DNA from: Lepidurus packardi
Taxonomy: Eukaryota > Arthropoda > Branchiopoda > Notostraca > Triopsidae
Direction of reading: 5' to 3'
DNA length: 64,000 nucleotides
NCBI GenBank assembly: GCA_023053545.1
Contig: JAKZAN010000004.1
Location: 7,316,001-7,380,000, forward strand
Shown: in pieces, positions 1 to 64,000 of the stretch
Layout of the letters: every line of letters begins with the position of its first letter
Numbering within the stretch: position 1 is the stretch's first letter
Program-made: the position numbers and the translations under genes
Notes under the pieces: model-generated
Databases searched by the model: none
What the model saw: only the letters and a program-made list of their open reading frames with translations
Told to the model about the DNA's origin: nothing

Positions 1-2320
1 TGCGGGTCTAAGGGGCACATGTTTTCCTGTCAAATATGCCAACAACTTTTTTGTAAATATGTGTACCCATTTCTCGTATACTCATATTCATATTCCCTGA
101 GTTTTCTTTTTTAACGACCTACGGGCCAGGGAAAGCCATTTTAACGAGCACAAATAGTTGACATTTCAATTTTGGACGGAGGCTGGGATTAGTGTCCGGA
201 GTCTCCGCAATACCTGACGACATTTCTCTCTTCTTTTTCTAGTTTTTGTTCAGCTTTTGGTGTCCCTGTTTTGAATGGTCTCATTCCAAGTTGTTTTGAA
301 TAGGCCACCACGAAAAAGGTGGATGTCCACGCGTTTTGGGGCAGTTTTTAGGATTGCAGGTGACTTGAGAATGACACAATCCCCGACTTGACTGTCCGAC
401 AAGAATTGTCTAGAGTTATATACAAAAAAATTGTCTCTCTGTCACCTTCCCTGTTGAGTTGACACCCAAAGTTGACCCAGCAGGAGGACTTTGGGTTGAT
501 ACTGTGCTGATACACTGCAGCACTTGGGTAGCAATGACCAAAGAGTATAGGAAGAAGAAGAGAGGGGTCTTTGGTTGGGGTTGGGTTTGAATGGGATCGT
601 ATATATAGTATCTATAGGGATTTTCCAGAAATTTTTGTAACAAAAGACTTGGTTTCCCAAAGCCATGATTTCTCAAAACTAAGTCCAAGGAATGGTGCAT
701 AGGCAGGAGGGACACAATTTTCTTTCACAAAGGGAGTCCTTTTTTGCCTCTCCCAACAAAAGGTAAACGAAGAAGGTCCAGGTAAAGAAGTAATTGCCAA
801 AGTCTATCCAGCAGCTTCTTCCCTGTCCATCACGGAGTTCTCTAACAACCTCCAAACTCCAAACTCCAACCTCACCCCCACCCACAAAGTTAGGAACTTT
901 CTTCCCCTCGAACTCAGCGGGATTTTATTTTTAAGTTTGTAAAAAAAAGCTATAACATGACATAAACGTCTTCGCTAGGATGGTAGAGTCATTAATTGTT
1001 GTCTTATATGCCTTTTTATATCCCCCGAACGTCCCGCAGTCCGAAAGGGATGCTGTGCAATTCCCTCCTGTGAGTAACTAGAAAGCATCATATTTTTTAT
1101 TCCTCCATGGTGGCTTCTCCCAAGTCGGAATAACAAACCAATACTCCATCGCCACCACAAAACACGTGAAGAAGCTTATAGAAGGAGTCTCCGTCAATGT
1201 CTGGAACCCCTACCGGATCCGATCCTTCAACGAGAGGAAAGGTAAAAATGTAGAAACGCAAGCCAGCAACGTTTTTTTAATCCTCTTCAATCACGTAAAT
1301 GGAAAAAACTCGGGAACCCAAAAGGAGTTGTCCAGTAATTGGATTTTTCCTTTTAATGTTTGAAAAAAGGAGAACCGATACTTTAGGTGCTATTGAAGAG
1401 GATTGAAATTTGTTTGAAAGGCATTTTGCGTGCTGTATTGGGATTGAGGAGTGTAATAAGCGATTCGTCCTTCCCCAAAATCAAAAACCTATTATGACTG
1501 GGACCTCTGCCTTCCACGCTTCATCGGTTAGGTACATTTAGGTACTTTTAGGGGAAGAAAAGGTGCTCCTTCTTTTTTTCTTATTTATACTTTTTGTTGT
1601 GTTTAAGAGTTTTTTGAAGGCCTGAGAGAGTTATAGAAGGTGTCGGGATTTACGAGATATTGACGCCTCCCATTTGGGGTAAAAAAGAAAAAGTCTCTGC
1701 GAAAAAGTCTAGGTCCTCCGGAGTTCATTATCTTTCCCTCGCACGGCTCAAGCACCAAAAGAGAGACTTTTACACTTACACACAAACCTCTCGGAAAACT
1801 ACCTCGATGAAAAATGTGAAGCCAGCTATTGCCATTCCATTTGGTTGCGGGTCCATGTAGCGCGCGTACCTACCCCGCCCCCCTGCCTCAATAATGGTGG
1901 CTCGCATGCAGAGAACCGTAGCCGAAGTTAGATTTCTCAAGAAAACCTATCTACACGAGAGAGAGAGAGAACGAAAACGTTTGCCTCTTCCACTTGTAGA
2001 CTGTCAGATCCATATATACCTTTTTGCGTTTCGTTTTTCACCTCCACCACCACCAAGAAAAAAGATGGTACCGGGCCCCCATTACAGCTACCATACAACG
2101 ATGACCACGGATCATAGACTCTGTTTTAACCTTTTGGCAAAAAGACTAATAAAAATCCACCGTCATTTAATCGGCCGATAAAAGGCTTTAAGGTAGGCTA
2201 AAAAGGTGTGGTATTTCCTATCTTGAGCACTAGGATAAAGTTCGACCAGGATTGACATTCCGAGGAATCAACCCTTGAGAGACCACCTTCGTAAAAAAAA
2301 AAACCGCCAATTTCTAAGAT
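1..2320. other. Intergenic, no gene recognised
   Basis: I see no coding region with a recognisable domain or plausible exon structure here. The stretch is rich in T- and A-runs with several short chance open frames. A short GA microsatellite lies near 1958-1970. It may contain distal regulatory sequence of the CLCA gene that starts at 3905, but nothing in the sequence shows this. Confidence 0.6.
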
Positions 2321-2322
2321 TA

Positions 2323-3120
2323 CAGTAGATGCCGCTTATTGTGATCACTAGTTATTAGGATCAGCCACTTTATGGAATTAAATTTTCCAGGACCGATTCA
2401 AAATGATAAAATTCATAGCATATTGGTCGGTTATTAGAATCACACTTTCCGATATTAGAATCACTTCCAAAAGAATTTTCACACGTACAGTAACGAAACT
2501 ACAATAGTGGTTGCTAAATAGACTTTGCATATTGACCAATGACACTACTTTTACGTCGTTTTGGCCAATCCTGCCATTTCCAGCCTACTACTATACTTGT
2601 GAAGAAATCCCTTCTTAACTCCCCAGTCAATGAAACGAGAAAGTTGTTTAATTGAATGACCACTTCCTTTAATTGACTGGGAAAATTAGAAGGGATATCG
2701 TGTTGGGAACCCTATCTTGACGTAGGAGTAGGCTTGAAAGGCGCAGTGTTAGTTGTGTTTAGACGTGTGGTTATAAAAAAATGGCGTCGAACAAGGAAAG
2801 AGTTGATTTATTGTAAAAGAGAAGTTGCGGCTCGTTGAAACTTATGACAAGATACATCTTAAAAGATTCGCCACAAAGGGAAGCGGCCGTTAAGTTAGGA
2901 ATTCTTCAATCGTCTCTATCAAAATTGTTGAAAAATCGTTATGAAATAAACAATATTGGATGTAGTGAATCTAGAAAAAGGAAACGTATGAGAAAGTGTC
3001 AAAAAGTACTCGATGCTTTGTTTATTTGGTACATATTTCCGACATTCTCTTATTGGAATCTCCGCTTAATAGAATCAATATTCATTTGACAAAATTGATC
3101 ATAATAAGCGACATCTACTA
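2323..3120 (+). mobile_element. Defective pogo/Tigger-type DNA transposon
   Basis: The ends are inverted repeats: the left end begins CAGTAGATGCCGCTTATT and the right end, read on the opposite strand, begins TAGTAGATGTCGCTTATT, followed on both sides by a TGATCA-like stretch. A TA dinucleotide flanks each end (2321-2322 and 3121-3122), the target duplication expected of the Tc1/mariner/pogo superfamily. The motif TTATTAGAATCA recurs just inside the ends in slightly changed forms (near 2345, 2433, 2454, 3048 and 3065), possibly transposase-binding sites. The interior keeps only a CENP-B-like helix-turn-helix reading frame and no DDE catalytic core, so at about 800 bp the element is non-autonomous. 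Confidence 0.8.
2835..3089 (+). pseudogene. Pogo/Tigger transposase N-terminal (CENP-B HTH) fragment
   Basis: The frame reads with the pattern of the CENPB_N/psq helix-turn-helix of Tigger and jerky transposases: a REAAVKLGILQSSLSKLLKN segment (recognition-helix region with SxLSKLLKN), then a basic linker with RKRKRMRK, then a KxxxDALFIW block that in intact proteins leads into the second CENP-B DNA-binding domain. It stops at 3089 inside the right inverted repeat. No DDE domain follows. The fragment could bind element ends but cannot catalyse transposition. The upstream reading frame has no convincing ATG of its own; an internal ATG lies near 2844. Confidence 0.7.
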
Positions 3121-3904
3121 TAATTCCAAAAAAGCCAGTCAATTTTCCGCTCCAAATTTTAATAAGTAGAATGAAGGCCATCGACCCAGAATCTCAATTA
3201 AACTGACTTTTTTACTTACATTCACATAAAAAAGCGTTAGATTGTCATTCGGATATAACCGAGTCCGGTGGTAGTCTCCTTTCCTTTTTTGTTTGCTCAT
3301 TTGCGCTATTGCCAGCGGCTATCTAACTGCATCCGACCGTACTTCCGCTAAAAACGCAGTCTAGTGTAGTGCCAAGCGCTTCTTTTTCAAATCATGGGGG
3401 CGTTCCCACTGGGGCTTCTGCTGCTCCGTTCTGGAGTGCTTTTCCCTTTCCCGTCAGGGGAAAAAGGCGGGGAATACGCCGCTCATCGCAAGCGGAGGAA
3501 GCTTTCGGGCATTTTGACGCTGGGGCCCTTTTAGTTTCAGAGCAACTCCTAGCAACGTGTCAGTTGTTCTCCCGAATCGCAGGTTAGCAGAGCTATAAAA
3601 CGATAGTTTTGGGACGTGTGTACGCTACGCATATACGAAGCCCAAGGTTTTGGGTGCGCGCTCAGGTGGAAATTACAAAAGGTGCATCCAGAGAGAGACC
3701 CTAGAATATTTCTATATTTTTTTTTGGTGCGTGAGAACGAGACAAAAACGGATATCCGCTCAAGCCATCCCTTTAACTTTCGGACACAAGTTGTTTTTGG
3801 ACGACGTTTCGAGTGCTGTAAAGTCTCAAATTAAATTGCCTGATTGGAATATGCTAATTGTCTGAATTAAAAGGCCTGAAAAGGAAACAATCATAACGAA
3901 TAAA
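3121..3904. other. Upstream region and 5' UTR of the CLCA gene
   Basis: Nothing with coding character is recognised. The region from about 3360 to 3560 is GC-richer than its surroundings. The start context AATAAAATGGCC at 3905 is a reasonable initiation context. A transcription start cannot be fixed from the sequence alone. Confidence 0.45.
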
Positions 3905-6900
3905 ATGGCCAAAGGTGTCGTCAAAGCGTACTTGGGCGTTTTAGTGCTATCGACAGCCTATTGGGCGGTCGTTTCAGAGTCTATGGTGACATTCAGCCAG
4001 GGAGGATATGATAGTATTATTGTGGCGTTTCACAACAAAGTGCCCCAGCCCAACAACTGCCCGGAAATGCTCAACAATCTCGAGGTTAGTGTGGAGAATC
4101 ACCTTAACATTAAAAATCCCAAATCCCTGCCATCCTTGAAACGAGCTTTTTATCTGGAGGGGGGTCTTCTCCCAAAATTCAATTTGGCTCCTATATTGGA
4201 GTCTATTGACAGCGTTAAATAGATCCATGTTCTACATCTATCATCTCTCTCGCCTTTCTGACCTCAGCTTTTCCTTTCTACATTGTAAATTTGAACATTT
4301 TGCATTTTTGGACAGAGCCCTTTCCTTGGAACCATAGCAAGCCCCATAGTTAACCACCCCCCTCCCCGTTCTCAAATTAAGAGGCCGCCACAATGGTCTC
4401 AATAGGCGATCCACATTCCTGCTTATCACGTGGGTCACGTGGGGAACTGACCTCGGCGTGTCGTCAACTTCACGCATACTAAAACGGCCCTTCCGAAACT
4501 CTTTTCAAATCGCTTTTCTTCCGCTTTCTTCTCTTTACTCTCGCCGACTGATGCTGCTCGAAGTACGTTATCATTCAAACTCAAAAGCATTCAAGTCCGT
4601 GACATTTCCAGTACAAATTAGCTTGGCTATACCGAATTAGTTTCGCCATCGCCCGGTAAGCTTGGTCCGATCCAGCTTGCTTACTTAAATGATAGAAATC
4701 TCATCGTAATGGGTAAATGTCCTACACGTTCGATGTTAGAAACGTGGCGTCGAGTCGAATCGAATCGCCACTACAGCACAGGGGACGCTAAGGTTGTGCG
4801 CATGTGGGAAAATGGGACTTTGGAACCAAGGGTTAAAAGGGTGGAAAACCCTCATACACGTTAATAAGTGCGGGCAAACAAGATATTCTGTCATTTCCCC
4901 GATCTAACACACCTGCGAAGCCCTTTATCGGGACGACCAAGCAATCTGTCACCAAACAACAGAAGACAAATTCTTCTTTTTTTTTCTTCAGCCCTTTTAA
5001 AAACGCCCATAAATCCCTGTTAGGAATAAGAGCATCTTGACAGTCGACATCACGTCCAGCGTAAATCATGGCCCGCTAAATGAAAATCTTTACAGAAGCC
5101 CTTTCGAAAAGAACCCACTAAAAGCTTCAACACCACTTTTTTCTTTTTACCTGTAAGCCAATTTAGCTTCCTGAATAGGCCCAGATTGCATTATCTAAAT
5201 ATAGAACGCGACGACAGTTAACGGAAGCCTATTACACATAATTGACTGTACGCATTCCTCTTATTAAAAAACAGTAAATTTTGAGCCCAAAGAAAGGGAG
5301 AGGGGAAGATTAAGAGAAACTGCTGCGTGAATTGAATATTTGGCACAACTGTGAAGGACGGGGGGGTCGTAAACTTATTTTTTTTATAAGAAACCTCAAA
5401 TCCTGCAATGCATTACGCTCTTCTATTCTTTCTCCTTCGCAACTGGCAAGTTCTTTGCAGTCTTTTGCCCCATAAAAACCAATTATCCCTCACTCTATGA
5501 GGCCTTCCACAGGTGACGTGGTGATGAAAACGGACCAAGCCCCATAGCCGGCTTTTGGTGGAGTCTTTATCAGACGAAAAAGTGTTCTTATAATTCCTTG
5601 ACCTGCTGCTGGCTTTGGCTACTAAAAATGGAAAAGAAAAGGTCCATAATCCAACCTCCACCTCCTTTTAGCTTTCAGCTCGACTGCTTCATTGCGATAC
5701 CAGATTACGGAATTACACTGAAACACTCTCACTGAGCCTCCCCCAGTTCCAGACGGAATCTATTTTCCTTCAGAAAAGAGATACCTCGTGGAGTTCCCTT
5801 AATTCAAATATCAAGATCTCAGTCTGAAAGCAGATATTGTTCGCAAAGCCGGTCTTTGTCATGCAATTGAAAAAGACTTGGAAAAGCTTAAAAATAAGCA
5901 GGAAAAAGTTTCTTTGAGTTCGAGTTCTCTCACGTCCTACAGCCAGAATGTTATGTATTCATGCATCAGCTACTCAGTAAGCATAATCTCCCACTTGTAT
6001 CGGGAACCGAGAAGGCCAAGGGACTTAATGATCATCCTCTAAACCTCTCCAAAAGAAAGCTGATAGCATCACCAACATTGCTTCCTTTCCTTGCTGGAAA
6101 CCGCTCGGGAGAACTCCAAGGGAGGGAAAAAACGAACGTTTTGTTAGCTAACTTTTAGTTTTGCCTGCTGAAAAACTAATGGAACCCTACCTATTGTGCT
6201 ACCTTCCTCACAAAATATTCATAACTAGCCGTTTTCATGACTTTTAACATAAGAGTTTATGCTAAATTAGTAAGTCTCTCATTTCTCTAGCCACCCAAAG
6301 ACTCTTTCTATTATTTTTTTTTACTATATTGTTTAACTTCGGTCTCTCTCCTTCTCTCTTTCCCTCTTCTCTCCCTATTTTTCCCCTTTTCCCTGGCTAC
6401 AGTTCACACATTAGCACGATATGCGTAACACCTGCACGGCCACGTTCCCAGGGCCTTCATCTCCTCCCATTGTTTTGGCCTCCCCTCGTCGACTCTACCA
6501 TGCAAAATAGCTACTATGGCAGCGCATGGAGGTTTGTTAGGGGAAATAAACTCATTCGAAACTATGACTAAACCCTGTAACGTATTTCGCTCCCTTTTTT
6601 ATGTTAGTCGGAGTTATTCTGTTCTTCCTGGGTCGTAAACTGGAAAAGATTCCTATGTAGATACGCGCAAACTAGTCCTTAACGAGGCTTAAAAAATGCT
6701 TACGCAAACGTCTTTTTATCAAAGTAAAGGTACACTTTTTCTAGCCAAATTATTTATTAAGAGGGTAAGCAGTAAGCTGTCACTTGGGTAGTCATTATCA
6801 CCATCTAAAAAAAAGTATGTCAGTGGTGTTTCCAATTAGGTTGAGTCATGACAGGATACGAGGAAATGCCCAAAATGTATACTTGAGTTTACTTCAGATC

Positions 6901-9900
6901 CGGAAAGCTTGTCTAACTATTTTTCGAGTGGAATCGTACGAAACACACACTCGAGTGCTTATGGCTGTCACACTCTCATCAGAGATGAATGCCTCGGGAC
7001 CCCCACTAATAATAATAATAATAAAAAACAGGTCGAAGTGATGGATAGGACGAGGATAACAAGAAAAAGAAGCCAACCAGGGGCAATTTGGGACAGAATA
7101 GGATGACTGACAAGCTTTTAGGCCAAAGTTTCAGTATTGACGATACAATTCCCCCCATAAAAAAGAAAGACGTTATATACCAGTATCCTGTTTTAAACGC
7201 ATTCATAATTTCCTCCCGGCCCTTTATGCCTTTTTATGGAGTGGCCTATAGCCTACTTGTGCCGACTTCAAACGTGACAGCTTTTCAATGTGCTTTCACA
7301 TTAAGGGCTCTCCAATGATGATGAATGATTTGCTATGCCACAAAGAAAGCAACGGCATGACGCAACAATGAAAAAAACATTCCTTTTCCCTATTTTGGGC
7401 ATTTAAAGCCGTATCACAAGAGTATAGGCAAAATCTTGAAGGGTTTTCGTTATGCTTGATTGATCCCACGAGCTTCAGTTTTCCTGACGAAATTTTCCGA
7501 AGTTAAATACTTGAATATGCAAGAGCTCGAGTTAGCGTGCAAGGCCACGAACAGGGATTCTGTGGAGTAGATAGAGAGCAAAAAAAAATTTTCTCTTTCT
7601 TTTCCTCTTGCTTGTAGGCCCGTGAGATTGTAAGCGGTCTTTACAGGGGGAGAGGTTGGGTTGAAAATCTGCCTTTGATCAACCCTTTGGCTCTTTCTCT
7701 CTCCTCCTTTACAACTCTTCACACTGCTTTGAAATTCCCTTCTTTTGGCTGCATTTATACGCCAAGATTCTCTCCGTCCTTGTTACCGCCTACCTAATCC
7801 ATTATGCATGAAAACGCTGCTGTTAAGGGAAATGGCGGTTGTATATAATTTGGAAAAGATGAATATACCACCACCACCAACTTCTGGTCGGTTCCTATCT
7901 CTCTCACCCTCCCAGTCTCCCACTTCATACGGAAAGCCTTCCCTTTTTCCACCTTCAAGCTCCTGGCTCAAATTAACCTTTGGGGAGCAATCTTTTTGAC
8001 GCTCAATAAACGTTTCGAACCCCAACATTATCGGAAAGCCCAGATCTATAAGTTAATCTAACGCACCTAAACAAAAAATATCCATAAAAAACGTCGGATA
8101 GACTATAAGCTTTCAGTGTTTCAGTGCTTCAGCCAGGTGCCAAATTATGACCGGTAAAAAAAATAAAAATAGAACGCAACTGTCGGTCCTCTGACCTCTC
8201 ATTAAGCTTCACGCTATTGTTGAGCCCCTTTTATACAGTGAAGTGAGACAATAATAAGTTCCGGACTGTCAAAAAAACTGTCGACCTGGCAAAAGGGGGT
8301 CTTGTTCGTTGCGCTTCGTTGATGAACGACCGTTAGAACAGCCACGATTGGTTGAGCTTCCAGATTCGAGGGTAGTGGTTGAGGTAATTTTGTGTAATTA
8401 AGGCTATCCCATAATCCCGTAAGGAACGGTATGCTTCCTCTTTTGGCAAGCCTTTTGGTCAACATTCGAAAATATCCCGTGACGATTTTGTCGGGCTAAT
8501 GTGTCTGAGTGTGTGTACCGTTCGGAAACAACGCTTTGTCCATTTAAAACGGGTACGGGTACGGAAACACCCGAGTTCCTATTTCCTGCTTAGCGGACAA
8601 GGAAAAAGCAATATAATCTGTCTTGTTTGATTGGTTTGTTGGGAGGTTTAGAGAAGTTGCGGGCGACAAAATAAATTGTTAACTCTGGGTCGAAATCACC
8701 AACGAGTTTAGACAAGAGAAAAACAACCAGAGGACCGGAAGTCCATGGTCAAATTACCGTTTTAAGGAAAAACTGACCATTGCGGCCTCACGGGTAACTC
8801 ACGCGTGCTGTGATGCAAAATTGGGGAAAATCATTCGACTTTCTGTTGGTGCCTTAAAGGCTTCTTTTGTAGGTCTCATTAAATGTTGTTTTTTTCTTTC
8901 CAATTTAGTACTCTGTTGAAGGCACAATCATGTAGAGCTGTAGTTATAGGAGCTTCTAAAAAGTAAAAAGTCAAAGTCCATGAAGTTAATTAATTCGGCA
9001 TGAATAAAGAGGCGCCCAGGCTGGTACTTTGGCACGTAATTCACGCCTGGTGTCACAATAACGCTTTCATAACTCTTATTGAGAGCTAAGGAATACAATA
9101 GAAGCCATTCTTTCTTGGAGTAACAGAGTGAGAGAGAGAGCGCCTTCAAATATTCTCGTCTCGTGACTCAACTATTTCAAAAGTTTTCAATCTAGAACCC
9201 TGGCGAGTCTGCAATAGTTTTTGCTTTCTGGCGTGACTTATTGAAGCTACGACGTACACTAATCGTTTTCTCATTCCGTTTCTCAGCTCCTCACAATTAC
9301 AGACGTCGAGGTATACGCTTCGAAGCCCCTTTACGCGTACAACACAGTGAGAGAAACGCAATCAAGACCCCTCTAATGCTTTTTAAGGGAGTTCTCACCC
9401 CTTAACTGCACAGCTTCACCCGCACCAGCAGGGAAGAACAGAAGACTAATTGTTCCTGGCTGCTAACAAATACCACCGGCCTCCTAGGCTTTGCTAAGGC
9501 TTTTAGGTCATTTGTCAGGCTCCAAAACAAGCCACCCTACCATACTGATGATTTTTCTCACATATTCTGTAACCCTTCACACTTCTCAGCGCTCCCTGCG
9601 GACGTATGGGAATCAGATGTCTCTTTGTCGACTCTTTTTTATAATTCTACCAATCATAATAATGAACTTTGCAAGAAATATCTAATAAAATGTAAGAAAA
9701 ATTAGGTTGCGTAGTACCTAAAACGTAATAGTACCTCCAAAATTTCCTTTAAGTGAGTGTTAAAAGTCGTAAAAGTGACCTAGTTTCCAAAAAGGGATGG
9801 AGATAGTTGTACATTGTGTGAACAGTAGCGTTGAACTCAATGTTTACTTAGGCGCATATAGCACACTTATTTAGAAACGGCTTTTTTACCCTCTGGGGTG

Positions 9901-12900
9901 GTAATGTTAGTTAGGCACTGGTCACGATAATGAACTTTCAACTTTCACGTGAGCATTACGGTTTTCATGGCGGTAAAAAAGGTATATCTTCCGAGTACAG
10001 AAGAAGTACACACACATATCAGACAGGAAGAAAAAAATGGAAACAAAACGGTAATGCTCCAAGGTATGTGTAATATCTGAAGGCTTACTAGGTATTGCCT
10101 TCTAGCGTAATTGAAAACTTTTAAGTGACGCGGTTTGGCTGTCGTTTTCTCTCTCTATTTCGCCTTGTCTGACCAACGGCGAAGAACGGTGGCTGACCGC
10201 CGAGGCCTTTTTCATTTAATTTTTCTAGGAAATAAACGCTGCCCAGCAGACGAAACATGGCGCAATGGGACTTTTTATAGCGAAAAAAGAAACCAAGTTA
10301 GTCATACCCACGTTGCCTTAAAAGTCGAAACAAAAGTGGAGAAAATGCATTTGCGTCTTACAATTTGGGTCCAGCTCCCGGACCTTCAATTATCCACCGA
10401 CAACAACCTGTCAAGTGTAAAAGCTTTTTTGGGGTCTTCTGGTGCAACCTGAGGCTTCTAAGATGTATTTTGGTATATGTGCAACACATGGCCCTTCGAA
10501 CAGGAAATTTCAGCCCGTATGGTTCCAGCGTCGAAAAAAAGGTCTTGTACTCTTGTACGTAGTACTCATGAACGATGGGTATGTACAATACGTTGTCTTC
10601 CTTTTTAACTTAACGGTGTCGACTCCCGCAGCAGCAGCTTCCTATTACAGGTCTGGGAGAGCCAAAGTTGCTCCCGTAACCAAGTAAAACCACCAGCAGA
10701 AGCAGCTAAGTCAGTATACGGGAAAACGTTGGAAACTTTCCCAGGGATCTATACTCGCGGTGATAAAAGCCAGACCACCGAAAAGGAAACGCTAATGTGC
10801 ATACCATGCTGACTTAATGGTTACTTTCTAGGGGAAAAACTTGGCGAAACAAGTTAACATAACGAGCCAGTTTAGGTCGCTCCACATAACTTTTTGCCCC
10901 CCCCCCCCCCCCCCCCTCACAAGAAAGACTCCATTAACCCTCTTGTGTATTCTTACTCAGCTTGGCTCAAAATCTACTTTTTAAATCTATTTTTAAATAA
11001 ACACAAAATATTAAGAAATACAAAATAAAAAGAAATAATAATACACATTCTCTATGAAATTTGGCTCCTGTGGCTCTGTAATGCTTAACCGGATCGTAAG
11101 GACTAAATGGAAGTGAAGTGGAGGATTTGGAGATAAACGTGATTATGCCTTTACAAAGCGCAATTTGGCTAGGTGGCTGCGATGACAGCAAAGGGCGTGG
11201 TGGATACAATGGTAGAGCTTAATTTGCGTGGACCAAACCGACAGGTCTATTTAAACCCCCACGAAACTTAATACGCTTGCGCGCATTCAAGTCTTTTTTT
11301 TAGAAAGTCTTGGACATTTTATTTGTGGGGTTACTTGCAGCCAAAAAAGAGAGCAATTCAAGGTTACTTTTTTTTTTCTTTACCAAAACGTCATTACGAA
11401 AGGGATCTAAAGTGTATTCTTGAGTCATTTTTTTCCATTTCATAGTTCGTCTCAATGACTCAAGCCAGAGTAGCAACAGTTTCTTACACTTTGGGCTTCG
11501 GTTGTCTTGGTCGGGCGGCCAAGCACGAAAACCGAATGTATCTCCCTTAGCGACGCTATTGGATTCAGCCAAGCTCAGCTAATTCGCCCTTTTTTTCTTG
11601 TTCTTGTTGCCTACTCTTCTTCTTTCATTCTTTCCTCTCTTATCTTCTTTTCTATGTAACTAGCACATATATTATATTGGGGAAACATTCCGGTTTGTAT
11701 ATATAGAAACAGCCCAAACGTGGTTGAAAAATTGGAAAAATCCCACGACAACACGAACCCAAGCCCAAAAAAATGCTGAAAATGCCTTCATATATTCAAT
11801 ATTCATAACCCTTTTGCCTGCTCCCCCCCCCCCCCCCTGCGAAAATTTTCTTCAAACGGCAACACATCCTTCAATTTCAATTTCAGGAATGGCCCCCCGC
11901 CTTGGCTACCGTGTGGCACCTCATTTCTCTCCCCCAAAAAGGAAAAACCTTTACTAAGAGTTCGGGCTCTGGAAACAATGCTAACATGCCCAACAATGTT
12001 TCCCATTGTCTCTTTTTCTGTATCCTCAGTTATTTTTCCGTAATTAGCATAAATTGCATAGATAGACTTCCTATTCCCGTCAAAACTATTCAACCGAGTC
12101 AATACTCCATGGGTTCGGATCTTCCTTAGAGTTTTTAAGCCATTTACAACCTGCGACGATGCCACGAATTCACAAACAAATTTTTCCCTCTGCCTTTAGT
12201 GGGACTTCCCAAAGAGAAAAGGTTAAAAAAAAGGAAAGGAAATAGGGAGAACGGGAAATTAATTGTGTGCCAAGTCACGATTTTGTTTATTTATCAAATA
12301 GTGAATCGTTATTTTTTCTCTTTCGATATAAACGACGCCTACCCTTGTTACAACGTTGTATAGAGGATGTTTAATTCAACTGTTTCTCTGATTTCCCTTG
12401 CAGGTGGCGTTTCAGAGTGCGTCCTCTTTTTTGTACGAAGCCAGTGAGCGGAGAGCATATTTCCGTAGTGTGACCGTACTGCTTCCCCCCACCTGGGACC
12501 GTTCTGCTTGCGCCCGCAATTTCCTCACAGCCAAAGGTGAGGCTTGGGCCCAAGCGGATTTCCGAATCGGACCCACGCATCCTTTATTCGGCGACAATGT
12601 CTGGACACAGCAAAGCCAAGGCTGTGGCCAGCGAGGGGACTACATTCACCTGACGACCAAGTTTTTCCGCGATTTGAACGAAACCAGTCAAATATACGGC
12701 GACAGCGGGAAAACGCTTGTCCACGAGTGGGCCAAACACCGTTACGGAGTCTTCGACGAGTTTGGCTTCCCGGGTGACAAAATGTACCCGACTTATTACC
12801 GGAAGGGCAACACGTTCAAGCCCACAGGCTGCAGTAACCTTCCCATCCAAGGCTCACCGTAAGTTTTAAATTATTTGGATTTTTTAAAATTTTTATTCAA

Positions 12901-15900
12901 TTTTATTATATTATTATTAATTATTTATCATATTATATTTATTTATATATTTTTTATATTTGTATTCTAATTTATTTGTAATATTCCCTGAAATGTGTTC
13001 TCATATGTCTTGTTTTGTCAAATCTCGTTTGGCTTATAGGGAATCTTGTGACCCAAGTGTCCAAAATTGTCGTTTTACAGCTCTGGGAAACAACGAGAAT
13101 GTCAAGTCATCAATCATGTATCTCCACCATCTTTCAAACGTAAGAAAAACCTTGAAAAATACGGATTTGAACGCCGTTCGTAGATTCTTTTACAAGTCGC
13201 TAAATGCCTGGACCTTTCTTTATCACTGTCCTTTTTTTCTCCCTAATTCGTTATAGGTGTCCCAATTCTGCGACGTGGACACGCATCAAGAAGATGCACC
13301 TACGAAACATAACATCCTTTGCGACGGTCGGAGCACCAAAGAAGTCATTGTCAACAATATCGACTTTGCGTCACCTTCTTTACTGCCTTCTAACTTCACC
13401 CCAATCCTTTTTCTATACAAACAACCTGCCAATCCTCGCTACGTGCTGGCATTAGACCGAGGTGGAGTCATGGATGAAAGGGTAAAAAAGACATTTTAAA
13501 AAAAAATTTAAAAGCAACCAAATTTTCTAAAACTCCTTAACTCTCCTACAAACAGGACAATTGGAAGTTTTTGCGCATTGCTTGTCGTCGATTCATCTTA
13601 CAAGACGTGCCCGATGGGACTCAAATGGGCGTCCTGAGTTTCACTTCCAGTGTGCAATTCCATACCGAGAATACGACAACGCTAAACAATGCTGCCATCA
13701 GAGAAGCCGTGGCCAGTGGCATTCCAGACTTTTTCCCCGAGTCGCGGGCAGACAAGTGCCTCGAGTGCGCGGTCAAGGAAGCTATTCGGGTACGTTTCAA
13801 ACTTGAGTGCCTTTTAAGTACCCAATAATTGCCTGAAAAACAAAAATTATTGATGTTTTTTTCCTATTTCCTTTATAGATGTTGGAAATGAACGGCGGAT
13901 CAGCTGCAGGCAACGTAATTATCTTAGTCACGAGCGGTTCCACTAGCAGTGACCAAATTACTGCTGCCTTGGCACGCGCTAAGCAAAAACGCGTCCATAT
14001 TTCCGTCATTGCCTACGCCAATAACTTCGAAGGCCAAGAACTGCTAACTCAGGAAACAGGCGGATTGTTAGCCACCGTGCCCAACCGTGGCGTGGGCGAA
14101 ATGTCGCATATTTCAATGCTCATTGCGCTCGGAGACGCTCTACTAGCTATCGCCCAGCACCATCACACCGACACCCAAAACCTTCCAGTCCTGGTAAGAG
14201 ACTATTTTCCTAACATTCTACCACTCCCAAGCATCAAAAAGGTCAACTGACACTTCAGAAGCAAATTTCAACAGGTTTAAAAACTTGAACTGCGTCATAG
14301 ATTGCAGGCTTCGTTGTTTTTGCATGCTATTAGACAGTTTAGTATCATCAATCGCTCAAGTAGAGCGAACGAAGTCTCGACAAGAAGCTTGGGTCCAATA
14401 AAGCGGGCAAAAGAAACGCTAAGTGGGCGGCTTTGCTAGACTGAACCTCAGGACTTAAATTTTCCGCAACATCAAAGTTCCGCTTCAACGCTTTAAGTCA
14501 GATGACCTTTGGGAGCAAATTGAGCTTATCGGCTACATAAACTTAATGATTGATATGTTACAGATCCACGAGCAAGAATTCAAAGACTCGACAAGATCAT
14601 GGGTCAACGGTTCTTTCGTTCTGGATCCTTCTCTGGGCCGCGAAACCTTGTTTGCTGTTTACTTTTACAGTCGAGACAATACCCATATCGGGGATATTAA
14701 GCTCACGGCGCCAGATGGCTCTGAATATCGAGGCAAATCCGAAGATTCGATGGCTAGCCATTACTTTACCCCTTTAGTAGCGATTGACAAGGTAAAAAAT
14801 AGCCCTTTTTCCCCCTAATGAAATATTTTAAAATTCCTATATTTATATATTATTTCCATTTTTAGCCTGGAGTTTGGACGTACTCATTTGATCGACGCTC
14901 GCAAAGCCATCAATCGCATTTCGTCAAAGTCACGTCTAAACCTCGCTCGGTGAGCAAAGGCGCTATTGCCACGCGGATCTGGCGAGTTCCCAACATCCCT
15001 CGTGTGAACGCGTCGTACACGCCTGTCATATTATACGCAGAAGTCAAAATGGGAGATATGCCCGTATTAGATGCTCGTGTTAAAGCGGTGGTTCGTAATT
15101 TGGATTCAGGCAATCAAAGCTACGAACTAGACTTGATAGATGATGGCAATGGCGGTAAGATTTTTTTTGCTTTCTTTAATCCTTCAGGCTTACAATGTTA
15201 GATTACTCATCGTATTTTTTCCAGATCCTGACATTACCAAAGGCGATGGAATTTATTCTCGCTACTTGACCCATTTCAACGGTGTGGGCAGTTATTCCAT
15301 CACCTTATACGCACATGCGTTAGACGGTCGAGCTTACACAATTAAACAGAACTCATTCCGCGGCAGACGCGCTGTGAATATCAACGACGGTAAACAAAGC
15401 TTGCCTTAAGAAATCAAATGTCCACGCCATTCTATTGTTTTTTCTTTTCTTTAGACACTAGCCAACTTTGCTGCGGTAGCGTAATTACAGTCCCTGCCGA
15501 GTTGAAAGAGCTAACGGGTCCTTTTACGCGCATAACTCCCGCGTCCGTGCTCACCATTACGGGCGTTCCTAACCCGAATCTGGACACAATTCCCCCGAAT
15601 CGCGTGTCCAATTTCAGAGCCGACGTAGTCAAAGAAATCCAACGCATCAATTTTTTTTGGACCGCTTCTGGCAACGATTATGACTCCGGAGTCGGTAAGC
15701 TATCCACCTTTTTATTATAAATATTATTCTTTACCTTGTTTTCCCAAAAATCCTAACGTTTTTTTTGTACTTCGGCTTTCCAGCTTATACTTATGAACTG
15801 CGCGTCTCGCCACGAAGGAACGACCTCAACGAAATCAACTTTCATCTAGCAGAGCCCATCAAAGTCTTGGAAATGCCCAAAATCGCCGGAACTCCTACGC

Positions 15901-16985
15901 AATACACCATCGAATTCAAGCGCTACGATGAGCCTTACTACTTCGCCATTCGCGCCAAAGACCAGGACAACAACGTCGGCAAAATCTCCAACATCGTCGA
16001 GATTTACATGGCTTCACCTCCGACCACCGTCCCTCCCCCTTCAGAGACGACAACCGCCCTCCCTGGCGCTTCCACCACCTATTCTTCCGAGATGTTCATC
16101 GCCGGTCTGGGTTCCGGCGAACTGGCCGGCATTGTGGGCGGAGCCTGCGTGGGTTTGCTCCTTCTCATTTTGATTATCTACCTAGCCGTTTGCGCTCGTC
16201 GCCGCACAAAAACCAGCAAAGATAGTGACAACACGCCGATCAAAACTCCTCCCAAGTTCGCATACATCCCTCCCGTGTACTCTGACTCGGCCAAAATGGC
16301 GTCTGATAAGCCACTGAGCATCCCCAACAGCCCAGGCTCCCAAGATTCCTCCGAGATGGTTTACAAGCCGCCCATTACGCCCGTTGACCAGCCTGATAAG
16401 CGCATCTCCGTGATCTACGATACCAAATCCATCGGCACGACCACCAGCGGAGTCCCCATCCACTGGAGCGCTACCCAATTGTTGGAAGAACACGAAAAAC
16501 GACATAGTCCTTACTCAAGGTCAATGCGCGGCTCGCATGCCGAACCTTATGCGTACGATTACAATAGCAATCCAGCAGGCATGCCTTACAATGCCAGTGA
16601 TTATGCTGTCAATCCGTACGGCAGCATCCACGACAGCACCAACAATGAATATGCGGCGTATGGAGCCAGTCAAAGGGGGAGTACAGCTGGTTATTACCAG
16701 CATCGAGCTTCGTTGACGAGTACGCCACCTTCTGACTCGTTTTCGAACTCGGATCCGCCGAGACGCTTCGTCAACAATGAATATGAAGGGGATGAAAATA
16801 ACGACCTTAACCGCAGCTACGTCAGCAACAACAACAACGGCAAGCAATTACCTCCGCCTACAATGCCCAAACCCAAACCTCGGGGCACTTTAGGCTCAAC
16901 TATGGCCACCAATGCGAATCTGCAGGGCTCATTTACCTCTTTAGCCAGTGAGCGCAAGAAGCAACGTAACGTGACGCAAGTCTGA
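3905..16985 (+). CDS. CLCA-family protein (calcium-activated chloride channel regulator), with degenerate active sites
   Basis: Eleven coding exons: 3905-4084, 12404-12858, 13040-13139, 13257-13481, 13556-13789, 13879-14193, 14564-14791, 14866-15154, 15225-15389, 15455-15694, 15784-16985 (1210 residues). All junctions have GT..AG introns and the phases agree. Order: signal peptide (about 1-26); CLCA N-terminal domain with GYDSIIVAF, ERRAYFRSVTVLLP and CGQRGDYIH; a VWA domain from about 305; a beta-rich region; one transmembrane helix at about 925-947; and a long cytoplasmic tail with a PPVY motif (about 973-976) and a VTQV C-terminus that fits a class I PDZ ligand. In vertebrates CLCA proteins are secreted or membrane-bound metalloproteases that modulate chloride channels and mucus. 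Here the zinc motif HExxH reads HEWAK (167-171), and the MIDAS motif DxSxS reads DRGGV (312-316). The fold is clear; enzymatic function is doubtful. Confidence 0.93.
7006..7023 (+). repeat. (TAA)n microsatellite
   Basis: About six TAA units in CLCA intron 1. No function is suggested. Confidence 0.85.
10897..10916 (+). repeat. Poly-C tract (C20)
   Basis: This is a run of 20 cytosines inside CLCA intron 1. A second run of 15 lies at 11823-11837. Such tracts are prone to replication slippage and to sequencing error, so the exact length may be unreliable. Confidence 0.9.
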
Positions 16986-19900
16986 GTTTGATGACTTGAC
17001 AGAATCATCGTTTGGCAACTGCAAAACGGAAGAAAGGACGAAAATAGGACCAAAAACCCTCATATTTTTGGTGCTCTTAAAAATGACTGAAACTCTGAAA
17101 GTGCTGGCTGTATAATGCGTGTCTAGTCAAGGGAGAAAATATCCATCAAGATAGCACATAAGCTTTTTTATGCCTGGCAGAACAGACAGTGTAAATGATT
17201 CTTTGGAATTTGTATTTTTTTCTGTGCTAGGAACGGTTCCTAATCAAAAGCTGGACCAAAATCGCAAAACAAAGGCGACTGTAAAACGGAATTTCGCGTT
17301 TCCTATTGTAAATATAAATATTTGTTGATACTCAGAGAGATCAGAAGGCGAAAGAAAATGAAAAGATTTTAGGGGTTATTATGCCGTTATAGGACACTTT
17401 TTTCCATTTTGTATCCAACGCGCTTTCAGATTTTGAATATATCAAAATGAAAGGAATAAGCTTGTCCATTTTCTACTCAATCTTAGCTTGATCTAATCCA
17501 CAGGTACAAGGCAATGCACGGAATGTCAACAAACGGGTTTTTTAAGACATGAGGCTTTCGGATATCACATTTCGATAAAAAAAAGCTTCATATAACTAAG
17601 GATCAAGGTTTCGAAGATAAAGCTGGGAGGAGAAACAGATTAATCCAAAGTCCGCTGTTTTTTTCACTCTTTAGAGATTGCGGCCGCCTAGATGTAATTC
17701 TATGGGACTGTCTGTAGTCACGTGGTAAGGAAGTTACTTGTCAGCAAAGAATATTAAAACGTCATGCATCTGCTTTAAAGCTGGCGTTTCGAATTTATGA
17801 CAATACACAAGAAAGCTTAGTTTGCAAAAAGTTTGCCAAATCTTAATGCAAAACAAGCTAGAACACAAACTGTAGTAAGAGAAATCACCAAAATACTTAT
17901 CGCATTTTTATTTTGCCGGAATACATTAGGAAACAGATTGTGCCCTTTCGGTGGAATTGAGCGAAAGTGTGAGAGAAATGACTTGTCACCGCAATAAACG
18001 CCAACGGACGAAACAGAAAGTCGCACTATCTCACACTAAATTTTCTTTTCTTTTTTATTATAATTATATTCTTGCATCAAAAATATTCAAGGCGCATGAA
18101 AAGTATAGGCAAAATTTTTTTAAATTATGTAATCTCGTTACTAGGAGCTAATTAAGCATGGCTTTGGTAAGACACAATCGAACCAAATCAAACAGCGAGT
18201 TGAAGTGGGTTTTTTATTTCAGGTACACAGTGCTAAGATAAAAAGATCGTGAATATATAATAGTATAGTTATTTTCGGTACAGTACTGTTATCAATGATA
18301 CCTGCACATAATCCATAGGGATTCTCGAGACTGAAAAGGTTCAATGGTCCATGTATTCACAGTAAAGGATCCACTTTGTTGGCTCCTCGCTATCTGACCC
18401 TATCCGTAAGGTCGGGTAACCTTGGTTGGTTTGTTTAGAACCGTTAAAGGCCCATTAGACACGTAAAAAGGTCAAGGTCGCAATGAGGGGACGTAAGCGA
18501 AGTGTGCAGACTTGGCTGAAATTTGTCTGGTATGCACATTTGGCGAACCTTTTCGGTTTGCGAAGCTTTGGTTTTCCCATTGTCTGACTGTTTGTTTCAT
18601 CATACTCTTACTTGATTATATGTTACAAACTAAACAAAAAGACACGTTTACATTAAGTTAAGGTCTGCAGACTACATCTACAATTATTACACAAAGCTGC
18701 ACTACGAAGGCTGCACTAAAGAAAGCTGCACGAAGCTACAAACCACATGTGCAATTAAACGAAAGGATAAAACTGACAAATTTAATCCAAAGGCTAAATA
18801 ACAAGTACATATACAAGTACCCATAAACAAAATAAATGAAACAATAAACACAAAAATAAAACAAAACTTAAATTAACAAAAATTACAATTAACAAAAAAA
18901 TAAATTATCAAAAATTAAAACAGCTAACAAATTAACAAGCCTTCAGATTAAACAACAGACAACTATAAAACTGAATGAAGTAATTATACAATTGCTCACT
19001 TAAAAAAAAACACGTACTGCCAACTTTGTAACTTCCTGTCAAGCATATCGCACACAAGTTTAAATAACACATGACGTCATGAAAAACATGCCTCCGCAGA
19101 TAAAAAGCTCTTACACACAAAACACTCGACAGTAAAATCGGCTTTAACTAATCGCCGGTCCCGCTCAGCCGATTCTAAGATCTAGACCATGTTATTTTTT
19201 AAACAGCAAAAGGAACGTCTAACAGCAACGTATTTAGACGGCAACTGTGTAACTAACACAGACGAGTCCACCCAAAAAGCTCTTAAAATGCCCGAGTCGT
19301 GGTTTGTAAGTTTGTAACCCTATACGGCGTTTCTAATAAACAGTCTACAGGGTTATGGTTGTTTTAAGAGGCGCAATCTCCCTGAACTTTTGCTTTGGCG
19401 CCTTTCTATATACACAGCAAAATTCCACGAGATAGAGTTGAATGAATATAAGCTTAGCGCGATCTCAGCAGGGACAGAAGATAGCAGGCAGTTTGCCAAC
19501 TTGCTTGTTGTATCTTTCTGAGTGCACGTACAACTTTTTTCGTATGAAAACCGGTCGCAAGAGCTTCGCCGTACCAGCATTTTACGCTAGGTCAAGAAAG
19601 CGAAAGTAAAATATTTCCCACTTGCTATTGGACTTTACGTTGTTGACGAACAAGGTGTACATCGCGATAAGAACTCTGGGGGGAGTGTGATAATGAGAAG
19701 ACTATACCCCTTCGCCGGGATCGCACTCTGGTATTCATTTCCTTGTCTGTCGTGACGGTATTAACACTTTACTAACCCACAGTGCCCGTAATTCTAATTC
19801 CTCACTTCGAGAACATTTGATCCCAGTTTGATTTCCTAAATAAACATCTTCCCCAGAAAAGACCTTACAATGAAAGTTATTTGACCTTGCGAAAGGTCGA

Positions 19901-21367
19901 ACTGTTGTATTTTTTACCTCTATACTTGGGACCCTTGGTGACTCAGTAAAGACTAACGGCGTTTGGTGACCAAAGGTTCAATCAAATGACATTGTTAAGT
20001 GAAAGTGGCGATCGTCTACGGATCACGGCAACTTTCCAGTGCGATGGAGTCCGGTTTGGGGAGCATAAGACACTAAAAAAAGCCTACAGCTCTCAAAGTC
20101 ACGGTTGAAAAATCCCGAAACAAACCTGGGTCTACCAGCAGGATTTTAGTTCTTGAGCAACACTCAATGCTGTAGCACATACACAGTCTTGTCCTCAAGA
20201 AACTTCTACCAAATTCCCCTTTTGTTTCAGTGTGTAAGAATGTTGTTAAGATTTCCTCCCTTGACGACGCCAACGTGACGTCAAGTCTTTTGGAACTAAA
20301 CATTCGGATTGCTTTATCGCAAGTATTTGAATTTTACCTTCCATTTCCCACCCTTTTAAACTTGGTTGACTAAATCTTCCTACGTTTAATCTTCTTAAAA
20401 AGGCCTTCAAAACAAGCTTACTATACTTTTGCCTTAGCATTCCTACTTAAAATTAGAACTTCTAAATCCGAAACTTGTAGGAGAACTTGTCCTTGCGCAA
20501 AGACCTTGTTCGATTTATCCATAAGAAAGGGAAAGTTTCCGCTTTCGCTTCTTAACGGACCAGCCCCCTTTGTTCGGAACCTACGAAAATCCAGCCTGCT
20601 GCAATAACCGGTTTTTTGGAACCGAATCCAACTGACATCGAGTGGAACCAGTCCTACCTGTAGGACCGGCGTGATACACATCCACTTCGAAAGGTTTTTT
20701 CTTTCTCGGTGGGTTAATTAAATGCAATTTAAAGGCAAGCCAAAGAGTTCTAATTGCACGCAATGTTTTTGATTTAATTTCATTTGTTCCTCTAGGTACA
20801 AGACTTTAATTGCAATAACCTCCGCAATACGTAAGAGACCTTGCCACAAGCAACAGCATCCGATGCCCTTGAACCGCGCCAAATAACAGAAAACGATGGA
20901 CCCTAAGCGACCATTATACTCACCTAGATTGAATCGGGGCTGACGTCGGATTCCAAGTTTCATAAAGGACACAGACACATACCTCATTTCACCTACGTGA
21001 CGTCTGCAGGCTGCACACAAGTTTTCTACACGAACACAGGTGTGTTTTCAATTGCGATTAGTCCGACCCGCATGTGCGAGTCTCACCCGAAAAGTAACTA
21101 CCGTCACGAGTAAGTTTCTTTGAGCTTCTAAAAAACATCACAAGTGAAACCCAAATTACAATAGTTCCTCTAATCGATGCCTTTTGGGTACTAGTAAACT
21201 TCCGCGGAGGTGCAAGGGACAGAAAACCGCAATATCGCACGGAAATTTAAAGTTTTGGAGCCTCTAAAGCCTTGAAACTTTCTAACTCGGCATATAATCG
21301 TGTGGGAAACCTAAGGCGCTATAGGCTGCGGGGCGCTCGGTGGCATATTTTCATTTTTCCATGTCAG
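16986..21367. other. CLCA 3' UTR, then a stretch without a recognised gene
   Basis: The first kilobase is probably 3' UTR. Possible polyadenylation signals are ATTAAA at about 17753 and AATAAA at about 17993; I cannot tell which is used. From about 18.6 to 19.0 kb the sequence is very A-rich. No exon of a recognised gene was found on either strand. If the exon at 21368 belongs to the CLCA gene, this whole stretch would be intronic for that isoform. Confidence 0.5.
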
Positions 21368-22054
21368 GCTTCGAGCCGGTACTTCGAAATCTGGCGCAAG
21401 AATTTGGTGGAAACGTGCAAGCTTGGAGCTTTCGATTTTAGCTCTAGTCCCAAAATGGAAGGTGAAGTATGGAAGAACCCCGAGCTAGCTGTCCAGACGC
21501 CTACTGACAACCTGTCCTATGCATCGCTACAATCAGCGGCCGCCAATGGCCCCCGTTTGGGGCGACTCAGCGCTTCAGATAGTAGTTCCACCTCCTTGAG
21601 TGACAGTTTAAGTCCAGGCGAACTGGCCGCTATTATCGTGTCGGCGGTGCTGGTAGCGGTTGTACTAGTGGGGGCGATTATGTGGATCCATTATCGGAAA
21701 CGTAAATCAAAATCTCACAATATCACCGTGGAACTGACGGCACCGCCTCCAGTGACAACGGTGGCAACCGTGGCTCAAGAACACAGTCGTGCTATGTACG
21801 CAAATGGGCATATAAATATGGGGTACCCTCATCATATCCGGACTGACGATGAAGTGACTGAATGGGGTTCGGTGACAAGTTCAGTCCCACCATCACCTTC
21901 GCTTTCCTTTCGTTCCGCGGGAGATTATCCGCCGCCCAACAGGTCCCGTGCAGGAACTGGGACGTCATTCAAGTCGTTTACCTCAGTCGGAACCGGTCGG
22001 TCACGGAGTAGTATATCTTCTTTCCATACATGCAAGGATGAGCGTATCAAGTGA
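21368..22054 (+). CDS. Terminal-exon-like single-pass membrane segment, related to the last CLCA exon
   Basis: A pyrimidine-rich tract and acceptor ATGTCAG precede an open frame that ends at TGA 22052-22054. It reads A-SSRYFEIWRKNL at its start, resembling the ASRYEIRMSKSL block that opens the last CLCA exon in vertebrate family members. It then carries LSPGELAAIIVSAVLVAVVL, a transmembrane helix with the same GELA lead-in as the CLCA helix upstream (SGELAGIVGG), followed by a basic stop-transfer stretch (HYRKRKSK) and a Ser/Pro-rich cytoplasmic tail. In this frame the acceptor is phase 0, while the last CLCA donor at 15694 is phase 1, so the two do not join in frame. It may be an alternative last exon used from an earlier phase-0 donor, or the relic of a second CLCA gene. 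The first in-frame ATG inside it is at 21455. Confidence 0.5.
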   Translation, partial: ASSRYFEIWRKNLVETCKLGAFDFSSSPKMEGEVWKNPELAVQTPTDNLSYASLQSAAANGPRLGRLSASDSSSTSLSDSLSPGELAAIIVSAVLVAVVLVGAIMWIHYRKRKSKSHNITVELTAPPPVTTVATVAQEHSRAMYANGHINMGYPHHIRTDDEVTEWGSVTSSVPPSPSLSFRSAGDYPPPNRSRAGTGTSFKSFTSVGTGRSRSSISSFHTCKDERIK

Positions 22055-22306
22055 GGGGGAAAAAGTGCGCAAAATTTAAATTCTTTAAATTTTTGCAAGT
22101 CAGTTTATTCTTTTTACAGTTTTCCTCCTCTTCCTCCCCATGCAACAGCCCGATTGATCCCCACCCCAGTTACTGTTGGTTTGGCTGGGGATTTAACTTC
22201 AGGATATTTTTTAGTACAGGTGCCAAAAAAAAGTGTCGTTTTATATGGGTGAAGATGTAGTTGTACTTTGTTTTACCAGTTTTTCGGGTGTTTTTTTTTC
22301 CGGAAA

Positions 22307-23459
<1,153 letters not shown>

Positions 23460-23967
23460 TGCGAAGCCTGACTTTATTTACGCTCTCACGAGAACCAAAA
23501 CAAAGCACTTCCAAGACCTGAATGTTAGGAATATTCGTTAAAAGCGAGCCGTAAGCGCCATCTATGGAATGGGAGTTGTAAAAATCAAGTGGCGGGAAGA
23601 AAGCTCGGGATGACCGAATTTGGCAAAGTGGGAAACACAAGAGATAAACAAACTTTAAGCATTTACTTGAGATTGAAGAAATACGCAATTTTTCGTTGAA
23701 GAGAAGAATAGGATGATGGAGATTTAAAAATCTTGACGAAATATTTGAAATAAGTACACTTCTCTCGTAATATAACACTTCAGAACGCACAACCTTTTGC
23801 GCACAACCGAAAGTAACGCATCCCAACGTCAATTGATGGTAGGAGGAGGAATTTGGTAAGAGATGTCAGGCCATAATGTTTGTAAAAAGGTACGACCGCC
23901 ACCAGTGTGCGAATTGAAGAAGTATTTTCTTATGTTGAAACAATCATAAGAACAGTTGGCTTAGCAA
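23460..23967. other. Intergenic: ATG5 upstream region
   Basis: This 0.5 kb separates the divergently placed ATG5 start from the first array remnant and presumably holds the ATG5 promoter. A chance minus-strand frame crosses it but shares no family features. I see no promoter motif that I can support. Confidence 0.5.
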
Positions 23968-25096
23968 TTCACTAATAATGACGGGCATCGAGTTAGCGGT
24001 ATATACGAATATTTAAAAAAAAGGCAAACCTCCGATTTCTTATATCTCATTTAGGTTGACAAGATAATTAGTTCCGCAGTCGGGGAAACCTATATACACT
24101 CCAGCTTTGACGGATGGAGTACTTCTAATGATAGTACCTTTTATGTGACAATCTACTTCAAGGGTAAACGCGAGAATTGGTGGGGTAATACCACTTCGGA
24201 TACTATTAAGAAATTAGGAAACGTAACTATTCTGCAAATGAACTTGCTGAAGATCAATCTGAGTTGTAGGCTAAGTATCAGAGATTGTAAGTTCTTTTCT
24301 CTGCAAGTTCTTACAATACAAATATTAATTATCATTGACTGCCTATAGGTAAACTCTACGAAAAATGTCAAGTAAGCATTTGCAATGCATCGACTACAGC
24401 TATAAACTTCACAGATACAACTGCAATCATCAGTGGCAATGGAAATAACACAGTGACTGACGATAGCTTATTATCAGACGTTGTATATTTTAACAATTCG
24501 GATACAACTCAAGAAGAGACTGCTACGACACACTGGGCAAATATTACATTGATACACTCGACAAATGTTACCACAGCACAATTGAATGTGCCTGAAACAA
24601 CCGAAGACTTACCGTCTGCGTATCCCACTACCGTCTTATCTAATCAGGTATCGGCCATAAGCGTGACAAGTTCTATCGACTCAAGTTCCACCATAACTAC
24701 CCACACTTCAACAGTATATTCAACTCTGGGTTGTACAATACTTGTACTAAACGTATCTCAACGCGTAAACACTTACCAAGCAGTAAATTTCAACAGGACG
24801 AATAACTTTACCACATCTTCTGCAATTATCTCTGACACATCCCAAACCGTGACCACTGTAATACTGACCGAGAACGCTAGTGGTGCAATAAGCCCTTCTT
24901 ATGTCCCATTCAATAGCATTCCTACGCTAGGTCTATCCAATTCGACCTCCCGTAATGACACATCAAATAATATCATTCTTACCACCTTAAGCAGTACAAT
25001 AGAAACTACACCCTAAAACATATCAAGCTAGTCTCAGGAGCGACTAACAAGTCTACAACATCTTTGTCGAGGACGACTTTAAACGTAACCAGTTTA
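23968..25096 (+). pseudogene. Array copy 1: truncated member of the mucin-like membrane glycoprotein family
   Basis: This is a nearly identical, partial duplicate of copy 3 (compare 32416-33552). It starts abruptly inside exon 4 (IELA block), keeps exon 5 (VDKIISSAVGETYIHSSF, about 24055-24286) and most of the Thr-rich stalk exon (from about 24349), and ends at about 25096, where it joins sequence that lies downstream of copy 3. The signal-peptide exons, juxtamembrane block and transmembrane exons are missing. The stalk frame also has a stop at 25014-25016 (TAA where copy 3 has CAA). It cannot make a family-type protein; it is the broken left edge of the duplicated segment. Confidence 0.85.
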
Positions 25097-25569
25097 TTGT
25101 ATATTCAATGTATCTTCAAAAGCAAACATTTTAATCAGATTTCCTTCTGAATCGTTACTTGCGATATCCGTTCTACAGCAAAAAAGTTCGGAGCTGAGGA
25201 TCGATCAAGGCCCTCTTTCTATGAAACTTACTATTGTCATCTTGCCATTGTTTAATATCGACTATATGACACCTGGGGACCCGCACCGCTTTAAGTGCCT
25301 CGCGTTATTGGAGGGGTCAAGTGTCCAAGTCCTTCCATCCGGAATACGAAGTATTCCTTCCCTCGTGAAGATAACTTTCAGCGATATTTTTTTTTCTTTG
25401 AGCAATCAATAGAAGTGCATAGCTACTGTCGTGTTCTTACACTTCGAAGGGTTAGAAGCTCCGAGTTCTACCGTAGTCCGCGTTTCATAGTGTTGCTTCT
25501 GTTGGGATTGTCAGGTGTTCATTTCAACTTAAAGTCCGTTTTTACACATAGAAGGAACACTGTGCAGCA
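25097..25569. other. Upstream flank of copy 2
   Basis: This flank matches 34192-34671, the upstream flank of copy 4, base for base with few differences. It therefore belongs to the large segmental duplication. No coding region is seen. It should include the promoter and 5' UTR of copy 2. Confidence 0.65.
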
Positions 25570-27891
25570 ATGATGGTAAGCAAGGGCAGGACGTGTGACT
25601 CGGTCAGAAACCATGTAGTAAAAGGTAAAGTGATTTCGGTTATATTGTAAAAAGTAACGAACACTTCTTACGTATAGTGTTCCTAGCTTGTTTGTTAATA
25701 CCGGATTATACCACTGCGAATTGCTTCTGTAATCTAAATTATACAACTCGTCAAGCTAGGGACCAGGAAATTGAAAGCAACACAAAGGAATACATTCACG
25801 CATTAACTGCCAATCGGACCGATACCATACGATTGCAAAGTTCCTTTAACCTTACTTTCGAGATTACTAATTACGCAGCAAAGAAGAATCAGAGTCTTGC
25901 GGACTTTGTATTGGCGGGAGGCCTTTATGACATGTCTTGGGTTGTTTTCCCATAAGGTTACAGAACGTTTTTTTAGCATAAATATACGTGACTTAACAGC
26001 TATGTGGATGCGCAGGTTCCTACATGATATTCATAGACGGCAAAAATTTGCCTGATTATGTGCATTATGTCTACCCTAGTATTGTAAAGGATAACCTACG
26101 AGACAGGTCCAAAATATTGAACTACAGACCGCCGATGACTATGATAAATTATAATTATACTAGTCTTGGCTTCGAAAATTTTGCTCCGTCTCTTTGTCAC
26201 TGTAACACAAGCACAGGTAAAATTAAATAAAATAAATCAATCAAAGGCTAAAACTTAGTAGTTAATGCAGCAACTAACGTCAATTTGAAAATGTTTGTGG
26301 TACAGGTTTCTCCATTACCATATACTTTCGGATAGATGTTCCGTTTCAACTTAAATGGGAATCGACTTACACCAGAACTTACACCTTAAACTCGACACTA
26401 TACATGACAGATCTAGAATTAGCGGTACAAATTCCGTGGAAAAGGTCCGGAATCTAAAACGTGTTTCTCCACAGGTTGATGATTACGCTAGTAATGCATT
26501 TGGTGAAGCTTTCATACACTCAGATTTCGGAAACATTGCAACAACCAATATTACGATGCAACTTTACTTCAACGGTCAATATGATGTTTTTTGGAGTAGT
26601 GACACTTCTGAAGTTAACAACAAATTACGCAACATGACTACCTTACACCTAAAATTTCTTAAAACTAACTTGACATTGACTAACCCGCCGCGTGCAATGG
26701 GGTGTAAGTTATGGAACTTGCTACAATCAATACGAAAAATAATAACGATTCTTCTTTTCTTAGGTTATTTTCGGGTTGATTATTCAGACAAAGAATGTAC
26801 AAAACCCACAATTTCGCCTACAACTACTACAATAACGACAAGTACGCTAACCGTCGCAACTGACGCAGAGCCTTCCGTAACAACTGACGCAGAAACTTCC
26901 GTAACAACTGACGCAGAAACTTCCGTAACAACTGTAGCGGAAACTTCCGTAACAACTGAAATGAGCTCAAATCCGTCAAGCTCAAACGGGGCATCCACTA
27001 CCTTAACCAATACTGTGGACGCTGGTACTTCAAATCCTCTCAGCAACAATTCCAGCTACTTAACAACAACAATCAACAGGAACATCATGGGAAGCACTAC
27101 ACCCACTATAATAACAAAGCAATCTAATGTCTCTTCGACAACGAATGTTCCAGGATACAATAACACCTTGACGTCCACGTATACTCAATTGTCCACGAGT
27201 TACACGACAGGTAATCAATAAGTAGGATGGAAATTCATGACAGTTATCACCCAAAATTTAATTTTTCATTGAAATATGAAGGCAGTTCGCTGGTATCAAA
27301 TCAAAATTTGGTCAACAGCACAGAAACTGTCTCATCAGTTAAGGGTAATACCAGCAATACTATTACAATAGATTTGCCTCTTGTGACAACTTCAAACGAA
27401 ACAATTTCAACTAAAGCTAGTTCGACTACTCTATCCACCAACCTTAGCGCGACCAGTTTACCACAAACACCCGTAAATGCATTCCAAAGTCTTTTAAATT
27501 CAGCCACCGCAGATTCGACAACAAAACTGTAGACGAGGACAACGTTCGACAAAGATCCGCTCTTCCTAGCCCAGGTGCCGGTAATTAATAAGGTGTACAA
27601 TGGTGAGCGTAGGTTTTATTCAAGCTCCTTGTGCGGAAGAATTAAATAATTTTTGTAACCAACAGATCGGATTCTGCTAAAACGTGTTCAAGGGACCGTA
27701 GGATATGTAAGCGATCAGGACTATTTCTACACAATCGCAATTTCAGCTGCTCTTGGTAAGTATCAAATCTCTTGTTCCCAAAAAATTATACAATTTGATA
27801 CTTTTGTCCAGGGATACTTATTATTACAGGGCTTTGTCTCATATTCTGCCAGATAGACTGGGTTGCCTTTCTTGCGCCGAAAAAGACTTAA
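25570..27891 (+). pseudogene. Array copy 2: broken, near-identical to copy 5
   Basis: Exons by alignment to copy 5: 25570-25624, 25678-25956, 26016-26216, 26306-26424, 26475-26703, 26764-27210, 27282-27602, 27666-27755, 27812-27891. All splice sites are kept. The reading frame is stopped at the end of exon 2 (TAA at 25953-25955 where copy 5 has TCA) and again in the last stalk exon (TAG at 27530-27532). Fifteen bases are missing in exon 3, removing the PLGAY element that all intact copies carry in some form (PLGVY, PLGTY, PIGVY). The stalk holds four copies of an 8-residue Thr/Ser repeat. Flanks match copy 4 while the body matches copy 5, so this gene looks like the product of replacement by a copy-5-like sequence. 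Confidence 0.88.
26860..26960 (+). repeat. 24-bp coding minisatellite in the stalk exon of copy 2
   Basis: Four tandem units of 24 bp encode (T)DAETSVTT-like octapeptides (variants DAEPSVTT and VAETSVTT). Copy 5 has the same four at about 42170-42270, while copy 4 has a single unit (NAETSVTT), so the repeat grew after the copies separated. Added units lengthen an O-glycosylation-rich stalk in steps of eight residues. Confidence 0.85.
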
Positions 27892-28127
27892 GTCAAGTAA
27901 TGAATTATACATGAGATTATTCCTTCTAATTACGTTTTATTTTGGCTTTATACATATTAGTGTTTTTAGCCTAAATAATCGTGTGCTACTTCGCTTAATT
28001 TTTAAGAAGAATATTGACGAAGTTTACAAGGTTACCAATAGCATAGCAACACGAGTTCACGGTTGCAATGTCCTTCACCGGAAACTTTATTGACTTTTCA
28101 TGTTGATCGCCCACAGAAAAGTACCCG

Positions 28128-28250
28128 CTTGTTTTGTTCCAAAAAAATATACAATTTGATATTTTTGTCCAGAGATATTGATTATTACAGGGCTTTATCT
28201 CATATTCTGCCAGATAGACTGGGTTGTCTTACTTGCGCCAAAAAAGGCCT
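28128..28250 (+). pseudogene. Orphan last exon of an array member
   Basis: The end of an intron (TTTTTGTCCAG) is followed by an exon-8-like block reading a hydrophobic helix and then CQIDWVVLLAPKKA, the membrane end of copy 4. It sits about 280 bp after the complete last exon of copy 2. It is best explained as what remained of the original copy-4-type gene when its body was replaced by a copy-5-type gene. Confidence 0.75.
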
Positions 28251-28489
28251 AAGTTAGAAATGCATTTTCTTCTAAAATATCTTTTATTTTGGTTTTTTAA
28301 ATATGTGTTACTAGGCTAAATATTAGTTTGTTGTGTCTGTTAATTTTTTAAACAGAATTTGAAAGAATTCTGATTGTTTATAGCATAACAACACGAGTTC
28401 ACGGTTGCAATGTCCACCAGAAAATGTATCGACTTTTTAAGTTGGTCGCTCACAATAAAAGTACCCGTACTGATAACAGCATTGAAACA

Positions 28490-28690
28490 CTCACCAATCC
28501 AAAAATTACTAGAAAATTAATCACTTTTAGAGGTTATCTATAATGTCTGATATCTATAGACGCCAACTTTACCTAAACCTAATACAAAGGTAACCATTTA
28601 TCCAGCAAACAAGAGCACAGTCGATCCTCTTCGCGTATTACAAATTAATTCAACAATAATTTCTGGACTTTGTCTCGCACTTTGAAAAAT
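28490..28690 (+). pseudogene. Decayed stalk-exon relic (copy 6 type)
   Basis: The stretch ATTACTAGAAAATTAAT and what follows, through an acceptor-like TATAG, CGCCAACTTTACCTAAACC and a later ATTCAACAATAATTTC, aligns to the stalk intron and second stalk exon of copy 6 (46252-46420). The frame is lost. Matching relics occur at about 37208-37385 and, more weakly, at about 39795-39990. Confidence 0.65.
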
Positions 28691-30012
28691 GACTGTATTG
28701 ACCTGGCAGCATCAAAGCAAAATATCGTCTAGTAATTTCTTTAACTTTTAAGCAAATTTTGGCAGTACGCCAACCAAACTGTTACTCACTTTCAGTCTCA
28801 AAGAAATTGATTCTGACAATATTAAGTCATTGGAAACTAGCTAAGTCTTATTGTCCGTATTTGATGTCTTTCACAAAGGAGTGTGATTCCCGTTAGACTG
28901 TAAAGGAAGACCGAGTCCGCCATAATAGAATATACCGAACATTATTTTACCAATGCGCAATACCAATTCTCCGTGAACACCGTCTCGAACTCTCAAACTC
29001 TAACCACCAGCCCAACTCCAGGAGAGACGGTAGGAAACCCTCGAGAGTTACAATATGAATAAGCAAGAGTAAAATGAGAGTTTGCCACAATAATATAGAT
29101 ACTTCTCTCTTCGTAAGATCTTCTCTCTTCACGATCCAAAATTAGCAACGGAATTCAATACATATAGCAGACGTAAGCATTTCCTCAAGAAAGTTCTTAA
29201 ACTAAGATTTCTATCATATATAGCTGTTCTACAGTTTATAAAGAGCTCAGCTGGGTGCTTTGTATTAAATTTGCTTTATACCATTTTTTTAACTAGCACT
29301 ATAGAGTTCAAATCGACTAGGATACCTGTGATCCGACATCACTTTGAGCAGTTTTTCGTATTATTGAAAGAGGTCTATTGTTCAACCCTTCCAAAGCTAT
29401 TGTACTACTTCCACAGAACTCCCACAAGTACTGTGCTTTTGTGAATTGCGAGGGGTTTGAAGCACAAATTTCAACCACATGATATGACATATCAACTCTT
29501 AGACAAATCATACAAATCGTTTTCGTTACTCCTTCCAATAGTATTATTATTAGCGCAATAAATTCTTATAACATCTCCACGAAAATGGACATAATTATCA
29601 TGTTGCTTTCAATGTAAATTTTTCAATTGTCCCTGGTTACAGTTGCTGTATATTGCTTTGGTGTACTTGAGACATATACTTTAAATTAAGATTGCAATCA
29701 CGTATCTGTATTCTACCTAAAAAATAGTTCAGCTAACGAACACAGAATCAATAACGTATATCTTGGTTCGCACTTGCTTTATCTTATATTTTTTTGGAAA
29801 TAGCATAAGTCCTTAACCTGTACATCTGGGTTCCGACATCGGTTTGAGTAATTGTCTTGTGTTATTGGAAGGTCATGGACGTGGCATTTGGATGAGTGAT
29901 TACATAGATTACACAGATATATTGCATAGATACACTACGAAAATGGAATTTAGATGATCTTACTACATATAAGTGAGTAGAACGCAAAGACTGAAGATCA
30001 AAACGATGTCGG

Positions 30013-30060
30013 GGTCCGGCGTCCTTATGTCCTCGTCCTTATGTCCTCGTCCTTATGTCC
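30013..30060 (+). repeat. 14-bp minisatellite (GTCCTTATGTCCTC)n
   Basis: About three direct units. The duplicate position in spacer B (near 38740) has only one unit followed by GTCCTCGTGTCGTCC, so the repeat number differs between the two duplicated halves. Confidence 0.8.
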
Positions 30061-31455
30061 TCGTCCTCGAGTCGTCCTTGTACCCAACAGATATATTGCA
30101 TAGATTTTTGTCCGTAGTGCTAGCGATTATTGTCGTCCTAGTGGTGGGGTTTGGCGTCCTTCTATCTTTCTTGTGACGTAATTTTAAAACGGCATAAGCA
30201 CCTTTTAATATCTGTGACGCTTAACCAATGAGCAGACTTTTTGAACTATAAATGCTATACGTCCCTTAAAAGATAACGGACCGGTCATCCTTGTCTCGTG
30301 GTATAGCGTCCATCTGTCGAGTCATCCTTGTGTCTACTTCCTTAAATTGCAATGAATTTCCTTGGTAAATTTTGAAAAACACAAAAAAACCTGCTGATCA
30401 CTTCAGACATAAAAATAAATTAGAGTCTGAAAATATTAAGGCACTGGAAACTTTTAAGCCTTAACGCCTGTTTTTGATGATTTTCACACTGGAGTGTGAT
30501 TTCCTGCAATGTTGTAATTAAATACAGAATACGCAATAACAGAATAAGATACTTGTCTTCTCCGAAGATATATTGCAGGGTGAATTTTTGTTTTAGTACG
30601 ATTCACGATCAAGCAAAAGCAAGAAGCAAAAAAAAACTAATTATTTGGAAGATTCTTAAAGTATTTCTTAAAGTATTCTGGGTGGTATTCCGATTATTAA
30701 AAACTAGACATCGTTTAATAAGGGCATCATTTAGAGAAGTTTTAATTCCGAAGAGAATTTCAAAGCGAAAATACACCGAAACTGCCAAGAAGCACGCATA
30801 AAGTACTTATTCTTCTTTCTTGACAGGACAAAACACCCGGATTTGCTATGCTCATCTATACGATGCTGGGGTTAGGATGATTACATAAGATTTGTTAGAA
30901 TCTGAAGCGTGGAAAACAGGGACTACATCATTATCGCAATCCAATCTCAAAAGACAAAGCTATTTTTAAGCACTGTCGTTACTTAGCAAAGACAGACGAA
31001 AACAATTTAATTCATAGTGATCATCGGAGTGAGACTTAAAGTAAAGAAATTTGAAGGTCATATAATAGCGGTAATAAATGCATACGCCCTCTACTAAGGG
31101 TCTCATAGAAAAGGCTTGTTTCTGACGGAGAATATTGCTTGCTTCTGACGGAGAATTTGCTTTGACAGTAACGTTTGTAATAAACGTACGATACATGGTC
31201 CCTTTCTGGCCCTCTTGAAGGTGATAGTCATTCCTTATACTCCAAGAAGAGTAGCTTTTTTACTGAAGAAAACATTATGTTGGTGTTATTTTGTTTAGAC
31301 TCCATGGTAACTATAGCTATCTCGAATGGTAAAACGCGTTGTCCGTGTCCTTATAACACCGTGCTACCTAGTACTGTCTTGGTTGTCTATCAGGATTAAT
31401 AGAACATAGTACATGTTAATTTTTGTTTCAATTTATGAAATTTGTTGATCTAGAA

Positions 31456-33929
31456 ATGCTACAGGTGGGTAGAAAGAAAACGAATGCTGGCAAAAGCTTG
31501 TCAGTCTACATGGGTAAGATAACAACTAAAGAAACTATCTGTGAGTACTAATAATGCGCACGTTGAACAGTTTTACTTGTCGGTCTAGTGATGATTGACT
31601 TTTGTGGTGCTGACTGTATTTGCAACCTAAATTCTACAACCAGACAAGACAGGGATGAAAAATTCGTAACTTATGCGAAGAAGACTTTCGAGCAGTATAC
31701 GAAAAACCAAACGGATTATTTACAGCCAAAAATAGGACAACAAACAAACGGAGGAAATACATCCAGTTTCAACCTTACTTCAAATCTAAATAATTATTAT
31801 GCTAACAAAAGTTGGAATGTTTGGGATTCTGTACTGTTGGGAGACTTGTTCAGCATTGACTGGAAACAGTTTTCTTCAGGTAAGCCCATGATGAAATGGT
31901 TGCTTAACCGTTAAACAAGTTTGCCCAGTATAACAAAACATTTACACCTAGTTTTAAAAAGAGGATATTAATACCATTACTTTAGGCTACACAGGAAATG
32001 TATCTGGACATATATGCTCTTATAACAATAACATCCTACAATGCTACGGAGACATGGTGTCGTTGGATACTTATCTAAAAAACGATTACTTCCTTTTTTT
32101 GGGGAAACCTCTACGAAGTATTGCCACCGAAGCTCGGTTTCCGATAGGTGTTTATAGACCTTATCTATATCGGAACTCCAATTACAGCAGTTACGATACC
32201 TCAAAAACTTCTTGGTCGATCTGCCGATGTTCACCAAATATAAGTACGTATATCGCTACTCGAACAGTTCTTAAACAAGCCGCAAAATTCACATATGTTT
32301 AACTTTCAACTGTATTTCACTCGAGTTCTCTATAGGTTTCTCTTACAGTCTTCGCTTTTTAATAAACACTACATACACAACACTGCAGCCATATAAGAAA
32401 AGTTGGCTAAAAGATTCACTAATAATGACGGACATCGAGTTAGCGGTATATACGAATATTTAAAAAAAAAGGCAAACCTCCGATTTCTTATATCTCATTT
32501 AGGTTGACAAGATAATTAGTTCCGCAGTCGGGGAAACCTATATACACTCCAGCTTTGACGGATGGAGTACTTCTAATGATAGTACCTTTTATGTGAGAAT
32601 CTACTTCAAGGGTAAACGCGAGAATTGGTGGGGTAATACCATTTCGGATACTATCGAGAAATTAGGAAACGTAACTATTCTGCAAATGAACTTGCTGAAG
32701 ATCAATCTGAGTTTTAGGCTAAGCATCAGAGATTGTAAGTTCTTTTCTCTGCAAGTTCTTACAATACAAATATTAATTATCATTGACTGCCTATAGGTAA
32801 ACTCTACGAAAATGGTAAAGTAAGCATTTGTAATGCATCAACTACGGGTATAAACTTCACAGATACAACTAAAATCATCAGTGGCAATGGAAATAACACA
32901 GTGACTGACGATAGCTTATTATCAGACGTTGTATACTTTAATAATTCGGATACAACTCAAGAAGAGACTGCTACGACACATTGGTCAAATATTACATTGA
33001 CACACTCGACAAATGTTACCACAACACAATTAAGTGTGCCTGAAACAACCAAAGAATTACCGTCTGCGTATCCCACTACCCTTTTATCTAATCAGGTATC
33101 GGGCATAAGCGTGACAAGTTCTATCGACCCAAGTTTCACCATAACTACCCACACTTCAACAGTAAATTCAACTCTGGGTAGTACAATACTTGTACTAAAC
33201 GTATCTCAACGCTTAACTACTTACCAAACAGTAAATTACAACGGGACGAATAACTTTACCACTTCTTCTGCAATTATATCTGACACATCCCAAGCCGTGA
33301 CCACTGTAATACTGACCCAGAACGCTAGTGGTACAATAAGCCCGTCTTCTGTCCCATTCAACAGCATATCTACCTTAGGTCTATCCAATTTGACCTCACG
33401 TAATGACACATCAAATAATATCCTTCTTACCACCTTAAGCAGTACAATAGAAAGTACACCCCAAAACATATCAAGCTACTCTTCAGGAGCGACTAACAAG
33501 TCTACAACATCTTTGTCGAGGACGACTTTAAACGTAACCAGTTTACTAAAAACTGAGCCTCAAACAACCAATTCCATAACAAGTGATTTATTGTTTAAAG
33601 CTCACGCTCCAATAATAAAAAAAATATATAATGGTAAGCTACAATGCAGCATCATATTAATCTAAAGAATTATAATTCTCTTTGATTAACAGACAAGGCT
33701 CTCTTGAGACGTGTAGAAGGAACGGTAGCTTCTGTGACGTACGATAGTTACTTTTATACAATCACGATTCCTGTTGCTCTCTGTAATTCGTATCTATATT
33801 TTATTCCAAGATAGATTCCCTAATATATTTCGCCACACTGCAGGCATTGTCGCGGTTTCTTTATTCTGTATCCTATTATTACAGACAGACTGGATTGGAA
33901 GAGCAGATAAAAGGGAAAATATGGTATAA
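31456..33929 (+). CDS. Array copy 3: intact mucin-like type I membrane glycoprotein, unrecognised family
   Basis: Exons 31456-31513, 31571-31879, 31986-32243, 32336-32445, 32503-32734, 32797-33633, 33693-33782, 33844-33929 (659 residues). Exon 1 gives a short basic start and exon 2 a hydrophobic signal segment ending DFCGADCICNLNSTTRQDRD. Exon 3 carries the family element FPIGVY and ends with a CRC pair. Exon 4 ends in MTDIELA. Exon 5 holds VGETYIHSSF and a YFKGK block. Exon 6 is a roughly 280-residue Thr/Ser/Asn-rich stalk with many NxS/T sequons. Exon 7 gives DKALLRRVEGTVAS and the start of the membrane helix (YTITIPVAL), and exon 8 its end (LLLQTDWIGRADKRENMV). Every junction is GT..AG with matching phase. 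The protein should sit on the cell surface with a tail of under 15 residues. Function unknown. Confidence 0.88.
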
Positions 33930-34671
33930 CTGACCACTTGTTCAGTGTCCAGTCAACTATAATAAGTTTCGAAGACTTTTGCTGTGGATAGGGTTATAAA
34001 GCACGTCGACCTAGCCGCAATCCTCGCTAGTGGAGCACATGTGTTGTGCTCTTCGGGGCGAGTCTTACGATAATCACAAAACATAATGAAGTCACGCAAT
34101 GGTTTATCTGTCCCATTAATGCTTAATTGAAAAAATATACTACTAAATACTGTGTGGTTCTCGTTAAAAAATAACTATAAAAACTTCTTTGAATGTATAT
34201 TCAAAAGCAAACATTTTAATCAGATTTCCTTCTGAATCGTTACTTGCAATATCCGTTGTGCAGAAAAAAAAGTTCGGAGCTGAGGATCCATCAAGGCCCT
34301 CTTTCCGTGAAACTTATTTTTGTTATCTAGCAATTGTTTAACATCGACTATAGGACACCTGGGGACCCACATCGCTTTAAGTACATGCCTCACGTTACTG
34401 GAGGGGTCAAGTGTTCAAGGTCAAGTCCTTTCGTCCGGAATACGCATTAGTATTGCTTTCCTCGTGAAGATAAATTTTAGTGATATTTTTTGTTTCCTTT
34501 GAGCAATCAATAAAAGTTGCATAGCTACTGTCGTTTTCTTGCACTGCGAAGGGTTAGAAGCTCCGAGTTCTACCGTAGTCCTCGTTTCATAGTGTTGCTT
34601 CTGTTGGGATTGTCAGGTGTTCATTTCAACCTAAAGTCCGTTTTTACACATAGAAGGAATACTGTGCAACT
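33930..34671. other. Spacer between copies 3 and 4
   Basis: No gene is seen. From about 34192 it is duplicated upstream of copy 2 (25097-25569). It should contain the 3' end of copy 3 and the promoter of copy 4. Confidence 0.65.
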
Positions 34672-36969
34672 ATGATGGTAAGCAAGGGCAGGACGTGTGA
34701 CTCGGGCCGAAATCATGTAGTAAAAGGTAAAGTGATTTCGGTTATATTGTAAGAAGTAACGAGCACTTTTTACGGATAGTGTTCCTAGTTTGTTTGTTAA
34801 TCCCGGAGTACGCCGCGGATATATGTAAGTGTAGTCTAAATTATACAACTCGACAAGCTAGGAACAAAGAAGTAGAAAGAAATGTGAGACAGCACATTCG
34901 AGAATTTACGACCACCAAATCGGACTACGTACTTTCAAATACAAATCCTCCCTTTAACCTTACTTCCAAATTAATTATTCATACAAGCGAAAACCAAAGC
35001 CTTGCGGACTTTGTAGTTGCGGGGGGCCTGTACTAAATATCTTGGAATAATCTCTCGGCAGGTAAATCTAACAGTTAAAACTGTATACGGTAAAACAGTT
35101 TATGTGCAATTTGCAGGATACTCAGGAGATATTCGCACTAGCATGTTCACGTGGAAAATTTTGCCTATTTACTTACAAGAAGACTACGCTCAAGATTTAA
35201 AACGGAGTCTACGAGAAAAGTCACGAGGATTCGACTATCCTTTTGGTGCGTACACACCGCCGTTGTCAGGCAGAGCTTACAGTTATATGGGTTTCGACTG
35301 GGGAAATAATCCTCCGTCCCTTTGTAACTGTTATACAGGCACAGGTAACGCATACAACCAAAATTAGCTAACAGCTAAATATACAGCAAGTATAATATCA
35401 TTTTTAATATGCTCGTGCAGGTTTTGTTTATAGAATCAAGTTTTGGGTAGATACCACTTTGTATCTTACAGAGGGCACGGCTAAATACTGGTCGGTGAAT
35501 ACCACGCTATTTATGACAGATACAGAATTAGCGGTAAAACTTCTGATGTAAAAATAGTACGGATTTTAAACGTGCTTTCCAAAAGGTTGACGATTATGCT
35601 AGTTACGCATTTGGTGAAGTTTACTTACAGTCATTTTTTGAAAACACGACAATTAGAGAAGCCAATCCTTTTACGATGAAACTGTACTTCAAGGGTCAAT
35701 ATGATAACTTTTGGAGTAATAGCACTTCGGAAGTTAACAACAAGCTCCGCAACATGACCACATTACAACTGAAATTTCTTAAAATTAACTTAACACTGAC
35801 TAGCCCGCCGCTTGTAATAGGGTGTAAGTCACCGATCTTTCTGCAATAATTAAGAAAATAAATATTGATTTTCTTCTAGGTGATTTTCGGGTTGATTTTT
35901 ATGACAAAACATGTACTGAACCCACAATTTCGCTATCAACTTCTCAGAATAGTACAATAATGACGAGTACGCTAGCTGATGGCCAAAATGATTCATTCTC
36001 GACAACTGGAGCAGCTAACGCAGAAACTTCCGTTACAACTGAGATGAGCTCAAATCCGTCAATCTCAAACGGGGTGCCCAATACATTAGTCAATAGTGTG
36101 GATACTGATGCGTCAAATTCTGTCATCACCAATTCCAGCAACTTAACAACAAACAACGACGGCTTTACGGGAAACACGAGCATAACGCAGCAATCCAATT
36201 TCTCTTTTGAAACGAATGTTTCAGCATATAATAACACCTTGAACTTGAACTCTACTTATACTCAGCCGTCCATAAATTATACGACAGGTAATCAATTATT
36301 TGGGTGGAAATTCATGATATTTCTCACCAATAATTCAATAATTCATTAAAATGTGAAGGCAGTTCACTGATACCAAATCAAAGTTTGGCCAACAGCACAG
36401 AAACTGTCTCATCAGCAACGGGTAATACCAACAATACGATTACAACAGATTGGCCCCTTACGACAACTTCAAACGAAACAACTTTAACTACAGCTAGTTC
36501 GACCACTGCATCCAGTGACTTTAGCTTGACCAGTTTATCACAAACTCCTGTAAAGGCATCCCAAAGTCCTTTAAGTTCCAGCATCAAAGCTTCGACAACA
36601 GAACTGCCAACGGGGACAACGTTCGACAAGGATCCGCTTTTCCTAGCCAGGGTGCCAGTAATTAGTAAGGTGTACAATGGTGAGTGTACAATTGTTATTT
36701 AAACTCTTTTCATGGAAGAATTAAATAATTTTTGTAACCAACAGATCGGATTCTGCTAAAACGTGTTCAAGGGACAGTAGAATATGTAAGCGATCAGGAC
36801 TATTTCTACACAATCGCAATTCCAGCTGCTCTTGGTAAGTATCAAATCCCTTGTTCCAAAAAATTATACAGTTGGCTATTTTTGTCCAGGGATACTTATT
36901 ATTACAGGGCTTTGTCTCATATTCTGCCAGATAGACTGGGTTGTCTTACTTGCGCCAAAACAGGCCTGA
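34672..36969 (+). pseudogene. Array copy 4: complete exon set with one premature stop
   Basis: Exons 34672-34726, 34780-35061, 35117-35344, 35421-35533, 35586-35823, 35880-36287, 36359-36679, 36745-36834, 36890-36969. All splice sites and phases agree with copy 5, and exons 3-9 are open. The only defect I see is TAA at 35034-35036 near the end of exon 2 (GGLY-stop-ISW, where copy 5 has GGLYDMSW). The ectodomain differs clearly from copies 2 and 5 in exon 3 (SYMGFDWGNNPPSLCNCYTG), while the stalk end and membrane exons are nearly identical. With a single lesion it may be a recent pseudogene or a null allele segregating in the population. Confidence 0.85.
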
Positions 36970-39900
36970 GTTAGATAATGCATTTTCTTCTAAAATATCT
37001 TTAATTTTTGTTTTTTAAATATGTGTTACTAGGCTAAATATTAGTTTGCTGTGTCTGCTATGTTTTTAAACAGAATTTTAAAGAATTCTGATTGTTTATA
37101 GCATAACAACACGAGTTCACGGTTGCAATGTCCACCAGAAAATGTATCGACTTTTTAAGTTGGTCGCTCACAATAAAATTACCCGTACTGATTACAGCAT
37201 TGAAACACCCACCAATCCAATAATTACTAGAAAATTAATCACTTTCAGAGGTTATCTATAATTTCTGATATTTATAGACGCCAACTTTACCTAAACCTAA
37301 TACAAAGGTAACCATTTATCCAGCAAACAAGAGCACAGTCGATCCTGTTCGCGTATTACAAATTAATTCAACAATAATTTCTGGACTTTGTCTCGCACTT
37401 CGAAAAATGACTGTATTGACTTGGCAGCACCAAAGAAAAATATCGTCTATTAATTTCTTTAACTTCCAAGCGAATTTTGACAACACGCCAAAAAAACTGT
37501 TACTCACTTTCAGTCACAAAGAAATGGATTCTGACACTATTAGGTCAGTGGAAACTAGTTAAGTCTTATTGTTCGTATTTGACATCTTTCACACAGGAGT
37601 GTGATTCCCGTTAGGCTGTAAAGGAAGTCCGAGTCCGCCATAATATAATGTACCGAACATTATTTTACCAATGCGCAATACCAACTCGCCGTGAACACCG
37701 TCTCGAACTCCCAAACTCTAACCACCACACAACTTACCGAGAGACGGTAGGAAACCCTCGAGGAGAAAGTTACAATATGAAAAGGGCAAGAGTAAAAGGA
37801 GAGTTTGCTACAATAATATAGATACTTCTTTCTTCGTAAGATACATTTCAGGCATGATTTAATGTTTTGGTACGATTCACGATCCAAAAATAGCAACGGA
37901 ATTCAATACATATAGCAGACGTAAGCATTTCCTCAAGAAACGTTCTTAAATTAAGATTTCTATCATATATACAGTTCTACAGTTTAAAAAGAGCTCAGCT
38001 GGGTACTTTGTATTAAATTTGCTTTATAGCATTTTTCTTAACTAGTACTATAGAGTTCAAATCGACTAGGATACCTGTGATCCGACATCACTTTGAGCAG
38101 TTTTTCGTATTATTGAAAGAGGTCTATTGTTCAACCCTTCCAAAGCTATTGTACTACTTCCACAGAACTCCCACAAGTCAAGTGCTTTTGTGAATTTCGA
38201 GGGGTTTGAAGCCCAAATTTCAACCACATGATTTGACATATCAACTCTTAGACAAATCATACAAATCGTTTTCGTTACTCCTTCCAATAGTATTATTATT
38301 AGCGCAATAAATTCTTATAACACCTCCACGAAAATGGACATAATTATCATGTTGCTTTCAATGTAAATTTTTCCATTGTCCCTGGTTACAGTTGCTTTAT
38401 ATTGCTTTGGTGTGCTCGAGAAATATACTTTAAATTAAGATTGCAATCACGTATCTGTATTCCCCCTAAAAGTAGTTCAGCTAACGAACAGAGAATCGAT
38501 AACGTATATCTTGTGTCGCACTTGCTTTATCTTATATTTTTTTGGAACTAGCATAAGTCCTTAACCTGGACATCTGGGTTCCGACATCGGTTTGAGTAAT
38601 TGTCTTGTGTTATTGGAAGGGCATGGACTTGGCATTTGGATGATTGTTTACACTACGAACATGGAATTTAGATGATCTTCCTACATATAAGTAAGTAGAA
38701 CGCCAGGACTGAAGATCAAAACGATGTCAGGGTCCGGCGTCCTTATGTCCTCGTCCTCGTGTCGTCCTTGTACCCAACAGATATATTGCATAGATTTTTG
38801 CCCGTAGTGCTAGCGATTATTGTCGTCCTAGTGGCGGGGTTTGGCGTCCTTCTATCGTTCTTGTGACGTAATTTTAAAACGACATAAGCACTTTTTAATA
38901 TCTGTGACGCATAAACTAATGAGCAGACTTTTTGAACTCCAAATGTTATACGTCCCTTAAAAGATTACGGACCGGTCATCCTTGTCTCGGGGTATAGCGT
39001 CCATCTGTCTACTTCCTTAAATTGCAATGAATTTCCTTGGTAAATTTTGAGTGAATTTTGATAAACACAAAAAAACCTGCTGGTCACTTCAGACATAAAC
39101 ATAAATTAGAGTCTGAAAATATTAAAGCACTGGAAACTTTTTAAGCCTGAATGCCTGGTTTTGATGATTTTCACACAGGAGCGCGATTTCCTGCAAGGTT
39201 GTAATGAAATACAGAATACGCAATAACAGAATAAGATACTTGTCTTCTCGGAGGATATATTGCAGGGTGAATTTTTGTTTTAGTACGATTTACGACCCAA
39301 AAACTAGGAATCGAATTCTATACATAATCCGACGTAAGCATTTCCTCGAGAAAAGACTTAAATTAAGATTTCTATCATATAGTTGTTATTTTCTATTGTT
39401 AAAAAACATCAGCTGGGGAGCTTTTGTATCAAACTTGTTTTCTTGCATTTTTTTAGTACGAAATAAAAGAAAAAAGACACCTCTTCTCCGAGGATATATT
39501 TCAGAATAGATTTGTAATTTGGTACGATTCCTGGTCCAAAAAAAAGCAACAGAATTCAATGCATCACCAGGCGAAAATCATTTCGTTTCTATAAATATTT
39601 TTGCGAATATTCGTTTGCTGGGTAACCAGTTTTAAGATAGAATATTAAAAAATTTTACAAGATTGTTGATAGCATAACAACACGAAATCACGGTTAGAAT
39701 GTCCTTCATCTGTAATCTATTGACTTTTCACGTTGGTCGCCCACAGTAAAAGTATCTGTACTAATAACAGCATCAAAACACTCACCACTTCAATAATTAC
39801 TAGAAAATGAATCACTTTCAGAGGTTATCTATAATGATCTGATCACTATAGACACCAAGTTAACCTACACCTAATAAAACGGCAACCATTTCTCCAGCAT

Positions 39901-40848
39901 GCATTAACAGCACAGTAGCTTCTCCTCGAATATCAGAAGTTAATTCAACCATAATTTTTATGACAATTGCAACTTCAACCTAATTGTTGCTTCTGGACTT
40001 CGTTTCGCACTTTGATAAATTGACTGGATGGACCCGGCAGCCCCAAATAACAATATCGTCTAATAATGCATTGTTTTTTATTCTTGGACGAATTTTGACA
40101 ACACGCCAAACAACCTGCTCAGGTCCCTTCAGTCACACACACGCACACACATATTTTCTGACTATATTAGGGTAGTGAGAACTTTTAAGTCTTAATGCCT
40201 GTATTTGATGTCTTTCACACAAGAGTGCAATTCCCCGTAAGGCTGTAAAGAAAGACAGAGTACGCAACAACAGAATAAAGATACTTCTCTCGTAAGATGC
40301 ATTTTAGACTGGATTTGTGTTTTGGTACGATCCACGATACAAAAATAGCAACGGAATTCAATAGATAATTAGACCTAAGCATTTCGGCAAGAAAATTTCT
40401 TAAATTAAGATTTCTTTAAAAATATCTGTTCTATTCTACAGTTTAAAACAGTTCAGCTGGGGAGCCTTTTATCAAGCTTACTTTTTCGTATTTTTTTTTT
40501 TGAGCTAGCACTCTGGTGTTATAAAATCGACTGGGATACCTGGGATTCGACATCACTTTGAACACTTTCGCATATTACTGAAAAAGTTTCATTGTCCAAC
40601 CCTACTTTTCAGAATACGAAGTGTTCCTTCCTTTGCTGAGGATAGTTTTCAAAGAAACGTGTTTTTGCTTTGTTTTATATTTAATCCATATGAATTTCCT
40701 CAGCTACTGTGTTTTTGTGGAAGAAAAGGGTTTAAAGCCCCACGTTTTGCCATTCCTTGCTTCAGACTGTTCCTTCTGTTGGGCTTGACAAGTTTGTGTT
40801 CAGGTCAACCTAAAGTACATGAACCACAAAGGGGAAGATTGTCCAGCA
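36970..40848. other. Spacer B with repeated relic units
   Basis: About 37090-39300 duplicates spacer A (28380-30605). A further, more diverged repeat of the same unit follows: the stretch near 39660-40010 matches 37090-37420, and 40190-40600 matches 37560-38100. Decayed copy-6-type stalk sequence occurs at about 37208-37385 and again at 39795-39990. No intact gene is present. The spacer therefore looks like a stack of dead family members, each older than the last. Confidence 0.7.
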
Positions 40849-43200
40849 ATGATGCGAAGCAATAGTAAAACATGCTGTAAAAGACAAAAGGACGCACTAA
40901 AAGGTAAGCCACGGCACACGAATATGGCTATTTTGTAAAAAAAATAACGAATTAACTTTTAGGAATAATGTTTCTTCTTTGTTTGTTAATACCGGATTAT
41001 ACCACTGCGAAATGCTTCTGTAAACTAAATTATACAACTCGTCAAGCTAGGGACCAGGAAATTGAAAGCAACGCAAAAGAATACATTCACGCATTCACAG
41101 CCAATCGAACCGATACCATAGGATTGCGAAATTCCTTTAACCTTACTTTCGAGATAACTAATTACGCAGCAAAGAAGAATCAGAGTCTTGCGGACTTTGT
41201 ATTGGCGGGAGGCCTTTATGACATGTCTTGGATTGTTTTCCCATCAGGTTACAGAACGTGTTTTTAGCATAAATATACGTGACTTAACAACTATGTGGAT
41301 TCGCAGGTACCTACTTTATATTCATAGACAGCAGAGTTTTGCCTGATTATGTGCGCAATGTCTACCCTAGTATTGTAAAGGATAACCTACGAGACAGGTC
41401 CAAAATATTTAACTACCCTCTGGGTGCCTACAGACCGCCGATGACCATGATAAATTATAATTATACTAGTCTTGGCTTTGAAAATGGTACCTCGTCTCTT
41501 TGTTATTGTAACACAAACACAGGTAAAATTAAATTAAATAAATAAATCAAAGGCTAAAACTTAGTAGTAAATGCAGCAACTAACGTCAATTTGAAAATGT
41601 TCGTGGTACAGGTTTCTCCTTTACCATACAATTTCGGGTAAATGCTCCGTTTGAACTTAAACGGGACTTGACTTACACCTGGTCCTTAAATTCGACGCTA
41701 TACATGACAGATCTAGAATTAGCGGTACAAATTCCGAGGAAAAGGTCCGGTATCTAAAACTTGTTTCTCCACAGGTTGATGATTACGCTAGTAATGCATT
41801 TGGTGAAGCTTTCGTACACTCAAATTTCGGAAACATTACAACAACCAATATTACGATGCAACTTTACTTCAAGGGTCAATATGATCTTTTTTGGAGTAGT
41901 GACACTTCTGAAGTTAACAACAAACTACGCAACATGACTACATTACACCTAAGATTTCTTAAAACTAACTTAACCTTGACTAACCCGCCTCATGCAATAG
42001 GGTGTAAGTTATGGAACTTGCTACAATCATTACGAAAAATAATAACGATTCTTCTTTTCTTAGGTTATTTTCGGGTCGATTATTCAGACAAAGAATGTAC
42101 AAAACCCACAATTTCGCCTACAACTTCTACAACTACTACAATAACGACAAGTACGCTAACCGTCGCAACTGACGCAGAGTCTTCCGTAACAACTGACGAA
42201 GAAACTTCCGTAACAACTGACGCAGAAACTTCCGTAACAACTGTAGCGGAAACTTCCGTATCAACTGAAATGAGCTCAAATCCGTCAACCTCAAACGGGG
42301 CATCCGCTACCTTAAACAATACTGTGGACGCTGGTACTTCAAATCCTCTCAGCAACAATTCCAGCTACTTAACAACAACAATCAACAGCAACATCAAGGG
42401 AAACACTACACCCACTACAATAACAAAACAATCTAATGTCTCTTCGACAACGAATGTTCCAAGATACAATAACATCTTGACCTCCACGTATACTCAATTG
42501 TCCACGAGTTACACGACAGGTAATCAATAAGTAGGATGGAAATACATGACAGTTCTCACCCAAAATTTAATTTTTCATTGAAATATGAAGGCAGTTCGCT
42601 GGTATCAAATCAAAATTTGGTCAACAGCACAGACACTGTCTCATCAGTTACGGGTAATACCAGCAATACTATTACAATAGATTTGCCTCTTGTGACAACT
42701 TCAAACGAAACACTTTCAACTAAAGCTAGTTCGACTACTCTATCCACCAACCTTAGTGCGACCAGTTTACCACAAACACCCGTAAATGCATTCCAAAGTC
42801 TTTTAAATTCAGCCACCGCAGATTCGACAACAAAACTGTTGACGGGGACAACGTTCGACAAAGATCCGCTCTTCCTAGCCCAGGTGCCGGTAATTAGTAA
42901 GGTGTACAATGGTGAGCGTAGGTTTTATTTAAGCTCCTTGTGCGGAAGAATTAAATAATTTTTGTAACTAACAGATCGGATTCTGCTAAAACGTGTTCAA
43001 GGGACCGTAGAATATGTAAGCGATCAGGGGTATTTCTACACAATCGCAATTCCGGCTGCTCTTGGTAAGTATCAAATCTCTTGTTCCCAAAAAATTATAC
43101 AATTTGATACTTTTGTCCAGGGTTACTTATTATTACAGGGCTTTGTCTCATATTCTGCCAGACAGACTGGGTTGCCTTTCTTGCGCCGAAACAGACTTAA
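40849..43200 (+). CDS. Array copy 5: intact mucin-like type I membrane glycoprotein, unrecognised family
   Basis: Exons 40849-40903, 40963-41247, 41307-41522, 41612-41724, 41775-42003, 42064-42519, 42591-42911, 42975-43064, 43121-43200 (614 residues). Signal segment FLLCLLIPDYTTA, then CFCKLNYTTRQARD. Exon 2 ends GGLYDMSWIVFPS. Exon 3 carries YPLGAYRPP and ends LCYCNTNTG. Exon 4 ends YMTDLELA. Exon 5 has FGEAFVHSNF, LYFKGQYD and LTLTNPP. The stalk is split over two exons, the first with four octapeptide repeats, the second ending in the conserved juxtamembrane block FDKDPLFLAQVPVISKVYNG. The membrane helix is split over the last two exons (YTIAIPAALG and LLIITGLCLIFC) and is followed by QTDWVAFLAPKQT. 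No defect seen. It is the likely donor of the sequence now found in copy 2. Confidence 0.9.
42170..42270 (+). repeat. 24-bp coding minisatellite in the stalk exon of copy 5
   Basis: Four in-frame 24-bp units encode octapeptides of the type DAETSVTT with point variants (DAESSVTT, DEETSVTT, VAETSVST). The same array is found in copy 2 and only one unit in copy 4. Confidence 0.85.
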
Positions 43201-44762
43201 GTCAGGTAATGAATTATACATGAGATTATTCCTTCTAATTACGTTTTACTTTGGCTTTATACATATTAGTGTTTTTAGCCTAAATAATCGTGTGCTACTT
43301 CGCTTAATTTTTAAGAAGAATATTGAAGAACTTTACAAGGTTACCAATAGCATAGCAACACGAGTTCACGGTTGCAATGTCCTTCACCGGAAACTTTATT
43401 GACTTTTCTTGTTGATCGCCCACAAGAAAAGTACCCGCACTGGATATATTCACAAAGGATATCGAAATGGCTAGAACACACGTCCCTTCACCCCTTCACG
43501 AAGCTTTACACGCTAGGCTTGACCTCCTCCAGTTTTATGGTCTTCGACAGCTGGCACAATTCCCGAAGCACTACAAAAGAACCTTCAACAATAGCATTGA
43601 ATTTTTGTGACGTTTTAAATGAACTTTTAGAACATAAAAGCAACACAATACAATACAATACAGTACCGTTGATAACGCTATATGACTTACAAACACGGAT
43701 CTATATGAGATCGCTTGCGATTTACAGGAAAACCATTTTTGCTCGAATTTACTCTAAACTTTTGCGCAAAAGCTTACTCTTCAGACCTGTTCGATACCCT
43801 TCCCAAGCTCCGTAATTTTAAGACGTTCGGAGAAGGAAGTTTTTGTTCAGGGCCGCAAAGTTCTTCTTTTTTAACACATGAATGTTTCTTCAACAGCGCG
43901 ACATCATTAAAAACTGTTAATAGATACATATTTATATAATAATAATGTAATTACAGAAGAAAAGGAAGATCTCTTTTAACCTCTTCTAATTCATTTGGCC
44001 AAGGCGAACTTAATGCTTATTGCCGTGATTTTACTCCTTTTAAAATGTATGAAGATGTACATAATGGAAGACAATAACACAGTAGGTGGATAGCTTGAGA
44101 AGTAAAAAAACAATAGAAACGTCATACAACAGAATGTGTGTGCTAGAATTGGGTTAGAGTGTCTAATTTCCGTTCAATATTTCATACGCTGACCTCGAAA
44201 GTTAATTTTACGGCTACGAAATCTGCCTTTTTTTAATAGTGTTCGGAACTCAGTCTTGAAAGAGATATATGTGACGGGACAACATTTAGCACCAAGAATA
44301 AACCGATAAACTTGTCTTCACAACTGTAATGCACATAAAGAATTATTCTATGTCTGTTCTATTATTATACTCCTAAAGTCCCCTACAACGAAATTGTGGC
44401 ATATAAAAGTGAATTTTTATGGTAAAATTCGTTTAAGGCAGTGTTATAGGCTCACATTAAAGATTAATATTCTTCTGAAGGGTCCTAAGGGCGGTTCACA
44501 TAAATTACCGCTGTATTGACTTCCGAAAAGTGTCAAGCCAATCCCAGGTTTTCCTTCCCTTAAATGGGGTCGCGAGGGTATACTTTTTATAGATAATCAT
44601 TTGAAGGGGTCTTTAGAACTTGTAACATTTGCTTTGCATAATCAATAGAGTTAACAAGTTAGGTCTTGTTACTAACACGTGTTGATGAAAAGGGCTAAAA
44701 CCAGGTGAAACGCCTTGCCTCTCTTCATTGCAACTCTTGTGGTCCTAACCATCTGAAGTAAA
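43201..44762. other. Spacer between copies 5 and 6
   Basis: The first 230 bp are the 3' flank shared with copy 2 (27892-28128). At about 43435 the similarity ends and unique, AT-rich DNA follows. A 147-codon open frame (43372-43815) crosses that boundary, has no recognisable domain and starts inside duplicated flank, so I do not call it a gene. The copy 6 promoter should lie at the right end. Confidence 0.6.
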
Positions 44763-47156
44763 ATGTGGCAACAGGAGACGAAAAGTTCTAATCATTTTTA
44801 CAATTGGAAGGGGAAAGGTAGTTAAACGACATCTGAAAGACAAAAGGTAAAAATGGTAAAGCTACTCTAATAATTCTACTGATGTTTAGGACTATTCCTT
44901 CTCACTTTTCTGCTGGTACCTGACTTGACCTCCGCCGAATGTATATGCAATCTAACTTACACCAGTCGGCAGACAAGGAATGTACAAGTCGAAAATTACG
45001 CGAAAGAACATATTCACAACATTACAGCCAACAGAACCCAGTACCTACTGACGAAAACGGCCAAATTGTTCAACCTTACTGCCCAACTTGAAAATTATAC
45101 TAAGAATTACCCAACCCTAGGGGACTACGTATTAGTGGGAGGCTTAACAACCATAAGTTGGACAAACATTTCTTCGAATTACGGACTCATGAATAAAAGC
45201 CTACAATCAACTTTTTACAAAACTTCTTCAACTTTAGTAAACACAACCCTAAATTCTACTCTTTCCTGTTGTTGTGGCTTTACTAATTTAAGCCTATCTG
45301 ATTACTTATCGAATTGCTATTTTGACTACCTCGAACGAACGCTACGAGAAACGGGTGCAAATTTCAGTTACCCCTTGGGAGTCTACAATTCATGGGGACG
45401 ACGGAATTACACTTACAGAAGTATTAACGCTATGACGTATTCTCCGAATTGCATTTGTTCAGTTCAAACAGGTGAGTAAACTATCCTGCACACTTAGCTG
45501 GACGATTTAGTAATGTGATATATAGGATTCTCCTACGAGTTACGCGTTGAAATTAATACTACCACGAATTTACCTTTGCAGTATTATAATAAATTTACGG
45601 TAGACGGTAGGCTAATGATGAGAGATCTGGAGTTATCGGTACGCGAAATGAAGCTATACGAAACGTAACAACTATTGAGAGTTTGTGCTTCATATCTTAA
45701 TAGGTTGACAACGCAATTAGCGAGAAACTCGGCCAATCCTATATCCAATCAGATTTCGAACGTTGGCATGAGAATCTCCAAAAGAGCGTCTTTTTCATCA
45801 CATTGTACTTCAAGGGGCAGTATACCGATTCATTGACTTATGCCAGATCAGTCAATAGCAGTATAATTCAACTGAACTTCTTGCCACTCCGCTTTTCAAG
45901 AGTGAACGTGACACTGATTGCTCCGCCAATTATAACCAATTGTAAGCCATTCCTTCCAGAAAAGCTTGACAAGTTATTTTGCTATATTTCATTCCGTTAG
46001 GTTCATTGTACATTAATAATGTACCCAGCCCGTGTTTTCCAGCCATTCCTCTACCACCTAAAACTGGCAACTTCTCATTCACCAACATTTCGGGAACAAA
46101 TATTACGATCGAAGAAACTGCACCAATCATACCTGAAACTTTAAACATACTCTCTGGAAGTTTAGACTTTAGAGATGAAATAATTGTCAACGTAACGGAT
46201 CCAATTGCTGAGAACACTTCCCTTCCTTCTCTCGAAACACCCAACCCTCCAGTAATTACTAGAAAATTAATTATACTCAGAAGGTACCTAAAACATTATG
46301 GTCATTATAGACTCCAACTTCAATTAATACAACGGTAACTATTACTCCAACAATCGACAGCACAGAAGTTCCTCCTCGAGTACTGGAACTTTATTCAACA
46401 ATAATTTCAAATACGAATGGAACCTCATCCTCGCAAACTATTACTGCAAACTACTCCACGTCTAACCAACCTGTACCCAACGATCAAACTATTATGATCG
46501 CTATTCCAGATTTAAACCCAGTAACCCAAACTGTCCCTACCCTGCCTACACAAACTATGTCGAGCAGTTCAACCGCAACGTCACCAGCAGCTAATTCTAC
46601 CGTAGCAATACAAAAAAATCTGAACAATTCAACACTCTCAACAAATGTCCATACTCTACCCACCCAGACCAATCCAACTACATCCCAAAATTTCCAAAGT
46701 ACCTCTACAACTGCTTCTCAAGCTAGCGCCAAAGTACCAGCTTCTACCACCCCATTTGACGACGATCCGTTTTTCAAGCGCGAGGTTCCTATACTGAAAA
46801 GAATTTACAACGGTAAGTTACGCGGTTTTCTTTACCCGACTGTTAATCTCGCGATAAATTGCTATTTTAACCATCATCAGACCCAAAACTTGTGAAATAT
46901 ATGGGAGGAACTGCAACTTCTTTGGCGCAGGAGTCTTATTTATACACTATAGCAATTCCAGCTGCTATTGGTAAATACAATCTCTCTCTTTTTCTAAATA
47001 AAAATAAAAGCGATGTAGAGTAATTAACCAATAATGATGATGTTCCTTCATGCAGGTATTATCGCAGTTAGCATTCTTTTGCTTGCACTCTGCCAAGTTG
47101 ATTGGATAGGATTATTGGCGCCAAGCAAGAATCAGGACAAAGCGGCTATTCTATAA
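44763..47156 (+). CDS. Array copy 6: intact member with exons 2 and 3 fused
   Basis: Exons 44763-44817, 44890-45471, 45526-45638, 45704-45941, 46001-46251, 46311-46812, 46881-46970, 47056-47156 (643 residues). The second exon is 582 nt and covers what are two exons in every other copy: the CICNLTYTSRQTRN start and the SYPLGVY...CICSVQTG end are in one open frame. Exon 4-type ends MRDLELS; exon 5-type has LGQSYIQSDF and LYFKGQY. The stalk begins with a Pro-rich segment (CFPAIPLPPKTG) and ends in FDDDPFFKREVPILKRIYNG. Membrane helix YTIAIPAAIG plus IIAVSILLLALC, then QVDWIGLLAPSKNQDKAAIL. All phases agree. AATAAA at about 47277 is a possible polyadenylation signal. Confidence 0.88.
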
Positions 47157-47962
47157 TCTATAATATTCGCGTGTTCTTTTATATTGCTATTTGCTGTGCC
47201 ATTCCACTGAGACACAGGTCGCACGTAAAGTTACGCTCCCAGTTTTTTATGCTGGCAAGTTATTTAGATAATAGCCAATAAACTCGTGATTTGTACACGT
47301 TCTGTCTTAATGCAAATCACTGCGGTTTCAATTGTTTTCTTGGTTAAGTGATTAATTGAGCCCACGATTGATTTACCTTACAATATGAAAGATTTAATAC
47401 AAAACATGACTTCACGTTAAATTTTTAAAATAAAATTAACTAAGCTTTTAAGTTCCTAAATGTTATTCACAAAATTAATAAAAGCAAATTAGAAAATAAA
47501 GTAGGGGTTAGGGCACCATATGAGGCACTAAGACACCTATGTGTGCTACTTTATGAAGCAGCATATGTATACATGTTGGTTTTGTTAAACAAATTCCCAT
47601 AAATCATCCCCATATTGACTAAAATGTTAAGCAGCACGAAATGCTGGAGTACCAAATTGGCAGGTTGGAATACTGGAAAGGGGTCTTGTTTTCTCTGATT
47701 TTTTCTTCACATATTAATCAATATGTTATACTGTTGTTAACAAATTAATGACCCATAGTTTGCAAGGTGCAAGGGAACAAAAGGGCACTTGTGTATATTT
47801 GCTCAGTTCGTTTGGCGTTTTCCTTGCAAATAGTCATAATTATATAAGTGTAATTTAATTAATTTCTGTCTTTCAAGCTGAACAGTACTTACTGTATTTC
47901 AAGGTGCATTCTACTACTGTACTTTACTTCAAGCTGTACTGTACTTCAAGCTGCGTTTAGCA
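47157..47962. other. Spacer between copies 6 and 7
   Basis: No gene is seen. The left part is copy 6 3' UTR. The right part, from about 47530, is duplicated upstream of copy 8 (50250-50771) and contains the promoter-like block listed separately. Confidence 0.65.
47800..47962 (+). promoter_or_regulatory. Candidate promoter and 5' UTR of copy 7
   Basis: TCAGTTCGTTTGGCGTTTTC at about 47803 fits the arthropod initiator TCAGT and is kept upstream of copy 8 at 50625 (TCAGTTCGTCCGGCG). Between it and the ATG lie four copies of TTCAAG(C/G)TG (47872, 47898, 47928, 47945). Their conservation between the two genes suggests function in transcription or in the leader. The start site is inferred, not shown. 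Confidence 0.45.
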
Positions 47963-50125
47963 ATGGGAAAGCACAAGGGAATTAGAAGTGATTTCTCAGG
48001 ATTGGCTGGCTCTTTAAAAGGTAAGTCGAATTCCAAAAAATAAAATTGTAAATGACACCAATTTAAACTACAGGAGTAGTGCTGCTAGTCTCTCTGTTGT
48101 TGCCTGACCATACATCCGCAGACTGTCAGTGTAATCTGTACCCGGCCATTCGCCAAATGCGAGAATTATTCATAGAAGATTACGCGCAACAATACATCCA
48201 GAACTTCACAGCAAACGTTACCACGAACCTTCTAGAGCAGTCAAAATGTATGTACAATTTGACAGCAAAGCTCTCCCCTTACATCGGAAATCAAAATTTG
48301 GGGCGATTTACTCTTTTGGGAGGCTTGTACAAAATTTCTGCGGACAAACTGGCCTCAGGTTGCTCAACATAGCTTTATGAGCTTATAGTTCGTGTACATG
48401 AATGGAAATTTTGTCAGGTAACTTTGTATGGTTGGATTCGACAACTGTGGCGAGCTACAATTGTCAGGACCAGAACGTTAACAGGTCGACTTACATTACA
48501 CGTTGCTATTTCCAAACTCTGGAGAAGCAGCTACAAGAGTTTGCGACGAACTGGAGCTACCCATTGGGTGTGTACAAATCATCTTTAATGAGAAACTATA
48601 ATTACGTCAGCAGGGATTCCGTGGAAAACTCAATTTGCTTTTGTTCAACGAACTCAGGTAAAACACAATAAAATCTTGATCCGCAGATTACAAGCAGGAA
48701 TTCAATATTTTCTGATAGGGTTCTCTTATCACATTCACTTTGAGATAGACCCAAGAAATTTACCAGCGCTTTATTATAATCGCACTTCGATTATTGGAAA
48801 ATTAACGGAAAGAGACATAGAATTGGCGGTACGATTGCTCAAATAATAATTTAAAATTAACATTTGGTAAATTTTAAATGTTTAAGGTAGGTTGATAACG
48901 CAACAAGCATCCTATTTGGGGAAACTTACGTCCATTCCGAATTACAAAATTGGATGTCACCTAACAACAGTGTGTTATGCCTCTGGCTCTATTTCAAGGG
49001 TCAGTATGATCTTTGGTGGAATAGCGAATTATCGAACGCTAGCAATACTCTAAGTGAGATGACTGGCTTATATCTGGAGTACCTGCAAACTCGCCTGCTA
49101 GTCGTATCCAAGCCCATAATTAGATCATGTAGGTCTTCTTGTATCACATGATATAACAGAATAGATAGATTCAATTTCATTGCAGGTACTTCTTACGACA
49201 ACGGTACAAGAAGTCTGTGCCTTACACAGCCAGTAGTACCGCCGACGAATGCATCACAAACAAACAATACAACTTACACTCCGTTAAATGGCACCGATCC
49301 TACCTTGCAGCAAGAAAACGTGGCTACAAACACAACGATCCCTTCAACCATACCCTCGACTATAGTCGATGATAGGTCAACGCCAATGCTAATCAACACA
49401 ACTAGTAGCAGCATTGCAAATACTTTTTTTCCTTCGACTGTAAGCTCCACAATTACTGTAAGAATTAGACATTTTTTACTTTACAGGGCATACCTAACAT
49501 CTTAGGATCTTTTTAGACAACCGGCAACCAAAAATTAGAAACACCACAATTTTTTAGCAATACCGTCACTGGAAAAAAATATCCCTTATCTACGACTCTT
49601 TCAACTAGTTTAAGCACTCCAAATAGAACACAGCAACAAACTAACGATACAGTGCCTATCCAAACAGATTCGTTCCGTCATAGCATAACATTATCAACAA
49701 TTGCCTCTAACCTGTCTAATCTAATTACATCTACATCTATCAAAGCTCCGACGAAAGTACTTGCTACTACCCCATTTGACGAGGATCCATTTTTCAAAGC
49801 TGTGGTTCCCGTAATGAAGAAAATATACAACGGTAACTCTCACTACTGTCTTAATATTTCTCTGGATATAAATTAAACCTGTCTTAACCAATAGATAAAT
49901 TTTTGTTAAGTCGCTTTGGAGGAACTGCACAAGGAACTTCGTTGACAGAACAAGGCTTTCTCTACACGATAGCCATTCCGGCTGCACTTGGTAATATGTA
50001 ATCTTATTTCTGAAAAGGGACTAATAATCGTGTGTGTAGGCATACTTACATGTTTCCTTCTTTGCTTGGTATGTTGCCAAATGGACTGGATTGGTTTGTC
50101 AGACCCAAAGAAAGATCAACACTAA
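47963..50125 (+). CDS. Array copy 7: intact mucin-like type I membrane glycoprotein, unrecognised family
   Basis: Exons 47963-48020, 48074-48358, 48418-48657, 48719-48828, 48891-49128, 49186-49457, 49517-49832, 49895-49990, 50040-50125 (566 residues). Start MGKHKGIRSDFSGLAGSLKG, then signal segment VVLLVSLLLPDHTSA and CQCNLYPAIRQMRE. Exon 3 has YPLGVYKSS and ends ICFCSTNSG. Exon 5 has FGETYVHSEL and LYFKGQYDLWW. The stalk spans two exons and ends FDEDPFFKAVVPVMKKIYNG. Helix YTIAIPAALG plus ILTCFLLCLVCC, then QMDWIGLSDPKKDQH. The first stalk exon has two usable phase-0 donors (GTAAGC at 49440 and GTAAGA at 49458), so stalk length could vary by splicing. It pairs with copy 8, sharing over most exons clear base-level identity. 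Confidence 0.9.
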
Positions 50126-50771
50126 TTACAGGTTCTTAAAGAGTGAATTTCACGTTCATGGCTTTCCAATAACACATTTTCCGCCGTGTTGTGTAAGAAA
50201 TCGATATCTAATGTCTTTCCTTCGATTTAACTACTTTACCTTCTTGATCACATTACTAAAGACCACATGTACGGGTCAGTGCATAATGTGTGGCACTGAG
50301 ACAGCTTTAATTCATGTTGGTTACTCATTTAGGAAGCAGTATATGTACACGTTGCTTTTGTTAACGGAATTCTCATAAGTCACCCTTATATTGACTAATA
50401 TGCTAGCAGTCCAATATGTTGAAGTACCGAGTTGGCAGGTCGGAATAATGTAACCGCTAATGAGCTGGAAAAGCCATTTTCTTGAAAAAGGGTGACCTGT
50501 TTTCTATACATTTTTTTCTACAAACATTAATCAATATATATGTATATACATTACACTACACTTATGTACCACTTAATGCCCCGTGTTGATGCAAAGGGAA
50601 CAAAAAGGTTCTTTATACCTTTACTCAGTTCGTCCGGCGTTTTCCTTCCGAATAGTCAAGAGTGTACTTTAATTAACCTTTAGCTTTCAAGGTGTGTTGT
50701 ACTTCAAGGTGTTTTGTACTGCAAGCTCAACTTTACTTCAAGCTGTACTGTATTTCAGTCAGTGTTTAGCG
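50126..50771. other. Spacer between copies 7 and 8, with candidate promoter of copy 8
   Basis: No gene is seen. Much of it repeats the spacer before copy 7. The initiator-like TCAGTT lies at about 50625, and TTCAAG(C/G)TG-type motifs lie near 50686, 50703 and 50737 with a variant near 50719, as upstream of copy 7. Confidence 0.6.
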
Positions 50772-53456
50772 ATGGGAAAGAACCAGGGAATTAGAAATGC
50801 CCTCGAGGGTTTGGCTGGCTCTTTAAAAGGTACGTCGAATTCCAAAAAATAAAACGGTAAATGACACCCACTTAAACTATACAGGAATAGTGCTGCTAGT
50901 CTCTCTGTTGCTCTCTGACCATGTTTCCGCAGAGTGCCAATGTAATCTGTTCCCGGCCGTACGCCAAATCCGAAGATTTTACATAGAAGATTACGCGCAA
51001 CAATACATCCGGAATTTCACATCAAACGTTACCACGAACCTTTTATATCAGTCAAAATATACCTACAATTTGACGGCAAAGCTCTCCCCTTATATTGGAA
51101 ATCAAAGTTTGGGGCGATTTACTCTTATGGGAGGCCTGTACAACATTTCTGCCGACAGACTTGCCTCAGGTTGCTCAACTTAGCTTTCCGAACTTATAAA
51201 TCGTGGAAAGTAATGGAAATTATTTCAGATAACTCTTTATGGTTAAATACGACAACGTTCTACCTTTGTCAGGACCAGTACGTTAACATGTCGACATACC
51301 TCACACGTTGCTATTTTCAAACTATGGAGAAGCAGCTCCTGGAGTTGGCGACGAATTGGAGCTACACTTTGGGTGTCTACCCGTCACGTTCAAGTGGAAA
51401 CTATACTTACGTTAGCGTTGACTATGTGAAAAACTCAATTTGTTTCTGTTCAACGAGCTCAGGTAAAGCGCAATAAAATCCTGAGCGGCTGATAAAAACC
51501 AGAAATTCAATATTTTCTCATAGGTTTCTCATATCACGTTAACTTAGACGTAGACCCAAGAAATTTATCGGCGCTTTCTTTTAACCGAAGTTCGACTATA
51601 GGAAAATTAACGGAAAGAGACTTGGAATTATCGGTACAATTTCTCAAATAATTATCTAAAATTAACACTGGGTACATTTTAAACGTGTCATATAGGTTGA
51701 TTTCATGACAAGTTCCCTATTTGGCGAATCTTACGTCCATTCTGAATTACTATCACGGCTTTCGACTAACAACAGTACCATATGCATTTTCCTTTACTTC
51801 AAAGGTCAGTATGACCCTTTGTGGAATAACGAATCCTCGAACACTAGCAATACTCTGAGTAAGATGACCGGCTTATATCTGGAGTACCTGCAAACTCGCT
51901 TGCTATTTACAGACAAGCCCGTAATAGTATCATGTAAGTCTTATTGTATCACACGAATATAACCAAATAGATAGATTCAATTTCATTGCAGGTACTTCTT
52001 ACAATAACGGTACAAGAAGTCCGTGCCTTACACAGCCAGTAGTACCGCCGACGAATGCATCACTAACAAACAATACAACTAACATTCCGTTAAATGTCAT
52101 AGATCCTACCATACAGCAAGAAAACGTGGCTACCAACACAACGGTCCCTTCTACCATTCTCTCGATTAGCTTAACGCCTAACCAAATCAACACAAACAGT
52201 GCCAGCATTGAAAATACTTCTCTTACGTTGACTGTAACCTCTACCACTACTGTAGGTATTAGACTTTTATGACTTTACAGTCTTGACTTCTCAGGATCTT
52301 GCTAGGCAACCGGCTTGCCTAATACAACGGTAACAGCGTCACCAACAATGAACACAACTATTACCAGCATTACAAATACTTCACTTCCTTCAACTGTAAG
52401 CTCTACCACTACTGTAAGTATTAGACGTTTATGACTTTACAGGCTTAACTTCTCAGGATCGTTTTAGACAATCGGCTTGCCTAATATATCGGTAATCGTG
52501 TCGCCAACTATGAGTACCACTCTAGCGCCTACTGAACCGCCTACGGCTAGCTCTTCAGTAAGTTCAATTCATTACTGACAAATAATCAGATTAACTTTCC
52601 GTAAAATGTAACCGATCCTAACTTGCAGCACGGAAACGTGACTACAAGCACAACGATCCCTTCTACCATTCCCTCGACTAGCTCAGGGCCAAAACTAACC
52701 AATACAGCTAGTACTAGTGTTGAAAATACTTCCCTTCCTTCGACTGTAAGCCCCACCATTACTGTAAGTATTATTGTATGACTTTACAAGGCATACCTAA
52801 CATCTTAGGATCTTTTTAGTCGACCGGCAACCAAAATCCAGCAACAATCCAATTTCTGAATACTACCAATAGCAGCAGTATAACAAAATCTCCCTTATCT
52901 ACGACTCTAAATTCAACTAATTTAAGCACTCCAAATGGAACACAGCGACAAACTAACGCTACATTGCCTACCAGACCGACTCAGTTCAGTCAGAGCGTAA
53001 CCACAATTGCCTCTACCCTGTCTAACCGAACTACTCTAACTACATCTCAAACCTTTCCAAGCTCTTCTATCAAAGCTTCGACGAAAGTACTTGCTACTAC
53101 CCCATTTGACGAAGATCCCTTTTTCAAAGCTGAGGTTCCCGTAATGAAGAAAATATACAACGGTAACTCTCACTACTGTCTTAATATTTCTCCGGATATA
53201 AATTAAACCTATCTTAACCAATAGATAAATATTTGTTGAGTCGCTTTGGAGGAACTGCACAAGGAACTTCGTTGATAGAACAAGGCTTTTTCTATACGAT
53301 AGCCATTCCGACTGCACTTGGTACAACCACATCTATTTCTTACAAAAGGGATTAATATACGTCTTTTCAGGCATACTTACATGTTCCATTCTTTGCTTGG
53401 CATGTTGCCAAATGGACTGGATTGGCTTGTTAGACCCAAAGAAAAATCAATACTAA
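50772..53456 (+). CDS. Array copy 8: intact member with an expanded stalk of duplicated exons
   Basis: Exons 50772-50829, 50885-51169, 51229-51462, 51524-51633, 51696-51933, 51992-52251, 52306-52413, 52468-52557, 52629-52763, 52820-53162, 53225-53320, 53371-53456 (680 residues if all are used). The ectodomain follows copy 7 (CQCNLFPAVRQIRR, YTLGVYPSR, ICFCSTSSG, FGESYVHSEL, LYFKGQYDPLW). The stalk is built from five exons, of which the three middle ones (108, 90 and 135 nt) are multiples of three in phase 0-0 and share sequence with one another and with the first, so each could be skipped or added without changing frame. It ends FDEDPFFKAEVPVMKKIYNG, then helix YTIAIPTALG plus ILTCSILCLACC and QMDWIGLLDPKKNQY. 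The acceptor of the 135-nt exon (ACTTGCAG at 52628) is the least certain junction. Confidence 0.85.
52200..52820 (+). repeat. Tandem exon-plus-intron cassettes in the copy 8 stalk
   Basis: Each cassette ends a Thr/Ser exon with SSTTT/SPTIT-like codons, then a short intron starting GTAGGTATTAGAC or GTAAGTATTAGAC, containing ATGACTTTACAG and ending in CTCAGGATCGTTTTAG-type acceptors, then an exon starting with (A/T)xCCGGC or ATCGGC (T/I-G). Three to four cassettes are visible. Copy 7 has a single one, with a very similar intron at 49458-49516. Confidence 0.8.
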
Positions 53457-54109
53457 TTATGGGGTCTTAAAGAGTGAATATCACGTTCACGGTTTCCCAC
53501 TAACACGTTTTCCGCCGTGTCGTGTAAAAAAATAGCGAAATTCGATATCTAATGGCTTTTCTTCAGTGTGACTACTTTTCCTTCTTGACCACACTACTAA
53601 AGGCACAAAAAAGTACAAAATAAAAGAGGAATTCCCTCGCGTTATAGACTCTCAGGTTAAACTCCGAATGACTGAATTACTTTTTCGACCTTAGCTTTGT
53701 ATTTCGTATGAAGTCACAAATCATGTCGGTTACTGTGCCCAACGCTACAAGGGCAGTTCTTTGTTTCAGAAGGGTTCCCTAACTACCCCATCTGTAACAA
53801 CCTTTGAGCATTAATAGCAGTAAAAAAACACACAAAAAGCAAGTGCCATTCCAGCCGTCCATGACGATAGATTATTGCTTTCCTGACTGAGAGGTCAAAC
53901 CTAATTTCGTATCTTATTTTCTGCTTCAATACAATCAATAAAAATAAGACTAGCATTACAACTGCAACAATACATACTGATGCCCAAAAGATAATTAAAC
54001 TGGGGTGCGCACTCATTCGAAGGTCCAGAGTCCTTCCTGTTCCAGAATCGCGAATGTGTGCGTGTCTTCGAGATATTTTGCTTCGTTATTTCATCAAAAT
54101 CCGCCAACA
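53457..54109. other. Spacer between copies 8 and 9
   Basis: The left part is the copy 8 3' flank, shared with copy 7. On the minus strand an ATG-started frame of 77 codons (54016-53783) begins MSAHPSLIIFWAS and contains one strong hydrophobic segment. It is divergent to copy 9 and I do not recognise it; in such AT-rich DNA it may be chance, so it is not listed as a gene. Confidence 0.45.
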
Positions 54110-54711
54110 ATGGCACGCAAGCAGAAATGCGTAGGGATTAACTCTGCAAGCTTTAAAATTCTTTGCCAAGGTAAGAATGCTTGCAAATTGAGTTATAATG
54201 GAACTGGAATAAAAAAAAATATGGCAAAAGCAGGAATCGTGATCCTTGTTCAGCTTCAACTTCAGCTTCAACTAGCATTCCGGAATTTCATAAATTTCTC
54301 ACTTATATGAAAAAAAAATGTTAAAACGTACTTAAAAATAGTCTTCAAGCTCATCAAGTCAATCGACATCACGTCACTCGTAAGTAGCAGCTTTCGAACA
54401 GATATTCAGCCTACTCAGCTGTCAACAACGATTGGTTTGCAAGGATCACAACTTGAAACTACTTCTTCAATTTCGTCCTCATCGAACGTAACGAATAGTA
54501 GCACGTGGGATTCCACGAGCTCTTCTTTGACGTTACCGTCAAACGGAATGGATTCAAACTTTACTAGAGCATCACCTTCGCAACTAGCATGATTGCAAAT
54601 CAAACGCAGATGACTGCACTTACTAAAAAAGTATCTATTCTTCAACTACACCACTTGATGACGATCCGTTCTTTCAAGCTGTGGTCCCTGTGATGACTAA
54701 AATATACAACG
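54110..54711 (+). pseudogene. Array copy 9: remnant
   Basis: Recognisable parts are a first exon at 54110-54170 (basic start, phase-1 donor GTAAGA, as in other copies), a Ser/Thr stalk stretch at about 54380-54590, and a juxtamembrane block at about 54650-54711 reading PLDDDPFFQAVVPVMTKIYN followed by donor GTAGGT. The ectodomain exons 2-5 and the membrane exons are missing or unrecognisable. It marks the right edge of the tight array, next to AGMO. Confidence 0.75.
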
Positions 54712-55138
54712 GTAGGTCAAAGGGTATCTTCTTTCTTTCTGACAATAAACTGCAAAATATTCCGGGCAGCTGAGAAGATGCTTAGAGGAATAGGAGCAAC
54801 AGCAGCTGCGGATTTGAATGCGTTATTACTTATGGCACTCTTCCAACTCTTGCATATATTCATCAGTGGACATTTAACGTGCCCAGCGTAATCAAACTCT
54901 AATATGCAATAAAGCATTTTAAATTCACCCGAAGCCAACAACGAACGCCTCCAAACCATTTCAGTATATCACTTTTACAATCTTACTGGAATAGCGACAT
55001 GCGTTCCGGACCCTACTGTGAAGAATAGAGTATCGAATGCAAAAGCAACACAAGATAATATTGATGTACTTGGCTTTTGAGCTGTATAGTATATATAATA
55101 TTCATCATGTTCTGGCAGCTTTAATTGTTAAACTAAAA
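54712..55138. other. Intergenic between copy 9 and AGMO
   Basis: A weak trace of an exon-7-like sequence may be present near 54770-54800, but I cannot support it. Otherwise nothing is seen; the right end should hold the AGMO 3' UTR. Confidence 0.45.
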
Positions 55139-57104
55139 TTATTTTATCTTTGTGATCAGTTGGTATTTGTGAAGGACTACCGTACCCCACAGGACGGCTG
55201 AGAGGACGAACATAGTCTTCACTGACAGTAATATGATATCTGGAATGCTTTGACCGAAAAATACAACGTGAGCAAAAGGTTCAAATACTTGGAGCAAAGG
55301 TAATCCGTAGTTGTCAATAAGAGCGAAGAATATCAAACAGCGCATAAGCTCGCAGATGGCGCCATAGGATTTGCGATCGTAAACAAATGAGAGGACGACA
55401 AACGATACAACTATGTAAAAACTGTACAGCCATACCATAGTCAAAGGCCACTCCTATAACAAAGATTTGAAAAAAAGTTATAAGTATGGGGATTTTCCTG
55501 GTCTAGTTACGACAATCTTTACTTTAGAAAGCAGATGTAGAGCCATAAAACTCGAGATCGTTAAAAGGAAGTGCGGGACAATGTACGTAGTCATGCCAAA
55601 ATGACATAGGAACGTAGAATTTGGTCCGAGGCTTTACCTATTGTAGGCAAAATACGTCAACGAAAAGTGTAATAAAAACAATAATTTTACGCCAGGTAGT
55701 TTGTCTTGCCATCCTAACCGAGGGCTGCCAGGCTCCCAAGCTGGACCATACATTATCGCTTGAATTTTATTTTTCCATCCTGGTACCGAGCGGAACTTTT
55801 CGTAAACTTTTCCGAAGTAAAAAATCTATCAGAAACGGCTTGAAAATATCTGTCTCCCTTTGTTTATAAGATAATACCTCTAAGTAAATTGGATTGACAG
55901 AGTCGACGGGATCAACTAATCCATACACAAGTTGCTCTCCTTTCCTCTCCGCAGCAAACGTCCCGAATAAGCGATCCCATATGATGAGTACGGATCCATA
56001 GTTTTTGTCCAGACAATAATCGTTGCTTCCTTTAAAAAATACAAAATAATAATAATACATTTTCAAATATTTGTAACATAAATTTTTTACGTTAAATTAC
56101 CGTGATGGACACGGTGATGGCTGGGTGTGTTAAAGATGTATTCTAGAGGTCCTAAGGTGTCTACAAGTTCGGTATGAACCCAGAATTGATATATGAAGTT
56201 CAATTGGTAATGTAAGAGAAATTGAGCTGGAGGCACGAAGAAAGCCATGGGAATGTAACAAATCTGTCATTAAGATGCCGAAGGTAAATGATGGGCTGGA
56301 CGCTTTAAAGCTTAAAAGCACTAGCTTAAAAGTTATACCCAGTAACACCAAGTGTTAAAAGCTCCAAGGCGAAGACCGGAAATCAGGGCATAGTATTCCG
56401 AGCTGTGGTGCGCTTGATGATGAGCCCAAAAGATGTTTAGTTCTGTGGGGATATAGAACAATTCATAATTGACACAAGCTTGAGTAAGCACTCGCATTTA
56501 CCATGTGACGCCCGATGACCCCAGTAGTAACCCAAATCGGCAAGAATGGCTGCCACGTACCAAGTGATTGCCGAATCCCAGGGCAAATCGTAGATCCGGT
56601 AGTGTTGGTACACGTACACGTAAGCAGTGTACTCAAATCCATGAGACATTAATCTGGTTTAACGAAAGCAATTCCAAAATAAAGGTTAGCTCAAATCAGC
56701 TCAATTTTTTGAGGTAACGTTATTCCGTACCGACAGATTTCATGAAAAGTTCCCATAGCCCCGGAAGCTGCAGCGTCTGTCATAGGTGGCAGAGGTTTGT
56801 TCTTGAACCACATGACCAACCATTCAGCGAAAACCAGGGTTAAGAAAAAGGGAAACTGGTTAAAAATCGGAAGCGAATTAAAAAGATTCGAAGTTCTTTG
56901 GGGACGTGGGAAGCGTCCAAGTAAATTTACCCTAGATTGAAAATTAGGAACGTCTTCATAGTTTTCGTACATGGCTTCTGATGGTTTGAGCAAGTAGAAG
57001 TGGGAACGCACGTGAAACGAGATTGCATTCCATGCAGCACCAATACCGCTAAGCTCTTCACCTGTTTCATGGACAGCCCTTGCCACTTCGGTGTAATTAC
57101 TCAT
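55139..57104 (-). CDS. AGMO: Alkylglycerol monooxygenase (AGMO/TMEM195), with a one-base frame problem in exon 8
   Basis: Nine exons read leftward: 57104-56931, 56855-56731, 56653-56502, 56442-56339, 56263-56101, 56029-55878, 55825-55691, 55637-55523, 55453-55139 (about 477 residues; human 445). AGMO is an ER membrane, tetrahydrobiopterin-dependent enzyme of the fatty acid hydroxylase superfamily that cleaves ether lipids. Family blocks are in order: [111 protein letters not shown]. All three diiron histidine motifs (HRASH, HQAHH, HRVHH) are intact. Exon 8 is 115 nt, flanked by phase-0 junctions, so one base too long: its start ([10 protein letters not shown]) and its end (a helix ending FMALHLLSK) lie in different frames, switching near a T run at about 55595. 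This may be an assembly error, a misjudged splice site, or real damage. Confidence 0.9.
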
Positions 57105-59031
57105 CGTTGCTTACCCTGTTCATTAACGGAAATGTATAGTTTACTGTACCATAAATTACAAAGTATTGCGATGTTACTTAACCTTTTCTATTTACGTTAC
57201 AGAGATGAGTTAAGTTATGGAGACAAGTTATATGGATGAGTTACCGAACGTGTTGCTTCACTTACTGATTGAATTGTCTGAAATTTAGTGTAATGGCACA
57301 CATTTAGAGTTCCTGCTTATAGGAATTTTTTGAACGTAAGTATGCTTTTATGAAAATTATAAAAGACGACATTTGCCTTGCGAAAACGAAATACTGTCAA
57401 TATTTTACAGGTTAGGGTAAAATAAGTAGTGTTAACGACAACTGCATGTCATTTTTTAGAAAGGTTACATCAATAGAGTAGAGTTGTAGCCTATTTTAAG
57501 ACGTTAGATTTTATTCTTAAAATTCACACTCACCTAAGGTTGAGGAACTTGTGACAATATCACTCCCGTGTGCTTCTTATAGAACGTTTCTTGGGACTTG
57601 AAATGTTACTAATGTTTTTACACTGTATTTTTTCTAGTCTTTAGGATAACACTGCTTTCTAATCTGATTGTTGTTTTTAGGTAGGCATTATACATAAGTT
57701 CACAGGTGCATGCAGCTTATATTGTGCACAATGGCTTTGAAAAGCTCGTATAACATTCCTTCGCAGACTCAAGACAAGAACTTCACTGATTCGAACCCTA
57801 AGACTCCTTTTATATAACTCATTAATCTCTAGCTTCTCATTCCTACGAGCACTACTCAGCCTTGACCCTACTCTTTTACCTTTAGGTAGCAACAAATAAC
57901 CTTGCAAATGTTTACGGTCATGAACACAACAAAAGAGAAAACCTCATACATCGAAAGCCTTGGGACCAGACTGATTGACTATTATTTAACAAAAAGACAG
58001 CGAAAGGTAGTAGAGAAGTAATACCGTACCTGGAAAACGACAACAATCACAAGGAAAAACTATCCCAACTTTTCCATCTACGGTATTTTCTCTCTCTTTT
58101 GGCTCACGACCATGTAGTAGATTCCGCGAACGATTTATAAACTTGAGTAATTTTTACTCAAATTTTATGCCCCGTCTTTTTACACCAATACAAAAATTAA
58201 TAAACCGGTTTACTCTTACATTCGGAGTATACACAAAACTTACGAAAATGTACCTTTCGATACATATGTTTAAAAATGTGTAAATCTAGTAATTTTTTTT
58301 ATTTGTTTACGACGATGAGTAAAAAGGCACATCCTTTGTGTTATACTAACTTAAAGTGTTGTTAAAACGAAAAAGGAGAAAATGATGATGTTTGGATTGA
58401 TCGTCGAACCTTAGGAGTAAATGTCAGGGTCGAATGTCAGGGTCGGATGCTGTTACAGGGGATATAATAAAAAAGTGGATAATCCCAGCAATAGCCTTCT
58501 TGGAAGTAGTTTGGGTTTGGACAGTGAGAGAAATACAGCGTTGAAATACAGGCCATTCACGACAGTATGGGATCGATTTAATTTCTAGAAATATTACATC
58601 CATGATAAAAAAGATAGTGGCTTTCAAAAAAGCTCACATTGAGCGTAAATACCTTCCGTGTCGAATCCATTGCTGCCACAGTGTTTTCCTCAGTCGCGGT
58701 GTCGGAGTCCAATATTTTTACTTATGGTTCTGTAAGAAGTTGACTTCATAGAAACTTGCTCATAGCGTGTGATTTCGCGGTTGTCAAAAGCACGAATTCC
58801 TACTGAAAGTTTTACAAATAAATTTAGAATCAATAAAACAGTGACTTAGCGACTGGCCAAAACAGATATACCGAAACGAAATGGATAAAAGCTTTAAAAA
58901 GCAGTTTGCCAAACTTTTGAGTAGTCAGTTGAAATTTTGGACGTGTACGAATCTCAATTGGAGACATTTCGGTGCATTACCGTTGAATCAACTTGAACTT
59001 TCAAACGAGTAAAGCGAGATAAGTTTATAAC
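57105..59031. other. Intergenic between AGMO and copy 10
   Basis: AGMO and copy 10 are divergent and share this 1.9 kb upstream region. It is AT-rich. I recognise no gene, RNA or repeat in it; short minus-strand frames at 57677-57907 and 58424-58627 have no family features. Confidence 0.55.
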
Positions 59032-61338
59032 ATGCTAAAACTAGCACGCGTTTCAAAAGGTAAAGAGATAGTGATATTGTATACCAACTAACAGGCCATT
59101 TAGGGTTAATGTTTGTAATTTGGCTGCTCATACCTGATTTCACCACTGTGGAATGCCAGTGCAACTTAACCTACGCTACTCGACAATTACGGGACTTCGA
59201 AACCGAAAAACGGGTCAATGACTTCATCACAAGCCACACAGCAAGGAAAACGGATGACCTGAGGAAAATTACGACTCCTGTTTTTAACCTTACTTCTCAA
59301 CTTGTCAACAAATTAGCGAAAGAACAAAGTATTCCGGACTTTATTCTTAGTGGAAGACTGTACCAGGTGCTGTGGGATAACTTTACAACAGGTTCGATAC
59401 AAAATTATACGATTTGGTACGGAAAGTGTTATTTACAAGTTCATTTATTTAGGATACAAAGGAAGTTTTTATGGGACAATCGCTATTAAGTCCTGCAATG
59501 ATACATGTAATCTCGCATGGGTTACTTTGCCCGAGTTCGTGAGGTTAGAGTACACTAATCCCCTTGACGCTTACATTAAAAGAACGGCCCTTCAAACTTT
59601 TTACCCTTTGGGCACGTACCGACCAGGGGCCGGCAGAAGTTTTAATTACAGCAATTATAATTTTTCGCAAAATCCGCCACAAGCTTATTCCTGTATTACT
59701 ACTACAGGTAAAATTCATTCAGCCAATTAAAACAAATAAATGCATACGATTATTTAGGTTACGCTTACCGTATGCGCTTTTCAATTGATGGCAAGAATTT
59801 AAAGGAAGCTTACTATACCCATTACGCAGATGGCAGGCAAATGATGACAGATTTGGAACTAGCGGTAAACATGTATACAACTCGGGTTGAAAAATAATAA
59901 AATAATGTTTTCTTATTTCGGTTTTTGTAGGTTGACAACTTTACTAGTTACACATTCGGCGAAACTTACATACAATCTAACTTTGACTTTTGGGATGCCG
60001 ATAGCAACAGCTTTTATGCGACACTTTACTTCAACAACTACTACGACCCTGAATGGGATACGTCTATGTCGGACATAAACCAGAAGCTAATTGGACTTAA
60101 AATCCTAGAACTGAAATACCTAAAGTTCAATTTGACCATTACTTCTCCGCCTACTGCCACGAAATGTGAGAACATTTTATATATACACATTTTTTGTGTT
60201 AGATGCAAACGTGGTACATTGGATTTGTTTCTGTTGGTTAGGCTACTGGTACAACGGTGGCAAAAGCACGGCATGTGACTTCTCTACAACATCTCAAACG
60301 CAAATGGTCACATCGACGAGTACATTAACTGGTACTCAAGAACCAGTCGCTAGTACGTCCACTACTACCCAAGGAACCATTACTAGTACGTTAACTAGAA
60401 CTAGAGAAACACTCGCTAGTGTAGTCACTAGTACCCAAGGAACAATTAGTAGCTCTTTAACTAGTAATCGCGAAAGTTTAAGTACCAAAAGACCTACAAT
60501 TCTAACTCTATTAATAGTAAGTCTTTTTAAATGACACCTACGACAATGTAATCAACTTATATATAGATGCCTTCCTCAGCCAGTCTGACTGCAGATAGGA
60601 ATTTAGCGAACGGCATTCTTCCTACAGTGTTAGCAGTCGATAACATTTTGACTGGAGTGCCACCTTTGCAAACGACTGATAAAGTATCAAATCTACTTGA
60701 TCAGGGTTCTTTTAAGTTTGGCCAAATTTTCACCATTCCTTCACTCAACCGCCAGTCTGAAAGTATTGCGACTTTTCCTGCAGTTAATAACAACACCAGG
60801 GTTCCAACAAATATCACCCTTCTGACGTCAACGCACGAAAAGACCCGACACTCGAGTAAACTTTACAAACGGAGCATTTTCCCAATAATGCAGAGAATTG
60901 GCTTTCGCTTTAGCTGAAATTACCCAAGCCACGAAAACATCAACAATGAATCCCTCTGTTATGCCAGCGTTCGACGATGATCCTTCATTCAAAGCAGTGG
61001 TACCCGTAATACCTAAAGTTTATAACGGTGAGTAAAATGGGCAATGTACCTAGTTTGCCTGTAAATAATTTTTTTGGGGGGGCTTTCTGACAGATAAGTT
61101 TTTGATAAAGGGGATCAAAGAAACTTCACCCGCTTCTGTAGTAACGTCAGCTTATTTATACACTATAACCATTCCAGCTGCTTTTGGTAAGAGTTCAAAT
61201 TTCTCCCTTCAAAATTCAATGGCCTATAAATTCAGTGGTTTACATATAGGAATAACCACAGTCATTGTAATAATTCTCTTATTCTGCCAAATGGACTGGA
61301 TTGACATGGCAGCCTCAAGCACAAAAACCCCGAAATAA
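59032..61338 (+). CDS. Array copy 10: intact, divergent member beyond AGMO
   Basis: Exons 59032-59059, 59095-59391, 59453-59707, 59758-59864, 59931-60165, 60242-60516, 60567-60855, 60914-61027, 61094-61186, 61250-61338 (593 residues). A stop lies just upstream in frame, which fixes the start; the first exon is unusually short (MLKLARVSK). Signal segment LMFVIWLLIPDFTTV, then CQCNLTYATRQLRD. Exon 3 carries YPLGTYRPG and ends CITTTG, with one cysteine of the usual CxC pair missing. Exon 4 ends MTDLELA. Exon 5 has FGETYIQSNF and LYFNNYYDPEW. The stalk takes three exons with Thr/Ser repeats of the type TSTQGTI and is less Thr-rich in its middle; it ends FDDDPSFKAVVPVIPKVYNG. Helix YTITIPAAFG plus ITTVIVIILLFC, then QMDWIDMAASSTKTPK. 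All phases agree. Confidence 0.88.
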
Positions 61339-63030
61339 CTCGATTTCTGAAATTGTACGTAGTCTTTTTACCCATAGCACTCGCACATGACCAGATTATG
61401 GAAAATAGTTTAAATCCTGATAATTTTACGCTCGTGTGGTGTGCCGTACATTCGTAAGCTAAAGGTACTGGATGCTTTATTCATAATACGTAAATCAATA
61501 GACCTTATTGGGCACAAGAAAGAGCACAAGTGATTGCGAAAATACACGCCATCGTCACACGGGTACTTTCGCCATTAACGAGCTCAATAATGCTTTTTAG
61601 TAGCCTTAATACTAATTAAAATTTGATTAATTAACTATTAATTTATGGGTTCCAACATTTAGTAGTAGAAAACACGACACAAGTACAGTAGCAAAAGAGG
61701 ACCACACAATTGGAGGATTTAAAGTGAAAAAGTCAAGGTCAAAATTAATGAAAAAATGAATTAATACAGACAGAAAAGGCAACGGGATTTGCCCTTTTAT
61801 ACCTATGCTAGACGGGACATGTTAATGATCATTAACTTCTAGTTAATCCTTCTACCTGAGTTAAATACGTTTAAGTGAGTTGTCTAGAAACGACAACGTT
61901 AAGGCGAAGACGAAGTTGTTACAACATCATTAACTCTGACCAACATTAGCTAATGCCTAGTCCCGTCCCGTCTAGTCCCGTCTAGACAACTTGAAGCTCA
62001 TTAAGTTAGGACTTGGATGACAAATAAGCTTTTCTTCATTTCACAAAAAGTTTTTCTCGTATAATCTAAAAAATAACAAATACGGATAAAAACCAGAATC
62101 GGTCTTCTCACAACCGTCGCTTATTTTCTAGTTTAGGGCATACGCGGGCATACATGCAAATAATGCTTTGAAAAACCGAAAGTTTTGTTGGAATCTAGCT
62201 TCTGTCATTGTTGGCACTAGTGTACCCACCAAGCTCCAGAAGAAATGGGGTATTGCGGCCTAGTCAATCTTCCGCGCAAGATTAGCAGCTGAACCAGAAG
62301 AAATATTTCTGCCCGAAAAAGGGTAAAAATACACAACAAAATCATTGGCCATATGTGAACACTCGAAAACGTTCATTTTTTGTCGTTCGAATGGACTTTG
62401 TGTCGAGGATGTGTTTAACTGTGTAAAGGTGCTACACCTAAAAGAGTTGGAAAGGTTTAAGCTTGGTAAAGCATATTGCTTCGGAAAAGTCTACTTTCCG
62501 AAAATGAAGAACACGGGTGTGAAATGTCCATCCTTTGCCGTTGCAAAATACTTTCTGGTAGGAAAGCGACAGGAAAAAAGACTTTATGGTAGAAAAGTGT
62601 TTAAATATGTGAAGGTGTAGGCTTAAGCATGGGCTTAAGCTTATTAATGAAACTGAACTTTCAATTTTTCGTCTGGACACTCATCAACTATTTCCCGTTC
62701 TGGAACTAGTTGAGCAACATTACACGTTAATGATATTTAGCTTCCCGTCTAGCCTAGGTATTATACTTTTTAAGTGACCATAAGCTCCCATGACAAAACA
62801 AAAAGCTTTGGCGGATGTCGAAGCCTAGATAAATACGAAAAAACGACTTTAACGTAGCGAGAAAATTCCAAGAAAGTTCACAAACCTGGATCACACGACT
62901 TCATGAAAGAGGGTTTCCTTTTCATTCATAGTTGGGGTTAAGGATCCCTTTAACGTACGAAAAAAAATTTGCAACATACAGGTTAAACAAATAGACGGAC
63001 AAAATACTCAAGAAGAATTATTCCAAGAGC
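61339..63030. other. Intergenic between copy 10 and the DEG/ENaC gene
   Basis: No gene is recognised. It contains the inverted-repeat element candidate listed separately. A 91-codon open frame at 62345-62620 lies within that candidate and has no known domain. Confidence 0.55.
61807..62753. mobile_element. Candidate non-autonomous inverted-repeat element (MITE-like)
   Basis: GCTAGACGGGACATGTTAAT at 61807 is mirrored on the opposite strand at about 62741-62753 (GCTAGACGGGAAG), and both are followed by ATCATTAAC. An extra internal inverted copy of CTAGACGGGAC occurs at about 61960-61990 in two units. No transposase is visible and no clean target duplication could be fixed, so the limits are provisional. 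A shorter element, 61807-61990, is an alternative. Confidence 0.4.
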
Positions 63031-64000
63031 TTAATTTTGGGTATAGGGTGGAGATCTGTCGAGCAGTACTTGTGTCGCGTTCCCGTAAGGCGGGTTGTAC
63101 GTCATAACGCGGGGCATAAACATGGGCTGCAAATTACCAATAGGGATAGGCATGGGTACTTGTTGGAAAACTATGTTGGGCATAAGTGTGGGCTGAGTAT
63201 AGAAATTGTTGACTAATGCGTCTTCAGCAGCATATCGGCGACGCCTTAAGCGGAATGCCTGCCAATCTTGAGCCGCGGGAATCAGCGAAGCTTGTTGGTG
63301 CTGATCCTTGTATTGAGGAGGGGAAGGAGGGTTTGGGCAGCCTTGCGGCACGTTTTGCAGAGCTGCCTGGAGCGCCAAAGTAGCCGAGCTGCCTGGGCGA
63401 ATTCTATGTTCGCGTTCGAAACACCAACGAAAGCAAATGAAGTAGAAAATTTCGATACAGGCGATCACACTAAAGCCCAGTCCGAGTCCGAGTAATCCAC
63501 CCATGGCAGCTTAATTTTGGGAATATTATGTTCATGTTTTAAGATGGGTAAAAATAAAAGAGACGAAGAACAGAAACTTACAAACAAAATCTTCCCAGCC
63601 ATAGCGAACCTCCATTTTGTATCGTATGGCTACCTTGTCTTGAAAGAAGAGCGAGACAGGAATCATGTTTTTCCTTTGAAACGAAAAGAGTAATGGAATA
63701 AATGAAGGAAACGAAAAAAGCCATGTCGTCTTTACTGAGCATATTCCACTAAGGTTTTAGCATCCATGATTTGTTCATTGAAATTGATTAGTTTACGCAA
63801 ACGACGAAATAAGCTGGAACCGTTAAAAGCAGCACCAGGGAAGGGAGCATATGACATATGCGCCTTATACTGCATGTCGGAGCATGCTGGGTAGCAATTT
63901 GGACAGTATTCATCCTTTGAAAAAAAATGTTAAAAAAAAAAAAATTAAATTACGAGTCATATTTACCTTTCTGCCACGAGCATCGCCTTTAGAAGATCAA
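63031..64000 (-). CDS. DEG/ENaC sodium channel (pickpocket-like), 3' part, runs off the window
   Basis: Exons read leftward: a partial exon from about 63986 or beyond to 63967, then 63914-63736, 63673-63582 and 63509-63031. The 179-nt exon reads DEYCPNCYPACSDMQYKAHM, the cysteine-rich end of the extracellular domain. The next gives IPVSLFFQDKVAIRYKMEVRYGWEDFV, cut here into two known family blocks: SLFFQD and RYGWEDF. The last exon opens with SAMGGLLGLGLGFSVIACIE and FYFICFRW: the second transmembrane helix with the GxS selectivity-filter triplet as GFS. The cytoplasmic tail is basic (RLRRRRY) and has PPQY, a possible Nedd4-type WW-domain ligand. These channels are trimeric, amiloride-type sodium channels used in touch, taste and osmotic sensing in arthropods. 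The start of the gene is outside the window. Confidence 0.9.

Follow-up and report, generated by a model that had tools for sequence, protein, structure and literature searches.

Tandem arrays of probable mucin-like membrane glycoproteins with variable heads in the tadpole shrimp Lepidurus packardi

Analysis of a 64,000-nucleotide stretch of the genome of Lepidurus packardi (the window), together with genome searches, suggested that this notostracan probably carries a family of single-pass membrane glycoproteins in which a head is displayed on a mucin stalk, the genes forming an array of alternative surface heads. A nuclear copy of cox1, at 98% identity, also assigns the genome to Lepidurus. 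The order of parts that we propose is signal, orphan domain, SEA domain, Ser/Thr stalk, conserved juxtamembrane block, one helix and QxDW tail, in which the SEA domain of the window copies is a putative one. Judged from the sequences, membrane mucin-like proteins presenting variable heads are the best reading of the family, and their function would follow from this plan. An earlier note on the window had called the products mucin-like membrane glycoproteins, a description that gains support from the architecture and from SEA matches in a second array of these genes.

The tblastn search with 13 exon peptides against the window revealed ten related loci, all on the + strand, with best cross-copy E values per locus from 6e-10 (copy 9) to 4e-55. 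Eight of them possess exon 2, with homologues at 25671, 31570, 34773, 40965, 44889, 48073, 50884 and 59103, and two of these eight contain in-frame stops; the remaining two are fragments, represented by an exon-5 piece at 24055 and a relic of the juxtamembrane exon at 54639. For copies 5 (40849..43200) and 7 (47963..50125), complete models could be built, each with nine exons and with products of 615 and 567 aa, respectively. Copy 3 (31570..33929) has an open frame from exon 2 through the QTDW tail, its exon 1 being unsettled, and copy 10 (59032..61338) extends from a candidate exon 1 to the stop after its QMDW tail. In copy 6 (44763..47156), exons 2 and 3 are fused into a single open frame, with no exon-2 donor and an in-frame read-through into exon 3. 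Exons 1–5 of copy 8 (50772..53456) were placed, and a 162-nt tandem duplication (52202-52513) lies in its stalk region. Copy 2 (25570..27891), a duplicate of copy 5 (90%), is a pseudogene whose exon 2 has a TAA at its end, and copy 4 (34672..36969) has an in-frame stop within exon 2. Copy 1 (23946..25096) is a fragment cut at both ends, which retains the end of exon 4, exon 5 and stalk and is 94% identical to copy 3 at 32393-33545, and copy 9 (54311..54716) is a relic with a stalk-like frame and the juxtamembrane exon only. Direct segmental duplications are part of the array. The earlier note had counted a ten-member family ending at 61338. The ten window loci were recovered, but the number is too low for the family as a whole and the end point did not hold: array 1 continues beyond the window, and a second array lies about 0.42 Mb from the first on the same chromosome. 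Counted as lower bounds from the genome searches, there are at least 44 exon-2 places in both arrays (two of them weak), 32 of which are contributed by the second array, all on the same strand of one chromosome.

The exons of copy 5 were placed at 40849-40903, 40963-41247, 41307-41522, 41612-41724, 41775-42003, 42064-42519, 42591-42911, 42975-43064 and 43121-43200, those of copy 7 at 47963-48020, 48074-48358, 48418-48657, 48719-48828, 48891-49128, 49186-49457, 49517-49832, 49895-49990 and 50040-50125, and exons 1–5 of copy 8 at 50772-50829, 50885-51169, 51229-51462, 51524-51633 and 51696-51933. All eight introns in the models of copies 5 and 7 are flanked by GT..AG, which was a condition in choosing the boundaries by hand, and the intron phases were initially imposed, not discovered. 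A single set of phases fits 11/11 assembled heads, ten of which are open and one of which (copy 4) contains one stop. The recurrence of exon sizes between copies, reported in the earlier note, was confirmed: copies 5, 7 and 8 share an exon 2 of 285 nt, the window copies have an exon 4 of 107-119 nt and, where a donor was found, an exon 5 of 229-238 nt, and in the two completed models the penultimate exon measures 90 and 96 nt and the last one 80 and 86 nt. The same note had credited six genes with complete open frames and GT..AG junctions; copies 5 and 7 bear this out, whereas copies 3, 6, 8 and 10 do so only through an unspecific path search. This permissive search opened the stalk in copies 3, 6 and 10, and in copy 8 it found no path with up to four introns and a path with five introns under looser rules. 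It also opened copies 2 and 4, which are both broken, as well as copy 7 via introns that are not those of its model, so that it cannot be regarded as specific.

The predicted proteins begin with an N-terminal hydrophobic segment, which is followed by two domains: the first, marked by CxCNL..RQxR and then P-L/I-G, spans about 160 residues and the second about 115. In copy 7, exon 4 encodes the first third of this second (SEA-like) domain and exon 5 its C-terminal two thirds. In the two completed models, the stalk is 177 and 240 residues long; Ser/Thr makes up 37% and 45% of it and Pro only 8% and 4%. The end of the juxtamembrane block, previously given as YNG, reads YND in the completed proteins, where the codon is split by an intron. 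In copy 7, exons 8–9 (49895..50125) encode the stretch below this block, the single helix and the CQMDW tail. Judged by eye, copies 5 and 7 have one hydrophobic segment, in exons 8–9, and a short tail, in agreement with the one transmembrane helix and cytoplasmic tail of SEA-type membrane mucins. Furthermore, a pattern search demanding QxDW detected a hydrophobic stretch with this motif near 8/8 exon-2-bearing window copies, with tails of 14-21 residues counted from C/L-Q-x-D-W. The exon order second domain, stalk and helix is common to copies 5 and 7 and the second-array gene at 7852504. Sequons exceeded the shuffled mean in both heads tested (9 versus 4.0 in copy 7 and 11 versus 4.4 in copy 5), and the stalk of copy 5 showed no enrichment.

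No relative of the window copies emerged from Pfam, from solved structures or from a set of 5.8 billion proteins. The 5.8-billion-protein search, which depends on shared five-residue words and was queried with window-type copies, gave nothing at E <= 10 either for copy 7 (2130 candidates) or for the nine-copy alignment (7095 candidates). Pfam produced nothing credible with window-type single exons, spliced heads, all members of the two domain alignments or the majority sequences. Matches to MLD, YaiO, Rhv and CBM53 were weak and restricted to one member each time, and were dismissed as chance. Sequence searches of solved structures with window-type copies likewise gave no credible match, and no paper on this tadpole-shrimp family was found in the PubMed Central open-licence literature on tadpole-shrimp genomes and SEA mucins. 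The earlier statement that the proteins match no family is upheld for the whole protein and the first domain in the databases searched, but would fail for the second domain if this is a diverged SEA domain. The profile and fold searches that had been proposed as a check likewise gave no strong match for the window copies, but sub-threshold SEA matches in the second array.

PF01390 (SEA) was the top Pfam match of the second domain in five of the seven second-array places tested, out of 32 (the two misses being copies 14 and 15), with E values of 1e-5 to 2e-3 and scores of 18.8-25.9 bits, all under the curated cut-off of 26.4. The majority sequence of four SEA-matching domains, which is not a natural protein, reached 45.3 bits. 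The sole solved-structure match of the second-array profile was 1ivz (E 0.069), a MUC16 SEA domain, at the start of the second domain. A genome-wide PF01390 search yielded seven matches, one of which (E 3.1) lies inside the second-array gene at 7878582. This search also turned up SEA exons at other places in the genome. The SEA self-cleaving motif is G-S between the two central strands; by eye, alignments of 12 and 4 sequences show GS at the expected place only in copy 11. At this sub-threshold level, the second domain of the five second-array genes appears to be an SEA domain devoid of the usual cleavage motif.

In the window copies, the second domain is probably an SEA domain that has diverged strongly. 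The heads of the two arrays are collinear (hhalign probability 98.2%, E 3.5e-14, 223 columns), the alignment extending into the second domain, and most sequences of both groups have their exon 4/5 junction at E-x-A/S|x-D. In the structural model of the second domain (mean pLDDT 60, including a 22-residue intron read-through), the elements run strand-helix-helix-strand-strand-helix-strands, an order that fits. A separate non-SEA domain that replaced SEA in array 1 is the doubtful alternative that these three observations speak against, although 0/12 window-type second domains (11 from array 1 and copy 15) matched SEA in Pfam and the second domains alone gave no significant alignment between the groups (probability 0.5%; 1/48 pairs above z 3). 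Copies 14 and 19 also lacked an SEA match in Pfam. Foldseek returned nothing for the model at E 0.001, and ferredoxin-like folds but no recognised SEA entry among the 50 matches listed.

With a diverged SEA domain, the proteins would resemble membrane mucins of the MUC1/MUC13/MUC16 type, with which they share signal, Ser/Thr-rich stalk, one helix and short tail, and also SEA, sub-threshold in the second-array genes and putative in the window copies. By the rule given in PMC1552070, a mucin combines one or more stretches rich in Pro, Thr and Ser (PTS) with an SEA or VWD domain, the SEA domain grouping phylogenetically with those of known mucins. In Muc13 and Muc16 the SEA domain comes after the PTS region, whereas in Lepidurus it would sit above the stalk and before it; the multi-exon stalk has a precedent in chicken Muc13, in which the mucin region is split across several exons (both from PMC1552070). 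The Lepidurus proteins further differ in the orphan domain that precedes SEA, in the virtual lack of the GS motif, and in their dozens of tandem copies, for which no whole-protein sequence relative was found.

Mean identity among the nine heads compared is 30-39% in the head exons, and the juxtamembrane block is better conserved; its 71% identity was obtained without copy 3, which has a clearly more divergent block, and is hence too high. In the alignment underlying these identities, the nine-copy search, a solved-structure search, the hhalign comparison and the comparison of 48 pairs, copy 7 is short of 10 residues near exon 8, and in other rows the segment that links the juxtamembrane block to the helix is trimmed or missing. 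Such head identity, together with the broken copies and segmental duplications, fits the fast turnover suggested earlier. Copies 7 and 8 gave a dN/dS of 0.46 (bootstrap 0.32-0.67), and the five introns compared are 80-91% identical, a divergence close to dN and below dS. Since intron divergence is no greater than dN, selection on this pair is not proven, and the ratio was no longer taken as proof of purifying selection because introns are as similar as exons. Tandem families that are confined to one lineage and carry variable surface heads on stalks are a known general kind. The Lepidurus genes share with them direct tandem copies, broken copies, a better conserved anchor and a divergent head; they have no domain in common with any that was recognised.

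In the reading that we prefer, tandem duplication would multiply the copies, which would decay one by one, and the anchor would change less while the heads diverge, implying that the array serves as a set of alternative heads for barrier, decoy or recognition use. The stalk would be O-glycosylated, the protein would be displayed on the surface of epithelia or blood cells, its head facing microbes, food-borne material or other cells; the tail is so short that signalling of its own is improbable. A diversified immune or self/non-self recognition system, in which selection would favour heads that vary between individuals or that bind changing pathogens or partner cells, with the stalk as a mere spacer, is on the whole unlikely. 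Variable heads above a less variable anchor, the 44 exon-2 places with segmental duplications and broken copies, and a dN close to intron divergence in copies 7 and 8, which allows relaxed or positive selection, are consistent with it, whereas the dN/dS of this pair does not exceed 1 and no signalling motif was recognised in the short tail. A narrower form of it, in which Notostraca alone would possess a hypervariable surface-recognition repertoire of over 40 genes, a new domain and a diverged SEA domain together making up interchangeable heads on a mucin stalk and variability being kept by pathogen or self/non-self selection, is distinctly unlikely.

Gamete, egg-coat or reproductive-tract surface proteins likewise evolve fast and duplicate in tandem, and luminal epithelium is a setting suited to the SEA-mucin architecture; with head divergence in their favour but no pointer to the gonad in the sequence, they seem an even less probable identity for the family. 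An origin from domesticated or endogenous viral envelope genes, which the glycosylated head, mucin-like stalk, one helix and short tail might recall, is very improbable in view of the eight introns of each complete gene, SEA in the sister array, the protein searches without a match, and the lack of a consistent viral Pfam match (two viral-capsid families matched weakly, with one member each).

If the reading of a variable head on a mucin stalk is right, a compact crustacean genome gives two tandem arrays, with about 44 exon-2 places, to one surface-protein plan that is absent from the yield of the searched databases. This plan would be a membrane-mucin design with SEA at the tip, not the base, plus a new orphan domain. 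Direct surveys of copy number and head variation in tadpole-shrimp populations may reveal whether the repertoires track pathogens, mating or barrier function.

Searching the window with exon peptides revealed ten loci of the putative mucin-like glycoprotein array (array 1), all on the plus strand at 23946-61338, and exon 2 was present in eight of them. Copy 1 (+) is a fragment truncated at both ends, and copy 9 (+) is left with a stalk-like frame and a juxtamembrane exon only. Complete nine-exon models were obtained for copies 5 and 7, with a terminal stop and GT..AG in all eight introns of each, the exon boundaries having been chosen by hand. In copies 2, 4, 5, 6, 7, 8, and 10, exon 1 was selected among many ATG candidates, and the chosen exon is short, ends in phase 1 and lies approximately 45-73 nt upstream of exon 2; no choice was settled for copy 3. 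The spliced coding structure recurs across copies, and phases 1, 1, and 0 between exons 2, 3, 4, and 5 were common to 11 assembled heads, the head comprising domain 1 (exons 2-3) and domain 2 (exons 4-5). Exons 2 and 3 are fused in copy 6, one stop lies within the assembled head of copy 4, and a TAA was found at the end of exon 2 in copy 2. Direct segmental duplications were detected by blastn for copies 1 and 3 (94%), copies 2 and 5 (90%), and copies 7 and 8 (78-81%). Copy 2 carries its last-exon region twice (27772-28127 and 28134-28467, 77%), with an extra CQIDW stretch at 28208, and 28134-30608 is a 90% repeat of 36851-39295.

On the left side of the array, a gene at 12392-16985 matches the N-terminal family of calcium-activated chloride channels (Pfam CLCA, E 4e-34), and a following exon gave a VWA match just under the cut-off (E 3e-4). 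An exon at 21251-22054 carries a similar helix and tail as judged by eye. On the minus strand, 63034-63510 may be the last exon of a gene of the amiloride-sensitive sodium channel type (Pfam ASC, E 0.002, under the cut-off).

The window occupies C3:7316001-7380000 on the 12.87-Mb contig C3. The assembly (108.56 Mb, 344 contigs) was searched with exon 5 and exon 2, which revealed three further array-1 copies just right of the window, at about C3:7383376, 7386052, and 7391356, and a juxtamembrane fragment at about C3:7390191. More divergent exon-2 queries uncovered a second array at C3:7816556-7924397, and a single copy lies at C3:8034524. At least 44 exon-2 places were counted, all on one strand of C3: 11 in the first array (eight inside the window), 32 in the second, and the single copy. 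Among the 32, two are weak, with no better than E 0.84 and 1.5, and the match is interrupted by a stop in three. The ten loci of the earlier note were recovered, but the family is larger than the ten members it had proposed. In a tree of 18 exon-2 sequences, the 11 from array 1 stood apart from six array-2 copies with only moderate support (81/74). An exon-2-like match on the opposite, minus strand was observed beside copy 13 (L017:3388-3570, E 2e-4).

Many nuclear copies of mitochondrial cox1 with internal TGA were observed on the large contigs C1, C2, C4, C5, and C6. The C6 copy gives a sensible translation under the invertebrate mitochondrial code. Among the matches listed in a protein search, its identity was 98% with Lepidurus apus apus and Lepidurus couesii, 97% with two further Lepidurus entries, and 96% with Triops entries, which marks the host as a tadpole shrimp, most likely a Lepidurus. 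Contigs C43, C52, and C214 hold cox1-family open frames without internal TGA, perhaps from bacterial contamination or symbionts.

The predicted plan of the proteins is membrane-anchored, and divergence peaks in the head. Pairwise comparison of nine rows, eight from array 1 and one (copy 15) from the second array, gave mean identities of 30-39% for the head exons, 47% for the helix and 45% for the tail (21 pairs each), and 71% for the juxtamembrane block, an overestimate since copy 3 was omitted (28 pairs). With a search pattern that itself demands QxDW, such a stretch was located close to each of the eight window copies that bear exon 2; the second-array gene at C3:7852504 has CHIDC at this place. 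The stalk is encoded by two exons in copy 5 (45% Ser+Thr) and copy 7 (37%), copy 3 may need only one, and the stalk of copy 8 contains a 162-nt tandem duplication. For exons 2-5 of copies 7 and 8, dN was 0.166 and dS 0.363 (dN/dS 0.46, bootstrap 0.32-0.67). A simple reading as purifying selection is weakened by the introns: the five that were compared share 80-91% identity, a divergence close to dN and below dS. For pairs 2/5 and 1/3, dN/dS was indistinguishable from 1. Coding constraint is indicated more strongly by the 10 of 11 assembled heads that are open despite such low mean identity among the nine compared.

Domain 1 has an invariant CxC and other conserved elements, found no relative in the searches made, and was modelled at low confidence as mostly helical with a terminal hairpin. 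As for domain 2, SEA (PF01390) was the top match for joined exon 4+5 peptides near C3:7852504, 7866726, 7870065, and 7878582, and also near C3:7855492, where the peptide is shortened by the end of the sequence piece. These five matches, from seven second-array domain 2s tested, range from E 1.1e-5 to 1.8e-3, each below the curated cut-off; the two second-array domains without a match are those of copies 14 and 15, and copy 19, the single copy, gave none either. The majority sequence of four second-array domain 2s scored 45.3 bits against SEA, and a profile of four second-array heads retrieved a single solved chain at E <= 10. This chain is 1ivz, a MUC16 SEA domain, and its alignment (E 0.069) falls at the beginning of domain 2. 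Pfam SEA was matched by none of 12 window-type domain 2s (11 from array 1 and copy 15). The window-type and second-array heads are homologous (hhalign 98.2%, E 3.5e-14; z > 3 in 34 of 36 pairs). Since domain 2 alone showed no detectable similarity between the groups (z > 3 in 1 of 48 pairs), the link of the window copies to SEA rests on collinearity, on a phase-0 intron that both groups share and whose E-x-A/S|x-D surroundings are similar, and on an element order, in a weak structure model, that fits SEA. On these grounds, domain 2 of the window copies is quite probably a SEA domain.

A potential mucin has been defined by a PTS domain together with a SEA or VWD domain (PMC1552070). By this rule, the second-array genes nearly qualify and the window copies do so only by inference. 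The tadpole-shrimp order, SEA and then stalk, differs from that of Muc13 and Muc16 as described there, in which SEA follows the PTS region, and the family was therefore filed as working like a membrane mucin rather than under any mucin family with a name. Searches of open-licence papers in PubMed Central yielded none that deals with it. Our overall reading, which we hold to be likely, is that these are membrane mucin-like proteins presenting variable heads. The stalk would be glycosylated and the proteins would lie at the cell surface, where they may act as barrier, decoy, or recognition proteins, among which sequence alone does not choose. Because the anchor is conserved and the heads are variable, presentation of variable heads is mildly favoured over a bulk barrier.
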